Positions 1-64,000 of a stretch of DNA of 64,000 nucleotides are shown here, in pieces. The notes under the pieces were generated by a model. It saw only the letters and a list, made by a program, of their open reading frames with translations. It did not search any database and had not been told where the DNA came from. Numbering within the stretch: position 1 is the first letter of the stretch; every line of letters starts with the position of its first letter. This DNA is from Arthrobacter sp. MYb227 (lineage in GTDB: Bacteria; Actinomycetota; Actinomycetes; Actinomycetales; Micrococcaceae): NCBI RefSeq assembly GCF_002975435.1, contig NZ_PCPT01000002.1, positions 372,001 to 436,000 on the forward strand, written 5' to 3'. A program made the position numbers and the translations under genes.

Positions 1-861
1 GAAGCTAATCGATCCCGCATCCGGGGCAACATCGCAGGATGGTTAGGTGCTGCTCCACTGCTGGTCTTCCTTGCGGTGTTCCTGATCATCCCGATTGCCG
101 CAAATATCGTAACCAGCTTCATCGTTGACGGGAAATTCTCGTTCGCATCCATGGCTCAACTGCTAGAGCCACAATATCTAGATGCCTTTATCCAAACCAT
201 TAACCTTTCCTTGCTGACCGCAGGAGTGGGTGGCGCTTTCGGATTTGTTTTGGCCTGGGCCTTGGCTACCGGAAGCAAGCCAACATGGTTACAAAATTTG
301 GTACTTTCTTTCTCCGCGGTGGCCTCGCAAATGGGTGGTGTGGCTCTTGCCTTTGCCTTCATTGCAACACTTGGTGTGCAGGGCCTGGCAACCAAATTCA
401 TCGTGGCCATGACGGGCTGGGACTTGAGCGAGGATATCCAACTCGCCTCATTTTGGGGACTGGGGCTGGTCTACCTGTATTTCCAGATTCCACTTATGGC
501 AATCTTGCTACTTCCCGCATTCGGATCACTCAAGGCACAGTGGCCGGAGGCCGCCTACTCGTTGGGCGCCACCCGCGGCCGTTACCTCAAAGATATTGCC
601 TTCCCCATCATGTGGCCACCGCTCGTGGGAGCGCTATTGCTACTTTTCGCTAACTCATTCGGTGCCTACGCAACCGCCTACGCACTGGCCGGAGGACGAG
701 TAAACCTCGTACCAATTCTGATCGGCTTCTTCATCTCCGGGGACGTAATGAGTGATGAAAGCTTCGCTGCAGCATTGGTAACAGGCATGATCATCATCGT
801 GGTCACAGCCATGGGTCTGCGTACCCTGCTGGAAAGAAGGACAAACAAATGGCTACGCTAA
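1..861 (+). CDS. ABC transporter permease, 5' end outside the window
   Basis: Inner-membrane permease of a binding-protein-dependent importer. The reading frame is open from the first base of the window, so the true start lies upstream; the first internal start-like codon (GTG at 76) falls inside a hydrophobic segment and is not the start. About six hydrophobic segments are visible. The cytoplasmic EAA loop, which contacts the ATPase, is encoded near 547-600 (EAAYSLGATRG). The end overlaps the next permease by 13 bases, and two permeases, an ATPase and a phosphodiesterase follow without gaps, so this is one operon. The layout resembles 2-aminoethylphosphonate, iron or polyamine importers; the binding protein is presumably just upstream of the window. 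Substrate inferred only from the downstream enzyme. Confidence 0.9.
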   Translation, partial: EANRSRIRGNIAGWLGAAPLLVFLAVFLIIPIAANIVTSFIVDGKFSFASMAQLLEPQYLDAFIQTINLSLLTAGVGGAFGFVLAWALATGSKPTWLQNLVLSFSAVASQMGGVALAFAFIATLGVQGLATKFIVAMTGWDLSEDIQLASFWGLGLVYLYFQIPLMAILLLPAFGSLKAQWPEAAYSLGATRGRYLKDIAFPIMWPPLVGALLLLFANSFGAYATAYALAGGRVNLVPILIGFFISGDVMSDESFAAALVTGMIIIVVTAMGLRTLLERRTNKWLR

Positions 862-1706
862 CCACCGCTGCCCCGCAGCGCGCTCCGCACACTAACAAAC
901 CGCGCAAACCTTCACTGCCGACACCAGCTAATGCCTTGCGCACCACCATCGTTACCGTTGCTTTGCTTCTATTCTTCTTTCCCTTGGTTGCTTCCGCGGC
1001 CTTCGGCTTCACGCTACCGGGAGAAGGGTTTACGCTCGATCCGCTACGCGATGCCTTAGTGGGCAGTGATGTCACCACGCAATTGCTCACGACCGGAAAG
1101 CTAGCGCTGCTCAGCACCCTAGGATCTTTGCTGCTATTGGTTCCAACATTGCTTTTCTTGCATCTCAAGGCACCAAAACTACTGCGCTTCACCGAATGGC
1201 TATCGGTTGTTCCTTATGTTGTTCCGGCGATTGCGTTGGTGGGCGGTGCCAACCTATTCTTCCGCCAGGTAGCCCCAAGCTTCTTGGTGAGCACCTACTC
1301 GTTAGTTCCCTTCTATATGGTGCTAACCCTGCCATTGGTTTATCGGAGCCTGGATGCGGGAATTCGCGCCATGGATCTGCGCACGCTGTGGACCGCCAGC
1401 GAATCCTTAGGGGCCGGACCGGTACAAACTCTGCTGCGCGTGGTGGTTCCCAATATGCGCACGGCACTGTTGGGTTCCTCATTACTCTCCTGCGCCATGG
1501 TGCTTGGTGAATATGCGTTGGCCTCCCTGCTACTGCACTCCACATTCCCTGTCTTCATGGTGCAGATAGGCATGAATCAACCACGCGCCGCGGCGGCACT
1601 TTCCTTCCTCACTATTCTTGCCACTTGGCTCCTGCTTGCCTCGCTGACCGGAGCCAGTTCAAAACGCGGCAGTAAAAAATCCACCACGAAAGGGGAATCC
1701 CGATGA
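849..1706 (+). CDS. ABC transporter permease (second subunit)
   Basis: Second transmembrane subunit of the same importer, 285 residues. An N-terminal basic, Pro/Thr-rich cytoplasmic tail precedes about six hydrophobic helices. The EAA-type loop reads ESLGAGPVQTLLRVVVP around residues 180-196. A GAAGG ribosome site lies 9 bases before ATG 849, inside the preceding gene. The stop overlaps the ATPase start (ATGA at 1703). The C-terminus is a short Ser/Lys-rich cytoplasmic tail. It should pair with the partial permease at 1-861 to form the heterodimeric channel. Family assignment is firm, substrate is not. Confidence 0.92.
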   Translation: MATLTTAAPQRAPHTNKPRKPSLPTPANALRTTIVTVALLLFFFPLVASAAFGFTLPGEGFTLDPLRDALVGSDVTTQLLTTGKLALLSTLGSLLLLVPTLLFLHLKAPKLLRFTEWLSVVPYVVPAIALVGGANLFFRQVAPSFLVSTYSLVPFYMVLTLPLVYRSLDAGIRAMDLRTLWTASESLGAGPVQTLLRVVVPNMRTALLGSSLLSCAMVLGEYALASLLLHSTFPVFMVQIGMNQPRAAAALSFLTILATWLLLASLTGASSKRGSKKSTTKGESR

Positions 1707-2824
1707 ACCGGGAATCAGCCGAAGTAACCCTCACCGGAATCACCAAGTCCTATGGGGAACGTACGGTCCTTGACGGTTTAGACCTGAGCATGGCTGGCGG
1801 CGAGTTGCTTGCCTTGCTGGGCCCTTCGGGTTGCGGTAAAACCACGACCTTGCGTGTCTTAGCCGGTCTAGAAATCCCGGAAGCCGGAAACGTGCGGATC
1901 GGGAACCGTGATGTCACAAACACTCCGGTGCGAAGCCGCGGTATTGGCATTGTCTTTCAGGCTTACAGCCTCTTCCCACATCTTTCCGCGCTTGACAATG
2001 TTGCCTATGGGCTGCGCATTGCCGGATTCTCACGTTCCAAACGAACCGCCCGAGCCAAAGAATTATTACAAACCGTGGGACTTGGCGAACACGCTAGCAA
2101 ATACCCGGCACAACTCTCTGGCGGTCAGGCCCAACGAGTTGCCCTCGCCAGGGCCTTGGCCATCGAACCGCAGGTACTGCTGCTCGACGAACCACTTTCG
2201 GCACTTGATGCGCAGGTGCGTGTGCACCTGCGCGAGGAAATCAAACGCATTCAAACCCAATCGGGAACAACCACGCTGATGGTGACCCACGATCAGGAAG
2301 AAGCGCTGACAATTGCCGATCGTGTAGGAGTGATGCTCAATGGGCGTATTGAACAGCTTGGCACACCGGAAGAAATCTATTCCAGCCCACAAACGGCATT
2401 CATCTCCGAATTCGTTGGTGCAGTAAACCGGGTTCCCGCGATCGCCACCAGCGGGGGAGTTGCGGTGCTTGGCAGGGTTCTGCAGATCTCTAACCCGGCA
2501 TCCGCACCCGCTCACGCATCTGGCCTCGAGGCACTAATCCGTCCCGAGGATCTGTTTCTGGTACCGAATTCGGAAGGTGAGGGAATCGTTGAATCCCTGA
2601 TGCTGCGCGGGCCGACCACCAGCGTCATGGTTCACCAGCAATCACTGTGCCTGCGCATCGACATGCCATCACACGAAGCACGGGGATACACCCCGGGCGA
2701 AAACGTCGAGATTGGTGTGCGCCGCGACTGCGCGCTCATTGATTCGGCGGGACCCGGTAGCCAGCCCAGTAACCCATTCCCCATCCCAGCAGGACTTCTA
2801 GAAGCAGCAGGACGTATAGCATGA
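1703..2824 (+). CDS. ABC transporter ATP-binding protein with TOBE-like C-terminus
   Basis: ATPase of the importer, 373 residues. Walker A is GPSGCGKTT (residues 40-48), the Q-loop FQAYSLFP (about 84), the signature LSGGQAQR (137-144), Walker B with the catalytic Glu LLLDEP (158-163), and the switch His in VTHDQEEA. Residues from about 240 form an extra beta-rich domain typical of the PotA/FbpC/MalK type of importer ATPases, where TOBE-like folds sit. An AAGGGG ribosome site precedes ATG 1703, which overlaps the permease stop. The stop overlaps the start of the phosphodiesterase gene. The TOBE-type architecture fits polyamine, ferric iron or phosphonate importers and does not discriminate between them. 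Confidence 0.93.
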   Translation: MNRESAEVTLTGITKSYGERTVLDGLDLSMAGGELLALLGPSGCGKTTTLRVLAGLEIPEAGNVRIGNRDVTNTPVRSRGIGIVFQAYSLFPHLSALDNVAYGLRIAGFSRSKRTARAKELLQTVGLGEHASKYPAQLSGGQAQRVALARALAIEPQVLLLDEPLSALDAQVRVHLREEIKRIQTQSGTTTLMVTHDQEEALTIADRVGVMLNGRIEQLGTPEEIYSSPQTAFISEFVGAVNRVPAIATSGGVAVLGRVLQISNPASAPAHASGLEALIRPEDLFLVPNSEGEGIVESLMLRGPTTSVMVHQQSLCLRIDMPSHEARGYTPGENVEIGVRRDCALIDSAGPGSQPSNPFPIPAGLLEAAGRIA

Positions 2825-3636
2825 GCCCCAAAATTGTACTCGTAGGCATTGATGGATTGCGCATCGATTTGGCACGTGGCAGCGGAATCATGCCAACGCT
2901 GGACGCGGTCATCGAAGAAGGCGTTTTCAATTCATTAGAAATGGAAGCCCCCACACTTTCCGGCCCCGGATGGTCAACATTGCTCACCGGAAGCACTCAT
3001 GCCGAGCACGGGGTCAAAGACAATAAATTCGTTGGCAACCAACTACTTCACCGACCAGACTTCTTGAGTCAGGCATACTTTGCCGACCAATCGACAATTA
3101 CCTTGGCCGCAGCAGGATGGCCACCACTGGTGGATCCCGCGGATGCCGGCCCGGTCATCTGGGAACGCCGCGAACAACAACGTTCCGGACACCACCGGGT
3201 CATTTCCCGCGATGGAGAAACTTATGGATATCAGGTAGTTGATGGCCTCATTGCGGATCATGCCGTCGAGGCACTGGGTGCCAAGGGGCCGGATGTTTCA
3301 TTCATCTACTTCTGTGATGCCGATGATGAAGGCCATGTTTACGGACCACTTGGCGAGCAATATGCCGCGGCGATGACACGGGTGGAAAACCACCTGTCAC
3401 GCATTAAAGAAGTCATCACCTACCGGGTGGAAGAACTTGGCGAAGATTGGTATTTGGTGCTGACGACCGATCATGGGCACGTTGATGCCGGTGGGCATGG
3501 TTCGGACAGCGCGGTGGAGCGCGCCTCATTTGTAGCCGCCACTCGATTTGGTAAGTCGCTGGAGCACTGGCCGGAGGCGCTGGCGCCCTCGGAATTGGTG
3601 CCGTTGTTGCTGGACTGCCGAGCTGGCGCGTATTAA
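2821..3636 (+). CDS. Alkaline phosphatase superfamily phosphodiesterase/phosphatase
   Basis: Probable cytoplasmic metal-dependent hydrolase of phosphate esters or diesters, 271 residues, no signal peptide. The metal ligands of the superfamily are visible: D11 in GIDG, a Ser nucleophile candidate S47 in TLSGPGW, D168 and H172 in DDEGH, D217-H218 in TTDHGH, and H226 in GGHGSD. The arrangement is that of nucleotide pyrophosphatase/phosphodiesterases and phosphonoacetate hydrolases, where the nucleophile is usually Thr; here the position appears to be Ser. It overlaps the ATPase stop by 4 bases (ATGA at 2821), so it is the last gene of the importer operon and likely processes the imported organophosphorus compound. 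Exact substrate unknown. Confidence 0.82.
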   Translation: MSPKIVLVGIDGLRIDLARGSGIMPTLDAVIEEGVFNSLEMEAPTLSGPGWSTLLTGSTHAEHGVKDNKFVGNQLLHRPDFLSQAYFADQSTITLAAAGWPPLVDPADAGPVIWERREQQRSGHHRVISRDGETYGYQVVDGLIADHAVEALGAKGPDVSFIYFCDADDEGHVYGPLGEQYAAAMTRVENHLSRIKEVITYRVEELGEDWYLVLTTDHGHVDAGGHGSDSAVERASFVAATRFGKSLEHWPEALAPSELVPLLLDCRAGAY

Positions 3637-3945
3637 ACGAGCTAACGTGCGGAGCAAATTGGGTTCACATAAGCAGAACCCAGGTCGCCTAACGGGAGCA
3701 ATTTCATCCCCAGTTGACAGTGGGGTATACCCGCTGTCTCACCACCGAGCATTGAATGTTTGAGGATTCCTTTAAGAGAAATAAGCTCACATGGTGCGCG
3801 GTGGTCAGATGCTCCGCCGCGGAGATCCTCATAAGAGTATGTCTGCCTAGAGCTTTTTCTGTCACGTTAACTGAATGCCATGGATGGACCGGTGGGTGGT
3901 ATATATTTTTCCCGTGTTGCCTTAGCCGTTCAAAATAGCTGAGGT
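3637..3945. other. Intergenic region between convergent genes
   Basis: No convincing gene. A short hairpin with 8-base arms (3717-3724 with 3730-3737, one T-G pair, 5-base loop) is the only clear structure. It may end the importer operon, but no T tract follows. Reading frames here are short and have no ribosome site. Confidence 0.5.
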
Positions 3946-4614
3946 TTAGGCCTGCGACTTGATCTTGGCGCTACGGATGATTTGACGGACTCCAGCTAAG
4001 AATATTTCTCGGTGGTCAAGTGCCAAGATATCTTCGCGGAGGGAAGCCACCAGTGGGTTTTTTGCCGGGTCGGCAAGTAAAGGACCTGCGAACCATTCAT
4101 TACCGGAAGCATCTGCCGATTCGGCCTCGTCGCGGGCTAGCCCGGCCGCTCCCGCAAGTACGTATGCGCCAAAAATAGCATATTGTTCGGCTAATTCCTT
4201 GCCTTCGAGTCCTGCCTGAGCAAAGCACGAGAGCATGAGCTCAATGCTGTCTAATTCACCTTGTCCGCTGGTGGTCAACGAAGTCGCGGTGACGGCGATG
4301 GCGGGGTACTCGAGAAACGTGTCAAGTGTTGCCTCGGCGAACTCGATGAGGCATTCTTCCCAGTCTGTGACAGGAGTTTTGGTGCGCTCACAAGTCATTT
4401 TGAAGAGCCGGTCGAGCAGCTCCTGCATGAGGCTTTCTTTTTTGAGGAAGTGCCGGTAGATCGCTGTTGGATCTACGCCGACCTCGTTTCCTAGTTCTCG
4501 GTAGGTCAAAGAGAGCGAATGCGGTCGTGAAGCCAGGCGAAGTGCGGCCTCTACGAAGACCTCACGATCCAAAGGTGCCTTGGCGGCCTTGCTGGTGGTC
4601 GGTTTCGATGCCAT
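3946..4614 (-). CDS. TetR/AcrR family regulator (paralogue 1)
   Basis: Transcriptional repressor, 222 residues. The N-terminal helix-turn-helix spans about residues 30-55 (TYRELGNEVGVDPTAIYRHF), followed by an all-helical ligand-binding domain. The start is set at ATG 4614 because a strong AAAGGAG site lies 7 bases upstream; an in-frame ATG at 4638 lacks one. It is clearly homologous over its whole length to the regulator at 7172-7867, and both are divergent from a binding-protein or hydrolase operon. An inverted repeat shared by both promoters (4692-4710 and 7929-7963) is the likely operator. Expected to control itself and the divergent binding-protein gene. Inducer unknown. Confidence 0.9.
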   Translation of the reverse strand: MASKPTTSKAAKAPLDREVFVEAALRLASRPHSLSLTYRELGNEVGVDPTAIYRHFLKKESLMQELLDRLFKMTCERTKTPVTDWEECLIEFAEATLDTFLEYPAIAVTATSLTTSGQGELDSIELMLSCFAQAGLEGKELAEQYAIFGAYVLAGAAGLARDEAESADASGNEWFAGPLLADPAKNPLVASLREDILALDHREIFLAGVRQIIRSAKIKSQA

Positions 4615-4691
4615 GTCACTCTCCTTTCCTTCCCGCATTGACGGGCTCGGGTTTGCTCCTGATCATCCTACAGTTGTCGGTGATAACAGTT

Positions 4692-4732
4692 CTGTCAACA
4701 TCATTGACAGTGACGATGACAGCACTTAGTGT
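4692..4732 (+). promoter_or_regulatory. TetR operator overlapping a sigma-A-like promoter
   Basis: Inverted repeat CTGTCAA-CATCA-TTGACAG (4692-4710). Its right arm is the -35 box TTGACA (4704-4709); after 17 bases comes TAGTGT (4727-4732) as the -10. The same operator, spacing and -10 occur at 7949-7977. A repressor bound here would block RNA polymerase for the binding-protein gene at 4831. Base pairs are seen directly; repressor identity is inference. Confidence 0.75.
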
Positions 4733-4830
4733 CATAGCTAACACTCGATGGGGATCTACATCACACCGAAGGCCAGTGAGGCCGGGACCGTGACGCCCCC
4801 GACTCGTTCCACTCGAACAAGGAGCCCGAC

Positions 4831-6465
4831 TTGAGAAATAAGCCCCTGAAACTAGCGCTTGCCGCAAGTGCGGTACTGGCCTTGGCTGCATGCTCGGCCT
4901 CGCCAGGCACGGGTGGTGGCGATGGCGCCGCCGCACCAAGCTTTGAAATTACCGCTAAGACTCCGGCCCCGAGTGGAGAGCTGGATAAGCTCACCTTCTC
5001 AACGTATGCCGAACCATTCTCGCTGGACTACGCGTACGCCTTCGACTACGCAGATAACCAGGTATTGGCCAACGTTTGTGAATCACTGGTTCGGCTCAAC
5101 GACGACATGTCGATTTCTCCTGGACTGGCCGAGAAGTACGAAAACCCCACACCAAATACCTGGGTTTACACCATCCGCCAGGGTGTGAAGTTCCACGACG
5201 GTGCCGAGCTCACCGCGGATGACGTGGTCGCTTCGATGAACCGCCATCTCGATCCGGCCGTGGGCTCCTTCTGGTACTCGGTTTACCAGAACGTCGAAAA
5301 GATCGAAAAGACTGGTGCGAACGAAGTTACCGTGACCTCCAAGGTGCCGGATGCGCTATTCAATGAGTCAATGTCCGGTGCCGCCGGTGTCATCGATTCT
5401 GCCGCAATGTTCAAGAAGGCCGGCGCGGATTACGGCAACGCCAAGGGTGGAGTTAACTGCACCGGTCCATTCGAATTCAAGAAATGGCAGAACGGCGAAA
5501 AGCTCAGCTTCGATCGTTTCGATGGCTACTGGGATGCAGACCTTAAAGCCAAAGCCAAGGAACTTGAGTTTGTCATAATGACCGACCCGGTGGCTCGTGT
5601 TAACGCGCTGAAATCCGGAGAAATTGATGGCGGTTGGATGCTACCGGCTACCGCAGTGGATGATCTGAACGCATCGGGCGCCGGAAAGATCTACTTTGGC
5701 CTCAACACCGCGGTTCAATCCTTGGTTGTTTCGAACCTCGAAGGGCCACTGGGTAACCCCGAGGTTCGCAAGGCACTGCTCATGGCGATCGATCGTGATG
5801 GCTTAGTTAAAGCCGCTGAGGGTGGCTACGGTACCCGCACCAACTCATTGACCAGCGAATCTGTCTGGTCGCATGCCGAGGGCGGAACTAAGGAAGCGGC
5901 CTTCAAGGATCTCGTTGATTACCCCTATGACGTCGAGGCAGCAGCCAAGATCGTCAAGGAACAAGGCATGGAGGGCAAGGAAATCACCTTGACCACCGCA
6001 CCAATAGGCAGTAACTTCGCCGTCATCGCCCAGGCTACAGCGGCAGCTGCCGAATCTATCGGGCTCAAGGCCACCATCAACACGGTGACCCCGAATGCCT
6101 ACACCGCGCTGTTCTCCGACCCGGAGGCACGCAAGGGAACCGACCTCTTCTACACCAGCTGGTACCTCTCAGTAGGTGACCCGCAGGAAATGTTCTCAAT
6201 CCTGCGCACCGATGATTTCTCCAACTATGGAAACTGGTCCGATCCGGCCTTTGATAAATCGGTGGCTACCGCGCTGGAGACCATGGATCAACAGGAACGC
6301 TTCACGAAGTCATTGGAAGCGCAGAAGATCACCAATGCGCAGGTTCCATGGCTGCCACTGTATGAAAGCCCGAACATTCTGTGGATGAGTAACAAGATCA
6401 CCGGAGCCTCGCCCTCGGTCAATTTCCTTTACTACCCGTGGGCTGCTGAAATCGGCGCCAAGTAA
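4831..6465 (+). CDS. ABC transporter substrate-binding lipoprotein, SBP_bac_5 family (copy 1)
   Basis: Extracytoplasmic binding protein of the peptide/nickel/opine type, 544 residues. The signal peptide ends in the lipobox LAAC with lipidated C21. The family motif TWVYTIRQGVKFHDG is present near residue 110. The start is TTG 4831, placed by AAGGAG 7 bases upstream and by the position of the signal peptide. It is monocistronic, followed by a strong terminator (6502-6551). It is closely similar along its whole length to the protein at 9701-11341, which sits directly upstream of the permease genes. So this copy probably delivers a related substrate to the same permeases. Regulated by the shared TetR operator in front of it. 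Confidence 0.93.
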   Translation: MRNKPLKLALAASAVLALAACSASPGTGGGDGAAAPSFEITAKTPAPSGELDKLTFSTYAEPFSLDYAYAFDYADNQVLANVCESLVRLNDDMSISPGLAEKYENPTPNTWVYTIRQGVKFHDGAELTADDVVASMNRHLDPAVGSFWYSVYQNVEKIEKTGANEVTVTSKVPDALFNESMSGAAGVIDSAAMFKKAGADYGNAKGGVNCTGPFEFKKWQNGEKLSFDRFDGYWDADLKAKAKELEFVIMTDPVARVNALKSGEIDGGWMLPATAVDDLNASGAGKIYFGLNTAVQSLVVSNLEGPLGNPEVRKALLMAIDRDGLVKAAEGGYGTRTNSLTSESVWSHAEGGTKEAAFKDLVDYPYDVEAAAKIVKEQGMEGKEITLTTAPIGSNFAVIAQATAAAAESIGLKATINTVTPNAYTALFSDPEARKGTDLFYTSWYLSVGDPQEMFSILRTDDFSNYGNWSDPAFDKSVATALETMDQQERFTKSLEAQKITNAQVPWLPLYESPNILWMSNKITGASPSVNFLYYPWAAEIGAK

Positions 6466-6501
6466 ACCACGTTCATTGTGATCTGGTTTGTTTTCCTTGA
6501 A

Positions 6502-6551
6502 AATTGCCGGCGTTTTGGTTTGAGTCTCTCCAAACCAAAACACCGGCAATT
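6502..6551 (+). terminator. Rho-independent terminator
   Basis: Twenty-one-base arms (6502-6522 and 6531-6551) pair with a single C-A mismatch around an 8-base loop. It lies 37 bases after the stop of the binding-protein gene and is followed by a T-rich stretch (tctcttgttttc). Confidence 0.85.
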
Positions 6552-6748
6552 CTCTTGTTTTCACCATTTCTCAAGCCCGTAAGTCTCATGGGGGGGGTAG
6601 CGCAGCATCAAGGTGACTGATGGGTGCCCTCATGAGCCGGCGTTTTGAAATCTCACGAGGGCTTCTTCGCTGCTGACAATGCGGTGCGCGGGCCGAGTCT
6701 GTTCCCAGCCCTACGTTGTCTCTCAAGCCGAGAGCTGAGGGGGGAGTA
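6552..6748. other. Intergenic DNA upstream of the Imm45-like gene
   Basis: No gene. One imperfect hairpin is visible: GCCCTC-A-TGAG (6626-6636) pairs with CTCA-C-GAGGGC (6652-6662). A G-rich stretch (about 6739-6745) provides the ribosome site of the small leader reading frame at 6749. Confidence 0.5.
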
Positions 6749-6787
6749 ATGAGTTATTCGATTTCACAGAGGCTCGATTATTTTTAA
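6749..6787 (+). CDS. Twelve-codon leader reading frame upstream of the Imm45-like gene
   Basis: Encodes MSYSISQRLDYF and ends with TAA at 6785-6787, four bases before the ATG of the next gene. It has a strong purine-rich site (GGGGGGAG) just before its ATG, whereas the downstream gene has none. The arrangement suggests translational coupling: ribosomes that finish the leader restart at 6792. It is in a different frame from the next gene, so it is not an N-terminal extension. No similarity recognised; could be chance. Confidence 0.4.
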   Translation: MSYSISQRLDYF

Positions 6788-6791
6788 AATC

Positions 6792-7145
6792 ATGACCTGG
6801 GTGAAAATCAAAGATTATCGTCGCGCGACCTTGAACGCCGGAACGGTTTTCAGGTTTCCGGCGCAGGTTCCGTTTGAATCAATCGTTGATTGGATGCTTA
6901 TGGAGGACTCCATCTCTGATTCGGGGTTTTCGCTGTTCTGCGTTTCTGGCTATCATTCAGGCCAAGTTGAACTGAGGCTACCGGCCGAAGCTAAGACCGA
7001 AACGAATCGCTCAATTATGACTCGATGGGTATGCGAAAACTGGCAGCAATGGATTTATACCCACGCCAAGGTCTCAGATGTATGGATTCGCGAAGGCTAC
7101 TCAGCGCCTGAAGTTCTGCCCGATAAGAATGCCCTAGAAAACTAG
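6792..7145 (+). CDS. Imm45-like immunity protein (orphan)
   Basis: Cytosolic protein of 117 residues that resembles Imm45-family immunity proteins of polymorphic toxin systems. I rely on remembered family features: a start of the MxWV type, an FRFPAxxPFE segment (about residues 21-30), a hydrophobic strand with SGY (about 54), and a late motif WVCENWQQWIY (about 82-92). No signal peptide or membrane segment. Immunity proteins usually sit just behind a toxin gene that they neutralise, but no toxin, secretion gene or related fragment is visible nearby; the neighbours are a binding protein and a TetR. It has no ribosome site of its own and follows a 12-codon leader. Family recognition is from memory and moderately sure. 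Confidence 0.6.
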   Translation: MTWVKIKDYRRATLNAGTVFRFPAQVPFESIVDWMLMEDSISDSGFSLFCVSGYHSGQVELRLPAEAKTETNRSIMTRWVCENWQQWIYTHAKVSDVWIREGYSAPEVLPDKNALEN

Positions 7146-7171
7146 GCAAACTTGAGTGGCACGGTTCGAAG

Positions 7172-7867
7172 TTAAATGTTTGGTGCAGTTTGGGCTGAGG
7201 CGGCAACAATTTGCCGAACACCGGCCAAAAACATCTCTCGTTGGTCGATTGCCAAAATATCTTCACGGATGGCGGCGACGTGGCTATGCCGAATCGGATC
7301 GGCGCTTAGCGAACCGGCATACCACTCAAATGATTCCGGCTCGGTCTCGGGGGATTCGACCTGGTCGCGGACTAGCCCGGCCGCGCTAGCCAGTACGTAA
7401 GAGCCATAAATTGCGTATTGTTCGACCAATTCTTTGCCGGCCAGTCCGGCCTGAGTAAAGCACTGAAGAATAAGCTCAATGGTTGCCAATTCTCCCGGAC
7501 CATTGGTGGTTAGTGAGGTTGCGGTGACAGCAACTGCCGGGTACTGCATAAAGGTATCAAGGGTGGCAGCCGCAAATTCAACGAGCCGATCATCCCATCG
7601 TTCTACCGGGGTATGGGTGCGGTCGCAGGCAAGCTGCTGGATTCGATCCAAGAGCTCTTGCATGAGCGCTTCTTTGCTCCGAAAATGCCGGTAAATAGCG
7701 GTTGGATCGACGCGAATTTCCTTGCCAAGATCGCGGTAGGTCAAAGTCAGTTTGTCTTGGCGTGAGGCCAGACGTAGCCCGGCCTCGACAAAGACCTCTC
7801 GGTCAAGCTGGGGCTTGACGGCCCGAGCCTGGTTTGGCTTGGTTTCCACGTTCCGCTCCGATCGCAT
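7172..7867 (-). CDS. TetR/AcrR family regulator (paralogue 2)
   Basis: Repressor of 231 residues, full-length homologue of the regulator at 3946-4614. The DNA-reading helix region is nearly the same (TYRDLGKEIRVDPTAIYRHF), which supports recognition of the same DNA site. Both have the conserved segment YPAVAVTATSLTT/YPAIAVTATSLTT in the ligand domain. ATG 7867 is preceded by a G-rich site. It is divergent from the amidohydrolase operon; the operator at 7929-7963 lies between them. The two paralogues may differ in inducer while sharing operators. Confidence 0.9.
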   Translation of the reverse strand: MRSERNVETKPNQARAVKPQLDREVFVEAGLRLASRQDKLTLTYRDLGKEIRVDPTAIYRHFRSKEALMQELLDRIQQLACDRTHTPVERWDDRLVEFAAATLDTFMQYPAVAVTATSLTTNGPGELATIELILQCFTQAGLAGKELVEQYAIYGSYVLASAAGLVRDQVESPETEPESFEWYAGSLSADPIRHSHVAAIREDILAIDQREMFLAGVRQIVAASAQTAPNI

Positions 7868-7928
7868 GCGCCCCCTGTCGTGAGGTCTTGCCGCTGGGGG
7901 TATCCAGCAATCCTACATTCAATGATGA

Positions 7929-7977
7929 CAACGCGTCTGTCAACACCATTGACAGACGCGTTGACGTGAAATAGTGT
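7929..7977 (+). promoter_or_regulatory. Perfect 15-base inverted repeat: TetR operator and promoter of the amidohydrolase operon
   Basis: CAACGCGTCTGTCAA (7929-7943) and its exact reverse complement (7949-7963) are separated by CACCA. The right arm contains the -35 TTGACA (7949-7954), and TAGTGT (7972-7977) follows after 17 bases. This promoter and operator arrangement is the same as at 4692-4732. It should control 8012-16706 and, on the other strand, the TetR gene; TAGGAT-type -10 candidates on the minus strand (7910-7915, 4665-4670) are also shared. Confidence 0.8.
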
Positions 7978-8011
7978 CTTAGCCAACAGACTATGGAGAT
8001 GGGAATCACAA

Positions 8012-9694
8012 ATGCAGAAAAACGCCGAGCTCGCCTTCCACTCGGGCAGCATTTTCACCGGCACGGGACAACCCGTAACCGGCATGGCAGTGTTGGTCAA
8101 TGATGGGCGTATCTCCGCCATCGTGCCCGAGTCCGAACTGAGCAACCACACCGGTGAGGCAACCACCGTGGTAGACCTCGGCGGAGCCCTGCTTTCCCCG
8201 GGTTTCCAGGATTCGCACATCCACCCCACCGGTGGCGGAACCGAACTTCTGCAGTGCAACCTCTCCGAAGCCGAAAGCGCCGAAGAAGCCGTGGCAACCA
8301 TTGCGGCCTACGCCGCAGCGAACCCGGACGTAGCCTGGATTCAGGGCGCCGGCTGGTCAATGGATCACTACGCAGGCGGCGCGCCCTTGGCCGCATTAAT
8401 CGACGCGGTGGTTCCGGACCGTCCCGTCTCTCTAGCCAGCCGTGACCACCACTCGATGTGGGCAAATAGCGCAGCATTCCGTGCCGCGGGTGTTGACGCC
8501 GCTACCGCGGATCCCGAGGACGGCTACTTCGAGCGTCTCGAAGACGGCTCCCCGGCCGGCACCCTGCACGAAGGCGCCATGGGTTTGATCGAAGCCCACG
8601 CCCCGGTAGCCACCATCGATCTGCTTGAGGCCGGTCTGGCCCGCGCACAGGAAGAACTGATCGCCCAGGGCATTACCGGTTGGCAGGATGCCATGGTCGG
8701 CGCAGGCGTGGGAATCCCGGATGCCAAGGATGCTTACTACCGTCTCATCGCCGCCGATAAGCTTAAGGTTCGCGTCCGTGGCGCCCAGTGGTGGCAGCGC
8801 GACCAAGGCCTGGAGCAGATCGACGGACTGATCGCGGTCCGTGCCGAGGCCGAAGCCCTGGGGCTCGTCGATCGCTTCAACCTTGGAACCGTCAAGATCA
8901 TGGTTGATGGCATCGCCGAAAACTTCACCGCCTCAATGATCGAGCCGTACCGCGACAAATGCGGACACAAAACCACTAACAACGGCATCTCATTTATCTC
9001 CGCAGCAAACCTCGCCATCTACGTCACGGCACTTGACGCCGCCGGCTTCCAGGTGCACTTCCACGCACTGGGAGATGCAGCTGTGCGCGACGCACTCGAT
9101 GCCCTTGAAGCGGCGCGCGCCGCCAATGGTCCCTCCACGCTGCGCCACCACCTGGCTCACCTACAGGTGGTCTCCGAGGCAGACGCCACACGTTTCGCCG
9201 GGCTTAATGCGATTGCCAACCTGCAGCCGCTGTGGGCCTGCCATGAGGACCAGCTCGATGAACTGACCCTGCCATTCATGCCGGAATCCGCACAGGATCG
9301 CCAGTACCCATTCGGTGACCTGGTCGCCGGAGGCGCACGCCTGGCCGCCGGTAGCGACTGGCCGGTTTCCAGTGCCGACCCGATCGTGGGATCACATATT
9401 GCGGTAAACCGTATCGACCCGGACAACGAGTCAGTTCCACTGGGTGGCGCCAAGCAGTGCCTGGATCTTGCCACCATTTGGGCCGCATACACCTCGGGCA
9501 CCGCGTATGTAAACCACCGCGAGAAGAATACCGGGTCCATTGCCCCTGGCTACCTTGCCGACTTCGCCGTCGTATCGCCGAACCCCTTCGAGGGTCCGAA
9601 AGAAAATATTTACCAGAGCCGCGTCGTATCCACCTGGATCGACGGGCAGTGCGTTTACACCGCAACAAACGTTGATGCACCGCAGGGAGTCTAA
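8012..9694 (+). CDS. Amidohydrolase family 3 protein (YtcJ/N-substituted formamide deformylase-like)
   Basis: Metal-dependent hydrolase of 560 residues, cytoplasmic, expected to cleave a C-N bond such as an N-acyl or N-formyl amide. The metal-binding HxH is H69-x-H71 in GFQDSHIHP. Later ligand candidates lie in VHFHALGDAA (about 345-354) and the Asp in AGSDWP (about 450). Length and layout match the Amidohydro_3 family, which includes YtcJ and NfdA. It opens an operon with a binding protein, two permeases, a double ATPase, a FAD oxidase and a cupin. The seven-base gap to the binding protein and the shared promoter suggest that it acts on the imported compound. Substrate unknown. Confidence 0.88.
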   Translation: MQKNAELAFHSGSIFTGTGQPVTGMAVLVNDGRISAIVPESELSNHTGEATTVVDLGGALLSPGFQDSHIHPTGGGTELLQCNLSEAESAEEAVATIAAYAAANPDVAWIQGAGWSMDHYAGGAPLAALIDAVVPDRPVSLASRDHHSMWANSAAFRAAGVDAATADPEDGYFERLEDGSPAGTLHEGAMGLIEAHAPVATIDLLEAGLARAQEELIAQGITGWQDAMVGAGVGIPDAKDAYYRLIAADKLKVRVRGAQWWQRDQGLEQIDGLIAVRAEAEALGLVDRFNLGTVKIMVDGIAENFTASMIEPYRDKCGHKTTNNGISFISAANLAIYVTALDAAGFQVHFHALGDAAVRDALDALEAARAANGPSTLRHHLAHLQVVSEADATRFAGLNAIANLQPLWACHEDQLDELTLPFMPESAQDRQYPFGDLVAGGARLAAGSDWPVSSADPIVGSHIAVNRIDPDNESVPLGGAKQCLDLATIWAAYTSGTAYVNHREKNTGSIAPGYLADFAVVSPNPFEGPKENIYQSRVVSTWIDGQCVYTATNVDAPQGV

Positions 9695-9700
9695 AGAATC

Positions 9701-11341
9701 ATGAAGCGCAATATCTTTAACACCAAGGCGCTGAAGCTCGCGGTTTCCGCGGCCGCGGTGCTCACCCTTGCCGCCTGTGGCGGTGCCTCCCCGGACGCCG
9801 GCGCCGCGGCCCTGACCTACGAGCTGACCAAGAACACCCCGGCTCCCACCGGGGAGCTGGATAAGCTCACGTGGTCCCTGTACGCCGAGCCGTACTCGCT
9901 CGATTACGCCTACGCCTTTGACTTCCCGGATAACCAGGTGCTGGCCAACACCTGCGAATCACTGCTGCGCCTGAACTCGGACATGAGTGTTTCCCCGGGC
10001 CTGGCCACCAAGTTCGAGAATCCAACCCCAAACAGCTGGGTCTACACCATCCGTGAAAACGTGAAGTTCCACGATGGCACCACCCTGAACGCAGATGATG
10101 TTGTCGCCTCGCTGAACCGTCACCTGGATCCGGCCATCGGTTCCTTCTGGTACTCGGCCTTTGCCAATGTCACGAGCATTGAAAAGACCTCCGCCAACCA
10201 GGTCACCATCACCACCAGCAAGCCAGATGCCATCCTGAATGAATCCCTGGCCGGGGCCCCGGGCGTTATTGATTCGGCAGCTACCTTCCAGAAGTACGGT
10301 GCCGATTACGGCAATGCCGCCGGCGGAGTTAACTGCACCGGCCCCTTCGAACTGAAGAAGTGGCAGAGCGGTGAAAGGCTTTCCTTTGAACGCTTTGCCG
10401 ATTACTGGGACAAGGATTTGGCTCCCAAGGCCAAGGAACTTGAATTTGTCATCATGACCGACCCGGTCGCTCGCGTGAACGCGCTAAAGTCCGGTGAAAT
10501 CGATGGTGGCTGGATGGTTCCCTCCAACGCCATTGGTGAGCTGAACGCCTCCGGCGCCGGGAAGGTCTTCTTTGGCACCAACTCCGCGGTGCAGTCACTG
10601 ATCGTCACCAACCCCGAAGGGCCACTGGGTAATCCAGAGGTCCGCAAGGCACTACTGATGTCTATCGACCGCACCGGTCTGGTGGCCGCGGCCGAAGCTG
10701 GCTACGCAAAGCGTACAAACGCATTGACCGCCGAATCGGTCTGGGGCGCTGCAGATAAAGCAACCCAGCAGGCGGCCTTCGCCGAGCTCACGGATTACCC
10801 CTACGATATTGAGGCAGCGGCCAAGATCATCGAAGAACAGGGTGTTGCCGGGCAAGAAATTACCATCACCACCGCACCCATGGGTAATAACTTCGCGGTT
10901 GTCGCCCAGGCCACCGCCGCGGCGGCCGAGTCGATCGGGCTCAAGGCAACTATCAACACCGTCACCCCGAACGCCTACACCGCGCTGTTCTCCGATCCGG
11001 AAGCCCGCAAGGGAACCGATTTGGTTTACACCAACTGGTACCTGTCCATCGGGGATCCACAGGAAATGTTCTCGATCCTGCGCGCCGGGGACTTTTCAAA
11101 CTACGGAAACTTTGCGGACCCAGCATTCGACAAGGTAGTCAACGAAGCCCTGGGTACCATCGATACCAACAAGCGCTTTGCTAAATCGCTTGAGGCACAG
11201 AAGATCCTCAATGCGCAGCTGCCGTGGCTGCCACTGTACGAGGTACCAACGATTCTGTGGATGAACGATAAAATCACCGGCGCATCCCCGTCGGTGAACC
11301 ACCTCTACTACCCTTGGGCGGCCCAAATTGGCGCAAAGTAA
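9701..11341 (+). CDS. ABC transporter substrate-binding lipoprotein, SBP_bac_5 family (copy 2)
   Basis: Binding protein of 546 residues, closely related to the one at 4831-6465. The lipobox is LAAC with C26. The conserved segment TWSLYAEPYSLDYAYAFD, near-identical in copy 1, recurs after the signal peptide. The C-termini of the two are also nearly the same (YYPWAAQIGAK versus YYPWAAEIGAK). It lies 7 bases after the amidohydrolase and overlaps the permease gene by 14 bases, so it is the cognate binding protein of this importer. Differences between the copies in the variable ligand cleft would decide substrate range. Confidence 0.93.
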   Translation: MKRNIFNTKALKLAVSAAAVLTLAACGGASPDAGAAALTYELTKNTPAPTGELDKLTWSLYAEPYSLDYAYAFDFPDNQVLANTCESLLRLNSDMSVSPGLATKFENPTPNSWVYTIRENVKFHDGTTLNADDVVASLNRHLDPAIGSFWYSAFANVTSIEKTSANQVTITTSKPDAILNESLAGAPGVIDSAATFQKYGADYGNAAGGVNCTGPFELKKWQSGERLSFERFADYWDKDLAPKAKELEFVIMTDPVARVNALKSGEIDGGWMVPSNAIGELNASGAGKVFFGTNSAVQSLIVTNPEGPLGNPEVRKALLMSIDRTGLVAAAEAGYAKRTNALTAESVWGAADKATQQAAFAELTDYPYDIEAAAKIIEEQGVAGQEITITTAPMGNNFAVVAQATAAAAESIGLKATINTVTPNAYTALFSDPEARKGTDLVYTNWYLSIGDPQEMFSILRAGDFSNYGNFADPAFDKVVNEALGTIDTNKRFAKSLEAQKILNAQLPWLPLYEVPTILWMNDKITGASPSVNHLYYPWAAQIGAK

Positions 11342-12353
11342 TGTAGCTGTGGCACCGCCACAGGCTTCCGGGGCCAAGGACCCCGGCAAGCCCGTGCTGG
11401 CGGGCCTGAAACTCGCAGCAGGCAAGATCGGTTCCTTTATCTTCACCGTGTTCGTTTCCTCGGTGATCGTGTTCTTCTCCCGTTGGCTGGTCCCGGGGGA
11501 TCCCATCAGCTTCCTGCTGCGCGGTCGCAGCCCCAATCCGGAGGCCATCGCGGAAGTTACCGCGATCTACGGGTTGGATAAGCCACCGCTAGAGCAGTAC
11601 TGGAACTGGATCACCGGGGTGCTCACCGGGGACTTTGGTCGCTCGCTGCAGTACCGTCAGGATGTCTCCGAGGTTATTCTGGGACGCCTGCCGGTGACCC
11701 TGGGTCTGGTTGTCATGTCCGGCATCATGATTGCTGTGCTGGGCTTGGCCGCCGGTATCTGTGCCTCGCTACTGCGTGGCACCTGGGCCGATAGGGCGAT
11801 CATCGCCTCGATGTCCGGTCTTGCCGCGATCCCATCGTTCGTCGGTGCCATCGTGCTGATTGCCATCTTCGCGGTCCAGCTGGGGATGTTCCCCTCTTTT
11901 GGTTCCGGCACCGGATTCTGGGACATGATCTATCACCTGATCTTGCCCTCGCTAGCGCTGGCGCTTTCCTTTATTGCCGTGGTGGGGCGCGTTACCCGCT
12001 CGGCCATGCTTGAAGAATTCTCGCGCGAACACGTCGAAGTAGCCCGCTCACGCGGTGTCACCCCGGTAGCCGTTGTCATTCGCCACGTACTGCGTAACGC
12101 GCTGGGTCCGATCCTGACCGTTTCCGGTCTGTTGGTTGCCGGTCTGCTGGTTTCCTCGGCCATCGTGGAACAGGCCTTCGGCTTGGCCGGGCTCGGCTCA
12201 CTGCTGGTTTCCTCCGTGGACCGGCTGGACTTCCCGGTGGTGCAGGCGATCGTACTGATCGTTGTTACCGCATTCGTGGCCATCAATACACTCGTTGACC
12301 TGCTAGGTCCCGTCATCGATCCGCGCCTCAAGGCCGGGGAAGGAGCACGATGA
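11328..12353 (+). CDS. DppB/OppB-type ABC transporter permease
   Basis: Inner-membrane permease of a peptide/opine-type importer, 341 residues from TTG 11328; a GTG at 11349 is an alternative start, since the first residues are a Pro/Ala-rich tail. The family signature near the N-terminus is FFSRWLVPGDP. The EAA loop reads EVARSRGVTPVAVVIRHVLRNAL (about 237-259). Six hydrophobic segments. It overlaps the preceding binding protein and shares ATGA with the next permease, so the two are translationally coupled. With DppC-like and DppDF-like partners it forms the translocation pore. Confidence 0.92.
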   Translation: MAQSNVAVAPPQASGAKDPGKPVLAGLKLAAGKIGSFIFTVFVSSVIVFFSRWLVPGDPISFLLRGRSPNPEAIAEVTAIYGLDKPPLEQYWNWITGVLTGDFGRSLQYRQDVSEVILGRLPVTLGLVVMSGIMIAVLGLAAGICASLLRGTWADRAIIASMSGLAAIPSFVGAIVLIAIFAVQLGMFPSFGSGTGFWDMIYHLILPSLALALSFIAVVGRVTRSAMLEEFSREHVEVARSRGVTPVAVVIRHVLRNALGPILTVSGLLVAGLLVSSAIVEQAFGLAGLGSLLVSSVDRLDFPVVQAIVLIVVTAFVAINTLVDLLGPVIDPRLKAGEGAR

Positions 12354-13207
12354 GCATCCAAGCCGCACCGCGTTTGCCACTTAAACGCCAATCGCTGCAC
12401 AAGACCCGTTGGGGCCTTGTCATCTCCATCGGCTTCCTCGCCTTGGTACTCATCGCAGCGATCTTTGCACCACTCGTTGCACCTTTTTCCCCCGCGGCAG
12501 TTGACCTGCTGCGGGTGAACTCGGGCCCCACACCACAACACTGGCTGGGCACCGATGCGCTGGGCCGCGATATCCTCTCACGGATGGTCTATGGGTCACG
12601 CACCGCGCTGACCGGACCGATTGTGGTGGTCTTGGCCTCCACAATTCTGGGTCTGCTTTCCGGTCTGTGGGCCGGTTGGGCAGGGGGGAAGATTGATGCG
12701 ATTATTTCTCGTATCTTCGACATCGTCCTGGCCTTCCCGGCACTGCTTCTGGCCATCTTGGCAGTTGCCTTGTTCGGCAAGGGCCTGATTGCCCCGGTGA
12801 TCGCCATGTCGATCGCGTACACCCCCTACATCGGCCGGCTCACCCGCCAGCTGGTAGCCACCGAAAAGAACCGCCAGTATGTGGCCGCCTACAAGGTGCA
12901 GGGATTCTCCGCACCGTGGATTGCGACCCGCGCTGTCATGCCAAACGTGTTGGGTGTGGTTGGCTCGCAGACCACGCAGAACTTTGGTTACGTGTTGGTA
13001 GAACTTGCCGCACTGTCCTTCCTCGGCTTGGGCATCCAAGCACCCAAGGCGGACTGGGGCAACATGATCAATGAGGGTCAGGCGGCATTGGTTTCTGGCA
13101 ATTTTCTGCCGGCCTTGATCCCGTCCATTGCAGTGGTATTAGTAGTCGTCGCGGTCAACTCCGTGGGCGGCTGGCTGTCAGATAAGTTGGGAGACCCGTT
13201 CGCATGA
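12350..13207 (+). CDS. DppC/OppC-type ABC transporter permease
   Basis: Second permease, 285 residues, with the DppC hallmark HWLGTDALGRDILSRMVYG (about residues 63-81) and an EAA-type loop near residues 180-200 (AAYKVQGFSAPWIATRAVMPN). GGAAGGAG precedes ATG 12350, which overlaps the DppB-type stop; its own stop overlaps the ATPase start at 13204. Five to six membrane helices. It should pair with the DppB-like subunit. Confidence 0.93.
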   Translation: MSIQAAPRLPLKRQSLHKTRWGLVISIGFLALVLIAAIFAPLVAPFSPAAVDLLRVNSGPTPQHWLGTDALGRDILSRMVYGSRTALTGPIVVVLASTILGLLSGLWAGWAGGKIDAIISRIFDIVLAFPALLLAILAVALFGKGLIAPVIAMSIAYTPYIGRLTRQLVATEKNRQYVAAYKVQGFSAPWIATRAVMPNVLGVVGSQTTQNFGYVLVELAALSFLGLGIQAPKADWGNMINEGQAALVSGNFLPALIPSIAVVLVVVAVNSVGGWLSDKLGDPFA

Positions 13208-14871
13208 GACTTTTAGATGTCAACGAACTAAATCTTGATATCAAGGTTCACGGAGCACCCACGCTTGAATTGCTCAAGGCGGTATCGCTACACATCGATC
13301 GCGGCGAAACCGTGGCACTGGTTGGCGAATCGGGCTCCGGTAAGTCATTGACCGCTCGCGCGGTACTGGGCCTGCTGCCCTCGACCGCAACCGTCACCGG
13401 CACCATCGATCTTGGAGGCGTACAAGTCCTCAAGGCCAATGGCCCGGAACTCCGTGCCCTGCGCCGTACCCGTGCCGCGATGGTCTTCCAAGACCCACGT
13501 TCCTCCATCAACCCGGTACGCACCTTGGGTGCTCACCTGATTGAACCCATGATGCAGGAACCCGGCGCAGATAAAGCGGCCCTGGAAAAACGCGCCATCG
13601 GGCTCTTGGCCTCCATGGGCCTGAGCAACCCCGAAGCCCGCATGAAGCAGTACCCACATGAGCTTTCCGGTGGCATGCTGCAGCGCGTGATGATTGCCGG
13701 TGCGCTGATGAACGACCCGGAACTGCTGATCTGTGATGAGTCAACAACCGCATTGGATGTCACCACGCAGGCCGCGGTCATCGAGTTGCTCTCCACCGCG
13801 GTGCAAGAGCGTTCCATGGGAATGCTCTTCATCACCCACGACCTGGCTCTGGCCGCGTCGATCGCCGACCGCACCTACGTATTGCGCAATGGTGTGGTGC
13901 AGGAACACGGCGAAACTCGTCAGGTCTTCGAAGCGCCGGTCTCCGAATACACCAAGGCACTCGTTGCCGCGACCCCGTCGATGGCCGGTGCTCCAAAGAC
14001 CGGTGCACATATCTCCGATTCATCGCAGACACCGGTATTGCGAGTGGAGAACGTTTCCAAGACGTACTACCTCTCCGGTCAGCCTCCGGTTGAAGCCTTG
14101 AAGAATGTTTCTCTTGCCATTCCGGCCGGTGGCGGCCTGGCCATCGTGGGTGAATCGGGTTCCGGTAAGTCAACACTCGGCCGCATTGTTGCCGGGCTTG
14201 AGGGCCCGGACACCGGGGAGATGAGCGTTGCCGGAGGCGAGATCACCGGATCAAATGCCAAGGAACGCCGGCTGAAGAAGGCCTCCCGCGTGCAGATGGT
14301 CTTCCAAGATCCGTACCAGTCACTTGACTCTCGACTGACCCCGGCCAAGGCCCTGCAGACGGTGCTCAAACTGCATTACAAGCTTGATGCCAAGGCCATG
14401 AATGCTCGCGTGATCGAATTGCTTGAATCCGTAGGGTTGGAAGAAAAGCACGCGAATCTTTACCCGCGCAAACTCTCCGGTGGTCAGCGCCAGCGTGTGG
14501 CAATTGCCAAGGCCATGGCCCTGGAACCGCGTCTGCTGGTGCTGGATGAAGCAACAAGTGCACTTGATGTTTCGGTACAGGCACAGGTGCTGGAACTGGT
14601 GAATAAGCTGCGTCGTGAACAGGGCGTTTCGGTGCTGTTTATCAGCCACGACCTGGCCATCGTGGGGGAGATCTGTGACGAACTATTGGTCGTCCAAAAC
14701 GGATCGATCGTTGAATCTGGTCCCACCGCTCAGGTACTGAACCACCCGCAGCACCCCTATACCCAGACCCTGTTGGCCTCGGTGCCGCGCCCTCGGTGGG
14801 AAACCAACCCACACGGCGCAGCGGAACCGCAGGATGCGGATCTGGAACCTGCCAAAAACAGCAGCCTCTAA
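13204..14871 (+). CDS. Fused DppD-DppF type dual ATPase
   Basis: Both ATPases of the importer on one chain of 555 residues. The first half has Walker A GESGSGKS (about 42-49), signature LSGGMLQR and Walker B LLICDESTTALD. The second half has GESGSGKST (about 317-325), LSGGQRQR and LLVLDEATSALD. In the first Walker B the usual DEP is DES, a mild departure. Fusion is common in actinobacteria and removes the need for two ATPase genes. The last codons are followed after 15 bases by the FAD oxidase gene, so the operon continues. Confidence 0.94.
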   Translation: MRLLDVNELNLDIKVHGAPTLELLKAVSLHIDRGETVALVGESGSGKSLTARAVLGLLPSTATVTGTIDLGGVQVLKANGPELRALRRTRAAMVFQDPRSSINPVRTLGAHLIEPMMQEPGADKAALEKRAIGLLASMGLSNPEARMKQYPHELSGGMLQRVMIAGALMNDPELLICDESTTALDVTTQAAVIELLSTAVQERSMGMLFITHDLALAASIADRTYVLRNGVVQEHGETRQVFEAPVSEYTKALVAATPSMAGAPKTGAHISDSSQTPVLRVENVSKTYYLSGQPPVEALKNVSLAIPAGGGLAIVGESGSGKSTLGRIVAGLEGPDTGEMSVAGGEITGSNAKERRLKKASRVQMVFQDPYQSLDSRLTPAKALQTVLKLHYKLDAKAMNARVIELLESVGLEEKHANLYPRKLSGGQRQRVAIAKAMALEPRLLVLDEATSALDVSVQAQVLELVNKLRREQGVSVLFISHDLAIVGEICDELLVVQNGSIVESGPTAQVLNHPQHPYTQTLLASVPRPRWETNPHGAAEPQDADLEPAKNSSL

Positions 14872-14886
14872 CCAAGAAATAAGGCA

Positions 14887-16332
14887 ATGACCATTTCAAA
14901 ACCGACGTTCTTTGAGAACGCCGAAAAGTCAATTGATCCGGCACTGTGCGCCGCGTCCCTGCGTGATACCAAGCGTGCGGTGTACTGGCTGGATTCACCG
15001 GCTCGTCCGGGCGTACGGGAGTCACTGCGTGCACAGCTGAACACCGATCTGCTGGTTGTGGGCGGCGGGTACACCGGTTTGTGGACCGCGCTGCTGGCCA
15101 AGGAGCGCAACCCGGAAACCACAGTGGTTTTGCTTGAAGCGGCCTGGATTGGTTCCGAGGCTTCGGGACGCAATGGTGGTTTCTGCGAAACCTCATTGGT
15201 CCACGGAGAATCCAATGGCGAGGCACACCTGCCCAAGGAAAATGCGCGACTGACCGAGTTGGGCAATGAGAACCTCGCCGAGCTCATCGAAACCATCGAA
15301 CGCTATGGCATCGATTGTGATTTGATCCGCGAGGGTGCGCTGGCCGTTGCCACCGAACCGCACCAGGATGCCTGGTTGCGCGAGGAATCAAATGGCGAAG
15401 ACGTCATTTACCTTGACCGTGCGCAGACAAACGAACTGATCAAATCCGATGCTTTCTACTCGGGCTCGTGGTCCAAGGAAGATACGGTTTTGGTCAACCC
15501 GGCCAAGCTCGCGTGGGGACTACTGGAAGCCTGCGAGCAGTTGGGGGTCAAGGTTTACGAGCAGTCAAAGGTCACCGGGATTTCCGAGGTCGGCGGCCGC
15601 ATTGTTGCCGACACCGACGGAGGCCAGATCACTGCTGCTAAGGTTGCCCTGGCCACCAATGTGTTCCCCACATTGCTCAAGCGCAATGCGCTGATGACCG
15701 TCCCGGTGTACGACTACGTGCTTGTCACCGATCCGTTGACCAAGGCCCAGCGCGAAGCCATTGGCTGGGAGACGCTGCACGGCCTGGTCGACTTGAACAA
15801 CCGCTTCCACTACTCACGTCCCATCATTGATGAAAATGGTGACTTCCGTATTCTGTACGGCGGTTGGGACGCCATCTACCGCTTTGGCGGCAAGGTGAAC
15901 CACGAGTACTACGACAGCGAAACCACCTACACCAAGCTTGCCGCACACTTCTTTGCCACCTTCCCGGAGCTGCAGGACTTGAAGTTCTCGCACGCCTGGG
16001 GTGGAGCCATTGATTCATGCTCACGCTTCTTCTCATTCTTTGCCCTGGCGTATAAGGGCAAGGTTGCCTCGGTTGCCGGATTTACCGGTCTGGGTGTTGG
16101 TGCCTCACGCTTTGGTGCCAAGGTCATGCTGGATCTACTCGATGGCAAGAAGACCGAGCTCACCGAGTTGGAAATGGTCAAGAAGAAGCCGTTGCCGTTC
16201 CCTCCAGAGCCGGCTGCCTGGCTTGGGGTCAAGATGATGACAGCTGCCATGGCTCGTGCCGATCACCGTGAAGGTGAGCGCGGCTTATTCCTTAAAACCA
16301 TGGATGCCGTTGGAATGGGATTCGACTCATGA
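14887..16332 (+). CDS. FAD-dependent oxidoreductase of the DAO family
   Basis: Cytoplasmic flavoprotein of 481 residues resembling gamma-glutamylputrescine oxidase and glycine/D-amino-acid oxidases. The dinucleotide-binding motif is VVGGGYTGL (about 57-65) with the acidic end of strand two in LLEAAWIGSEASGRNGG; the GRNGG segment is characteristic of this group. A substrate-domain GGWDAIYRFGG lies in the middle, and the C-terminal FAD-contact FTGLGVGAS near 399. It would oxidise an amine or amino acid released by the operon's amidohydrolase. The stop overlaps the cupin start (ATGA at 16329). Precise substrate not readable from sequence. Confidence 0.87.
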   Translation: MTISKPTFFENAEKSIDPALCAASLRDTKRAVYWLDSPARPGVRESLRAQLNTDLLVVGGGYTGLWTALLAKERNPETTVVLLEAAWIGSEASGRNGGFCETSLVHGESNGEAHLPKENARLTELGNENLAELIETIERYGIDCDLIREGALAVATEPHQDAWLREESNGEDVIYLDRAQTNELIKSDAFYSGSWSKEDTVLVNPAKLAWGLLEACEQLGVKVYEQSKVTGISEVGGRIVADTDGGQITAAKVALATNVFPTLLKRNALMTVPVYDYVLVTDPLTKAQREAIGWETLHGLVDLNNRFHYSRPIIDENGDFRILYGGWDAIYRFGGKVNHEYYDSETTYTKLAAHFFATFPELQDLKFSHAWGGAIDSCSRFFSFFALAYKGKVASVAGFTGLGVGASRFGAKVMLDLLDGKKTELTELEMVKKKPLPFPPEPAAWLGVKMMTAAMARADHREGERGLFLKTMDAVGMGFDS

Positions 16333-16706
16333 GCCAGCAAACTACACCAGTTCTCAAGGACCGCACCGTTGATGCGCTAAGCGTTGGAATGGAACACGAA
16401 CCGGTCCCCGCCGAACAATCTGTTGAGGGGAATCCGAGCACCGCGGCCCAGGAATTGGGCGAGATCTTTGGTGTTGAATTTGGTCTGTGGGAAATGAGCG
16501 CCGGGACCATGACTGACGTGGAAGCCGAGGAGCTATTTGTTGTGCTCAGCGGTTCGGCCACCGTACAGATTCACGCGGAGAATGGCTTTGCGGCCGCCGA
16601 GTTGCATTTGGTGCCGGGCACCGTATGCCACCTTTCCGAAGGTATGCACACCAGTTGGACGCTGCATGAGCCACTACGCAAGATGTACCTGGTAGCTGCC
16701 GAGTAG
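16329..16706 (+). CDS. Cupin-domain protein
   Basis: Small single-domain beta-barrel protein, 125 residues. The cupin core is seen from about residue 53 (GLWEMSAGTMTDVEAEELFVVLSG) through VPGTVCHLSEGM. The metal ligands typical of cupin motif 1 (HxH...E) are not complete: only Glu residues are visible there, with one His in the second motif. It may therefore be a ligand-binding or isomerase-like cupin rather than a dioxygenase. Such cupins (DUF861/EutQ-like) commonly follow FAD-dependent amine oxidases. Last gene of the operon, translationally coupled to it. Confidence 0.78.
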   Translation: MSQQTTPVLKDRTVDALSVGMEHEPVPAEQSVEGNPSTAAQELGEIFGVEFGLWEMSAGTMTDVEAEELFVVLSGSATVQIHAENGFAAAELHLVPGTVCHLSEGMHTSWTLHEPLRKMYLVAAE

Positions 16707-16726
16707 CAGTTTTTGTCCACTGAGAA

Positions 16727-16780
16727 GGGGATCTGTGCCCGCCGAAATTTTTCGGCAGGTGCGGGTCTCCTTTTGGTTTT
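16727..16780 (+). terminator. Probable terminator of the amidohydrolase-importer operon
   Basis: A hairpin with core arms GCCGAA (16741-16746) and TTCGGC (16751-16756), flanked by partly complementary G/C tracts, followed by a T-rich run (ctccttttggtttt). It lies just after the cupin stop. Confidence 0.55.
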
Positions 16781-16977
16781 CCACAACACCGCGATTCTCG
16801 GTTTAGTGGAAAGCCAGGCTCATAAAATTAGGAGTGGATGGGTGCGCGTCTAGCTCAGATGTTTTCAGCTTTGATGGAGTCTGGGACATCGAGTGGCAGA
16901 AGGAATGATTGGAAAATTACTTCGATAAATATGAAATAAATCTTCTATATCTAGTTCACTAGTTCTATACTGGTGAT

Positions 16978-18414
16978 ATGGCGAAGAAGTCTTCGATCGG
17001 TACTCCTGCTTCCGGGAACCCTCAGGGTGAACCCGGAGACCAGTTGAGTTGCGAAGACTTGCTGGATCAGGGGATTGATCTGGATGCGGTGTTTGACGAG
17101 TATATTTTTTCTCGAGGTGCTGAAGGGATCCGGCGCATGGCTGCCGGGATTAACCGGTTGAAGACTCCCCGTGATCATTTTTCGATGGTGGAAAATATTG
17201 CCGCCCTTGAAGAAACCAAGAGCGCGCTGACCGCCATGCAGGCAACTCAGGCCGTGGCCTATGAGGATTCTTTATCTGCGGAACGTCAAAGCCAGAAGAT
17301 TCGGGAGAGGAATCCGGGGTGGGGTGCCTCCAAGGATGTTGCCTTGGCCATGCGGTTATCTCCGAAGCAGGGCACCCGGTTTACCAAAGATGCCCGGGTG
17401 CTGCGCGATGATCTGCCGCATACCGCCGAAGCCTTGAAACAAGGGAAACTGATTTGGGCGCAAGTCCAGGTGGTGATTACTGGTACCCGAAACCTGCAAA
17501 CCTCAAACCGTCGGCTGATCGACAGGCTTTTGTGGGAAGAAGGCACGCGCTGTTTTGATCAGGGCACGCAGTTGCTGGCTCAAGCCATTGAGTACTGGGC
17601 CAAAATCTTTGAGCCGCAAACCGAGGCTGATCTGGAAGCCTTGGCGAAAAAGAATCGTTGTGTAGGGGTGCAACAGATTAGCCCGCACGAGGTATTGCTT
17701 AAAGGACGCTTTCCCTTGCCGATGGGCATTGCCTTAGCACAGGTGTTGGCTCGGGAGACCGAGTATGCGCAGAATCGGCCGGGGGAGGAACGTAACGCTG
17801 CACAGATTCGTGCTGATAGCTTTTATGAGCTGGTGACCGGGCTTAATGTTGCCCAGCAGCCTCCCTTGGAAATTTTGTTGGTGATGGATGCCGCGGTGCT
17901 CAGTGAAGATAGCAATGAGCCGGTATTGATCCCGGGATATGGATTGATTAGCGCCCAGCGGGCCAGAGAGATGATCGCGGCGGATCGTGCCGGTGGGGCT
18001 GATGAACTGGGTATCTGGGTTCGCGGGCTTTTTGTGGAGAACCATAGCGGTCGTTTGGTGGCCATGGAATCGTACCGTCGGAGCTTTGGCGGGAATCTAA
18101 AGAAGCTGATCATGGTGCGTGACCAATATTGCAGGACACCATTTTGTAATGCGAAAATTCGGGATATTGATCATGTGGTTCAGGTGCGTCAGGACGGAGA
18201 AACCAGCGCGGCCAATGGAGATGGGCGTTGTTTTTCCTGTAACCAGACGAAAGAAGCCCCTGGATGGGAAGAACATCCGGTGAAAGGGGAGCGACATAGT
18301 TTCCAAATCACCACACCCAGTGGACATACATATATCTCTACGGCTCCTGCTCAATTTGGGGCTAGGCCGCGGCAACAACTGCGACGGCTTATCGGAGAAG
18401 ATCCGCCTGGTTAG
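16978..18414 (+). CDS. DUF222 / HNH endonuclease-like protein
   Basis: Protein of 478 residues with a long helical DUF222 region (about 60-330) and a C-terminal HNH fold (about 380-430). The HNH core shows YCRTPFCNAKIRDIDHVV and CFSCNQTKEAPGW, with paired Cys residues and a central His. These proteins (13E12-repeat family) are abundant, often in many copies, in high-GC actinobacteria; nuclease activity is plausible but their role is mostly unassigned. The upstream DNA is AT-rich with a possible -10 (TATACT, about 16965). Stand-alone gene, not part of the catabolic operons. Confidence 0.85.
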   Translation: MAKKSSIGTPASGNPQGEPGDQLSCEDLLDQGIDLDAVFDEYIFSRGAEGIRRMAAGINRLKTPRDHFSMVENIAALEETKSALTAMQATQAVAYEDSLSAERQSQKIRERNPGWGASKDVALAMRLSPKQGTRFTKDARVLRDDLPHTAEALKQGKLIWAQVQVVITGTRNLQTSNRRLIDRLLWEEGTRCFDQGTQLLAQAIEYWAKIFEPQTEADLEALAKKNRCVGVQQISPHEVLLKGRFPLPMGIALAQVLARETEYAQNRPGEERNAAQIRADSFYELVTGLNVAQQPPLEILLVMDAAVLSEDSNEPVLIPGYGLISAQRAREMIAADRAGGADELGIWVRGLFVENHSGRLVAMESYRRSFGGNLKKLIMVRDQYCRTPFCNAKIRDIDHVVQVRQDGETSAANGDGRCFSCNQTKEAPGWEEHPVKGERHSFQITTPSGHTYISTAPAQFGARPRQQLRRLIGEDPPG

Positions 18415-18589
18415 CTAAGTATCATCTTATTTTCATACCTGCGCAGGACGCCACCTGGCCCACCGCCTAAGCGGAAAGACTGTTGGAGGTGTCCTGCTAT
18501 GTGACTGTTGAAAGGGCCGACGACGCTTCCTCTTGGTCCCCAAGAGCAAGTTTCAGCACCGCCGGCCCGGCTTCTAAAAATGTTTCCGT

Positions 18590-20023
18590 TTAAACCTTGG
18601 CTGCCGCATTGAGCTGTGGCCACCAGGAGGCCTGGTTCCACAGGCCCATTGACTCCTCGAGCGCCTGGCCCAGAGTGAAGACCGTTGCATCGTCATAGGT
18701 CCGCCCAACGATCTGCACGCCCGTGGGAACACCATTGGGAGCAACGCCGGATGGAACCGCCAGGACCGGAACGCGACCAACCACATTGAATGGGAGGGTC
18801 AGCGCCGATTCCAGCCAGGAAACCTGCTGCCCGTTGATCTCAATAAGCTCCGCCGGATCCGCAAAGTCCGCGACCAGTCCCTGCGTGGCATTGGTGGGGC
18901 AAAGCAGTGCGTCGTAGTTTTCGAGCAGCTTACCCAGTGGGGCATAGAGCTCGGCCTCGGAGACCAAGCCTTCGGCGAAGGAACCGCCCGTGGCTGCATT
19001 TTCTGCGAAATTGCGGGTGTATGGCATGAGCAATTCCTGCTCTTTACGGGGAATCTCGGAGATGAAGGCGCCCATGATGCCGCCAAAGTGAGCCCAAGCG
19101 GTGGCAACTAGCTGCTCGCGAGTCCAAGGCAAGATCACCTCATCAACGATGACTCCGGCATTGCGCAATGCCTCGGCCGCGGCGCGGGTGTTGGCCTCTA
19201 CCGCCGGGTCGATCGCGTAATCGCCAAGATTTACGCACAAGGCAACGCGCATTCCCTCTGCGGCCTCGGCATTGGGTGTCTGCAACACGTAAGCGGGACG
19301 GAGCGAAGCCTGATCGGTGTAGTGTGGCCCGGCAATGACGTTTTGCAGCATGGCAACGTCTGCAACCGACTTACCCATGGGTCCATCGGCGCAGTAGGTG
19401 TCCTGGTTGAAGGGGGCCATGCCCGGCACACGGCCAAAGGGTGGCTTGAAACCCACCAGACCATTGAATGAGGCCGGGATACGGATAGATCCGCCAATAT
19501 CTGATCCGGTGGCCAGAATGGATTCGCCCGCCGCAAGCGCTGCACCGGAGCCACCCGAGGATCCGCCGGGAGTCATCTCAAGATTCCACGGGTTACGTGT
19601 CACACCCCAGAGTTTTGAGTGGGTATAGCCAGCGCAGCAAAATTCGGGGGTGGTGGTGCGGCCATGCACCACAGCACCGGCATTGAAGATGCGCTCCACA
19701 ATTGGGTGGGTAACCTCGGCGATCTCGCCCTTTTGCAGCAGCGAGCCTTCTTCCGCGGTGTAACCGGCGATGGGCTGTTCTTCTTTGAGCAGTAACGGGA
19801 TGCCTTCGAGTGCACCAAGCTGGGAGCGGGAGGTTGCGAAGCGTTCCTGGGATGTGCGAGCCGCAGCGTAGGCCACTTCAAGCATTTCCTCGGTCAACGC
19901 GTTGACGGAAGGCTCCACCGCGGCGGTGCGTGCCACTACCGCATCGAGCAATTCGACGGGGGAGAGCTCTTTAGATTTAAAAAGTTCGCGTGCCCGGGTG
20001 GCCGTGAGATGGTGCAGCTCCAT
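18590..20023 (-). CDS. Amidase signature family hydrolase
   Basis: Amide hydrolase of 477 residues using the Ser-cisSer-Lys triad. K80 lies in LLLKEE, the cis-Ser S155 in TPGGSSGGS, and the nucleophile S179 in GSDIGGSIRIPA. No signal peptide, so cytoplasmic. A TAGGAG site lies 9 bases before ATG 20023. Not part of a GatCAB set, as there are no gatB or gatC neighbours, so a catabolic amidase is more likely. Its promoter (TTGACT, 17 bases, TAGTCT on the minus strand) carries a variant of the TetR operator seen at 4692 and 7929, which links it to the amidohydrolase-importer system. Confidence 0.9.
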   Translation of the reverse strand: MELHHLTATRARELFKSKELSPVELLDAVVARTAAVEPSVNALTEEMLEVAYAAARTSQERFATSRSQLGALEGIPLLLKEEQPIAGYTAEEGSLLQKGEIAEVTHPIVERIFNAGAVVHGRTTTPEFCCAGYTHSKLWGVTRNPWNLEMTPGGSSGGSGAALAAGESILATGSDIGGSIRIPASFNGLVGFKPPFGRVPGMAPFNQDTYCADGPMGKSVADVAMLQNVIAGPHYTDQASLRPAYVLQTPNAEAAEGMRVALCVNLGDYAIDPAVEANTRAAAEALRNAGVIVDEVILPWTREQLVATAWAHFGGIMGAFISEIPRKEQELLMPYTRNFAENAATGGSFAEGLVSEAELYAPLGKLLENYDALLCPTNATQGLVADFADPAELIEINGQQVSWLESALTLPFNVVGRVPVLAVPSGVAPNGVPTGVQIVGRTYDDATVFTLGQALEESMGLWNQASWWPQLNAAAKV

Positions 20024-20076
20024 TGCGTGTGACTCCTATGCGTGTGGAAAAAGTCCGGGGCGCGCAAGCCCTCATA

Positions 20077-20131
20077 AGTGAGACTAGGCTCACTCTTTCA
20101 TTAAGTCAACGGTGATGACAGCGGCGTTGAC
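20077..20131 (-). promoter_or_regulatory. Amidase promoter with operator-like repeats
   Basis: On the minus strand, CTGTCATCACCGTTGACTT (20121-20103) matches CTGTCAACACCATTGACAG of the TetR operator at 15 of 19 positions and overlaps the -35 TTGACT. The outer half-site GTCAACG (20131-20125) continues the match to the longer 7929 operator. The -10 TAGTCT (20086-20081) sits inside another palindrome, AGTGAG-N6-CTCACT (20077-20094). So two regulators may act here. Sequence seen; binding inferred. Confidence 0.6.
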
Positions 20132-20179
20132 GGTGGGGCTGGAGTTAGTCGCAAGAACTTCGGTGCCATGGTGAAGTCG

Positions 20180-20713
20180 TTAATGAACAAGTGCCTTAAG
20201 TATCACGACCACCACACCGAGTAGGGCGGTGGATAGTCCAACGCCGATCCGCATTGACTGCTGGCGCGTCCAGCGAACAGCGGAGAAGTAACCAAGGAGG
20301 CCAAGAAATAAGACATCAACCCACAATGCCGTCCACAACGCGACATCATCACGCACTAGATTGGTGACCCCGAGCAACACGATGAGCAGTGGAATCACCG
20401 AAGCGATGAGCATTCCTGATGAATGCGAAATGCCATGGCGCAGCGCCGCCTTAAGTGGAGCTTTTCGATCCTTATCGGCAACGGCGTTGAGATGTGCGAC
20501 AGCGGCGGCGAAAACATGGGCCAGCCAGAAAACTAGGACCGCTCCCAGCACCTTGAAGAAAACCTGCAGTGAGGTGACATCGTAGCGATCCGAAATTATC
20601 AGTAACGCCGAAACTACCACTAGTCCGTACACTGCCGATTCGGAGGTGAAATCCGAACGCTGAATCTTGCTGCTCAATGTATCCCCAGGTTTAGTGGCAG
20701 TATGCAAATTCAT
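20180..20713 (-). CDS. Small integral membrane protein of unknown function
   Basis: 177 residues with about five hydrophobic segments (about 30-45, 50-75, 95-120, 125-145, 155-175), separated by short basic loops. A soluble N-terminal tail of about 25 residues precedes the first helix. I do not recognise the family. It lies between the amidase and the carboxylesterase genes on the same strand but with its own upstream gap of about 100 bases on either side. It has no transporter or enzyme motif. Coding potential is supported by length, hydrophobicity pattern and lack of a better reading frame. Confidence 0.72.
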   Translation of the reverse strand: MNLHTATKPGDTLSSKIQRSDFTSESAVYGLVVVSALLIISDRYDVTSLQVFFKVLGAVLVFWLAHVFAAAVAHLNAVADKDRKAPLKAALRHGISHSSGMLIASVIPLLIVLLGVTNLVRDDVALWTALWVDVLFLGLLGYFSAVRWTRQQSMRIGVGLSTALLGVVVVILKALVH

Positions 20714-20812
20714 GCACCAGAAGCTCTCATCATAGGGTGGTGAGGGGCTTGACTTTCATGAAACAAAGCTGAAGCTTTGGTCATCAAATGAGGGCTTGCG
20801 GCGCTGGCGTCT

Positions 20813-22312
20813 CTAGAGCCCTGAATCTTTTCGCAGGGCCCGCACGCTTGCATACCCGTCCTTGACTGTTCGGGTGAACGAATCAAAGACTCGGGTGTTC
20901 TTGGTTTCTGATTCGTAGGAGCCCCACCCTGGTGCCCCGGTCTTGATGAAGGCCAGTGCCTCGGCGTTCAGCGTATCGGCAAGTTCCTGCGGTGGAGTCG
21001 GCCCGGCTAACGGCTCAACCTTGATTGAATCCAAGCAATCGAAGAAGAACGGTACATCTAGGCAGTGCACTGCGGCTCCGAAAACAGGGGAACGCCATGC
21101 GAACCTTGAAACCCAAGTATTGGATCCGGCCCGCACATCGGCAAGCTCAGATAGTGCCACGCGGAACATTCGGTCGGTGAAGAACCGTCCCATGACCGCG
21201 GCGGTACCCAGATTTTTTGTCTCTGCGTTATCTATCATCCAGGCCTTGCGCGCTGCCTTGGACCCGCCCATCTTAGTGATCATTGCCGAGGCCGGAAGGA
21301 AGCGCAGGTACTTTGCTGCCTTGGTAAACGCCATAGCAAATTCATCATCTGCTGCCGAGAGCCACAGCGGGATGTTCTCACCTACACCTTGCTGCAAAGA
21401 AGTGGTGGTGGACTGGGTGATGAGGGCCCCATCAATAACGGGGCCCAGAGCCAACCCTTCATCGAGCATCTTGGCTAGGGCGCCCTTGGCCATGAGATTA
21501 GTGCTCTTTTGCTGCATTTCGATGAGCTTTTCCTCGGGAACCGAGGCGAAGCCGGCCCGGTCGGCACTGACGCCAAGCTCCTGTGCCAATTTTTGTGTAA
21601 ATTCTTGCGCCCGTGGCAACGGAACATCGGCAAGTGCGCCGGACAATGAGATGACGCCATGGAAGAGACCTGCAGCGGCAGGCATGCCGAGCAAGGTGAG
21701 CACGGCTCCGCCGCCTGCTGATTGTCCGGCAATGGTGACCCGATGTGGATCGCCACCGAAAGCAGCGATGTTATCGCGCACCCATTCAAGGGCACAGAGC
21801 CAGTCACGCACGCCACGGTTATCCTGAACCCCGGGAATGTGGCCGAATCCATCGAAGCCAAGTCGGTAGGAAATGACCACCGTGATCACCCCGTCACGCG
21901 GGAATCCGGGGCTGTTGTACCAGGGGCTGGCGGGGGAGCCGGCAAAGAACCCGCCACCATGAATCCAGACCAGGACCGGCAGTTTGGCCTGGGTGTCTCC
22001 GGCGGCGGGTGTTGTCACGTTGAGGTTCAGGGTTGCTTCGCCAGCAATACTCGGCTCGGGAATCAAGGTAACACCGGGGTCTCCGCGCTGTGGTGTGGGG
22101 CCGAAGGCCAGCGCATCGCGAGTGCCTTCCCACGGGCCTACGGGCTCGGGGGCGGCGAAGCGAAGCTCGCCAACGGGCGGTTGAGCGAACGGGATTCCGC
22201 GGAATGCGGTGACGCTTTGCCCCTGAGTGAGCGGAATTTCAAAGCCACGCAGTGAACCCAGCGGCGTATCGATGGTGCGAGTGTTGTGCTCGGTACTATT
22301 CCCTGCTGACAT
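20813..22312 (-). CDS. Type B carboxylesterase
   Basis: Alpha/beta-hydrolase of 499 residues. The oxyanion motif is WIHGGGFFAG (117-126) and the nucleophile S198 lies in GQSAGGG. The N-terminus RGIPFAQPPVGELRF is typical of the COesterase family. The catalytic His is likely in the late segment AVHCLDVPFFF. No signal peptide, so intracellular ester hydrolysis. AGGAG lies 6 bases before ATG 22312. It is divergent from a GH3 gene. The intergenic region contains GTCAACAGCATTGACAG on the minus strand, one base off the TetR operator core. Confidence 0.9.
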   Translation of the reverse strand: MSAGNSTEHNTRTIDTPLGSLRGFEIPLTQGQSVTAFRGIPFAQPPVGELRFAAPEPVGPWEGTRDALAFGPTPQRGDPGVTLIPEPSIAGEATLNLNVTTPAAGDTQAKLPVLVWIHGGGFFAGSPASPWYNSPGFPRDGVITVVISYRLGFDGFGHIPGVQDNRGVRDWLCALEWVRDNIAAFGGDPHRVTIAGQSAGGGAVLTLLGMPAAAGLFHGVISLSGALADVPLPRAQEFTQKLAQELGVSADRAGFASVPEEKLIEMQQKSTNLMAKGALAKMLDEGLALGPVIDGALITQSTTTSLQQGVGENIPLWLSAADDEFAMAFTKAAKYLRFLPASAMITKMGGSKAARKAWMIDNAETKNLGTAAVMGRFFTDRMFRVALSELADVRAGSNTWVSRFAWRSPVFGAAVHCLDVPFFFDCLDSIKVEPLAGPTPPQELADTLNAEALAFIKTGAPGWGSYESETKNTRVFDSFTRTVKDGYASVRALRKDSGL

Positions 22313-22348
22313 GTCTGCTCCTGGTATGAGAGATCGGTGGCGCTCATG

Positions 22349-22365
22349 CTGTCAATGCTGTTGAC
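22349..22365 (-). promoter_or_regulatory. TetR-type operator upstream of the carboxylesterase
   Basis: Minus strand GTCAACAGCATTGACAG (22365-22349) differs from the core in the amidohydrolase operator by one central base. TTGACA (22355-22350) could be a -35 reading toward the esterase, but I see no good -10 at 17 bases (TCATAC lies at 20). The site is 37 bases from the esterase start. Confidence 0.6.
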
Positions 22366-22461
22366 CACCATGCTAACCGACTCTTGTGAGAGAAACCCGA
22401 GTGCTATACGGTATTTAATGAGTGGCCATTTAACCACAGCCAACAGACAAAGAGGACGACA

Positions 22462-24729
22462 ATGAGCGCGAAGATCCCCACCGAGCTGACTATCCAAGAC
22501 AAAGCGTCGCTAACCACGGGCCGCGACTTCTGGAGCACCACAGAACTCAAGGACACGGATGTACCCTCGCTCATCCTCACCGACGGACCCCACGGACTGC
22601 GCCTGCAACAAGGCGGCAGCGACCACCTAGGATTGGCCGACTCTGTCCCCGCAACCTGTTTCCCGCCAGCAGTAACCCTCGGATCGACCTTTGACGTGTC
22701 GTTGCTCGAGAGGGTCGGCGCGGCCATCGGTGCCGAAGCGCGCGCTCAAGGCGTTGCGGTGGTTCTTGGCCCGGGGATCAATATCAAACGCTCCCCACTG
22801 TGCGGACGCAACTTTGAATACATCTCCGAAGACCCGCTACTCTCCGGGGCACTGGGTGCAGCACTGGTCAACGGGCAGCAGTCCCAAGGCGTCGGATCCT
22901 CGCTCAAACACTTCGCGGCCAACAACCAAGAAGCAGACCGCATGCGCGTCTCGGCAGATATAGATCCACGCCCACTGCGCGAAATCTATCTACGAGCCTT
23001 TGAACGCGTGGTGCGCACCGCCAGCCCCTGGACCGTCATGTGCTCCTACAACCGCATCAACGGGGTCTCGGCCGCAGAAAACCGTTGGCTGCTGACCGAT
23101 GTATTGCGCACCGAATGGGGTTTTGACGGCGTTGTCGTCTCCGACTGGGGAGCGGTCACCAACCGCGTGGCATCGCTGAAGGCAGGGCTCGATCTGGAAA
23201 TGCCGGGCAACCCGGGCAATAGCGTCCCGGCCATCACCGAGGCCATCGCATCCGGAGAACTCGATGAGGCAGTTCTGGATGAAAGCGTTGATCGCCTGCT
23301 TGCCATGACAAAGAAAGCTCAGCCAGCCACCGGACCGGCCGATCTGGACGCCAACCACGCGCTGGCCCGCGAAGCCGCAGGCAAGGGCATCGTATTACTG
23401 AAAAACGAGAATGCGCTACTTCCGGTCCGCCCCGGAACCTCGCTGGCCGTCATTGGCGAGTTCGCGCAATCCCCGCGCTACCAGGGCGCCGGTTCCTCCC
23501 AAGTGAACCCGACTAAAATCGAAAACTTCCTCGAAGAAATTTGCACACTTCAGGGGGGCGAATTAGTCGATTTTTCCCCCGGTTATACGTTGGAAGCCAA
23601 TGCCCCTTACAACTCGGAACTTGCGGCAGCGGCAATCACGGCGGCCACCCATGCCGAAACAGTGATCTTCCTGATCGGGTTGCCAAGCTCCGTTGAATCC
23701 GAGGGTTTTGACCGTGCCGATCTCAAACTTCCAGCCTCCCAACTAGAACTTCTTGAGCAAGTTCGTGCGGTAAACCCAAACGTTGTCGTGGCATTGGTCG
23801 GTGGTGGCGTTGTTGAACTTCCATTCGCCGATGAAGTCCCGGCCATCCTTGCCGCGTGGCTTGGTGGGCAGGGCGGTGGAGGCGGGCTCGCCGATGTGGT
23901 CACCGGAAAGGTCAACCCTTCCGGTCGGTTGGCGGAGACCATTCCCCACCGACTAGAGGATACCCCCGCGGCACTGGATTTCCCCGGTGAACACGGGCAC
24001 GTACGCTACGGCGAAGGCATCTTTGTGGGTTACCGCTGGTATGACGCTCGCAAGTCATCCGTGCGATATCCATTCGGTCACGGGCTGGGATACAGCAGCT
24101 TCGAATACTCGGCTCTTGCGGTTTCGCAGCTCGATGACGGGTTATGTGCCACGTTGAAGCTACGCAATACAACGGAGATTGCTGGCCGGGAAATCGTGCA
24201 GCTTTACTTAGGTTTGCCGGGCACCGCGGTGGCCCGAGCCCCGCGCTCTTTGGCCGCTTTCGCTTGTATCGAATTGGGCGCAGGAGAAGAACGCGAAGTT
24301 GAACTTCGCGTTGATCGATCGGAGATCGCTTACTGGGATACCCGGGTCGAGACCTGGATAGTAGAACCAGGGAACTACGAGGTATCTGTTGGTGCCTCGA
24401 GTCGTGATATTAGACTGACCGAATCCATGAGCATTGCTGGTGAGATTGTTCCGGTGGCCATCAATGAGGAAACCACGCTTGCCGAGTTGATGGCCGATCC
24501 CATTGGCGGTGCTGTGATGGCACAGTTCGCCGGCGAAGCATTATCGGGAATCTCAGGAGGCGACGGAGACTCCGAATCCCAAGAAATGATGGCCAGCATG
24601 CTCGGCTCTATGCCGATTGGTCGACTACTGAATTTCCCGGGCTCGCCCATGACCCGAGAGTCGCTGGACCAGCTGATCGGTGGCATCCTTGGTGCCCGTG
24701 CGGCAGCGGCTCAGCATCCCGGCCATTAA
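22462..24729 (+). CDS. Glycoside hydrolase family 3 beta-glycosidase
   Basis: Cytoplasmic exo-acting glycosidase, 755 residues, no signal peptide. The GH3 N-terminal barrel has TDGPHGLR (about 40-47), the KHFAANNQE loop and the nucleophile Asp in VVVSDWGAV (about 228). The C-terminal sandwich domain (about 300-510, with QGAGSSQVNP) and a fibronectin-III-like domain (about 540-660) follow. The last 90 residues form an additional helical, Met-rich tail. Substrate likely a beta-glucoside, but the sugar cannot be read. It is divergent from the carboxylesterase and convergent with a TetR; AGAGGACG is the ribosome site. Confidence 0.9.
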   Translation: MSAKIPTELTIQDKASLTTGRDFWSTTELKDTDVPSLILTDGPHGLRLQQGGSDHLGLADSVPATCFPPAVTLGSTFDVSLLERVGAAIGAEARAQGVAVVLGPGINIKRSPLCGRNFEYISEDPLLSGALGAALVNGQQSQGVGSSLKHFAANNQEADRMRVSADIDPRPLREIYLRAFERVVRTASPWTVMCSYNRINGVSAAENRWLLTDVLRTEWGFDGVVVSDWGAVTNRVASLKAGLDLEMPGNPGNSVPAITEAIASGELDEAVLDESVDRLLAMTKKAQPATGPADLDANHALAREAAGKGIVLLKNENALLPVRPGTSLAVIGEFAQSPRYQGAGSSQVNPTKIENFLEEICTLQGGELVDFSPGYTLEANAPYNSELAAAAITAATHAETVIFLIGLPSSVESEGFDRADLKLPASQLELLEQVRAVNPNVVVALVGGGVVELPFADEVPAILAAWLGGQGGGGGLADVVTGKVNPSGRLAETIPHRLEDTPAALDFPGEHGHVRYGEGIFVGYRWYDARKSSVRYPFGHGLGYSSFEYSALAVSQLDDGLCATLKLRNTTEIAGREIVQLYLGLPGTAVARAPRSLAAFACIELGAGEEREVELRVDRSEIAYWDTRVETWIVEPGNYEVSVGASSRDIRLTESMSIAGEIVPVAINEETTLAELMADPIGGAVMAQFAGEALSGISGGDGDSESQEMMASMLGSMPIGRLLNFPGSPMTRESLDQLIGGILGARAAAAQHPGH

Positions 24730-24749
24730 GCAGCTAGGTATGTAGAAAG

Positions 24750-24776
24750 CCGGGTACCGCTCAAAGTGGTACCCGG
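24750..24776. terminator. Hairpin between convergent GH3 and TetR genes
   Basis: Perfect 9-base arms CCGGGTACC (24750-24758) and GGTACCCGG (24768-24776), loop of 9. It lies 20 bases after the GH3 stop and 41 before the TetR stop, so it may end transcription from both sides. Confidence 0.65.
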
Positions 24777-24817
24777 ATTTCGTGCTGATGCTTATCAGCG
24801 TTGATCTTGAGCGATCG

Positions 24818-25399
24818 TTAGTCGTGTTTGCGCCAGCTGCTGATTGTCTCGATAACATGAGCTGCCATATCGATATTGGGGTTGAGCAGCCATTGGGTTT
24901 GCAAGCCATCTGCCATGGCAATCAGTGAACCTGCCGCGGATTGTGCGTTGAGGCCGACCGGCAGCTCTCCGGTTGCTTGTCGTGCCCGAATATCCTCGAC
25001 AAGGAGTTCCTGAAGCCGTGCAAAGCGTTCGATAAAGAAAGCGCGAGCGACGTGCTGCGGTGCTGTGGCTTCGGCCGAAAAACACACGTAAAGGTGTACC
25101 AAGCCGGGGACTTCGGTGTTGTGTTTGATGGCTAGGGGAAACGCCTCCAGCGCACGAATATCTGGATCGCTGGCGATCAGCGCCATATCAATTTCGTCGC
25201 GGCGGCGCAGGATCTCGGTGAATAATTCGTCCTTGGAGGCGAAGTGGTGCATGAGCCCTGCTTGGCTCAGCCCGGATGCTGCTGAAATTTCGCGCACGGA
25301 GGTGCCGCGGTAGCCTTCGCGGGCCACGACTTCCAATGCGGCATCGAGGATTTCCTCGCGCTTTGCTAAACCTTTTGCATAGGAACCTCGACGAGTCAT
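24818..25399 (-). CDS. TetR family regulator
   Basis: Repressor of 193 residues. The helix-turn-helix is at about 33-52 (SVREISAASGLSQAGLMHHF), with the GLSQAGLMHHF form common among regulators of sugar-related genes in actinobacteria. The C-terminal domain is of the TetR_C_6 type as far as can be judged. Unrelated in detail to the paralogous pair at 3946 and 7172. It is convergent with the GH3 gene, which is a plausible target. No ribosome site of note. Confidence 0.88.
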   Translation of the reverse strand: MTRRGSYAKGLAKREEILDAALEVVAREGYRGTSVREISAASGLSQAGLMHHFASKDELFTEILRRRDEIDMALIASDPDIRALEAFPLAIKHNTEVPGLVHLYVCFSAEATAPQHVARAFFIERFARLQELLVEDIRARQATGELPVGLNAQSAAGSLIAMADGLQTQWLLNPNIDMAAHVIETISSWRKHD

Positions 25400-25975
25400 T
25401 GGTTCATTCTATCGCGCACAGCCACTACGAAGCCGGAAAGCAGGAACCTCACCAGCGAGTCGAGGAACGGTGCTGAATGGTGATCATGAAAAAACAAACA
25501 CCAGCACTGCCGTTCCACGAGCGAGTGTTTACCTCGCCGAGCGCTCTTGGGGCACCACGTGTATGCCGATGGGTGTTTGGGCCGGAGGTCTTGGGGGGAG
25601 TGCTGAACCTGGCCTCAACGATATAAATAATTACATTATTTCTAAGCCTCGGGTTTGTGCGGCTTCGCCGAAAATCAGCCGGAAATTCAGATTCTCAACG
25701 CACTGTGAGTGGCTGTTGCCTGGCGTGCTAATACGCGATCGTTGCGTACCTGTTGACGATGACTGCCTATGGCGGGAAAACATCCTAGTTGGTGCGCATG
25801 CCTCACCGAGACTGGTCACGAAATATTCGCTTGGGTCTTTGTGAACATGCGGTGCCTACGCCCCCCTGAGCTCGGTGTTTCGGGGGAATAGGCATCGCAC
25901 ACATAATCGGTGGAACACTGTACAGCTAGACCCTTTGGCCCGCAAAGCTTCTCTAGGGTCGGCCCGTGCCCGGCG
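25400..25975. other. Long intergenic region
   Basis: No gene that I can support. It contains an imperfect inverted repeat (about 25461-25475 with 25502-25520), a local AT-rich patch (about 25620-25645), and at 25849-25898 a strong stem listed separately. Reading frames of 60-125 codons on both strands lack ribosome sites and known motifs. Confidence 0.5.
25849..25898 (-). terminator. Hairpin downstream of the UPF0158 gene
   Basis: GCGGTGCCTA (25849-25858) pairs with TAGGCATCGC (25889-25898) with one G-U type pair, and inside it a C tract (25861-25866) pairs with a G tract (25882-25886). It lies 78 bases after the UPF0158 stop on the minus strand. No T tract, so termination is only probable. 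Confidence 0.5.
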
Positions 25976-26410
25976 CTAGGAAACCTCTGGATCTTCGATG
26001 ACTTGCTCGCCAATAAGCCAGCGCACAATGACCTTGGCCATTGCTTCGTCCTTGAATGTATACCAATCCTTCTGCAACTCGGGGAAATCGTAGAGAGCAT
26101 CCTTAAAGTGCCGAAAGGGTTTGCTGCGTATCAGTGCTTGTTCGAGTCGTTGACGCGCGTTGGCCTCCGGAAGCGTTCCAACGAAATCCTCCATGTGCTG
26201 ATACGACTCGTAAGACTGGATCGGTTCGATGGAGAGGTATTTCTCGTCCTCAAGATCAATCTCGTCATCGCTATCGGGGTCCATCCCGTACATGAGGACC
26301 TCGCCGGTCTCGGTATCCAGCAGGTAGCTGGTACCCATGGATCCATCGTCCTGCATGGCCATGGCGATCATATCCAGATCGAGGTCTTCGAGTTTCAGCA
26401 CGATGCTCAT
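25976..26410 (-). CDS. UPF0158 family protein
   Basis: Small acidic cytosolic protein of 144 residues. The start is ATG 26410, giving the normal family length and the typical N-terminus with an acidic LEDLDLDMIAMAMQD segment; the open frame runs further upstream but without family-like sequence. The C-terminal half contains the conserved patterns FVGTLPEANARQRLEQAL, GPF-like SKPFRHFKDAL and a WYTFKDE segment. Function of the family is unknown. Likely its own transcription unit; its 3' side carries a hairpin. Confidence 0.83.
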   Translation of the reverse strand: MSIVLKLEDLDLDMIAMAMQDDGSMGTSYLLDTETGEVLMYGMDPDSDDEIDLEDEKYLSIEPIQSYESYQHMEDFVGTLPEANARQRLEQALIRSKPFRHFKDALYDFPELQKDWYTFKDEAMAKVIVRWLIGEQVIEDPEVS

Positions 26411-26596
26411 CCTTGCCACACGGAGGGAATAACGTATGCCTCCAGCATTGCCGTACCGCCACACAAGACGCAAGTGCCAGTCATGGCAGCGGGCTACATA
26501 TTTCTTCGCGGCTGATACACCCCGGTGCGTGGTGATCGAGTTGAAGCGAAGCGGCGGAACCACGAGGAGTCCGCCGCTTCACCCCCGATTCTTAGC

Positions 26597-28000
26597 TCAG
26601 CGTGTGAGCACCGAAGACTTCACATCTGCCGGGAGCTCGCGCTTGTCAAAGATGGTGGCCCCGATTTCCTGTTCGGTCTGGTTCTCAATCGACAAATCGA
26701 TACCGCTGCGATCGCGCAGCAGTGTGACAGCGGTCAGCGAAATCAGCGTCATCCCCAACAGATAAAACGAGACAGCGGTGGTGCCGCCGGTGGCCTGAAC
26801 CAACGCGGTGGCGATCATGGGGGCGAACGCGCCGCCGAGGATTGCACCTAAGGCATAGGAGATCGAAACTCCGGAGAAACGGACCGACGCCGGGAACAGT
26901 TCCGAATACAGGGCTGCCTGAGGCCCATACTACAGTCCCAGACCAACGGAAAAGAGTGCGAATGCCACATAAAGCAGCCCCAAGTTGGCGGAGTTCACCA
27001 GCCAGAACAACGGGAACACGCAGAGCGCCAGAGAGACAAAGCCAATCTGATAGGTGCGCTTTCGCCCGATGCTGTCGGAGAGGTAGCCGGAGAGCAGCGT
27101 GAAGATGAACCACATCACCGCACCGAAGGAAACTGCGAGCAAGACCTGGGTCCGGGAGAACCCGATGGAGCCTGCGGGATCGGTCATATAAGCCTGCAGG
27201 AAGCCGCCGGTGGTCATGTAGCCCGCGGCATTATTACCCGCGAAGACCAGCGCGGCCAGAATGACCAGCAACCAGTGCTTGCGGAACAATTCAACGGCCG
27301 GGACCTTGGTCTGCTTCTTCTTCAGGGCGATTTCTTCGAAGATCGGAGATTCCTCGACGCCGCGGCGGATGAAGTAACCAACAATGATCAACACGAAGCT
27401 GATCAGGAACGGAACTCGCCAGCCCCAAGCCATGAACGCCTCACCGGGCGAAACAATGCCGGTCATGATTGCCATGACACCGGAGGCCAGGAGCATGCCT
27501 AACGGAACACCGAGCTGTGGGAAGGCACCGGCACGTCCGCGCCGATCCTTGGGTGCGTGCTCGACGGCCATCAACACGGCTCCGCCCCATTCGCCGCCGG
27601 CCGAGATGCCCTGCAGGATACGCAGGATCAGTAGCAAGATCGGAGCAATGACACCGGCCGTGGCAAACGTTGGAAGTACACCGATCAAGGTGGTGGCGGC
27701 GCCCATCATGATCAGGGTCAGCACCAGCATGGCCCGGCGCCCAATCTTGTCTCCGTAGTGGCCTGCCAAGAAGGCACCCAGCGGGCGGAACAGGAAGGAG
27801 ATGCCGACCGAAGCAAAGGAGAGCAAGAGCCCGATCTGGGCTCCGGCGGGCTTGAAGAATAGTTCGGCGAAGATCAGGCCGGCGGCCGTGGCATAGATGA
27901 AGAAGTCGTACCACTCGATGGTGGTGCCGATGACCGTGGCGAAGGCTACCCGGCGCTGGTTGACGCGCTGGGTAGGGGATTGGGTGTTGACGGGACTCAT
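26597..28000 (-). pseudogene. MHS-family MFS transporter interrupted by an in-frame TAG
   Basis: Transporter of about 467 codons, with the metabolite:H+ symporter N-terminus GTTIEWYDFFIYATAAGL and the loop motif GHYGDKIGRR. Start at ATG 28000 with GAGGAG 5 bases upstream. Codon 357 is TAG (26932-26930). The frame is otherwise intact on both sides: the residues after it read YGPQAALYSELFPASVRFSG, the conserved segment of MHS transporters before helix 9 or 10. A CAG to TAG change would explain it. The remaining 111 codons still look under coding constraint, so the event seems recent, or the codon is read through. It follows the P450 operon and would have imported its substrate. Confidence 0.85.
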
Positions 28001-28182
28001 AGTGCTCCTCATTGAGCGGCTCATTCAAAGTGGGGGGGAGGACACCGGACGGAGGGCGTTGGCTATACCACCCATCAGTGTTTCAGACCACTAGGGTTGG
28101 GTTGATTTCATGTAGCTGTACTGCAATATGTGACGGAACCGAAAGGTGCACGTTTTTGATCGGAACCGCACGTTCTCAGCGA

Positions 28183-29433
28183 TCACGCCGGTAGTGAAAC
28201 TTCGGCCTTGGCCAGAGCCTTGAGACTAAATCCCGGAGCACAGAGTTCTTGGGGGGTCAGCTTGATGCCTTGACCCACGAGCCGACGCGCGGCAATGTGG
28301 TCGGCGGCCGAGTTGACCGATTCGACCGCGGACAATACCCCATCTCGTAACAGCGCAATGGAGAACTTTCCAGAATCCGGGTTCCCGAGCACCACTGGCT
28401 CGTCCGCGGGAGAGGATATGCCGGCGATTTGCAGACGAGTAGGGCCCTGCATGCTCCAGAACCACGGAGTTTCGGAGTAGCTGCCCGATTCCCCGGTGAT
28501 CATGCGTGCCACATGCCGTCCGTGGTCTGTGGCATTCTGTACCGATTCGATTCGGGTGCGGGCTCCAGTGTTCGGGTGGGGGAACGACGCACAGTCTCCG
28601 ACCGCGAATACTCCATCCACGGTGGTGCGCAGCGAGGAATCGACAACAATACCGTTATCCACCCTCAGCCCGGCGGCCTGCGCCAAAGCGGTGCGTGGGA
28701 GCACCCCGACACCGTAAAGCACCAGGTCCGCGTCGTAGTGGGCCCCGGTGGTGGACTGTACGCGCAGGCCAAGGCCTGCCGAGCGGATTGCTGCCACGCC
28801 CTCGTTCAGGCGCAGCGTGATGCCGTCTTGGGTGTGCTTGGTAGTGAACCAGTCCGCGGCCGTGGCCGAGAGCGCCCGTCCCATCGGGCGGGAAGCAAAT
28901 TCCAGCACCGTGACCTGCAGGCCGCGCGCCCTTGCGGCCGCAGCGAATTCGAGGCCAATGAAACCTGCGCCGATGACCACTACTCGTTGAGCCGTGGACA
29001 ATGCCTGCTGAAGATTTTCTGCATCCCAGAGCGTACGCAGTCCATGAACACCCTCCAAGTCGGCTCCCGGGCAGGGCAAAGCGCGGTTGGCTGCCCCGGT
29101 GGCGAACACCAAATGGGTATATTCCACGATGGTGCCGTCGGTCAGCGTGACCTTGCGTGCGGCAGTGTCTACCGCGGTAGCCGCGCTCGGGAGAACCGTG
29201 ATGTCATGCTGAGTGAAAAACTCGGGGCCGCGCAATGGTAGCGGAGCCGCTAGGGAGTCGGCACACAGATAGTCCTTGGATAGCGGTGGCCGCTGATAGG
29301 GGACGGCATCCTCGTCGTTGAGCAGGGTGATGGCTCCGGTGTGCCCGGCGGTGCGTAGCGAATCGGCTACCTGGACTCCGGCTTGCCCGGCACCGATAAT
29401 CAGTACGTGGTCGGCGGCTGTACGGCTCTCCAT
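28183..29433 (-). CDS. FAD-dependent ferredoxin reductase of the P450 system
   Basis: NAD(P)H:ferredoxin reductase of the putidaredoxin-reductase type, 416 residues. The FAD motif is GAGQAG (about 14-19), followed by YQRPPLSKDYL, the usual second FAD contact. The NAD motif is GAGFIGLEFA (about 150). VFAVGDCA marks the C-terminal FAD site. Start at ATG 29433; the open frame reaches 29607, but that part overlaps the ferredoxin gene in another frame. It begins 4 bases after the ferredoxin stop and supplies electrons to it. Confidence 0.92.
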   Translation of the reverse strand: MESRTAADHVLIIGAGQAGVQVADSLRTAGHTGAITLLNDEDAVPYQRPPLSKDYLCADSLAAPLPLRGPEFFTQHDITVLPSAATAVDTAARKVTLTDGTIVEYTHLVFATGAANRALPCPGADLEGVHGLRTLWDAENLQQALSTAQRVVVIGAGFIGLEFAAAARARGLQVTVLEFASRPMGRALSATAADWFTTKHTQDGITLRLNEGVAAIRSAGLGLRVQSTTGAHYDADLVLYGVGVLPRTALAQAAGLRVDNGIVVDSSLRTTVDGVFAVGDCASFPHPNTGARTRIESVQNATDHGRHVARMITGESGSYSETPWFWSMQGPTRLQIAGISSPADEPVVLGNPDSGKFSIALLRDGVLSAVESVNSAADHIAARRLVGQGIKLTPQELCAPGFSLKALAKAEVSLPA

Positions 29434-29437
29434 GATG

Positions 29438-29761
29438 CTAGAACCCGTCCGCGGGTACATCGACCACGATGTGATCCAACGCCGCGGACATCTTGATCTG
29501 GCAGCCCAGGCGTGAGGTCTCGGTGCGTTCGGCGGTGGTGCAGTCGAGCATTTCGTCCTCATCCTCGCTGAGGGGAGGCAACTGGGCCGCGAATTCGGGG
29601 CGAACAAACACGTGGCAGGTTGCGCACATGGCCTGTCCGCCGCATTCGCCCACGATGCCCTCGATGCCGTTGGTGACGGCGGCTCGCATCAGTGAGGTGC
29701 CTTCCGGGACGCTGAGATTGGTCATCTCGCCGGAAGCTTGGGTGAAGATAATTGTGGGCAT
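29438..29761 (-). CDS. [2Fe-2S] ferredoxin (adrenodoxin/putidaredoxin type)
   Basis: Electron carrier of 107 residues between the reductase and the P450. The cluster ligands C40, C46, C49 and C87 show the C-x5-C-x2-C-x37-C spacing of vertebrate-type ferredoxins (GECGGQAMCATCHVF). The acidic stretch SEDEDEM (65-71) is the usual docking patch. AAAGGA ribosome site. Placed between P450 and reductase genes, spacing 52 and 4 bases, so cotranscribed. Confidence 0.94.
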   Translation of the reverse strand: MPTIIFTQASGEMTNLSVPEGTSLMRAAVTNGIEGIVGECGGQAMCATCHVFVRPEFAAQLPPLSEDEDEMLDCTTAERTETSRLGCQIKMSAALDHIVVDVPADGF

Positions 29762-29813
29762 GGGGGGTGGTCCTTTGGCGGTGTAGGTTCGGGGGCTATG
29801 AATGCTCGGAGGG

Positions 29814-31118
29814 TTATCCCCAGAGCACCGGCATCTTGGTCATGCCGCGAAAGACCCACCCGGCGTCGATGGTTTCGCCTGCCGGATCCAGGCGCAGGTT
29901 CGGTAGGCGGTCAAAGACTGCGGGCATGGCGACCTGGGCGACCTGCGCCCGGGCAATCCAGGTGCCGGCGCAGAAGTGCACGCCACCGCCGAATCCCAAA
30001 TGTGGTTTCTTGGGCCGGAATATGTTGAACGTTTCGGGGTCTTCGAAGACCTGTGGGTCGCGGTTGGCGGCGCCCAGCACCACACCCAGGCGGGTTCCCT
30101 GGGGGAGTTTTATCCCGCCCAAGACCGTGTCCCGGGTGGTTTCGCGTGGGTACATTCCGATCGGGGCAACCCAGCGTACCGACTCCTCGAAGGCGATTGC
30201 ATGAAGCCTTGGTTCGGCAAGCACGGCAGCTAGCTGATCCGGGTTTTTCAGCAGTGCCCAGACGGTGGTGGCCAGCACGTCGCGCGGCTCATTCAACCCT
30301 CCGCCAAGGGTCATCTTCAGATTTGCACGGATTGCCTCAAGTGGAATCGGCATCGAAGAAAGGTTGGAGATCAGCGATGCATCCGGGTTCTTGGCCAGGT
30401 AGGGCAGCATCTCGTCAATGGCCGCGTCGACCTCATCCGAGGACTGTTTCGCCAAGGCCCAGACGGCAGGATCGTCGGCGTAGTTCCCGGTGCCGTCGAT
30501 CAAGGTTTGGCTCCAGCGTTGCATATCCTGCTGAGTGGCATTGTGAAAACCCATGATCATGCGTAGGTTCTCGCCGGTATAGGGGGCGGCATAGTCCCAA
30601 ACGAAGTCCGCTCCCGGACCTTTGGCCAGCAACTCGGCGAGGTATTTTTCGTTGTTGGCCTCAAAGATCGCGTTCCAGTGTTTCTTAATGGTGCCCGGGC
30701 GCAGGGTGGCGCCGTAGGCATCGCGGTCCACCTGATGCTCCGGGTTATCCTTGCGCAGCATTGAGTGCCCCATCGAGCGCTTCATCAGTGAATTGTGCTC
30801 GTCGGCCGAGTACGTCGCCTCATCCTGCTCGATCTCGTGGCACGCGGCGTAGGAGGTGACCATGTGGCGATTAACCGCCGGGACCCAATGTACCGGGGCC
30901 TCTGCGCGCATCCGCTTGTAGATGGGAAACGGATCGCGGTACAGGTCCTCGATCCTCACCCAATCGGCGACGGGAGCCTCGATGCCCACTAAGGTGGTCG
31001 GGTCCGGCAATTGATGGGTGGCAGGTGCAGAATCCATCATCTGGGCAAGCGCGGCCGCGTCGGTGGGTAGTTCCCCGGTGAACGGACATCCGGTGGTGGT
31101 GCTGGACGGGTTGCTCAT
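29814..31118 (-). CDS. Cytochrome P450 with unusual I-helix
   Basis: Soluble bacterial P450, 434 residues, heme thiolate C383 in FGGGVHFCAGTW. The K-helix ExxR is E312-S-V-R315. The I-helix reads GGGLNEPRDV (272-281): the usual acid-threonine pair used for dioxygen activation is replaced by Asn-Glu-Pro. This marks a distinct subfamily whose oxygen activation or substrate-assisted chemistry may differ. AGGAG lies 9 bases before ATG 31118. With the ferredoxin and reductase it is a complete class I system. LysR divergent upstream, MHS transporter (broken) downstream: oxidation of an imported small, possibly aromatic, acid is a guess. Confidence 0.92.
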   Translation of the reverse strand: MSNPSSTTTGCPFTGELPTDAAALAQMMDSAPATHQLPDPTTLVGIEAPVADWVRIEDLYRDPFPIYKRMRAEAPVHWVPAVNRHMVTSYAACHEIEQDEATYSADEHNSLMKRSMGHSMLRKDNPEHQVDRDAYGATLRPGTIKKHWNAIFEANNEKYLAELLAKGPGADFVWDYAAPYTGENLRMIMGFHNATQQDMQRWSQTLIDGTGNYADDPAVWALAKQSSDEVDAAIDEMLPYLAKNPDASLISNLSSMPIPLEAIRANLKMTLGGGLNEPRDVLATTVWALLKNPDQLAAVLAEPRLHAIAFEESVRWVAPIGMYPRETTRDTVLGGIKLPQGTRLGVVLGAANRDPQVFEDPETFNIFRPKKPHLGFGGGVHFCAGTWIARAQVAQVAMPAVFDRLPNLRLDPAGETIDAGWVFRGMTKMPVLWG

Positions 31119-31192
31119 GGGGGTGGTCTCTCCTAGTGCGAGGTGGATGAAGCGGTCTTGGCATCAAGTGTGGCCGAGCGCACAACCTCAGG

Positions 31193-31208
31193 TAAAGTAC
31201 ATCTTTTA
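31193..31208. promoter_or_regulatory. Possible LysR site between the P450 and LysR genes
   Basis: Imperfect dyad TAAAG-N6-TTTTA in the 112-base divergent intergenic region. LysR regulators bind T-N11-A dyads close to the divergent promoter, and this is the only AT-rich dyad there. Weak. Confidence 0.3.
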
Positions 31209-31230
31209 GTGATCTATCCACGGTTTAGGA

Positions 31231-32166
31231 GTGGTGTTGGCGGCTCGTTACACCTTGCGACAGCTCGAATGCTTTGTCGCGGTCGGGGAACATGGCTCCA
31301 TTGCCGCGGCCGCCGCCGCGCTGTTGCTCTCACCTTCGGCAATAACCGGTGCCCTGAACGAGCTCGAACGAACCTTTGCCGCCCAATTGACCATCCGACG
31401 CAAGGCCCATGGAGTCACCCTCACCCCCTCGGGGCGGTATGTACTGGCACACGCGCGCAGTCTGTTGCGCACCGCCAGTGACCTGCAATCTCTGGCAGCA
31501 AGTTCCGGCGACCAATTGCGTGGCCGGTTGGCGATCGGCTGCTATTCTTCGCTGGCCCCCACGCTGCTGACCGAATTGCTGGCCGAATACAGCACCGAGC
31601 ATCCCGAGGTGGAACTGGAATTCCATGCCGGCACCCAGCACGAAATTCACCACATGCTGCTCTCGGGCATGCTGGACGTGGCCATTTCCTACGACCTGGC
31701 AGTTCCCGCTGGGCTGGCCAAGCGCAAGCTCGCCGACTCGGTGCCCTCCGTGGTGCTCCCCGCGGACCACCGGCTAGCAGGAAAGGACCGGCTGGCCTTG
31801 GCCGAGTTGGTGGATGAGCCGATGGTGTTACTGGATGTGAACCCTAGCCGGGAAAATACCGAGATGATGTTTTCGGCGGCGGGCCTGACCCCATGGATCC
31901 GCTTCCGCACCACCGACTTCGAAACTACCCGTTCCATGGTGGCCCGCGGCATGGGCTATGCCATCCTCGTCCAACGTCCCGCGGGGGACATCAGTTATGA
32001 GGGACGAAAATTGGCGGTGCGCCCCATCCATACGGGTATTCGTCATGTGCCGGTAGTCGTGGTGTGGCGTGAAGGGACCAAACTTTCCGCGGCAGCCGAG
32101 GCGATGCTCGCGCTCGTCGTCCGCCTGCATGCGAGCTCCGCGAATCAGACGAGGCTGCCAAGCTAA
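31231..32166 (+). CDS. LysR family regulator of the P450 operon
   Basis: Regulator of 311 residues with the N-terminal winged helix (YTLRQLECFVAVGEHGSIAAAA, about 6-27) and an effector domain from about residue 90 (RGRLAIGCYSSLAP). Start GTG 31231 or 31234; TAGGAG lies right before it. Divergent from the P450, the normal arrangement for LysR control, so the likely role is induction of P450-ferredoxin-reductase by the substrate. Confidence 0.9.
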   Translation: MVLAARYTLRQLECFVAVGEHGSIAAAAAALLLSPSAITGALNELERTFAAQLTIRRKAHGVTLTPSGRYVLAHARSLLRTASDLQSLAASSGDQLRGRLAIGCYSSLAPTLLTELLAEYSTEHPEVELEFHAGTQHEIHHMLLSGMLDVAISYDLAVPAGLAKRKLADSVPSVVLPADHRLAGKDRLALAELVDEPMVLLDVNPSRENTEMMFSAAGLTPWIRFRTTDFETTRSMVARGMGYAILVQRPAGDISYEGRKLAVRPIHTGIRHVPVVVVWREGTKLSAAAEAMLALVVRLHASSANQTRLPS

Positions 32167-32682
32167 ATGAATCGAGCTAGTCAGATACGTATTCTCCATA
32201 GGACTTGCCAGCCTTCCAGGTGACTACCCCTCGTGAGGTCGACGAACAGGCTCCGAAGTGGTGAAGCTGGTTGGCATTATATTTTTGTTCTGGACGGCTT
32301 CAGAGAGCATCAACGCCCCTATCTGGAATGCCGAGAGCAACTACAAGACTTTCAGTAGCCCGGAGCAACAATTACAACCAAGCCCACTGCATCACTGTAA
32401 ATACACGGAATTTTATTCGCTTTTTTCTCGTAACAATTACAAACGCACATTTCAACAATTACAAAACAAGGCACTGTATTGGATCGCGGCGCGCTTTTTG
32501 TGGTGTTTGGAAGGTGGGTATTGGTGAGGCTTGAACGCCTAAAATTGTCGGGCAATAACGGGGATATCCGAGCCACGGGAAGCACTGCTGTCGGAAGAGA
32601 TTTTAGCGTACCGTCGTGTTTCTGAACAAGTGAATCAGCATAAAAATTTACCTTGAGACTATTGCGCGGTCACTATTCAGTG
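32167..32682. other. AT-rich intergenic island with an iterated motif
   Basis: No gene. Three direct copies of AACAATTACAA lie at 32367-32377, 32432-32442 and 32454-32464; the last two are 22 bases apart, two helical turns. The stretch 32260-32480 is clearly richer in A and T than its surroundings. The middle copy is part of GTAA-CAA-TTAC (32431-32441 region), a short dyad. It may be a regulator-binding array for the PadR operon or residue of transferred DNA. Confidence 0.55.
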
Positions 32683-32717
32683 GTACTATGTACTAGTAGT
32701 CAATGCTGCTTAGTAGT
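32683..32717 (+). promoter_or_regulatory. Candidate PadR operator and promoter
   Basis: GTAC-TAT-GTAC (32683-32693), a dyad of the ATGTAC type bound by PadR proteins, is followed by two direct repeats TAGTAGT (32694-32700 and 32711-32717). All lie within 55 bases of the PadR start, where autorepression is usual. Confidence 0.5.
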
Positions 32718-32735
32718 TAGGAGGGGAGCCGCCCC

Positions 32736-33071
32736 ATGGGTAAACAAATGACGGAGATGCTCAAGGGCACGCTCGAGGGAATCGTCTTGGCAATCCTCGC
32801 GGACGAGCCCGCCTACGGGTATGAGATCACTGCGAGGCTCCGAGATCAAGGTTTCACCGATATTGCAGAAGGCACCGTTTATGCGCTTTTAGTAAGGGTC
32901 GAACGTAATGGCCTAGTTGAGGTCGAAAGAGTCCCTTCCGAGAAGGGTCCGCCACGCAAGGTCTACACATTGAACCCCAAAGGCCAGGAGTACCTGGACG
33001 AATTTTGGCAAACCTGGGATTTTCTCACCGAAAAACTCAACAAACTCCACCATGGAAGGAATGCATCGTGA
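32736..33071 (+). CDS. PadR family regulator
   Basis: Small winged-helix repressor, 111 residues. The N-terminus MLKGTLEGIVLAILADEPAYGYEI and the segment IAEGTVYALLVRVERNGLVEV are hallmarks of the family; C-terminal helix for dimerisation is short. GGAGGGG ribosome site. The stop overlaps the GTG of the next gene. PadR repressors of this type control adjacent drug-efflux ABC genes, released by the drug, as with LmrR. Confidence 0.92.
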   Translation: MGKQMTEMLKGTLEGIVLAILADEPAYGYEITARLRDQGFTDIAEGTVYALLVRVERNGLVEVERVPSEKGPPRKVYTLNPKGQEYLDEFWQTWDFLTEKLNKLHHGRNAS

Positions 33072-33427
33072 AGCTCGGATGGATCGAAAAGGTCACCGGA
33101 TCTCTAGAAGAGAAGAAAAAGTACCGGGAGTACAAGTCGCGGGTCGCACAGCTTCCAGTCGGATACCGCACGGCCAACGAAGCGCTCGAACGCTACTTCA
33201 TGTACTTCGGTGGGATCAGCAAAGGCGACGTACTTGTAGCGATGCTTGAAGACCTCGTGGAACTCTTTGAGCAAAGCGCTGCAAACAACACCCCAATTCG
33301 CGACATTGTTGGGAAAAATCCCGTCGAATTCGCCGAAACCTTCCTGCAGAACTATGCCGAAGGCCAATGGATCAACAAGGAACGCGCACGGTTGATCCAA
33401 AGCATCGACGGCGTAACGGGAACCTAA
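33068..33427 (+). CDS. DUF1048 family protein
   Basis: Helical cytosolic protein, 119 residues, starting at GTG 33068 that overlaps the PadR stop; GGAAGG is the ribosome site. The sequence is rich in charged helix (SLEEKKKYREYKSRV) and contains the family core LPVGYRTANEALERYFMYFG. DUF1048 genes commonly lie between PadR and efflux ABC genes, as here; their role is not established. Base composition is a little lower in G+C than the neighbours. Confidence 0.82.
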   Translation: MKLGWIEKVTGSLEEKKKYREYKSRVAQLPVGYRTANEALERYFMYFGGISKGDVLVAMLEDLVELFEQSAANNTPIRDIVGKNPVEFAETFLQNYAEGQWINKERARLIQSIDGVTGT

Positions 33428-33453
33428 ATCAAACCACCAGAACGGAAACCGTG

Positions 33454-34266
33454 ATGGAAACAAAGCAACTCCAAGAACCGGCAATTTACGTGCGAGGCCT
33501 GGAGAAAAGCTACAAAGAACTTGAGGTACTCCGAGGCGTTGACTTCGCGGTTGACCCCGGAAGCATCTTCGCACTGCTCGGTTCCAATGGAGCCGGCAAA
33601 ACAACTGTCGTCAGAATCCTCTCCACGCTGCTGTCTGCAAACTCTGGAGCAGCACGCGTGAACGGATTTGATGTCTTTACCCAAGGCGCATCGGTACGCG
33701 AATCAATAAGTCTCACCGGGCAGTTCGCGGCTGTCGATGAAATCTTGACCGGGCGGGAGAATCTGATTCTGGTTGCCAAGCTGCGGCACCTGCCCAGCCC
33801 GAGGGGCATCGCCGAGGAGCTACTGGAGCGCTTTTCACTCATAGAGGCAGCAGCTCGTAAAGTCGCTGACTACTCCGGTGGCATGCGTCGCCGACTAGAT
33901 ATCGCCATGAGCCTGATTGGTAATCCTCCAATCATCTTTCTGGACGAACCAACAACCGGTCTTGACCCGCAAGCCCGCCTCGAGGTGTGGCAGATGGTTA
34001 AGGAGCTCTCGAAACGGGGAACCACGGTGCTGCTTACCACTCAATATCTTGACGAGGCGGAACATCTTGCCGACAGGATTGGAATCTTGCATCAGGGCAA
34101 AATCATCGTCAACGGAACCCTTGCCGAACTCAAGGCAATGCTCCCGCCAGCCAAAGTTGAATACGTTGAGAAGCAACCAAGTCTCGAGGATGTGTTTCTC
34201 GCAATTATTGGAGACACGGCCACAACCACGGACGTTACGGCGCAAGAGACAGGGAAAGAATCATGA
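33454..34266 (+). CDS. Drug-efflux type ABC transporter ATP-binding protein (DrrA-like)
   Basis: ATPase of 270 residues. Walker A is GSNGAGKTT, signature YSGGMRRRLD, Walker B IIFLDEPTTGLD followed by the DrrA-type switch TTQYLDEAEHLADRI. The C-terminal segment (VEKQPSLEDVFL) is typical of DrrA-like proteins. ATG 33454 (or the adjoining GTG 33451) chosen since upstream codons overlap the DUF1048 gene. The stop overlaps the permease start (ATGA at 34263). Confidence 0.92.
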   Translation: METKQLQEPAIYVRGLEKSYKELEVLRGVDFAVDPGSIFALLGSNGAGKTTVVRILSTLLSANSGAARVNGFDVFTQGASVRESISLTGQFAAVDEILTGRENLILVAKLRHLPSPRGIAEELLERFSLIEAAARKVADYSGGMRRRLDIAMSLIGNPPIIFLDEPTTGLDPQARLEVWQMVKELSKRGTTVLLTTQYLDEAEHLADRIGILHQGKIIVNGTLAELKAMLPPAKVEYVEKQPSLEDVFLAIIGDTATTTDVTAQETGKES

Positions 34267-35024
34267 GCAAGCATTTTCTTAGCGACACTTCAGTCTTACT
34301 CGGAAGGTCGCTACGCCATATCTCGCGCAGCATGGACACCATCATCACCACAGCGATTATGCCGATTGCCTTCATGTTGCTCTTCGTCTATGTGTTCGGT
34401 GGAGCGATTAACTCGGGAGCAGGCCCATATGTCAATTACCTGCTTCCAGGCATCTTGCTGATCACCATTGCTTCGGGGATTTCCTACACCGCATATCGGC
34501 TGTTCTTGGACATGAAGGGTGGCATCTTCGAGCGCTTCCAGTCAATGCCTATTGCTCGCTCCTCGGTTTTGTGGGCACACGTACTCACCTCGCTCGTAGC
34601 TAATCTTGTATCTTTGATTGTAGTAGTACTTGTAGCATTACTGATGGGGTTCAGGTCAAGTGCCAGCGTGCTCCAGTGGCTCGCGGTCCTTGGGATCCTG
34701 GTACTTTTCACTCTGGCATTGACGTGGCTTGCCGTGATTGCCGGACTATCTGCCAAGACCGTGGACGGGGCAAGCGCCTTCTCCTATCCGTTGATCTTCC
34801 TGCCGTTTATCAGTTCGGCATTCGTTCCCACGGCAAGCATGCCAACCCCAGTGCGCGTCTTTGCCGAGAACCAGCCGGTCACCTCGATTGTGAACTCGAT
34901 TCGAGACCTGCTCAGTGGCCAGCCACTGGGCAACGAACCGTGGGTTGCCGTTGCGTGGTGTGTTGGAATCATGATCGTCGCGTACTTCTTTGCTATGGCT
35001 GTGTACCGGCGGAAGGTCTCCTAG
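34263..35024 (+). CDS. ABC-2 type efflux permease (DrrB-like)
   Basis: Membrane partner of the ATPase, 253 residues and about six helices. The motif of ABC-2 permeases, GGIFERFQSMPIARSS (about 81-96), is present. Together with the ATPase it should export a hydrophobic drug. The last codons and the 40 bases after the stop recur, decayed, at 41731-41805. Confidence 0.9.
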   Translation: MSKHFLSDTSVLLGRSLRHISRSMDTIITTAIMPIAFMLLFVYVFGGAINSGAGPYVNYLLPGILLITIASGISYTAYRLFLDMKGGIFERFQSMPIARSSVLWAHVLTSLVANLVSLIVVVLVALLMGFRSSASVLQWLAVLGILVLFTLALTWLAVIAGLSAKTVDGASAFSYPLIFLPFISSAFVPTASMPTPVRVFAENQPVTSIVNSIRDLLSGQPLGNEPWVAVAWCVGIMIVAYFFAMAVYRRKVS

Positions 35025-35064
35025 TTACCGCGCGTGCCTCAGTAGAAGTGCTCGCGAACGTAGG
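34992..35064 (+). repeat. Parent copy of a decayed repeat (3' end of the efflux permease)
   Basis: The last 11 codons of the permease and the following 40 bases match 41731-41805 with scattered changes that are mostly transitions. Listed as a repeat because the non-coding part after the stop is as well conserved as the coding part. Confidence 0.6.
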
Positions 35065-35094
35065 CCGAGAAAGCTAGTCGAACGGAAATTCTAG

Positions 35095-36048
35095 TCAATC
35101 TTGGATGGAAGAAAAAGTGGCAAGTGCCGAAATATGCTTTTCGGCGATCTCAATGAATCGTGCTGTCGATGGAGACATTCCCCCGCTAGCTCTTGAAATG
35201 AACACGAATTCCTCCTTGTAGGGAGGGTCGAGCCGTGCCCAATTGAGCACGGCTCGAGTCTCATGACGCATCAATGTGTAGTAGGACGCAAGTGTGTCCC
35301 CGAGCCCATTAGCAGCAAGATCAAGAGCCGCAGCCTGGAATTCCACTTCGATATCGGCGGTGATGTCCACTCCGGCCTCTGCCGCCAGACGGACCAAGCT
35401 CCTGCGCAGGGGATCGCTTGAGCGCCAATGGGCTTCGGAAAGAATCAAGTTGGTATCGGCCAGATCCTCAATGGTCACATGTTTAAGTGTTCGTTGCGGA
35501 TCTTTGGTGACAAAAACAACTTCATCAACGAGAACTGGCTTGCCGACGTGGAGATTGGTTTCGTCGATGGGAAGCTGCACTAGGCCTGCTTCAAGGTCGC
35601 CATTGCGGACGCTGTCTGCAACCTGGGATGAGTTCAAGCCGACAAGTCGAATGCGTACGTGTGGATGTAGTTCCTTGAACTCGGTGATGAGCGGAGTAAG
35701 CATATAAGAGTTTGCGCTACTGAAAATTCCAAATGACACTTCCCCTCCGCTCAGCGTCCGGGCGTCCCGTGCAGCAACGGTAAGGTTCTCAATGCTGAGC
35801 ATAGTTTGCTTGGCCAGCGGCAGAATCAATTTGCCGACATCGGTGAGTTGCAACTGTCTATTGGTGCGCGTGAATAATTGTGCTCCCACCAGCCGCTCTA
35901 GCCGCTTAATTTGTTCCGAGATGCTGGGCTGCGCAACATATTCGGCCTCAGCCGCCGCGGAAAATGATCCAGTCTCCACTGACCTCAAAAAATATTGAAG
36001 CTGCCTTACAGTGGGTCCTTCTGCCATCTCAAACACGTCCTTGTCCAT
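35095..36048 (-). CDS. LysR family regulator
   Basis: Regulator of 317 residues with the winged helix at about residues 13-70 (RQLQYFLRSVETGSFSAAAE, SEQIKRLERLVGAQLFTRTNRQLQLT) and an effector domain from about 95. ATG 36048; ATG 36027 is also possible and has AAGGACG upstream. Divergent from the SDR-monooxygenase cluster, with the dyad TGCCG-TAGA-CGGCA (36112-36125) between them, so it likely activates 36218-41515. Confidence 0.9.
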   Translation of the reverse strand: MDKDVFEMAEGPTVRQLQYFLRSVETGSFSAAAEAEYVAQPSISEQIKRLERLVGAQLFTRTNRQLQLTDVGKLILPLAKQTMLSIENLTVAARDARTLSGGEVSFGIFSSANSYMLTPLITEFKELHPHVRIRLVGLNSSQVADSVRNGDLEAGLVQLPIDETNLHVGKPVLVDEVVFVTKDPQRTLKHVTIEDLADTNLILSEAHWRSSDPLRRSLVRLAAEAGVDITADIEVEFQAAALDLAANGLGDTLASYYTLMRHETRAVLNWARLDPPYKEEFVFISRASGGMSPSTARFIEIAEKHISALATFSSIQD

Positions 36049-36111
36049 TCCGGATTATTCTCGGCACTGATCACTAGATATAGGAAAAACCTTTGGCCAG
36101 TATATAAATTA

Positions 36112-36125
36112 TGCCGTAGACGGCA
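36112..36125. promoter_or_regulatory. LysR-type dyad upstream of the SDR-monooxygenase cluster
   Basis: Perfect dyad TGCCG-TAGA-CGGCA in the 169-base divergent region, about 92 bases before the SDR start and 64 from the LysR start. Position and spacing fit a LysR recognition site; an AT-rich promoter-like stretch adjoins it (36100-36110). Confidence 0.5.
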
Positions 36126-36217
36126 AATGTTTGCTAGATCACACTTGTTGATACAGGAAAAAGTAATAGGCGCCCTTGCAAGCTAAGGCAGGGATGCCCG
36201 GCAAGGAGAAATAGCTT

Positions 36218-36937
36218 ATGCAGCAACATACTGGCAGCGCAGTAGCAATCGTCACCGGGGCAGCCAGTGGCATGGGCAGAGCAACAGCCATGACCTTGGC
36301 CAAGGACGGCTGGAAGATTTTGGCGTTGGACCTAGTCGCAGGCACCTTCCAAGGGCCCGACGGTGAAATTGAGATCGTCTCGGTGGACGTCGCCGATCGG
36401 GTGAGTATCAAGAATGCCATCGACTCATACGTTGCCCAAACTGGGGCCAGTATTGAAGCAGTAGTCAATGTCGCTGGCGTTTATCCGCCAAGTACATTGG
36501 CAGACTTCACCACGGAATCCTTCCGTAAGATCTTCGATATCAATGTGCTCGGCGTGCTGAACGTGACAGCCGAAGCGGTGTCCCATATGGAACGGGGCGG
36601 CTCCGTGGTCAACTTCGCGTCAGTCGACGCGTTTTCTGTATCACCGGGGCAGCTGCTCTACGGAGCTTCAAAAGCAGCAGTGGTGATGCTGACCAAAGAA
36701 CTTGCCCTTGAACTTGCTCCGCGAAATATCCGTGTGAACGCGATTGCCCCCGGCTGGGTACGAACCCCAGGCAATGAAACTACAGGCCGCATGGATGAAG
36801 CATCCAAGAGCATCCCGCTTAAACGGGTTGCCGAGCCCGAGGAAATCGCTCGATGGGTCTCTATTTTGACCGGCACCGACGCATCGTTCATGACCGGTGA
36901 AACCATCGTGCTCTCCGGCGGAGACGTTATGCGCTAA
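36218..36937 (+). CDS. Short-chain dehydrogenase/reductase
   Basis: NAD(P)-dependent oxidoreductase of 239 residues. Cofactor motif TGAASGMG (about 9-16), an NVAG variant of the usual NNAG, and the catalytic Ser-Tyr-Lys in FASVDAF...YGASKAA. C-terminal PGWVRTPG is standard. AAGGAG ribosome site. First gene of the LysR-controlled cluster; would oxidise or reduce a hydroxy intermediate. Confidence 0.9.
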   Translation: MQQHTGSAVAIVTGAASGMGRATAMTLAKDGWKILALDLVAGTFQGPDGEIEIVSVDVADRVSIKNAIDSYVAQTGASIEAVVNVAGVYPPSTLADFTTESFRKIFDINVLGVLNVTAEAVSHMERGGSVVNFASVDAFSVSPGQLLYGASKAAVVMLTKELALELAPRNIRVNAIAPGWVRTPGNETTGRMDEASKSIPLKRVAEPEEIARWVSILTGTDASFMTGETIVLSGGDVMR

Positions 36938-36991
36938 CCGCACCACACCGCTAACAGTCATATGAAGAATTTGAACGAAAAGAGTAAGACG

Positions 36992-38269
36992 ATGAAGAAA
37001 TACTGTGTAATCGGAGCCGGGGCAGCGGGTATGTCCGCGTTGAACACCCTGCTTGAAAATGGGCACGAGGTGGATTGCTTTGAAAAGAATGAAGTAGTCG
37101 GTGGGCACTGGAATACCGATTACGACGCACTGCACCTGATCACCTCGCGCGACCAAACACACTTTGAAGACTTCCCGATGCCCGGGCATTACCCACATTT
37201 CCCGCGTCGCGACCAGATCAGCGACTATCTGCATTCCTATGGCCGCGAGCGCGGGCTGCTAGAACATATCTCCTTCAACACCGAGGTGCTCTCGGTGACT
37301 CCGGTGGCAACTGACGGGGCCGTTGGTTCCGCCGGATGGGTTGTCACAACCACCCGGGGCTCCGATACCTATGAAGGAGTGCTGGTGGCCAACGGGCACC
37401 TCTGGGACAAGAAGGTCCCACAGATATCCGGAACCTTTGACGGTCCGCAGATCCACTCGGGTGACTACCAAAACGTCGGCGACATTGAAGGTACCCGCGT
37501 GTTGGTGGTTGGTGCCGGTAACTCCGGATGTGACCTTGCCGTTGATGTCGCGCAGCACCGACTGGAAGCCGACATTGTGGTACGCCACGGATCCTACTTC
37601 CAGCCCAAAATGTACTTCGGACAGCCGCGCTCAGAGCTGGCGTTTCTCAAGGAATTCAAGGCTGAAGAGCAAGATCTCATTGCTCGACTGCTGGCTCGAG
37701 TTTCCATTGGGGAAAACTCAAATTACCCCAATCTGCCGGTGCCCAAACACCAGTCGCTGGCCGAAGGCGCAACGGTAGTCAACGATCTGCTGCTCTACTG
37801 GATCCACCACGGCCGTGTACGCGTGGTCGGCCACGGAGTGGAACGCTTTGAAGGCAAGAAAGTTCACTTTACAGACGGTTCGGTCCGCGAATATGACACC
37901 ATTCTCTATGCCACGGGCTTCCACTCGACCCTCCCGTTCCTTGATAACGAACTGGTGCCCAGGAGCAACGGTGCACCGGTGCGTTATGCCGGCGGAATCA
38001 TCCCGGAAGGGCTCGAGAAGCTCTACTACATTGGCATGATCGCCCCACGTGGACCCCAGATTCCCATCTATGGTGTCCAATCCCGGATCGTTGCACGCAT
38101 GCTCGAGCTGCATGCTGCCGCACCGGAGGAGAACGCATCGCTAGCCGCGTACTTTGCCCAGTTACAAGAACCAGAAGATCGTATTGATATTCCTCGTCAT
38201 TTCTGGGATGCACAGATCACTGACACCAACAGATTGATTGAAGCAATGCGTGTGAGCATCAGAGCCTAA
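36992..38269 (+). CDS. Flavin-containing monooxygenase-like protein
   Basis: FAD/NADPH-dependent oxygenase of 425 residues. FAD motif GAGAAG (8-13) and second nucleotide motif GAGNSGCD (about 172-179). The fingerprint FDGPQIHSGDY (about 148-158) fits the FMO/BVMO FxGxxxHxxxY/W pattern, and ATGFHSTLPFL the linker motif. Start at ATG 36992, since an ATG at 36962 adds only a poorly conserved 10-residue tail. Likely N-oxygenation or Baeyer-Villiger chemistry. Second gene of the cluster. Confidence 0.86.
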   Translation: MKKYCVIGAGAAGMSALNTLLENGHEVDCFEKNEVVGGHWNTDYDALHLITSRDQTHFEDFPMPGHYPHFPRRDQISDYLHSYGRERGLLEHISFNTEVLSVTPVATDGAVGSAGWVVTTTRGSDTYEGVLVANGHLWDKKVPQISGTFDGPQIHSGDYQNVGDIEGTRVLVVGAGNSGCDLAVDVAQHRLEADIVVRHGSYFQPKMYFGQPRSELAFLKEFKAEEQDLIARLLARVSIGENSNYPNLPVPKHQSLAEGATVVNDLLLYWIHHGRVRVVGHGVERFEGKKVHFTDGSVREYDTILYATGFHSTLPFLDNELVPRSNGAPVRYAGGIIPEGLEKLYYIGMIAPRGPQIPIYGVQSRIVARMLELHAAAPEENASLAAYFAQLQEPEDRIDIPRHFWDAQITDTNRLIEAMRVSIRA

Positions 38270-38313
38270 AGCTATGCACTTTAAGTCCATTTCATGCTCG
38301 AAAGGAGAAGCAC

Positions 38314-39141
38314 ATGAAGCTGTGCTGGATATACCCAACCACCCGAATCCCCGAACTCGAATCGCTCTGGCAAGCCATGGAAGCATCGGTTCACGACCTA
38401 TTACGTGACGACGTGCAGGTAGAACACAGGTTTCTTGAACGCAGCGGTAATTTTGCTCGTTCCTTGTATGCCGAATCAATAAACAACGTTTTTATGGCCG
38501 AGGCAGCGTTGCAAGCTCAGGCCGAGGGATTCGACGGCGTGCTTTTGGGTTGCTGGAATGATCCGTTATGGGAAGTTCGTGAGGTCTTAGATATCCCGGT
38601 GGCCTCGGTTGGCGAGCAATCGATGCTCACCGCACTAACTATGGGGCACCGCTTCGCGGTGGCTACGGTTTCGGCAAAAACTGCATTCTCCATTGAGCGT
38701 GATTTGATCTCCTACGGTTTGGCAGCCCGCGCAATATCGCGGCCCGTGCGTTACCTGAGCCCAGAATCCACCAATGCGTTGCTGTTGGAGTCGGTTTCGG
38801 ATCCGTGGACGCGGGTCATCCCCCGCTTTGACGCGCTGGCCGAGGAATGTGCGCGGGCCGGTGCCGAGGTCATCGTGGTTGGTTGCACGTACTACGCGGC
38901 AATGCTGCGTCGGGCCGGGTACACGAAAACCTCAATCAGTGGTGTAACAGTTCTTGACGCAAGTGCCATAGCAATTAAGCAGCTCGAAGCAATGGTAGAC
39001 ATTTCGAAACTTATGGGTTTTGGCAAGAGCCAGTCGGGATCCCTGAGTACCCCCGATCGAGAAAAAATTGATCTCCAGCGAGGAGCTCTGGGGCTAATAG
39101 ACCCGGTAGCTCTGGCACTGAGCGAAGGACTGAAAATATGA
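38314..39141 (+). CDS. Asp/Glu/hydantoin racemase superfamily protein
   Basis: Protein of 275 residues with the two cysteines of the superfamily active site: C80 in LGCWND and C191 in VGCTYY. Members racemise amino acids or hydantoins, isomerise maleate, or decarboxylate arylmalonates. The N-terminal segment differs from aspartate racemases and is nearer the hydantoin racemase group. AAAGGAG site. The stop overlaps the next SDR start (ATGA at 39138), so cotranslated. In a cluster with a monooxygenase and two SDRs the reaction may be an isomerisation. Confidence 0.84.
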   Translation: MKLCWIYPTTRIPELESLWQAMEASVHDLLRDDVQVEHRFLERSGNFARSLYAESINNVFMAEAALQAQAEGFDGVLLGCWNDPLWEVREVLDIPVASVGEQSMLTALTMGHRFAVATVSAKTAFSIERDLISYGLAARAISRPVRYLSPESTNALLLESVSDPWTRVIPRFDALAEECARAGAEVIVVGCTYYAAMLRRAGYTKTSISGVTVLDASAIAIKQLEAMVDISKLMGFGKSQSGSLSTPDREKIDLQRGALGLIDPVALALSEGLKI

Positions 39142-39899
39142 GTGAGAATACCTACGCGGCGCCACAACGCCTAGATGGTCGAATTGTATTGATTACCGGT
39201 GGGGCACGTGGACAAGGAGCCGCCCATGCTAAACGTTTGGCTTCCGAGGGTGCCATTGTTTATGCCGCCGACGTTCTCGATGACCTGGGGAAGGAAGCGG
39301 AAAGTGCATGGAAGGACGCGGGGCTTGATATTTCCTATGTTCATCTCGATGTCACAAGCCCCGAGGCTTGGCAGGCAATCTACCAGAAGCTACACAGTGA
39401 TCACGGCCGTTTAGATGTATTGGTCAATAACGCGGGAATCGTTGATGTTAGCACCTTGGAAGAACTCGATTTAGCCGTGTGGAACAGGGTATTGAGTGTC
39501 AATCTCACCGGTGCTTTTCTGGGCTTGCAGAGCATGCTTCCACTGCTCAAAGCGGGCAAAGGAAGTTCGGTCATCAATACTTCTTCGATCTTTGGTCCGC
39601 AGGGAGCCATTGGCTATGCAGCGTATGCCGCGAGTAAGGCTGGGCTGCTGGGGCTAAGCCGCACCGCAGCCCTCGAGCTTGCCGAACATGGAATTCGTGT
39701 TAACTCATTGGTTCCCGGCGGAGTCAGCACACCGATCAACGAACATGAAAAAGACGGCGGAGTCATACCCGAGACGCCATTGGCCCGCCGTGCTCATGCA
39801 ACCGAACTTGCCGCCGCCGTGGCCTTCTTGGCCAGCGATGACGCAAGCTTTGTCACCGGAACGGAACTGGTTGTGGACGGAGGATTCAGCGCTCGGTAG
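39138..39899 (+). CDS. Short-chain dehydrogenase/reductase (second in cluster)
   Basis: NAD(P)-dependent oxidoreductase of 253 residues: TGGARGQGAAHAKRL (cofactor), NNAGIV, and catalytic Ser in NTSSIFG with Tyr-Lys in YAASKAG. The GARGQG form is typical of dehydrogenases of cyclic alcohols. Coupled to the racemase-like gene. Different from the first SDR of the cluster by its cofactor loop, so it probably handles another step. Confidence 0.9.
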   Translation: MSENTYAAPQRLDGRIVLITGGARGQGAAHAKRLASEGAIVYAADVLDDLGKEAESAWKDAGLDISYVHLDVTSPEAWQAIYQKLHSDHGRLDVLVNNAGIVDVSTLEELDLAVWNRVLSVNLTGAFLGLQSMLPLLKAGKGSSVINTSSIFGPQGAIGYAAYAASKAGLLGLSRTAALELAEHGIRVNSLVPGGVSTPINEHEKDGGVIPETPLARRAHATELAAAVAFLASDDASFVTGTELVVDGGFSAR

Positions 39900-40048
39900 T
39901 TGCCCCTGAATCAGCTGAACATATTCGAGGGGAATAGCGGTGCCTGTATTGAAGGTGCTGAGACACCATCGTGTCTAACAGTTTTAGCCAACTTAGAATT
40001 CAGAGTCGATGATAAGTCATCGCCAACATGGAGTAGAGGTGAGGGCAC

Positions 40049-41515
40049 GTGATCGAGGAAGACGCTAAGCCCTATGTACATATTGATAAGACACGGGTAG
40101 GCCTGCGTGGTAAGGAACCTTCGGTTCTTATTTCGCTGGGGGTAGTCGCACTTTTGGCGCTGATCCTCATCGTGGGCACCGTGGTGATGGAGATGCCCAT
40201 CGAGATGGTGATGTTCTTTGCCATGGTCATCCTCATGATGCTGATGATCGCCACGGGCTTCTCCTACCAAGAGGTGCAAGATTCGGCGTTTGACTCGATT
40301 CGAAAAGTAGTCGAGCTGCTCTTCATATTATTGGCCGTGGGCATGCTGATTAGCTCATGGGCCATGTCTGGAACGATTCCCACGATCATCAAGATCGGTC
40401 TTGAAACCATCCATCCGTCATGGTTCTTTGTCACGGCGATCATTCTGTGTTCCGTCACCTCGTTGGTGACCGGAACTTCCTGGGGAACCATGGGATCTGT
40501 CGGTGTCGCTTTGATGGCTGTCGGCGATGGGCTAGGAATTTATGCACCGCTGACCGCCGGAGCTGTGATTTCGGGTGCCTATTTTGGGGACAAACTCTCG
40601 GTACTTTCCGACTCCACTAACCTCTCCGCTGCCATCACCGGTACGCCGCTGATGACCCATGTGCGTTATATGTTGTACACCACCGGTCCTGCTTACATCC
40701 TCACACTTGTCACTTTCGGCATTTTAGGTTTCGTGGTTCCACAAAACGGCTCCGCGGGATCTGCCATCGGTAACATCGTCAACGCCCTAGATGGTGGATA
40801 CAAGCTCGGCTGGATCACGTTACTTCCCATCGTGATCACCGTTGGCATGCTGCTATTCAAGCTTCCACCATTCGTTTCCATCATGGGTGGTGCAGTCGCC
40901 GGAGCGATCCTTGCTGTCGCATATCAGGGCATGGACATCGGCGACGTCACGGCAGGGTTGTACGACGGTTATGTTTCGGATACCGGGGACGCAGCGATTG
41001 ATGCACTAGTATCCGGCGGCGGAATGATGTCGATGGCCGGGCTTCTGCTCTTGTTCATGTTTGCTGTGGGAGTTTCCGGACTGATGTACCTGGGTGGTTA
41101 TGTACATTCATTGCTGCGGGTGGTTCTGAAATGGGCAAACACTCGTCGTCGGATTATGGTGTTGACCTCACCGACGATGATCGGCGCTATTGGGTTGGGT
41201 GCCTCTTATTCATTTGGTGCGGTCATGGTGGGAACAATCTTTGCCCCGGCCTTCAAAAAGCTTGGGCTCAAGAGCGAAAATCTTTCGAGGACGCTTGAAG
41301 ACTCCGGAACTGTTTATGATCCGTTCTTCCCCTGGTCAGGCGGTGGTGTGTTTGCTGCCGGAGTTCTTGGGGTTGCAACTCTTGAATACATGCCATTTTT
41401 GTTCTTCGCATATTTCTCCACCCTTGTAGCACTAGTTGTAGCGCTGACCCAATTCAAGGTTGCCGTATTTGAACCGGAAAGTGATGTATTGAAACAGGAA
41501 ACTGCGGACGTCTAA
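40049..41515 (+). CDS. NhaC-family Na+/H+ (metabolite) antiporter
   Basis: Membrane protein of 488 residues with about twelve helices and a short charged N-terminus. The family motif region GTSWGTMGSVGVALM (about 148-162) and SDSTNLSAAITGTPL (about 192-206) are visible. NhaC proteins exchange Na+ for H+ and several move metabolites, such as malate/lactate antiporters. Start GTG 40049 with GAGGTGAG upstream. It follows the SDR cluster, so uptake of the cluster's organic acid with Na+ is possible. A terminator follows. Confidence 0.88.
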   Translation: MIEEDAKPYVHIDKTRVGLRGKEPSVLISLGVVALLALILIVGTVVMEMPIEMVMFFAMVILMMLMIATGFSYQEVQDSAFDSIRKVVELLFILLAVGMLISSWAMSGTIPTIIKIGLETIHPSWFFVTAIILCSVTSLVTGTSWGTMGSVGVALMAVGDGLGIYAPLTAGAVISGAYFGDKLSVLSDSTNLSAAITGTPLMTHVRYMLYTTGPAYILTLVTFGILGFVVPQNGSAGSAIGNIVNALDGGYKLGWITLLPIVITVGMLLFKLPPFVSIMGGAVAGAILAVAYQGMDIGDVTAGLYDGYVSDTGDAAIDALVSGGGMMSMAGLLLLFMFAVGVSGLMYLGGYVHSLLRVVLKWANTRRRIMVLTSPTMIGAIGLGASYSFGAVMVGTIFAPAFKKLGLKSENLSRTLEDSGTVYDPFFPWSGGGVFAAGVLGVATLEYMPFLFFAYFSTLVALVVALTQFKVAVFEPESDVLKQETADV

Positions 41516-41558
41516 AGTCAGTTTGTCGGTTCTTACAGACCGTAGAAACCAAATCGAG

Positions 41559-41608
41559 CAAGGTGTCGGGGCATGCTGGGATTTTTCCCAACGTTCCCCG
41601 ACATCTTG
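41559..41608 (+). terminator. Terminator of the NhaC gene
   Basis: CAAGGTGTCGGGG (41559-41571) pairs with CCCCGACATCTTG (41596-41608) with one G-U pair, and inside it TGGGA pairs with TCCCA around a T run. It lies 44 bases after the NhaC stop and is followed by a moderately T-rich stretch. Confidence 0.7.
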
Positions 41609-41730
41609 ATTTGAGTTCGATAGGAATCCGTTCGGTTGACTATTGCCGAATGTCTGACAGTACATGTGGCTGCTAAGAAAAGCAGTGGTCTAGTGAATAC
41701 GGGGCAAAAGGCCCCTGAGCGTAGGCATCT

Positions 41731-41805
41731 GCCATGCTTGTGTGCCTGCAGGAAATCTCCTAATTATCGTGTGTGCCTCAGCAAGAATGCTCGCGAAATC
41801 GTAGG
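41731..41805 (+). pseudogene. Relic of an ABC-2 permease gene end
   Basis: Aligns with 34992-35064: the end of the efflux permease gene, its stop codon and the next 40 bases, including GTGCCTCAG and TGCTCGCGAA. Differences in the part after the stop are mostly transitions plus a one- or two-base insertion. No further permease sequence is recognisable upstream, so only the 3' end remains. Both copies lie just after a transport or catabolic operon. Confidence 0.5.
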
Positions 41806-41829
41806 AAATTCTTTTGTGGAAATACGACG

Positions 41830-41867
41830 CTTTCACCCCTTGGGCTATATAGCTCAAGGGGTGAAAG
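41830..41867. repeat. Near-perfect 38-base palindrome
   Basis: Arms CTTTCACCCCTTG (41830-41842) and CAAGGGGTGAAAG (41855-41867) enclose GCTATATAGC, itself a palindrome, with one mismatch (41843/41854). GACG (41826-41829) and CGTC (41871-41874) extend it. No T tract follows on either strand, so it may be a cruciform, a protein site or a hairpin RNA rather than a normal terminator. Confidence 0.6.
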
Positions 41868-42308
41868 TATCGTCAAGCAGCCTATCTCACTGAAATCCAA
41901 GCCACCGGCCTGCTAAATTTCAGTCAAAATCGTGTCTTGAGGTTCGAGCACTAGGATATTGAGCGAACTCCGTTCGATCCCTTGTGAAAGTGTATTGAAG
42001 AGAGCTGCGGGAAACTGAGATTTGAGATTGGGCTTGGCGACCAGCTTCTGGATCTCACCTAGTAGCCTCGGGAGCTCAGCGAGCTGTGGCTAAAAAGCAT
42101 TGATGCGTACTGAATGAAGCAACCGGAATGCTCTATCGGAAACGGGTAGTGATCCGTCGGCTTAGCCAGTGGATGAATGGTGCATGTGGGGCATCGCAGC
42201 CTGGTGAGAGTGTGTGCATTGAGACATAAGTACACATAAACAATGCTCAAATTTGTTGTGGACAGTGCATAGATCCTGGTCACATACTGAGTGGTAATAC
42301 CTAGCCGG

Positions 42309-42324
42309 TGACGCTTAGGCGTCA
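42309..42324. promoter_or_regulatory. Dyad immediately upstream of the flavoprotein ribosome site
   Basis: TGACGC-TTAG-GCGTCA, perfect 6-base arms, ends 6 bases before AAAGGAG. A repressor bound here, or the corresponding RNA hairpin, would affect the start of the 42341 gene. Confidence 0.45.
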
Positions 42325-42340
42325 GCATTAAAGGAGAGCC

Positions 42341-44107
42341 ATGAATCAGCAGTCTCAAAAAAACTGGGACCGAGAAGTCGACCTCTTGGTGCTTGGCACC
42401 GGAGCTGCCGGGCTTTCTGCAACATTGACCGCGGCAGCTCAAGGCGCCGAAGTACTGACCTTAGAAAAGACTGAATATCTCGGTGGTACCACCGCCTACT
42501 CGGCGGGAACCTGCTGGATCCCCAATAATCGCTTCCAACGTGAAGACGGAATTTTCGACGACCTTGATCGAGCAGCTCGTTACCTTGACGCGGTAGTGGG
42601 GGATAAAGCACCACGGGAAAGCCGCATGGCGTACCTGGATGCGGCCCCCAAAATGCTTGATGAGCTCCATGAACTTGGAATCACCTTCCTGCGCTCACCT
42701 GCTGTCGTCGACTACCACTCGGAAATGCCCGAAACAGGTAAGACCGGTCGAGCCCTTGAACCCGAACCCTTCAACGGCAAGCTGCTAAGCAAATCAGATT
42801 TCCGCCGAGTGCGCCCGCCCGTTCCTGAGTTTGCGTTAATGGGTGGCACTCTGATGTTGCGTCGTCCAGAGGTTGCGACTCTGCTCAGACTTTATACAGG
42901 CAATCTCGCCGAGCGCGGCAAAGCCATATTCCTGGCGGCAAAGCTCGGCCTGCAGTGGGCGCTGGATCGACTCACACATCCGCGCGGCACCCGACTCGTC
43001 ATGGGTAACGGGCTCGTTGCCCGACTCTTCCACGAATCCCGCACACACGGAGCCGACTTCCTCTTCGACGCCCGCACCACCGAATTACTCACTCACGGTG
43101 ATCGCGTCATTGGGGCGGAAGTAGTTCATGCTGGCAAGACACTGCGCATCCGGGCTCGCCAAGGTGTGGTGCTTGCCGCAGGCGGCTTCTCACAAAGCCC
43201 AGAAATGCGTGAAAAGTTCATGCCTAAACCTACTCCGCGTTATTCGCGTGCTGGCGAAGGCGCTACTGGTGACACCCTTGGCTTGGCACAAGCTACCGGT
43301 GCGGTGTTGGGCCACGACAATGGCGAAAATGCATTGTGGTTCCCGAGCTCAATTGGGCGTCGTGCCGATGGCTCGCGGGTTGTCTTCCCGCATATTTGGG
43401 ATCGAGCCCGGCCCGGTGTGATCGCTGTGGATTCGCGTGGAAAACGCTTTGTCGATGAGTCTTGTTCCTATCACCGCTTTGTGCGCGCAATGTTTGATTC
43501 CCCGGACGCCGCGGCGGTACCGGCATGGCTGATTGTTGACTCGCGTACCTTGGCCAAATATGGGTTGGGCATGATTACCATGCCGCATCTGCCACGGGCG
43601 GCGCTGCAACGTTATGTCAGGGATGGATACCTCTTTGAATCCGACACTTTGACCGAGCTTGCCGCCAAGATTGGTGTTGATCCCGCGGGGCTTACCTCCA
43701 CGATTCACCGCTACAACGGTTTTGCCGAGACCGGCATCGATGAAGACTTCGCCAAGGGCGAGCTGCTCTTTGGACAGGTCGCAGGGGATCCGGAGCATGG
43801 CGGACCCAACCCAAATGTTGGACCGGTAGCCAAGGCTCCGTTCTACGCAATGGCCGTCGTGCCCACCCCACTGGCCACTTCCTATGGCATTCAAACCAAT
43901 GGCCATGGCCAGGCCTTGGGCGCCAATGGCGCCCCGGTGTCAGGTCTCTATGCCGCAGGAAACGATGCAGCGTCGGTCATGGGCTCCGAATACCCCGGCG
44001 CCGGTGTGCAGGTTGCCGCCGGGCTCACCTTCGGCTGGGCAGCGGCACGTCATGCAACAAATGCAAACGCGCCAGCAGATAGTCTGGAGACGCTCAAGAC
44101 GCAGTAA
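42341..44107 (+). CDS. KstD/fumarate-reductase-like FAD flavoprotein (copy 1)
   Basis: FAD-dependent dehydrogenase of 588 residues, similar in layout to 3-ketosteroid-delta-1-dehydrogenases and fumarate-reductase flavoproteins. FAD motif GTGAAGLSA (about 19-27), [15 protein letters not shown] (about 46-60), and the late FAD contact [21 protein letters not shown]. It should introduce or reduce a C=C bond next to a carbonyl or carboxylate. AAAGGAG site. A second protein of exactly the same length and plan is encoded at 50380-52146. LysR follows in the same direction. Confidence 0.88.
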
Positions 44108-44131
44108 GTACAACGCCGGGGAGTGGCAGTC

Positions 44132-45034
44132 ATGGAAATTCGATGGATCGAGGCCTTCATTGCCGTGGCCGAGGAACTTCACTTTGGCCATGCCGCGGCG
44201 AGATTGCGTGTCGCGCAATCACCGCTGAGCCAAACTATTCGAAAGCTCGAGCGTTCCTTGGGTGAAGAGCTCTTCATTCGCAGTACCCGATCCGTCGAGC
44301 TGACAGCTGCCGGGCATGCTTTTTTGCCGCACGCCCGTGAGGTCATTGAACAAATCGGTATTGCTACGCGTGCGGTAAAAGTACCCCAGGGTCGGGTTTA
44401 CGGAAGCCTGACCCTGGGGTTTGTTGGCGTGCTCAATCAGCTGGCTTTGCCGCCACTGACACGTGCCTTGAAAAAGGCTCATCCCGATATCCAGCTCAAA
44501 CTCGTGGGCAGGGTTATGACCCAAGAAGCAGTGCATCAGCTGGATGCCGGAACCCTGGACCTTGCCTTTGTGGGGCTGCCTGTTGATTCGACGCGTATCA
44601 ATGCTCGACTCTTGGCTCGGGAAGTGTTTGGCGTGGTGCTCGCCGTTGACCATCCGTTGGCAACGGCGACAAGCATTGACCTGAGCGAGCTCTCGGAGGA
44701 ACCGTTTATTACCCCACCGGTGGCCTCGGGGTCCGCGCTGTACGAAACGACCCTGCGCGCCTGTTCGGATGCGGGATTCTACCCAAACGTTGTCCAGGAA
44801 ATCACAGATCCTTACATGATCATGATGCTCGTGGCTGCGGGCGTGGGGCTCGCGCTCATGCCAGAGGGGATGGGTGGGGTCTTACCGCCGGGAACAGTTT
44901 ATGTGCCACTGAGCGGCCCCCCGTATTACATGAACCATGGGTTGGCTTGGTCTATTCGACCGGGTTCTCAGGCACGTGATGCGTTCTTGGAAATGAGTGA
45001 AAGCGTTTTGCCAACCCCAGATGTAACTATGTAG
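44132..45034 (+). CDS. LysR family regulator
   Basis: Regulator of 300 residues from ATG 44132 (GGGGAG 8 bases upstream; an in-frame GTG at 44123 overlaps that site). The winged helix is IRWIEAFIAVAEELHFGHAAARLRVAQSP... at the N-terminus, typical of the BenM/CatM group with the ELHFGHAA segment. The effector domain begins near residue 88. It lies between the flavoprotein and MHS transporter genes; the dyad at 45037-45059 in front of the transporter is a probable target. Confidence 0.9.
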   Translation: MEIRWIEAFIAVAEELHFGHAAARLRVAQSPLSQTIRKLERSLGEELFIRSTRSVELTAAGHAFLPHAREVIEQIGIATRAVKVPQGRVYGSLTLGFVGVLNQLALPPLTRALKKAHPDIQLKLVGRVMTQEAVHQLDAGTLDLAFVGLPVDSTRINARLLAREVFGVVLAVDHPLATATSIDLSELSEEPFITPPVASGSALYETTLRACSDAGFYPNVVQEITDPYMIMMLVAAGVGLALMPEGMGGVLPPGTVYVPLSGPPYYMNHGLAWSIRPGSQARDAFLEMSESVLPTPDVTM

Positions 45035-45036
45035 AA

Positions 45037-45059
45037 ATTGCACACTATCTATGTGTAAT
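45037..45059. promoter_or_regulatory. LysR-type dyad upstream of the MHS transporter operon
   Basis: ATT-G-CACA-N7-TGTG-T-AAT: arms pair apart from one G/T position. It lies directly after the LysR stop and about 75 bases before the transporter start, the usual place of a LysR activator site. Confidence 0.5.
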
Positions 45060-45132
45060 TAGGTCGTGGACTTAATAAGTAAGCGCGCTCACACTGGATG
45101 ATGAACTCCCCACGGGAACGAAAGGATCATCC

Positions 45133-46482
45133 ATGAAAACGGCGACAACACCGGGCGCGGATCGCAAGATCACTGCCACACCACAGGCGCGTCGCGCCGC
45201 GCTATCAGGCTTTCTGGGCAGCACCCTCGAGTACTACGACTTCTTCATCTACGGCTCTGCCGCGGCACTGGTGTTCTCGCATGTATTTTTCCCCAGCGAT
45301 GGCAACAACTCGGTTCTACTTTCAATTTCCACCCTGGGTGTCGCCTACATCGCCCGCCCACTGGGCGCAGTGATCTGGGGTCACCTGGGAGACAAATTTG
45401 GCCGCCGCAACACCCTGATGGCCTGCCTGCTGCTCATGGGCGTATCAACATTCCTGATCGGATGCCTGCCCTCTTATGACAAGGTCGGCATGCTGGCCCC
45501 GATTTTGTTGGTAGTCCTTCGCCTACTCCAGGGCCTATCGGCCGGTGGAGAGTCCCCGGGCGCCGCATCGCTGTCCATGGAACACGCACCGGATCACCGC
45601 CGCTCCTTCTTTGCAAGCTTCACCATGAGCGGGATTATGTTCGGCATTGTGCTGGCTACCTTGGTCTTCATCCCGGTGGCTTCGATGCCCGATGAGCAGC
45701 TGCTTACGTGGGGCTGGCGCATTCCATTCTGGATCAGTGTTCTGTTGACCTTCTTCGCTTTCTGGATTCGCCGCCATCTCGAAGAGCCGGAGGTATTTGA
45801 AGAAGCCAAGGAAAACGCCGATAAGGAAAAAATCCCGTTGGTCGAGCTTTTCCAGAACCACTGGGCAGCGGTCATTCGCGTCATGTTCTCCTCCACCTTC
45901 GCCATGATCAACACCATCGTGAATGTCTTTGCCTTGGCCTTTGCCGTCGAGCACAGCGGCATCGAACGCACCACCATGCTTGCGGCAATTGCCGTTGCAA
46001 ACTTCACGGCTGTACTCACCCAGCCGCTCTACGGTCACCTCGCCGATAAAATCGGCCGCAAACCGGTCTTCATTGGTGGTGCGCTGGGAGCTGGTGCCAT
46101 GATGTTCGTCTTCTTCAATGCCATTGGCACCGGAAACGTGGCACTGATCTTCATTTCCTCAATCATCCTCATGGGTGGACTGTACGCTGCACCCAACGGC
46201 TCCTACATGGCCTCATTCCCGGAACAGTTCCCCGCCAGGGTCCGCTACTCCGGCATGGCCATTGGCTTGATGCTCGGCCTGCTGGTCTCTGGCTTCACCC
46301 CGGCCATCGGCACCATGATGACCGCCGGAGATAGCTCCAACTGGATGCCTGTAGCCATCATGTGCTTCGTCTTCACCATCATCTCTGCGGTCGCTTTTGC
46401 CACAGGTCCGGAAACCTACAAGATCCCCACCGCACAGCTGGGAATGACCCGCGCCGAACGCGAGGCATTGAACAACAAATGA
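45133..46482 (+). CDS. MHS-family MFS transporter (shikimate/metabolite:H+ symporter type)
   Basis: Importer of 449 residues, twelve helices. The family N-terminus [20 protein letters not shown] and the loop [14 protein letters not shown] are clear; the second copy is [14 protein letters not shown] transporters import organic acids such as shikimate, alpha-ketoglutarate, citrate or proline/betaine. The stop overlaps the start of a shikimate/quinate dehydrogenase-like gene (ATGA at 46479), which favours a hydroaromatic acid as substrate. It is intact, unlike the related gene at 26597-28000. Confidence 0.9.
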
Positions 46483-47375
46483 TCACCACCAACCAACAGC
46501 TCAGCATGGGCTTGATCGGCGAACACTTGGGAAGCTCGCTCTCCCCGGCCATTCATGAGGCCGAAGCAGCGGCGCTGGGTCTTGCCGGGTTCAGCTACCA
46601 ACGCCTCGACACCGCCCAAGGCCCCATCACCACCCCGGGCGAAATGCTGGCCACGGCATTGAGCAATGGCTTCACCGGTTTCAACATCACCCATCCGTGG
46701 AAGCAAGAAATCATGGCGTACCTCGATGCCTTGGCACCCGAGGCCAAGGCCTTGGGTGCGGTGAACACCGTGGTGCTCACCGCATCGGGAACTATCGGCC
46801 ACAACACCGACTACAGCGGCTTCCTCTCGGGACTACGCAGAAGTCTGGCCGCGGGGACCGCGGCAGAAAATGTTGTGCTCTTTGGCGCCGGCGGTGCCGG
46901 CTCGGCGGTTGCCCAGGCACTTATTGATTTTGGGGCAACCACCTTGCACCTCATCGACACGGATGTCGGCCGCCGCGATTCACTGCGCGAGATGCTCCTT
47001 GCGGCGCACAGTGGTAAGTCGGAAATCACCATCGTTGCCGGCGGCCCAGACAACGCCGCTGCATGGATCCAGGAAGCCGATGGGGTCATCAATGCAACCC
47101 CCCTTGGCATGGAACATCTACCTGGAACTCCATTTGACGTGTCCCTATTACGCTCAACACACTGGGTAGCCGATGTCATTTATCGCCCGGTGGATACCGA
47201 GCTGCTGTTGGCCGCGGCAGCCATCGGCTGCCAACGCGTGGGTGGCACGACGATGCTCATCGAACAGGCAGCTGACACCTTCGTGCTGCTCACCGGGATG
47301 GAACCGGACCGCGAACGCATGCGTGCGCATCTAGCCAACCTGCTTGAGCCTGCCGCGGGCGCGGCAACCAACTAG
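46479..47375 (+). CDS. Shikimate/quinate dehydrogenase-like protein
   Basis: NAD(P)-dependent dehydrogenase of 298 residues. SLSPAIHE (substrate), NITHPWKQ with the catalytic Lys (usual form NxTxPxK), NTDYSGF with the catalytic Asp, GAGGAGSA cofactor loop, and NATPLGM are present. The C-terminal motif is [10 protein letters not shown] in place of GxGMLxxQA. The genomic setting beside an MHS importer points to catabolism of shikimate, quinate or an analogue rather than the biosynthetic AroE. Start ATG 46479 overlaps the transporter stop; the upstream part of the open frame is inside that gene. Confidence 0.88.
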
Positions 47376-47411
47376 ATACCCAAGATTTACTCCTCCTGGA
47401 AGGAAATGCCG

Positions 47412-48572
47412 ATGGAAATCGCACACCCAAACGCAACGATTCCACCACTACGCGTGGGGATCGTTGGCTGCGGCAAGATTAGTTCCAATCATCTGGCTGC
47501 CTTTGAAAAAATCGAAAATACAATTGTTGTCGGTGTCTGCGACGTAGACATTGCTCGGGCCCGGGGCGTCGCGGCCACCTGGAACGTGGACCATGCGGTT
47601 GACTCGGTCCAAGCGCTCTTGGAGTTGGGACTGGACATTGTTTCGGTCTGCACCCCGCACCCCACCCACGAAGAGGTAGTGATTGTCGCTGCAGCAGCAG
47701 GTGTGAATGTGCTGTGCGAGAAGCCAATCGCGGTGGATTTGGCCTCGGCCCAACGCATGGTTCAGGCCTGCGAGGAAGCCGGGGTCAAGCTGGGGGTGCT
47801 CTTCCAACGCCGTTTCTGGCCTGCAGCACAGCAACTGCGTGCCGCAATCGACGACGGAACCCTTGGTACTCCGGTCATGGGCCAAGTTTCGGTATTGCTA
47901 CACCGCGAACCCGAATACTATTCGGCGGATGCCTGGCGCGGCACCTGGGCCAATGACGGTGGCGGAGTACTCATGACCCAAGCCATTCACTATATTGACC
48001 TCTTGCAGTGGTACTTGGGCGATATTGCCGAAGTCTATGGAACCATCAACACCTATAAGCACGGCGAGCACATAGAAGTTGAAGATTCCGCTGCAGCGGT
48101 ACTGAAATTCACCAACGGTGCCATTGCCACGCTGAACGCCTCAACGGCAGCAAACCCGGCTCTGGGCGTGCAGATTAAGATCACCGGGTCCACAGGTGCC
48201 ACGGCGGAACTCAGCGAATTCCCCGAGGGTAGTGATGGACGGATCACCATCATGGCAGTCGGAAACACCGTCACAAGTTCCCCGGCCCATCCGCAGGGGA
48301 GTGAAGCCAACGTCGATCTTGCCTCAATCAACGCAGCCTTGGTGGAACATCACCGGGCGCAGATTGAACAATTTGCTCAGGCCGTAGGCGAAGACCTTGA
48401 ACCAGCAGTAAGCGGCCAGGACGCAACAAACGCGCTGCGCATCTTGTTGGCGATCTATGCTTCTTCGCGCACCGGGGAACCGGTGCGCTTTGCCGCGGTC
48501 TCCGGACAAGGTCCGGTTCCCAGCGACGCGGTGATCTCTTCGGTGCTTTCCCCCACTCAGGCCTCCTGCTAA
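47412..48572 (+). CDS. Gfo/Idh/MocA family oxidoreductase
   Basis: NAD(P)-dependent sugar/cyclitol-type dehydrogenase of 386 residues. Rossmann motif VGIVGCGKISSNHL, the catalytic Lys in CEKPIAVD (about 105), and a second domain with GGGVLMTQAIHYIDLL, the family's His/Asp region. Start ATG 47412, with GGAAGGA 8 bases upstream; ATG 47406 is two codons earlier but too close to it. Likely oxidises a ring hydroxyl of the imported compound. Same direction and short gaps to neighbours. Confidence 0.9.
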   Translation: MEIAHPNATIPPLRVGIVGCGKISSNHLAAFEKIENTIVVGVCDVDIARARGVAATWNVDHAVDSVQALLELGLDIVSVCTPHPTHEEVVIVAAAAGVNVLCEKPIAVDLASAQRMVQACEEAGVKLGVLFQRRFWPAAQQLRAAIDDGTLGTPVMGQVSVLLHREPEYYSADAWRGTWANDGGGVLMTQAIHYIDLLQWYLGDIAEVYGTINTYKHGEHIEVEDSAAAVLKFTNGAIATLNASTAANPALGVQIKITGSTGATAELSEFPEGSDGRITIMAVGNTVTSSPAHPQGSEANVDLASINAALVEHHRAQIEQFAQAVGEDLEPAVSGQDATNALRILLAIYASSRTGEPVRFAAVSGQGPVPSDAVISSVLSPTQASC

Positions 48573-48621
48573 TTCCCTTAGCTACGTAACTTTTTTACCG
48601 CCCCCGAAACGGAGCACAATC

Positions 48622-49461
48622 ATGAAAACCACAACACGGCAGCTGGGCCTTGCCCAGCTTTCCCTCGTCGCGACCGCTCCGGCAGATCTGGTGCGCCTTG
48701 CGGCAAATGCCGGATTCGACTTCATCGGAGCACGCGTCCGTCCGGTCACGGCTACCGAGCGTCCCTATGACCTGCAGCCAGGTTCCCAGATGTTGGCCCA
48801 AACGCTCGCTGCGGTGAACGAAACCGGAGTCAGAATCAAAGACATCGAGTTCTTGCTGCTCGATGGCAGCGACCAACGTGATGCCTGGCTTCGCATGATG
48901 CAAGCAGGCGGCGCGCTTGGTGCCTCGAGCCTGACGATTGCCGCTGCTGCCATGGAGGAAAGCCGTTTGGTCGAACTCATCGGAACCATGACCGAAGACA
49001 GCAGCGGTTTTGGGCTGGTTCCCACTTTAGAAGTCATTTCCTATCAGGGAGTGAACTCGTTGGATCAGGCAGCCCGGATTGCCAACGCTACGGGGTGCAA
49101 AATTGTTGCAGATACCTTGCACCTGAGCAGGGTGGGCACCACCGATACGGAACTTGTCACACATGCGGGGCTGATCCCGATGCTGCAGTTATGTGATGGT
49201 CCGGCCCAACGCCCCGCCGACCTTGAGGGGCTGGTGTTCGAGTCGCGTTCGGCCCGGATGGTTCCGGGAACCGGTGGGTTCGGGCTTGCCGCAATGGTTG
49301 CCGCATTGCCCAAGGATCTGCCCATCAGCGTTGAAACTCCAAATGATGAAATGTTGGCTCAAGTTGGCGAACAAGCGTGGGCCCATATGCTCAAAGCCGG
49401 GCTCGAGAAGGTACTGGCGCAGGCCGAGCTCTTACACGCAGCACCCACACTCAGCGTCTAA
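48622..49461 (+). CDS. Sugar phosphate isomerase/epimerase-like TIM barrel protein
   Basis: AP-endonuclease-2 family fold, 279 residues. Candidate metal ligands: Glu in PTLEVISY (about 136), Asp and His in VADTLHLSR (about 160-163), Asp or Gln in LQLCDGP, and Glu in SVETPND (about 239). The family includes xylose isomerase-like enzymes, inosose dehydratase and 3-dehydroshikimate dehydratase. Beside an AroE-like dehydrogenase the last is attractive, but inosose-type chemistry with the Gfo/Idh neighbour is equally possible. No signal peptide. Confidence 0.84.
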   Translation: MKTTTRQLGLAQLSLVATAPADLVRLAANAGFDFIGARVRPVTATERPYDLQPGSQMLAQTLAAVNETGVRIKDIEFLLLDGSDQRDAWLRMMQAGGALGASSLTIAAAAMEESRLVELIGTMTEDSSGFGLVPTLEVISYQGVNSLDQAARIANATGCKIVADTLHLSRVGTTDTELVTHAGLIPMLQLCDGPAQRPADLEGLVFESRSARMVPGTGGFGLAAMVAALPKDLPISVETPNDEMLAQVGEQAWAHMLKAGLEKVLAQAELLHAAPTLSV

Positions 49462-49490
49462 GAATTCCCACGGGACTTAGAAGGAATAAC

Positions 49491-50324
49491 ATGCTTCAGC
49501 AGCAAACTATCAGTATTGAATTAGGCCAAGGTCTTCAGATCCCTGCCTTGGGGTTGGGCACCTGGCCGCTACTTGGGGAAGAAGCCGCAGATTCGGTAGC
49601 CCGCGGTATTGGTCATGGTTACCGGCACCTCGACACAACGGAAAAGTACGGCAATGAACAGGCCGTGGGCGAAGGTATCCGGCGTAGCGGCGTCGAGCGC
49701 TCCGAGCTGTGGGTAACCTCCAAGCTCTCACTTGCCGGGCACTCACGTCAGGGCGCCGAAACCAGTTACGTTGAGGCGCTTGAACGTATGGGTCTTGAGT
49801 ACCTTGATCTATTCCTGATCCATTGGCCCAACCCAAGCGTGGGGCGCTACGTTGAAACCTGCGAAGGGCTCGAAGAGCTTGTGGCTTCCGGCCGTTTGCG
49901 TTCGTGGGGTGTCTCCAACTTCAAACCCGAACAACTGCACGAAGTCCTCGATGCGGGTTTGGTACCAGCGGTGAACCAAATCCAAGTCGATCCGCTGCAC
50001 CTGCAGCCCTTGGTCATCGCGGCAAATGAAGCAGCGGGTGTACACACTGCGGCCTATTCACCGCTGGGTCGGGCCGGAGATTTCCTTCTTGATCCCGCCT
50101 TGACTACGCCGGCACACAAATATGCAAAGACCCCGGCCCAGATTGTGTTGCGCTGGCACCTGGATTCCGGACGTATTGCCGTACCCAAATCGGCGAGCGA
50201 TGTGCGTCAACGGGAAAATCTCGACATCTTCGACTTTGCGCTAGAACCCGCCGAACGTGCAGCAATTGACGCACTTGATAGCGGAGCTGGCCCACGCCTG
50301 GACTCGAATACGTACGGCCACTAG
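49491..50324 (+). CDS. Aldo/keto reductase
   Basis: NADPH-dependent reductase of 277 residues. Catalytic Asp-Tyr region YRHLDTTEKYGNE (the usual DTAxxYGNE), Lys in WVTSKLS, His in LFLIHWPNP, and the cofactor motif IAVPKSAS with downstream R. Start ATG 49491, GAAGGA 7 bases upstream; the frame is open further back through the previous gene. Last oxidoreductase before the second flavoprotein. Confidence 0.92.
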   Translation: MLQQQTISIELGQGLQIPALGLGTWPLLGEEAADSVARGIGHGYRHLDTTEKYGNEQAVGEGIRRSGVERSELWVTSKLSLAGHSRQGAETSYVEALERMGLEYLDLFLIHWPNPSVGRYVETCEGLEELVASGRLRSWGVSNFKPEQLHEVLDAGLVPAVNQIQVDPLHLQPLVIAANEAAGVHTAAYSPLGRAGDFLLDPALTTPAHKYAKTPAQIVLRWHLDSGRIAVPKSASDVRQRENLDIFDFALEPAERAAIDALDSGAGPRLDSNTYGH

Positions 50325-50379
50325 CCGACCCGCGACTGCAAGATTTATTTTCACTTTGAATCGAATGGAAACAATAATC

Positions 50380-52146
50380 ATGAGTACCACCCCATCCACA
50401 CCCACCGAGGTTGATGTCATAGTCGTTGGCTCCGGCGCCGGAGGACTTGCCGCTGCGGTGACCGCTGCTTACCACGGCCTCAAGGTCGTTGTCGTGGAAA
50501 AGGCCAAGGCCTGTGGTGGCGCCACCTCATGGTCCGGTGGTTGGGCCTGGACACCGGGCAACCCGCTGGCCAAGGCCGATGGTGTTGACGAAGATCGTGA
50601 AGAATTTCGCAGCTACCTGCGCAACCGCATCGGGGAACGCTACGATGCACAACGCGTTGATGCATTCCTCGAAGCCGTGCCGCATATGGTCGGCTTCTTC
50701 CAGAACCACACCTCCTTACAGTTCACCCCTGGTGCGAAGATCAACGATATTTATGGAAACACCCCGGGGGCCGGTACCGGGCACCGCTCGGTGGGACCGG
50801 CACCGATCAACGCACGGAAGATCAAGCCCGAACTGCGTGCCAAAATGCGTCATCAGCTCTATGCCACCAGCTTCCTGGGCATGGGCATCATGGCAGGTCC
50901 CGATCTGACCAAGTTCCTTTCCGCCTCGCAGGGCTCGATTCCCGGACTGATTCACGCCGCCAAGCGCGTCACCACGCACGTCTTTGATCTAGCTGTACAC
51001 CGCCGGAACATGCAGCTGGTCAATGGCACCGCGCTGACCGCTCGGCTCATGAAGTCGGCAGATGATTTAGGTGTTGACATCAGGGTTTCAACGGCTGCCC
51101 ACAAGCTGATCACTAATGAGGCAGGATCCGTGATCGGCGTAGAACTGCGCGGACCAGAGGGGTCCTACACGCTGAATGCACGTCGCGGCGTTGTCATGGC
51201 CACCGGTGGCTTCCCGCAGAACCCTAACCGCCGTGCCGAACTCTTCCCGAAGACCCCTACCGGGGCCGAGCACTGGTCGCTGGCTCCTGCCGAAGCCAAT
51301 GGATCGGGCCTGGACATGGCGTTGGAGGTCGGGGCAAAGTTCAACACCGATGTTGAATCGCCGGCGGCCTGGTGCCCGGTCTCATTGATCAAATACCCCA
51401 ACGGTTCAATCGGCACCTTCCCGCACATTATGGACAGGGCCAAGCCCGGTTCCATCGGCGTTGTGGCAAGCGGCAAACGCTTCGTCAACGAGGCCAATGG
51501 ATACTACGACTATGTTGATGCAATGATCAAGGCTACGCCCGAGGGACACAGCGTCCAGTCGTGGCAGATTGCCGATTCCCGTTTTGTGCGCAAATTCCCG
51601 CTGGGAATGGCCAAACCACTACCTGTGCCACTGACCCCATACCTGCGTAGCGGGTATCTGCTGAAGGGCAATACCCTGGCCGAGCTTGCCACCAACTGCG
51701 GTATTGATCCGGTGCAGCTGGAGCGCACCGTTGCCGAATTCAACGCCAATGCAATGCGTGGGGTGGATCCGGAGTTTGGTCGCGGTGAAACCCCGTTCAA
51801 CCGTTCCGGTGGAGACCCCAAAAATGCCCCGAACCCGTCCCTGGGCATGATTGAGAAGGGGCCGTTCTTCGCGGTCAAGGTGGTGCCTGGTTCCTTTGGT
51901 ACCTTTGCCGGCATCGACGTTGATGCCGCGGCACGCGTGCTCAACGAGTCCGGAGAGGTGATCGAGGGACTCTACGCGGCCGGTAACGATCAAGCAAGCA
52001 TCATGGGAGGGCATTACCCTGCCGGTGGCATCAATCTGGGCCCGGCCTTGACCTTTGGATATGTAGCGGCTCGCGACATGGTTCAAGCAACGACGTATGA
52101 AGATGATGGTTCAGCGGTTCCGGCAAGTGAGACAACGCGCACGTAG
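50380..52146 (+). CDS. KstD/fumarate-reductase-like FAD flavoprotein (copy 2)
   Basis: FAD-dependent dehydrogenase, 588 residues from ATG 50380, the same length as its paralogue at 42341-44107. FAD motif VVGSGAGGLAAAV (about 13-25), CGGATSWSGGWAW (about 43-55), and late FAD contact [24 protein letters not shown] 50365 is a possible upstream start. The two flavoproteins flank the MHS-AroE-oxidoreductase block and may act on successive intermediates. TctCBA importer genes follow; tricarballylate oxidation also pairs a flavoprotein with tricarboxylate transport. Confidence 0.88.
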   Translation: MSTTPSTPTEVDVIVVGSGAGGLAAAVTAAYHGLKVVVVEKAKACGGATSWSGGWAWTPGNPLAKADGVDEDREEFRSYLRNRIGERYDAQRVDAFLEAVPHMVGFFQNHTSLQFTPGAKINDIYGNTPGAGTGHRSVGPAPINARKIKPELRAKMRHQLYATSFLGMGIMAGPDLTKFLSASQGSIPGLIHAAKRVTTHVFDLAVHRRNMQLVNGTALTARLMKSADDLGVDIRVSTAAHKLITNEAGSVIGVELRGPEGSYTLNARRGVVMATGGFPQNPNRRAELFPKTPTGAEHWSLAPAEANGSGLDMALEVGAKFNTDVESPAAWCPVSLIKYPNGSIGTFPHIMDRAKPGSIGVVASGKRFVNEANGYYDYVDAMIKATPEGHSVQSWQIADSRFVRKFPLGMAKPLPVPLTPYLRSGYLLKGNTLAELATNCGIDPVQLERTVAEFNANAMRGVDPEFGRGETPFNRSGGDPKNAPNPSLGMIEKGPFFAVKVVPGSFGTFAGIDVDAAARVLNESGEVIEGLYAAGNDQASIMGGHYPAGGINLGPALTFGYVAARDMVQATTYEDDGSAVPASETTRT

Positions 52147-52666
52147 CTTCACCTGCAGCAGTGTTCTTTCAAAGGCGCATCGGCAAGCCAAATTTTCGCG
52201 GGTTGCCAACGCAACGGTACCTCGGGATATGCCCTGTGTGCAGTGCGTGCGAATGTTACGGCACCTTTGTGGGATTTACGAACGATGAAAAGTGTTTGGC
52301 TCGGACGTCCGTGGCGAGCCCAAAAGTCGTCACTAGGTTCCTAATAGCCTTGTCAGAGAGACCTTTTAGAATGACGTAGGAACTCTTAGGAGACGTCCAG
52401 GCGGTGTGGAGCTCGAGGCTTGTCTGTAAACGGAGCACGCGCCACCCCTGTGCCTTGCGTCACAGAGGTGGCGCGTGCTAGGTTTCATTCTGTTCGATAT
52501 GAGCACACATGTACGCATAGCGCACAATGTTTATCGAGTTAGGCCTGGGTGGGGGAGCACAGGGGGGATATCCGCCAGCCCCTCGCCAGCCCCCAGCGTT
52601 AGGCAATATCTACAGACACTTCGCGTCACTCACTTGCCGGTGACCACGACTCCAAAGGGTTCCATC
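52147..52666. other. Intergenic region upstream of the TctC gene
   Basis: No supported gene. Short frames on both strands (up to about 72 codons) have no ribosome site or known motif. The strong hairpin 52435-52478 is listed separately; the remaining part should contain the tctCBA promoter, but I cannot point to it with confidence. Confidence 0.5.
52435..52478. terminator. Strong GC-rich hairpin upstream of tctC
   Basis: Eighteen-base arms (52435-52452 and 52461-52478) with one C-A mismatch, 8-base loop. It probably separates the flavoprotein unit from the TctCBA unit. There is no T run, only a TTTC patch, so a Rho-independent role is not certain. Confidence 0.6.
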
Positions 52667-53653
52667 ATGAAGAAGACAATCCTCCGTTCCGCTGCACTAC
52701 TTGCAGCGGGCTTGCTCACCGTCACCGGCTGCGCCGCCAACTCCAAGGCCGATGCGGCGGCGGGCGGGGGCTACCCGTCCAAAGACGTGCGACTGATCGT
52801 GCCCTGGGCCGCAGGCGGTTCCGGTGACCTGACGGCGCGTACCCTTGCCCCACTGCTGGAAAAAGACCTAGGCGTCAACGTGATTGTTGAGAACAAGCCG
52901 GGCGCCAACGGTTCGGTTGCCTACAACTGGCTGGCCGAACAGAAACCCGATGGCTACAACCTGTCCCTGATGGGCGTTGAGGTAGCCACCTTGCAATTCA
53001 TGGACTATGACATCAAGCCAGAAAATTATGCCCCCATCGGGCAGGGTCTGGCCGGCCCGGGCGCTATTGCGGTTCCAATCGATTCCCCGTACAAGACCCT
53101 TGAAGATCTGGTCAGCGATGCCAAGGCCAAGCCCGGCAAACTGACCTTCTCTTCACCGGGTATCGGCTCGGTCTGGGATTCCCCGGCAGCAGGGTTGCAG
53201 CAGCTCGCCGACATCAAGCTGACCTCGGTCCCATTTGACGGTTCGGCGCCGGCGATTGCTGCAGCGGCCGCGGGCAAAGTTGATTTCTCCATCGATGCCA
53301 TTGGTTCACAGAAGATTCAGGTTGATGGTGGACACCTGCGCTACCTAGCAATGCTCACCGATGAGCGCGATCCGAACAACCCGGATGTGCCAACTGCCCA
53401 GGAATCCGGTGTGGATCTGCAGAACGCATCCTGGGTTGGGGTGATGGCCCCCAAAGGCACCCCCGAAGATGTCGTTACGAAGCTCTCGGCGGCCATGGAG
53501 AAGGCAACCGAGGACGCCGGTTACCAGCAGGTCATTACCTCCTCGAACTTGGTCCCGACCTTCAAGAATTCCACCGACATGGCCACCTTCATCCAGGCCG
53601 AGGCCAAGCGCTACGGTCCTTGGATTGAATTTGCCAAGAACAACACCAAATAG
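52667..53653 (+). CDS. tctC: TctC-type tricarboxylate-binding lipoprotein
   Basis: Extracytoplasmic binding protein of a tripartite tricarboxylate transporter, 328 residues. Signal peptide ends in the lipobox VTGC (C22). The Bug/TctC core is seen: YPSKDVRLIVPWAAGGSGD, ENKPGANGSVAYNWLA and the C-terminal YGPWIEFAKNN. Start ATG 52667 is fixed by the signal peptide. TctB and TctA follow at once, so binding, accessory and channel proteins are encoded together. Substrates of the family are di- and tricarboxylates and some aromatic acids. Confidence 0.92.
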   Translation: MKKTILRSAALLAAGLLTVTGCAANSKADAAAGGGYPSKDVRLIVPWAAGGSGDLTARTLAPLLEKDLGVNVIVENKPGANGSVAYNWLAEQKPDGYNLSLMGVEVATLQFMDYDIKPENYAPIGQGLAGPGAIAVPIDSPYKTLEDLVSDAKAKPGKLTFSSPGIGSVWDSPAAGLQQLADIKLTSVPFDGSAPAIAAAAAGKVDFSIDAIGSQKIQVDGGHLRYLAMLTDERDPNNPDVPTAQESGVDLQNASWVGVMAPKGTPEDVVTKLSAAMEKATEDAGYQQVITSSNLVPTFKNSTDMATFIQAEAKRYGPWIEFAKNNTK

Positions 53654-53698
53654 TTCTGTGCCCACATTCGGCCATCCGAAGCTCAAGGGGAGGACAGC

Positions 53699-54229
53699 GT
53701 GACTGACCAACCACCGATCGAAACGATCGACCAAGAGGCGGCATTTGAGGCCGCACACCACCAAGAGGAACCGCTGGTCCGGGACCTTCCGGTACGCCTA
53801 CGGGAATTAGTCTCCGTGGCTGCCTGTATCGGGCTGGGAATCTGGATCCTCGTCGCTGGCAAAGACATTATTGTGCGTGGTACCGCGGAGCTTGGACCGG
53901 TCTTCTGGCCCAACATGCTGGGTACCGGGCTGATCATCTTTGGCGTGGTGATAGTGCTCAATAACGTACTGCGCGGAGTCCGCAAGGCAGATGTACCGGA
54001 ACGGATTACCGTCTCGGGTATTGCAATGTTCGGAATGACGCTTGCCATCGCGATTGGCTACCTTATGCTGTGGAACGTCTTGCAATTCTGGATGATCACC
54101 TTCGTCGCTCTTGCCCTGTTCACCCTGGTGCTGGGTGGGCGCTCGTGGAAGGCAACTCTTGCTTTCCCGGCGGTGACCACCGCCGTCCTCCATTTCCTGT
54201 TCATCGTTGCATTGCGAGTCCCGCTATGA
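53699..54229 (+). CDS. tctB: TctB-type small membrane subunit
   Basis: Four-helix membrane protein, 176 residues, with a long acidic cytoplasmic N-terminus. Start GTG 53699 with GGGGAGG 8 bases upstream. The order C-B-A and the 4-base overlap with the TctA start (54226) are normal for these operons. Confidence 0.9.
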   Translation: MTDQPPIETIDQEAAFEAAHHQEEPLVRDLPVRLRELVSVAACIGLGIWILVAGKDIIVRGTAELGPVFWPNMLGTGLIIFGVVIVLNNVLRGVRKADVPERITVSGIAMFGMTLAIAIGYLMLWNVLQFWMITFVALALFTLVLGGRSWKATLAFPAVTTAVLHFLFIVALRVPL

Positions 54230-55755
54230 TCCCCATTTATGCTTCCCCGGTCACCGACGGTATTGGTGCCGTCCTAGCACCTGAAACCCTGATGACCATT
54301 GGCATTGGTATCCTCATCGGTATGCTCGTCGGAGCATTCCCCGGGGTGACCGCCACCATGGCCGTGGCACTTGCCTCAGGTTTCACGCTGACCATGGAAC
54401 CCACCCAGGGTCTTGCAATGCTGTTGACCATCTACGTCGCGGCCCAATTCGGGGACCGGATCCCGGCGATCCTGATCAATACACCGGGCACGCCGGCCTC
54501 GATCTCTACAACCTTTGACGGCTATCCGTTGGCTCGCCAGGGCAAGGCCGGGTTGGCGCTGACAACTTCGGCACTGGGTTCGGCCTTAGGATTGCTCTGC
54601 GGCATCGTCATCCTTGCCGTAGCAGCGGTTCCGCTCTCCAGGTTCGCCATGCAATTTGGCCCCGCAGAAATGTTCGCCCTTGTAGTCTTCGGCTTGACCA
54701 TGATGGTCGGTGTTTCCTCGGGACGCATCTTCAAGGGTCTGGCAGCCGGAGCATTCGGATTGTTCCTTGCAACCATTGGCCGCGACCCGATCACCGGAGA
54801 CCAACGCTTCACCATGGGCATCCTGGAACTCAACGGTGGAATCCCCTTCATTCCTGTGATCATTGGTTTCTTCGGTCTGGCCGAAGTCATCAACCAGATC
54901 CTCACGCACCGCAAGAACAAGGGTGTGAAGCCGATCAGCCAAATGGGCCAGTGGATGCCTGATAAAAAACTGATGAAGCGCCTTGCCAAGCCCATGGGCA
55001 TTGGAGCCGCAACAGGTTCGGTGATTGGATTGGTACCAGCGGTGGGCGGTGACATTGCCGGAATCATCGGTTGGGATAACGCCCGCAAAGCTTCGAAGAT
55101 GAAGCACGAATTTGGCAAGGGCTCGATCGAGGGTTTGACCGCAGGGGATACATCCTCCACGGCGACCCTAGGTGGGTCCATCACCACCACCATGGCACTT
55201 GGCGTGCCGGGTGACTCGGTCATGGCAGTCATGATTGGATCGATGATGATCTGGGGTATCCAGCCAGGGCCGGGCCTGTTCAATAGCCACCCGGATTTGA
55301 TCGCCTCGCTGGTGACCATCTTGTTGATCGCCACGGTGCTGACGCTGATCTTGAGCCTGCTGCGGATGAAGGGCGTCATCAAGCTCCTCGAGCTACCCGA
55401 CCACTTCCTGTGGGTAGTCATACTCGTCTTCTGCATGGTGGGCACCTACTCGATCAATAACTCGGTTTTCGAGGTGTTCATGATGCTGCTCTTTGGCATG
55501 GTGGGCTTGTTCATGTTGCGTTTCGGGTTCCCTCCGGGCCCGGCGGTGTTGGGGCTCATTCTGGGACCGTTGGCAGAATCGAACTTGCGCCGGGCCTTGC
55601 TGACGGATGGCTGGGCCTCGATCTATACCAGTCCTATCGCGCTTGTCCTGTTGGTCATCGCGGTGCTGGCGGTAACCTTGCCGCCGCTGCGCCAGCTGGT
55701 ACGCCGCCGCAAGGCAGCAAACGAAGGCATGCGAGTTCCAACGTTGCAGCCATAA
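54226..55755 (+). CDS. tctA: TctA-type large membrane subunit
   Basis: Channel subunit, 509 residues, about twelve helices. The family signatures GAFPGVTATMAVALASGFT (about 33-51) and GDTSSTATLGGSITTTMALGVPGDS-type segment (about 306-330) are present. Start ATG 54226 overlaps the TctB stop; upstream codons in frame belong inside TctB. Moves the carboxylate with H+ or Na+. Ends in a basic tail. Confidence 0.93.
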   Translation: MIPIYASPVTDGIGAVLAPETLMTIGIGILIGMLVGAFPGVTATMAVALASGFTLTMEPTQGLAMLLTIYVAAQFGDRIPAILINTPGTPASISTTFDGYPLARQGKAGLALTTSALGSALGLLCGIVILAVAAVPLSRFAMQFGPAEMFALVVFGLTMMVGVSSGRIFKGLAAGAFGLFLATIGRDPITGDQRFTMGILELNGGIPFIPVIIGFFGLAEVINQILTHRKNKGVKPISQMGQWMPDKKLMKRLAKPMGIGAATGSVIGLVPAVGGDIAGIIGWDNARKASKMKHEFGKGSIEGLTAGDTSSTATLGGSITTTMALGVPGDSVMAVMIGSMMIWGIQPGPGLFNSHPDLIASLVTILLIATVLTLILSLLRMKGVIKLLELPDHFLWVVILVFCMVGTYSINNSVFEVFMMLLFGMVGLFMLRFGFPPGPAVLGLILGPLAESNLRRALLTDGWASIYTSPIALVLLVIAVLAVTLPPLRQLVRRRKAANEGMRVPTLQP

Positions 55756-56103
55756 CGTCATGATCGGCATCAAGCAATTTGTGTGGGGATCATGTGGTGC
55801 GAAGCAAGCTCGGTAATTTAATGGCCTTGGTTGAATCTTCCCGAAGGTGGCTGCTTCTGAATCGGGATGACACTTATCGAGCAAACCACGTACAAATCAA
55901 AAAACGAGTGTGGCCGTCCTTTCTCCAAGAGGGCGGCCACACTCGTTTTTGTAGAACATGGGGGGAGCTTAGCACTTGTGGAAAACGGTGCTTGAATGGT
56001 GCGTCGTGAGTGTGTGCGGCAATGAGTGAAGGCGTTAGGCACGTCTACAAATAGCGACTGATGGCGATTGTCCCCAGTGGGGGTCCAAGAATTTCTGTCA
56101 GTT
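55756..56103. other. Intergenic region between convergent TctA and DUF1684 genes
   Basis: Only the strong terminator (55900-55950) is visible; no gene. Confidence 0.6.
55900..55950. terminator. Bidirectional terminator
   Basis: Perfect 17-base arms AAAAACGAGTGTGGCCG (55900-55916) and CGGCCACACTCGTTTTT (55934-55950). The A run on the left and T run on the right make it work for the tctCBA operon and for the convergent DUF1684 gene. Confidence 0.88.
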
Positions 56104-56940
56104 TCATGACCGCTCATGGGGGATCTTTTCCCCAGCGGTGATTGCCACCGACAGCCGGTTCCGAGCCGGCGGCAGCGGACAGGTAGCCAGATCGGTGAAG
56201 GCACAGGGCAGATTCACTGCGCGGTTGAAATCTAGGCTTACCTTGCCGTCGGGATCGGGTGCGTCAATGTGCAGCGAGCGGTTTGCCGCATAAGTCGTTT
56301 TGCCCGAGGTCGCATCGGTGAACAGGATTGTCAGTGAACTCTCGGTGAACCCGTTGAATGCAGTCAGCGTGTGGGTACGCCCGTAGAGCTCGAAAGTGAC
56401 CTTACCGGGAGCTCGATATACGTGTTTGAGGCCTTTGATTACCGCGCCAACAGTGGTTTCGCGTGGTTCAAGAAACCGTGTGAAGGTTCCCTCAATAACC
56501 CAGCCGATATCTGGTTCAAAAGTTGGAACATCAGTGAAGCTTTGAAGCAGCGGGTTCTGTGGGTGGCGTGGACGCAGAATATATTTGCCTCCGCGTTTGG
56601 CTGCCTCAATGATGATTTCTCCAAGGCCCAAGGTAAAGCTGTCGCCTTCTGCAATGCTGCCAAGCTTATGTACCCCGGTAATTGCTGCGCCATTAAAGAC
56701 GAGTGTTTCTACCCCGTTGAGTTCTACATAGAGCCAATCATCGTGTTCCCACCATTGGCCAGGAAGCCCAGCAAAGGCCTTAGCATCTCTGGTAATCCAA
56801 TGTAGCGCCGTGACAGCCATGAATCCGTAGGGAGCAGAAAGGTCCTCCAAGCGGCGCTGGTGCCAGCTTCGCCACTGGGCGGCAAATTCCTGGTCTTCAG
56901 GGGTGCGGAAAACTGTGTCAGTGATTGTTGCAGTTGTCAT
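56104..56940 (-). CDS. DUF1684 family protein
   Basis: Cytosolic protein of 278 residues. N-terminal WRSWHQRRLEDLSAPYGFMAVTALHWI and C-terminal VSLDFNRAVNLPCAFTDLATCPLPP..N.L are the standard DUF1684 blocks; the latter is rich in conserved aromatic and Cys residues. Start set at ATG 56940 with AAGGACAC upstream. Function unknown; often found beside sugar or amino-acid genes. Convergent with tctA; about 650 bases without a gene lie upstream. Confidence 0.86.
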   Translation of the reverse strand: MTTATITDTVFRTPEDQEFAAQWRSWHQRRLEDLSAPYGFMAVTALHWITRDAKAFAGLPGQWWEHDDWLYVELNGVETLVFNGAAITGVHKLGSIAEGDSFTLGLGEIIIEAAKRGGKYILRPRHPQNPLLQSFTDVPTFEPDIGWVIEGTFTRFLEPRETTVGAVIKGLKHVYRAPGKVTFELYGRTHTLTAFNGFTESSLTILFTDATSGKTTYAANRSLHIDAPDPDGKVSLDFNRAVNLPCAFTDLATCPLPPARNRLSVAITAGEKIPHERS

Positions 56941-57242
56941 GATCGTGTCCTTAGCTTCTTCCACGAGAGCAATGGGGGCGTTGGCTTCTAGGCGTGGCGT
57001 GGTGAACTATTGGGGCGTTGGGATTGCATGGCACGTAGTTGTTGAATCACTGACATCGTCGCACCGGGAAAAACTTACTGTCGAGTACCTGACGCGGAGC
57101 GGGTCACAGTGCTTGATGTGGAGTAATAGGGGGATTAGTTGGGCGTAACACATGGTGATATCGCGAGTTGTGAGCTTGATTGCTCGTCGAAGTGTTGCTT
57201 TTTGGGGGTACAAGTATTGTGCTGTCGCTTCCAAAAGGTAAG

Positions 57243-57315
57243 GCCATGAGTCCTGCTAGCAGTTGCTAGCCACAGTCTGGGATGCTCAATAAATCCTCAG
57301 CGCCTGACTCATGGC
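57243..57315. repeat. Three-part inverted repeat
   Basis: Outer arms GCCATGAGTC (57243-57252) and GACTCATGGC (57306-57315) are perfect. Inside lies GCTAGCA-GT-TGCTAGC (57255-57270), also perfect. In RNA this gives two nested stems. Could be a leader structure of the DUF1684 transcript. Confidence 0.55.
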
Positions 57316-57328
57316 TGACAAAACGACA

Positions 57329-57387
57329 GCATCCCGTCACCCACATGTTGGAACTTCAGGGAAGTCTGCATGTAGGTGACGGGACGC
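57329..57387 (-). terminator. Hairpin downstream of the APC permease
   Basis: TCCCGTCACC (57332-57341) pairs with GGTGACGGGA (57375-57384); ACATG (57343-57347) with CATGT (57369-57373), one mismatch between, and GC at the base. It is about 200 bases past the APC permease stop, with no T run. Confidence 0.5.
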
Positions 57388-57588
57388 GGCTAAAACAGGC
57401 TAGGGTCATTGGCCCGAAATATTTGCAACGCTTAGTTCTAGCTTGTGGGTGCGCTCCTGTCTGCGCCACGGCGACCGGTAACCCCCAAGGCTGAGCACGC
57501 CGGCACCGGCGCCAATAATGTGAATGCTGGTGGGGGTTTGGGCCGTTCCAAAAGGATGCCTTGAAGTGTTGGGTGCGGGCTCGAGGGT

Positions 57589-59109
57589 TTACTCGGGTGC
57601 CAGGATCTTAGAATCCTTGTTGATGGTTTCCTTGTTGAAGTACGGCTTGGATGCGGAGCACATACCCCAGATGAACATCGCCACGAAGCCAAGTGCTAGC
57701 GAACCGATGCCAATGACGAAGGTGGAACCGATGCCACCGATGGTTGAGAATCCGTAGTCCGGGTCGATCATATCGATGGCCGACTGGATGAAGGCCCACG
57801 CCATGAAAATTCCGCCGAGCAGCGGGAAGACAAGCCGGTAGAAGAAATTGCGTGCCGAGGTGAACAAGGAATCGCGGAAGTACCAGATGCAGGCGAAGGA
57901 TGCCACGCCGTAGAAGACCGTGATGGCCAAGCCGATCGAGAGTATCGAGTCCTGCATCAGGTTATTGCTCACCAGGGACATGCCGGCAAAGTATGCGATG
58001 GAAATGATGCCCATCAGCAGCGTGGAGAAGGTCGGGGTCTGGGACTTTTCGCTGACCACCGCGAAGCGTGCGGGAAGTGCCTTGTAAATGCCCATGGCGA
58101 AGGTACCTCGGGCGGTGGGCAGGATCGTTGTCTGTGAGGAGGACAGCGCGGAGATCGCAACAGCAATGATCAGGAACCAGCCCCACGGTCCCATGGCTAT
58201 TGCCGCAAGACCTGAGAAGACGTCATCGGCATGTTCCGGGTTGGCTAGTCCAACGCCTTCTTCGCCAACTCCCGCATACATCATCACTGCCATGGTGATG
58301 CCAACATAGGTGATTAGCAACAAGATGGTGGAGAGCAGTGCCGCGCGCCCGGGGGTCTTCTTGGGGTCCTTGGTTTCCTCGGTCAGCGCCAGACAGGTGT
58401 CCCAACCCCAGTAGATGAACAGGGCCAACATGATGGCCTGCACCATTCCCGAGCCGCTGGCCAGCATCGGGTTGAACCAGTCAAGGGAGACGGGAGTTGG
58501 GTTTGGCGCGGTGCCGTTGAAGTAGCCATACAGGCAGCCAATAATGAATGCGGCCATGGCCGCGTATTGGATGACCAGCAAGATGGTCTGGACCTTTTCG
58601 CCAAGTTCAACACCGCGCATCGAAACGTAGGTCATGATCGCGATGGTTGCCGATCCCAAGGCAACAACAACCATGCGATTTTCCACAAGCGACCCATCCC
58701 CCACTAGATGAAGAATGTAGATTGCGGTGATTTCCGCGAGGTTTGCCATCACAAAGATGCCAGCGACCGCTAGTGCCCAGCCGGAGAACCAGCCGGTGCG
58801 CGGTCCAAAGGCCTTGGCCGCCCAGGTGAAGACGGTGCCGCAGTCTGGAAGCGCGCTGTTTAGCTCGCGGTAGGCGAATGCAGTGAACATCATCGGAATG
58901 AACGCGATGATAAAGGCGATGGGTGCCTGAGCCCCTACAGCGTAGACCACGTAGCCAAGTGTTGCTGCGATCGAGAAGAGCGGTGCCGTGGAGGCTAGTC
59001 CGATGATCGTTGATCCGGTAATGCCTAGTGTGCCGGTGGCAAGTCCCTTGCCCGGTGACGTCTCCGGCGGTTGCCGGATGCCTGATTCTGGTGCGATGGT
59101 ACTTTGCAC
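57589..59109 (-). CDS. APC superfamily amino-acid/amine permease
   Basis: Permease of 506 residues, twelve helices. The unwound first helix GSTIIGLASTAPLFSIAATLGYVV is typical of the APC family, and helix 6 GWDTCLALTEETKDPKKTPGRA follows the glutamate/GABA-type pattern. Start GTG 59109 with GGAGGAG 6 bases upstream. A TetR gene lies 125 bases upstream on the same strand. Substrate amino acid or amine not readable. Confidence 0.9.
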   Translation of the reverse strand: MQSTIAPESGIRQPPETSPGKGLATGTLGITGSTIIGLASTAPLFSIAATLGYVVYAVGAQAPIAFIIAFIPMMFTAFAYRELNSALPDCGTVFTWAAKAFGPRTGWFSGWALAVAGIFVMANLAEITAIYILHLVGDGSLVENRMVVVALGSATIAIMTYVSMRGVELGEKVQTILLVIQYAAMAAFIIGCLYGYFNGTAPNPTPVSLDWFNPMLASGSGMVQAIMLALFIYWGWDTCLALTEETKDPKKTPGRAALLSTILLLITYVGITMAVMMYAGVGEEGVGLANPEHADDVFSGLAAIAMGPWGWFLIIAVAISALSSSQTTILPTARGTFAMGIYKALPARFAVVSEKSQTPTFSTLLMGIISIAYFAGMSLVSNNLMQDSILSIGLAITVFYGVASFACIWYFRDSLFTSARNFFYRLVFPLLGGIFMAWAFIQSAIDMIDPDYGFSTIGGIGSTFVIGIGSLALGFVAMFIWGMCSASKPYFNKETINKDSKILAPE

Positions 59110-59234
59110 GCTGGCTCCTCCACGAGAATGTGATCCGCCGCACTGGCGACTGTGAGCTAAAACCTACCAGCTGGTTGGTCGGTTCACAAAGTGATGCGTC
59201 ACACGATCGCATAGAGGGTGTGGGAAGAGAGGTT

Positions 59235-59795
59235 TTAGGCAGCCGGAGAGGGGCTTGGCTGCAGCTGGTGAATCAATTCAAGAACCTGTTGGGCGGTCTC
59301 CGGGACCACAAACGGATTGCTGGGTTTTTCTAGGTCAAGCAGTGCATTGTGGTTCAGACCGTCACCGGCAAAAAGCACGAGCTTGGCAAGAGCCTCATTT
59401 TTGGTAGCCAGGAGCAAGGCTCCATACCAACCGTCGCGACAGCTGCGGAGCAGTTCGAGGGCTTCCTGATCCTCGGTTTGTGCCAGACGATAGACGGCAT
59501 CGATGAGACGCTCAAGCAAGTTGTCCCGGCTCAGCGAAGAAACAAGGTAATACTCGGCGGCACTGGGCAGATCGGCCATCATCTGTTCGACCTCCGCTGC
59601 GGCTTGAGCCTCTAGCTCGGTGAAAATTCCCTGGCGCAGCGCCAACATATTGGGGAAGTGGTGCAGCACCCCGGCCTTAGAAAGTTTGCAGGCAGAACTG
59701 AGCGCTTCAAGGGTTGCGGCGCGCGTGCCTTGATGGACAAGGATATTGAGGTACGCGGTGAGAATGTTCGCCCGCTTGCCCTGTTCGGTCAGCAT
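59235..59795 (-). CDS. TetR family regulator of the APC permease
   Basis: Repressor of 186 residues. HTH at about 25-47 (ATLEALSSACKLSKAGVLHHFPN); the KLSKAGVLHHF form is common in actinobacterial TetRs beside transporters. C-terminal domain of the TetR_C_6/TetR_C_37 kind, not assignable more closely. Same strand as the permease and likely its regulator. Ribosome site is weak (TAGGATTG). Confidence 0.85.
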   Translation of the reverse strand: MLTEQGKRANILTAYLNILVHQGTRAATLEALSSACKLSKAGVLHHFPNMLALRQGIFTELEAQAAAEVEQMMADLPSAAEYYLVSSLSRDNLLERLIDAVYRLAQTEDQEALELLRSCRDGWYGALLLATKNEALAKLVLFAGDGLNHNALLDLEKPSNPFVVPETAQQVLELIHQLQPSPSPAA

Positions 59796-60092
59796 GGCAC
59801 AATCCTACTCAGCCCGGCGGCAAATCAACCGTTGATGTGTTCAGCGGCGAGCAGTTCGTTCAATTCGGTGATTGCCGAAAGTGCAGCACCGGGTATTCGA
59901 GTTGAACGTTGATGGCTTATTCCTAAGGTGCGACGGACTGGCTACGTAGATCCTTTGGCGGGTCTGACATGGTTACATGTGAAAACCCTGAAAATGAGAA
60001 TGCTCTCATCTCATTCTCCTTTTGATCTCATAACTCGTTCGTATGCTTTGTAACGAACCCAGATATTGAGAAGAAATTCGAAGGAGAATGAA
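59796..60092. other. Promoter region of the DUF4956-VTC operon
   Basis: About 300 bases without a gene. AATGAG-N11-CTCATT (59994-60016 region) with inner TGAGA-ATGC-TCTCA is a clear dyad just upstream of the AT-rich promoter stretch; a metal or phosphate regulator could bind it. AAGGAG precedes the ATG at 60093. Confidence 0.5.
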
Positions 60093-60722
60093 ATGTTGAA
60101 TTTTTGGATTGCGCTCGCTGCAAACCTTGTAGCAATGCTTGTACTGGTCTGTGTGGTCTACTACCGCAGGCACTTCCGTAAGGACCTAGTCCTTGCCTTC
60201 TTCGCATTGAACATCGGCATCTTCGGTGTCACGATGCTGCTGAACGGTTCGGGTGCCGGAGCCGGGCTGGGACTTGGCCTCTTTGGAATCCTGTCCATCA
60301 TTCGCTTGCGCTCGGATACCCTGACCCAGGAAGAAGTCGCCTACTACTTCATTTCGTTGGCCATTGGTTTGATCAACGGGCTGCACCCGGATCCATTTTG
60401 GCTCTCCCCAGCATTGAGCTTCGCCATGGTGCTTGTCATGTTCTTGGCTGATCACCCATCGTTTGCCAAGCGCACCTTCCGTCAGACCGTCACATTGGAT
60501 AAGGCCTATGCACAACAGGACCAGCTGCACGCCGCCTTGGGCGAACTGCTCGATGCACGGGTACTGCGTACCGTAGTTATCGAGCTGGATTTAGTCCGAG
60601 ACCTGACAATTGTTGATGTGCGATTCCGCCGCAATATGGCTTGCTCCCACACGGACCAGCTGGCCGATGCCCCGGCCATCGAATCCATCCCGGTGCTGGC
60701 CGACTCGAACTCGGGACGCTAA
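60093..60722 (+). CDS. DUF4956 membrane protein
   Basis: Protein of 209 residues with four hydrophobic segments in the first 130 residues and a soluble C-terminal domain. LGLGLFGILSIIRLRSDTLTQEEVAYYF (about 74-101) is the family core. AAGGAG gives start ATG 60093. The stop lies 2 bases before the VTC-like gene. The pair DUF4956 and VTC is common in actinobacteria, and the membrane protein probably anchors or channels the product of the polymerase. Confidence 0.88.
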   Translation: MLNFWIALAANLVAMLVLVCVVYYRRHFRKDLVLAFFALNIGIFGVTMLLNGSGAGAGLGLGLFGILSIIRLRSDTLTQEEVAYYFISLAIGLINGLHPDPFWLSPALSFAMVLVMFLADHPSFAKRTFRQTVTLDKAYAQQDQLHAALGELLDARVLRTVVIELDLVRDLTIVDVRFRRNMACSHTDQLADAPAIESIPVLADSNSGR

Positions 60723-60724
60723 AA

Positions 60725-61537
60725 ATGAGTGCCACAACAGTGAAGGAGATTGGTATCGACCCCAGCCGGTGCGCCAATGCACTGGAGGCTGCGGCCAGCG
60801 CAGCAACCCCCATTTCGCTTGAGGAAGTTGTCAGTGAAGCGGCACTGATGACCCGCGTTGATAAGAAGTTCTTGCTCACCGCAGGTGAATTCGCCGAGCT
60901 CATGGCACGGCTGGGTCCCGAGTTTAGGATCATGCAGATTGGGGAGCGCCGACTGTTCACCTATGAATCGGTGTACTTTGATACCCCGGAGCTGGAGATG
61001 TTCACCGCTCACAAGCAGAGCAGGCGTCGTCGGTATAAGGTGCGTACCCGCACCTACGCCGACTCCGGACTGTGTATGTTTGAAGCCAAATTCAAGGGTT
61101 TGCGCGGTCAAACCGTCAAACATCGTATTCCATACCAGTTACAAGAACGCGATTTGATTAACTCCGACGCCGAGCAGTTTCTACGTGATCAGCTACGTGA
61201 ACAATACAACCAGGACCTCCCAATTCTGGAACCTGTCATGCGCAGTGATTACGTCCGCGGAACGTTCGTGAATCCAAGCGATGAGGAACGGCTGACTTGC
61301 GATGTGAACCTCGTATATACGGGTGATTCGGGAACCGTAAATGGGCCGGATCTCTTTGTTATCGAGACCAAGACGGCCGATGGCAAGGGCGCTGCCGATA
61401 CAGCGCTGGCCCAGATGGGCATCCGCGAGGTGAGCATGAGTAAGTACTGCATTGGGATTGCCCTGCTACATCCACACCTTGCCGCTAATAAGTGGAGCAG
61501 GTTGTTGCGGCAGAAATTTGGTTGGGAGCGACTCTGA
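60725..61537 (+). CDS. VTC-domain polyphosphate polymerase
   Basis: Soluble enzyme of 270 residues in the CYTH/triphosphate-tunnel metalloenzyme group. Tunnel residues: VDKKFLLTAGEF (Arg/Lys near the N-terminus), YFDTPELEMFTAHKQSRRRRYKVRTRTY (about 92-119), FEAKFKG (acidic metal ligand), and VIETKTADGKGAAD near the C-terminus. Expected to make polyphosphate from nucleoside triphosphates. Start ATG 60725. In many actinobacteria a CotH-like kinase gene follows; here the next gene is unrelated. Confidence 0.88.
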   Translation: MSATTVKEIGIDPSRCANALEAAASAATPISLEEVVSEAALMTRVDKKFLLTAGEFAELMARLGPEFRIMQIGERRLFTYESVYFDTPELEMFTAHKQSRRRRYKVRTRTYADSGLCMFEAKFKGLRGQTVKHRIPYQLQERDLINSDAEQFLRDQLREQYNQDLPILEPVMRSDYVRGTFVNPSDEERLTCDVNLVYTGDSGTVNGPDLFVIETKTADGKGAADTALAQMGIREVSMSKYCIGIALLHPHLAANKWSRLLRQKFGWERL

Positions 61538-61542
61538 GCGTA

Positions 61543-61572
61543 GGTGCAGTAAATCGCTCGCGATTTTGCACC
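61543..61572 (+). terminator. Hairpin after the VTC gene
   Basis: GGTGCA-GT-AAATCGC (61543-61557) pairs with GCGATTT-TGCACC (61560-61572) with a two-base bulge. It lies 5 bases after the stop. Followed by no T tract. Confidence 0.55.
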
Positions 61573-61630
61573 GGTGGATGTCATACAGCCTGAGCGCGTG
61601 AAGATACACGGCTAAAATGAATCCAAGAAA

Positions 61631-61657
61631 CTGTACCGCAAATTGTCCTCGGTACAG
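61631..61657 (+). promoter_or_regulatory. Dyad upstream of the racemase-like gene
   Basis: CTGTACCG (61631-61638) and CGGTACAG (61650-61657), 11-base spacer, overlapping the ribosome site region (AAAGGAT follows). An operator or leader hairpin. Confidence 0.45.
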
Positions 61658-61674
61658 GAAAGGATCTGAGCTAG

Positions 61675-62442
61675 ATGCCCACAAGCATATTGCCAGTAGA
61701 CAGCAGTCAGCCTCTGCTCCCGGGGATCATCGGGATGTCTGTACACACCGACTGTGTCTATCTGCAGGAGATTAATAGAGCCGGGCATTCGAGTTCTTCC
61801 GAACCGAGTATCAGCAACATGAAGCTCATTCTCCAGGGAATGGACTTTGAGCAGTTGATCTCGGATATTCAGAGGGGTCACCGTGGTGCGGCACAAGAGG
61901 CGGTGCAACAGGCTTTATCGGCAGTGCAGCGGGCAGGTGCGGATTTTCTTGTAGTCACGGCAAACACCGTTGGTGCCATGCTCGAGGAGATGTCCGAGGC
62001 CGTTGGTGTACCGGTACTTGATATCACCAAGGCTGTACTCGGTGAGGCTGTCAATCAAGGAATATCTCGGTTGGGGTTGCTGAGCACCTCGCAAACAGCT
62101 GAATCGGGAATCTACCAAGCCCGTGCTCTGGAATTTGATTGCATAGTCAGTACACCGCCAACGCAGATTGCTCAGGCAATCGACGAAGTAATCTTCCAGC
62201 GGTTGGTGAAAGGCATTCTGCGTGAACAGGACGCACAAACTATTATCGAGGCAGTCAGCTGGTTCAAGGATCAGGGTATCGAGGCCGTTATTCTTGGTTG
62301 TACTGATATGACGTTACTGATGCCGCAGCTTAAAGCCGCTGAACTTCCCCTGTTAGACAGCACGATAATTCATGCTCAGGCCGCATATTACGTAGCAACA
62401 ACAGGTGACCTCGAGAGCTTTTGTGTGAGGTACCCGGCCTAA
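61675..62442 (+). CDS. Asp/Glu racemase family protein lacking the first catalytic Cys
   Basis: Protein of 255 residues with the aspartate racemase fold: N-terminal GIIGMSVHTDCVYLQEIN, and the C-terminal motif LGCTDM with C209. The N-terminal active-site motif, normally CNT, is ANT (A96-N97-T98, VTANTVG). Two-base racemisation needs both cysteines, so one-base reaction (as in decarboxylases or isomerases) or no racemisation is likely. Unrelated in detail to the racemase-like protein at 38314. AAAGGA-type ribosome site; a strong terminator follows. Confidence 0.84.
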   Translation: MPTSILPVDSSQPLLPGIIGMSVHTDCVYLQEINRAGHSSSSEPSISNMKLILQGMDFEQLISDIQRGHRGAAQEAVQQALSAVQRAGADFLVVTANTVGAMLEEMSEAVGVPVLDITKAVLGEAVNQGISRLGLLSTSQTAESGIYQARALEFDCIVSTPPTQIAQAIDEVIFQRLVKGILREQDAQTIIEAVSWFKDQGIEAVILGCTDMTLLMPQLKAAELPLLDSTIIHAQAAYYVATTGDLESFCVRYPA

Positions 62443-62444
62443 CT

Positions 62445-62481
62445 AATTTTGTCTGTGGCATCAAACGCCACAGACAAAATT
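62445..62481 (+). terminator. Rho-independent terminator of the racemase-like gene
   Basis: Perfect 15-base arms AATTTTGTCTGTGGC (62445-62459) and GCCACAGACAAAATT (62467-62481), 7-base loop, 3 bases after the stop. Works in both directions in principle (A/T ends on both sides). Confidence 0.85.
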
Positions 62482-62497
62482 CCTTGATTTGGCAAAC

Positions 62498-62812
62498 CTA
62501 CGAAGGCAAATCAAGAGATTTTCTGCCCTGTTTCAGATCGCTCGGCGCACTCATGACAATGGTTCGACTTGGGGCTCGGGTATGCGTAGATTCACGCCGG
62601 CCCGTAATAAGCGCCGAGCCCAGAACCATTGCGCCCACCATACGGAGCTGCAGGAAGAGCTGCGGAGTGATTTCGATGCCGAAGGTGTCCGTGAAGTCGG
62701 CAGTGGCTGATGGCGCTTTGGTTAAGGCGCCAACGGCGAATCCATCCACGAAATTCACATAACGCTGGGATGCGGCGACTGATTCGAAGGATTTATCACG
62801 GAAAATCTTCAC
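62498..62812 (-). CDS. Hypothetical protein, possible fragment
   Basis: Frame of 104 codons from GTG 62812 without a good ribosome site. The middle part shows two moderately hydrophobic stretches (VNFVDGFAVGAL, LRMVGAMVLGSALITG), as in small membrane proteins, then a hydrophilic tail. I do not recognise it. It may be the start of a truncated membrane protein gene. Opposite frames are worse. Confidence 0.35.
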   Translation of the reverse strand: MKIFRDKSFESVAASQRYVNFVDGFAVGALTKAPSATADFTDTFGIEITPQLFLQLRMVGAMVLGSALITGRRESTHTRAPSRTIVMSAPSDLKQGRKSLDLPS

Positions 62813-62934
62813 TGGAGAAGTCCTATCAGCACAGGCCTTAGACTCGCCGAAAACATGTTAGTCAGTTTCCGCACCCGAAGTTTAGTGCGTCTACCGGTAG
62901 TACGTTGATTTTCTTGAGGCGGGCGTTAAAGTGC

Positions 62935-62986
62935 TTGAGCACCGGCTGTTTTGCGAGGGAAGATCTCGCTAACTGCCGGTGCTCAA
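62935..62986. terminator. Two-tier hairpin downstream of the MFS gene
   Basis: TTGAGCACCGGC (62935-62946) and GCCGGTGCTCAA (62975-62986) are perfect complements. Inside, GCGAG (62953-62957) pairs with CTCGC (62965-62969). It lies 112 bases beyond the stop of the minus-strand MFS gene and may end its transcript. Confidence 0.5.
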
Positions 62987-63097
62987 CATCATTCGCACTA
63001 CAAAGAGGTAAGAATGACTCTAAACGCCACTCCTGACTTCCCTATGTACGCAACCTTGATGTTTCCTGTGAGTGTGGCGGAGTGTGGGCAGCGTTGT

Positions 63098-64000
63098 TTA
63101 GGAGTGAGAGAAGTTCACACTATCGCGTCGGCCAACCAGCACCGCCGAGAGACCAATGCCCACTGCGGCAAAGCCGCAGGTCATCCACCAAGTTGATGAC
63201 CATCCACCGGTACTCATGGCCAGCCAGGCGACGAGCATGGGCCCGGTGAAGTTTCCAATATTGAAAATCTGCTGCATCAAACCCATTGCGGCCGGAGCAG
63301 AGCCGCCGGCGGGAGCTAGATCCACTGCCATGCGCGTCAACGTTGCGGGGATCATTGCTCCAAGTAAGGAGAACAATCCAACGCAGGTAACCTGCCAGGC
63401 CAAGCCACCGGAAATTGGTGACCAATCGATGGCAAAGGTCAGGAAACTAGTGACAGCCATTGCGGCGAATGAAACAAATAACAAAATTTTGGGTGCTATC
63501 CCGCGCTGCAGCAAGAACCCGGTGAGTACCGCGCCAATGCCATTGAGTCCGCCGACGATTGCCGAAAGGGTTCCAGGATGGGTTCCGCTGAGACCGCTTT
63601 GTTCGTAAATGGTGGGCAGGAACCCCACGACTGCCATCCACTGGATGGTGTAGCAACCAAAGACGAAACCCGCGATCCATACTTTTCCTGTGCGCGCTGT
63701 GACACCGATGCGCGCCGTCGCGGCCTTGGTTCCGCCCACGGCCTGTGGCTGATCCTTAGGAACTAAACGTATGATCAGCGGGAGGGGGATGAGGGTCATG
63801 GCGGCCATGATCCACCACCACATGTGCCACGTGCCAACCTGCAAGAAAAAGGCGCTGGAAATCAGGCCCACGAATGTTGCGGTGCCCATATACGCACTCC
63901 AGCACCCAACCGCCATATTGATCCGGTTCATGGGTGCGTAGCGGCGAATCAGACCCGGGCCCATAACGGTAGCGGCAATGAATCCGACGCCCTCAATTGC
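63098..64000 (-). CDS. MFS transporter (CynX/NimT-like), 5' end outside the window
   Basis: At least 300 residues of a major facilitator transporter; the frame stays open to base 64000, so the true start and the first three or four helices are beyond the window. An internal Met at 63964 follows a hydrophobic stretch and is not the start. About eight helices are visible, with a central charged loop (RLVPKDQPQAVGG) that divides the two halves. The wide-spaced GFLPTIYEQSGLS segment starts the second half and resembles cyanate/nitroimidazole-type transporters. Substrate unknown. Confidence 0.87.
   Translation of the reverse strand, partial: AIEGVGFIAATVMGPGLIRRYAPMNRINMAVGCWSAYMGTATFVGLISSAFFLQVGTWHMWWWIMAAMTLIPLPLIIRLVPKDQPQAVGGTKAATARIGVTARTGKVWIAGFVFGCYTIQWMAVVGFLPTIYEQSGLSGTHPGTLSAIVGGLNGIGAVLTGFLLQRGIAPKILLFVSFAAMAVTSFLTFAIDWSPISGGLAWQVTCVGLFSLLGAMIPATLTRMAVDLAPAGGSAPAAMGLMQQIFNIGNFTGPMLVAWLAMSTGGWSSTWWMTCGFAAVGIGLSAVLVGRRDSVNFSHS

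Follow-up and report, generated by a model that had tools for sequence, protein, structure and literature searches.

The window, the 64,000-nucleotide stretch of DNA analysed here, very likely carries an inducible catabolic regulon for import and deamidation, in which two paralogous TetR-type repressors would act through a shared operator. The predicted operator core, GTCAAC-N3-GTTGAC, lies between each of the two TetR genes and its divergent target, and also ahead of an amidase gene and an esterase gene. A search of open-access text found no description of the regulon or of the four operator 15-mers, which, for a search of that scope, does not prove absence.

TetR1 (3946-4638, minus strand; Pfam TetR_N 26.4, cut-off 24; TetR_C_1 26.9, cut-off 21) is divergent from SBP1 (4831-6465, plus strand; SBP_bac_5, 254.7 bits), which encodes a family 5 solute-binding protein and forms its own transcription unit. 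TetR2 (7172-7867, minus strand; TetR_N 35.4, cut-off 24; TetR_C_1 27.1) is a paralogue of TetR1 by the tree, with 61% identity. The main operon, on the plus strand, begins with an amidohydrolase (8012-9694; Amidohydro_3, 294.6 bits, cut-off 29.7) and continues with SBP2 (9701-11341), a second family 5 solute-binding protein that aligns with SBP1 and its orthologues and whose relatives in the PDB are peptide-binding and nickel-binding proteins. There follow a permease of DppB/OppB type (11328-12353; NCBIfam Opp2B, 252.8 bits, below the cut-off of 350), a second permease assigned to the DppC/OppC type by position (12350-13207; kept in the operon in 71 of 80 loci), the importer's fused double ATPase (13204-14871; two ABC_tran stretches and oligo_HPY), an FAD-dependent oxidase of the DAO family (14887-16332; DAO, 179.2 bits) and, as the last gene, an EutQ-like cupin (16329-16706; Cupin_3, 31.5, cut-off 23.5). 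On the minus strand are an amidase of the amidase-signature family with its own transcription unit (18590-20023; Amidase, 273.4 bits) and a type B carboxylesterase, the probable fourth unit (20813-22312; COesterase, 267.4 bits). The hydrolases and the FAD oxidase fall below the NCBIfam cut-off for every family shown; by score the oxidase is neither the aminophosphonate oxidoreductase TIGR03329 (180.3 against a cut-off of 632.8) nor the L-pipecolate oxidase NF050086 (107.7 against 600). The PDB searches named no substrate, and a plasmid search of 26 records gave none at 60% identity or more. The initial annotation had credited the two TetR proteins with near-identical recognition helices: both do contain the stretch VDPTAIYRH, the presumed recognition helix.

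A pattern search of the window found CTGTCAACAYCATTGACAG exactly at 4692-4710 and 7937-7955. The first copy belongs to operator 1 (39-bp extended form 4682-4720, plus strand), whose core at 4694-4708 is exact. The second belongs to operator 2 (extended form 7927-7965, plus strand), whose 15-bp arms at 7929-7943 and 7949-7963 form a perfect inverted repeat; such a repeat had been reported before, but at 7934-7958, which is only its inner part. On the minus strand, operator 3, ahead of the amidase (20093-20131), includes CTGTCATCACCGTTGACTT at 20121-20103, with its core at 20119-20105 and a perfect outer left half-site, GTCAAC. Operator 4, ahead of the esterase (22339-22377, minus strand), includes an exact GTCAACAGCATTGACAG at 22365-22349 and an exact core at 22365-22351; read as a 19-mer it spans 22349-22367 with mismatches at 3 of 19 positions, and its flanking half-sites are weak. 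The positions first given for the site at 4692-4710 and for those of the amidase and the esterase are thus borne out, with the same sequence at each.

At three of the four operators the right arm looks like the -35 box of the target's promoter. A TTGACA at 4704-4709, the right arm of operator 1, is followed after 17 bp by TAGTGT (4727-4732) ahead of SBP1, and TTGACA at 7949-7954, the right arm of operator 2, is followed after the same distance by TAGTGT (7972-7977) ahead of the main operon, all on the plus strand; for the amidase, TAGTCT (20080-20085, minus strand) stands 17 bp past TTGACT. Other members of the genus keep this geometry. The 17-bp spacing of the SBP1 promoter is kept with TAGTGT in genomes G005 and G014 and TAGGGT in G004; the -10 sequence of the main operon is TAGTGT in G005 and G004 and TACTGT in G014; and TAGTCT occurs at 17 bp in six of seven amidase orthologues, with TAATCT in G245. 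The proposal of the initial annotation that the right arm serves as -35 box, made for SBP1, the main operon and probably the amidase, fits this spacing. For the esterase, a comparable -10 sequence was not found (the best, TCTCAT at 18 bp, matches TATAAT at four of six positions).

The core GTCAACANCATTGAC has exactly three exact copies in the 4.31-Mb genome, all inside the window, and the 19-bp pattern with up to three mismatches gives three matches where shuffles of the window predict 0.02. We also built a 39-bp matrix from TetR-linked sites of other genera, leaving out the genus of the window. Its four best independent matches in the window are the four sites first described, at 34.4 (operator 2), 31.6 (operator 3), 31.0 (operator 1) and 18.5 bits (operator 4), and the next scores -3.3. 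None of 200 simulated windows reached 31 bits, and a single position among 12.8 million reached 18.5; strong matches are commoner in real genomes than in these simulations. A genome-wide scan, the check suggested by the initial annotation, confined the exact core to the window, but its profile version (150 of 1845 first-look candidates scored) placed two other sites of the same genome above the esterase site. One, C24:69779, is just ahead of an EamA transporter ORF; the other, C12:180185, has no clear gene context; both score below the esterase site by matrix (17.6 and 13.8). Called ORFs contain further matches, at C1:460894 and C26:100814 in the same genome, at 22.2 bits in G003 and at 17.2 in G013. 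Such coding coincidences are expected, because a coding reading of GTCAACnnnGTTGAC gives V-N-x-V-D.

Relatives of the TetR proteins were sought with the pattern [VA]D[PA]TA[IV]YRH, which makes this stretch itself the criterion of selection; of 176 found, the 80 best were retained. In 78 of these 80 loci, GTCAAC-N3-GTTGAC with at most two mismatches adjoins the TetR gene, at 30-221 bp from the gene to the start of the match; among the 12 positions, 59 sites are exact, 17 have one mismatch and two have two. The rest of the 80 loci, 1.50 million positions, holds only one exact site and six with one mismatch. An amidohydrolase relative is present in 78 of the 80 loci (divergent and within 450 bp of the TetR gene in 76), and one of the two operator-less loci lacks an amidohydrolase nearby. 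Other partners are variable: in the sequence retrieved for each locus, at most 10 kb on either side, FAD oxidase genes were counted in 32 loci, cupin genes in 9, esterase genes in 7 and amidase genes in 4. A TetR gene with the same operator and a divergent solute-binding protein neighbour occurs in G004, G005, G014 and G245. The predicted operator moves with function, as detached FAD oxidase genes in G262 and G269 carry their own copies, as do two tandem flavin amine oxidase genes in G004, a sister species (35.3 and 25.8 bits). Genes for an aminobutyraldehyde dehydrogenase and a class III aminotransferase are found near some relatives. The site is very probably the operator of this TetR clade, and the cluster is distributed through Micrococcales and a few other actinobacteria.

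Searches for the amidase, esterase and TetR families covered 295 genomes drawn evenly from a larger group and scored up to five first-look candidates per genome for the two enzymes and up to nine for TetR. The amidase had matches in 31 genomes, with the locus available in 30, and hence 23 of 24 remoter homologues were examined. The operator stands ahead of the amidase in all seven close orthologues and in none of those 23. It is kept although the TetR gene and the amidase can be as close as about 0.4 kb (G269) or as far apart as about 22 kb (G246). Four amidases with 60-65% identity that are located inside such clusters (two in Microbacterium, one in Nocardioides, one in another actinomycete) have no operator; their transcription may start at the promoter of the operon. 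We place the amidase firmly in the predicted regulon.

The esterase is, judging from its upstream sequence, a probable, lineage-specific member. It is unlikely, on balance, that its site is a coincidence and that the regulon consists of three units here. Coincidence would agree with the seventh rank (E 0.09) that the profile scan of the whole genome gave the site among distinct places, with the higher score of the match inside the G003 ORF and with the want of a -10 sequence at the usual spacing. Two of three orthologues have the operator, and G004 has none; it is likewise missing upstream of 15 remoter homologues and seven Microbacterium neighbours, so that the esterase genes near TetR in seven Microbacterium loci were dropped as support. 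Against coincidence, the core is exact and one of only three in the genome, its score was so rarely reached in simulation, and the orthologue in G005 scores 13.8 bits at the corresponding position, whereas the best of the 22 other upstream regions scores -1.2. Of the four units that the initial annotation had placed under one operator, SBP1, the main operon and the amidase are thus strongly supported (by the window and genome statistics, the 78 of 80 loci, the 7 of 7 against 0 of 23 amidases and the detached FAD oxidases), and the esterase is only probable.

A third TetR (C13), more remote at about 33% identity, has a very similar operator core, and cross-talk is therefore possible. Its operator shares GTCAACACCGTTGAC, and both it and the amidase site have TT after the core. 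Paralogues often diverge, and the operators might look alike while belonging to two or three distinct regulons, with TetR1 acting on SBP1 only, TetR2 on the main operon only and the third TetR on the amidase. We regard this as improbable, since TetR1 and TetR2 have the VDPTAIYRH stretch in common, and since an outer left half-site is present in all seven amidase sites (matching at 5-6 of 6 positions) and likewise in the sites of TetR1 and TetR2, whereas the site of the third TetR has 2 and 1 of 6. Moreover, in all seven genomes with a close amidase, a TetR2 relative with an E value of 1e-51 or better is encoded no more than about 25 kb away. It is highly improbable that TetR1 and TetR2 leave these repeats unbound and that the conservation reflects a promoter element or a different regulator: a -35 box in the right arm would alone be enough to conserve TTGACA, but the left arm and the offset half-sites are also kept and have no obvious function in the target gene's promoter, and the site accompanies the TetR gene in nearly all loci.

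Of 55 nonredundant operators, 39 have flanking half-sites displaced outward from the inner ones by exactly 12 bp, counting matches of 5/6 or better on either side; other offsets from 6 to 24 give 0-6. This regularity suggests overlapping palindromes that could receive several TetR dimers, and it gives a clear prediction of how TetR dimers line up along DNA. We tentatively propose, as a possibility somewhat short of even, that the operator is modular: half-sites every 12 bp would form two or three overlapping 15-bp palindromes sharing bases, on which two to three dimers would sit in a row at one promoter, and repression would be tuned by the number of flanking half-sites kept, of which the main operon has two good ones, the amidase has one and the esterase has none that is good. 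Together with the wider distribution, the half-sites at 12 bp are new beyond the initial annotation.

In the regulon that we favor, with two TetR repressors and one operator, TetR dimers would bind the central palindrome and, cooperatively, the overlapping flanking ones, so that RNA polymerase would be barred from the -35 box; repression probably extends to the tetR genes themselves. An imported amide, or its product, would release the repressors. Import of the compound would be the task of the solute-binding proteins together with the Opp/Dpp-type transporter; the amidohydrolase and the amidase would cut amide bonds, the esterase may cut an ester bond, and the freed amine would be oxidized by the FAD oxidase. 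That dehydrogenases oxidize it further is a guess from neighbor genes in other genera. Duplication of a TetR-operator-SBP unit probably gave rise to the second TetR along with SBP1, and the trees are consistent with this. A regulon joining import, hydrolysis of amide and ester bonds and amine oxidation had been proposed at the outset; the place of its import and amide units under one operator is strongly supported, that of the ester unit is probable, and amine oxidation has indirect support only, from the G004 oxidases and the dehydrogenase and aminotransferase neighbors. Vaguely annotated genes for hydrolases, an oxidase and an importer are thereby joined in a single pathway open to testing, whose regulator and operator are defined; searching with that operator can bring up more of its members and, through them, the substrate.

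The N-substituted formamide deformylase NfdA reportedly originates from Arthrobacter. NfdA and the metal-dependent bile salt hydrolases are described as Amidohydro_3 proteins that cut N-acyl amides (PMC13081902), and the first enzyme of the operon matches them at the level of this Pfam family only. Among solved structures, the nearest to the amidase in sequence is 6-aminohexanoate-cyclic-dimer hydrolase (PDB 3a2p, E 1.5e-44), followed by aryl acylamidase (4yj6, E 4.4e-41); both are distant.

In the TetR/tetA system, a TetR-family repressor has a divergent target. The present system resembles it in the TetR_N (26.4 and 35.4 against 24) and TetR_C_1 scores above the Pfam cut-offs and in a conserved, palindromic 15-bp core that adjoins the regulator's gene, lying between divergent genes and over a -35-like box. 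It differs in that the targets look catabolic and not efflux-related and that up to four units share one operator; by score, neither TetR1 nor TetR2 is the tetracycline repressor NF010319 (38.7 and 39.4 bits against an equivalog cut-off of 265). In DarR, a second dimer docks on an overlapping pseudo-palindrome (PMC10636190), and QacR and CprB have been compared as dimer-of-dimers TetR regulators (PMC4150764). Such systems share with ours an operator longer than one 15-bp site, with overlapping palindromes that here are suggested by the sequence; they differ in that our half-sites lie 12 bp out and can flank the core on its two sides, from which as many as three dimers would follow. The system is thus of a known kind, that of the TetR repressors, and this regulon is a new and well-defined one.

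The genes that the initial annotation had listed are borne out, namely two TetR genes, two family 5 solute-binding proteins (SBP1 and SBP2), an Amidohydro_3 enzyme, two permeases, a fused oligopeptide-type ATPase, a DAO-family FAD oxidase, an EutQ-like cupin, an amidase and a type B carboxylesterase. All four operator-like sites lie at the positions it gave: operator 1 in the TetR1/SBP1 gap, operator 2 between TetR2 and the main operon, operator 3 at the amidase and operator 4 at the esterase. The perfect 15-bp inverted repeat claimed for operator 2 has arms at 7929-7943 and 7949-7963. In the strain's own genome (4.31 Mb in 27 contigs, the window being C12:372001-436000), GTCAACANCATTGAC occurs without mismatch exactly three times, at sites 1, 2 and 4 (esterase). 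Allowing up to two mismatches gives 94 matches over both strands; the same pattern reversed, as a control, gives 26. Those 94 include the amidase site, which deviates at two positions, so the core of that site would not be convincing by itself.

Relatives of the TetR proteins were collected from public named genomes with a pattern on the recognition stretch, [VA]D[PA]TA[IV]YRH, and the best 80 of 176 confirmed loci were searched for GTCAAC-N3-GTTGAC, tolerating two mismatches, in a stretch that begins 400 bp ahead of the TetR match and ends 30 bp inside it. The palindrome was found in 78 of the 80 (59 exact, 17 with one mismatch and 2 with two) at distances of 30-221 bp; at this threshold it was absent upstream of TetR in Ornithinimicrobium (L221), which has no amidohydrolase near TetR, and in Yinghuangia (L236), which has one. 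In the rest of these loci, 1.50 million positions, the site occurs once exactly, 6 times with one mismatch and 70 times with two, and two of the best seven are operators of a second TetR (L158, L159). This linkage to TetR, and the scarcity of the site elsewhere in the same loci, argue that the operator goes with this TetR clade, in genera that range from Arthrobacter, Microbacterium, Agromyces and Leifsonia to Nocardioides and also, with two mismatches, Streptomyces. An amidohydrolase relative is encoded in 78 of the 80 loci, divergently and within 450 bp in 76, and an SBP with both permeases in 71. The FAD oxidase accompanies them in 32 loci, and the other partners are rarer still: cupin in 9, esterase in 7, amidase in 4. 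We consider it highly probable that the window carries a catabolic regulon under two paralogous TetR repressors with a common predicted operator. Because the relatives were chosen by their recognition stretch, we graded this reading slightly lower, and slightly higher the alternative that the sites are a promoter element or belong to another regulator, TetR1 and TetR2 not being the binders; given the linkage to TetR, that alternative seems very improbable.

Of the TetR-linked sites, the 76 that deviate at no more than one position were reduced to 55 nonredundant ones, and to 54 on removal of the site from the window's genus; these gave a 39-bp symmetric matrix. In the window it scores operator 2 at 34.4 bits, the amidase site at 31.6, operator 1 at 31.0 and the esterase site at 18.5. 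The other matches above zero (23.4, 8.1 and 4.3) come from these sites at a shift of 12 bp, and the next independent match has -3.3 bits. In 12.8 million simulated positions of the window's dinucleotide make-up, 18.5 bits was reached once and 31 never. Real sequence is less clean: away from TetR starts the 80 loci hold three places of at least 18 bits, of which two are operators of a second TetR. In G003, a compared genome, a match that lies within an ORF scores 22.2. The matrix found no operator in the block at 1-3636, ABC importer genes and another ORF (2821-3636) upstream of TetR1, a block that also adjoins the SBP1-linked TetR of G004, nor in front of the ORF at 16978-18414, between cupin and amidase, which we take to end in an HNH-like motif.

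A non-exhaustive whole-genome profile from the same 54 sites, with 150 of 1845 candidates scored, ranked the amidase site, operator 1 and operator 2 highest, followed by a site beside a third TetR, C24:69779, C12:180185 and then the esterase site. The third TetR, more distantly related (about 33% identical), has its site, with GTCAACACCGTTGAC, at 10517-10531 of C13:3001-21076 (L073). Beside it the enzyme set occurs a second time, as an amidohydrolase (42%), an FAD oxidase (60%) and a cupin (50%); G006 and G007 have similar sets, as does G012, though there no cupin was matched. The palindrome GTCAACGCCGTTGAC at C24:69779-69806 (L284, centre 7790; 17.6 bits) lies about 20 bp upstream of where an EamA-family ORF is called to begin and adjoins a TIGR03364 FAD oxidoreductase (426.8 bits, cut-off 285.1); this locus is a possible further member. 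The core GTCAACGCTGTTGAC occurs at C12:180185-180210 (L074) and at C1:880676-880699 of G005 (L287), in similar surroundings in the two species; ORF calls at both gave no clear gene context. In G001, a partial profile match recurs every 36 bp in many copies at C72:213352-213976, probably a tandem repeat.

The initial annotation had placed four units under the operator, and conservation upholds the amidase more than the esterase. Close amidase orthologues (at least 76%) occur in 7 of 295 family genomes, all seven with the operator (27.2-35.0 bits), whereas the matrix found it at none of 23 homologues of 46-51% (best -4.1 bits). Mere neighbourhood does not account for this, since the TetR-amidase gap varies from about 0.4 kb in G269 to about 22 kb in G246. 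For the esterase, the site scores 18.5 bits in the window and 13.8 at the G005 orthologue; the matrix found none at the G004 orthologue, nor at 15 remoter homologues and 7 Microbacterium neighbours (best -1.2 bits). This poorer conservation makes the esterase the weaker candidate.

In operators 1-3 the right arm reads TTGACA or TTGACT and is followed at 17 bp by a -10-like TAGTGT or TAGTCT, a layout kept in genus-mates; the amidase TAGTCT recurs in six of the seven close orthologues, with TAATCT in the seventh. On a plain reading, a repressor on the operator would keep RNA polymerase off the promoter. The esterase geometry does not suit a normal leader; the site may act there as a roadblock, or the gene may not be controlled by it.

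The operator accompanies the function. Two genomes, G262 and G269, carry the FAD oxidase outside the transporter operon, and each of these genes has an operator to itself, scoring 26.9 and 27.7 bits. G004 (C1:3609262-3610952, L283) has flavin amine oxidases (PF01593) as a tandem pair, with a Tat-type signal by our reading; both have an operator (35.3 and 25.8 bits), the first operator lying between its oxidase and a PhnD-like binding protein gene that is divergent. By simple ORF calls, a group whose representative is an aminobutyraldehyde dehydrogenase occurs near the cluster of other genera in 14 of the 80 loci, a class III aminotransferase recurs in 5 loci and a flavin monooxygenase in 19; the one representative scanned from each group exceeded an NCBIfam cut-off. 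These genes lend indirect support to the amine-oxidation step proposed initially; none of the operator-linked amine oxidases, dehydrogenase, aminotransferase or monooxygenase was seen in the window's own cluster.

In the trees, the SBP1-adjacent TetRs (the window genome, G004, G005, G014, G245) fall together with support of 83/85, which is not firm, as do the SBP1 proteins (98/97), and the grouping of both argues for duplication of a TetR-operator-SBP unit, probably before Glutamicibacter uratoxydans (G245) split from the window's genus. Since the G245 TetR falls within that genus in the tree, the gene may instead have been transferred later between the two lineages. For the main-operon TetRs the tree gives no clear grouping.

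A feature absent from the initial account is a further pair of half-sites, GTCAAC-like on the left and GTTGAC-like on the right, exactly 12 bp outside the inner ones. At this offset one or both outer half-sites agree at 5 or more of their 6 positions in 39 of the 55 nonredundant operators; each other offset between 6 and 24 gives 0 to 6 operators, the 6 at offset 24, the next multiple. Left and right outer matches, of six, are 5 and 6 in operator 2, 4 and 5 in operator 1, 6 and 2 at the amidase and 4 and 2 at the esterase. G002 has three registers 12 bp apart, each of at least 26 bits, and adjacent palindromes in this register have three base pairs in common. We infer that such a row could hold up to three TetR dimers. 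Dimer-of-dimers DNA binding is known among TetR regulators (PMC10636190; PMC4150764). In DarR a second dimer occupies an overlapping pseudo-palindrome (PMC10636190). A catabolic regulon under TetR control is of an already known type; the open-access papers searched yielded no description of this TetR clade, its operator or its targets, and the operator layout may be a new variant.
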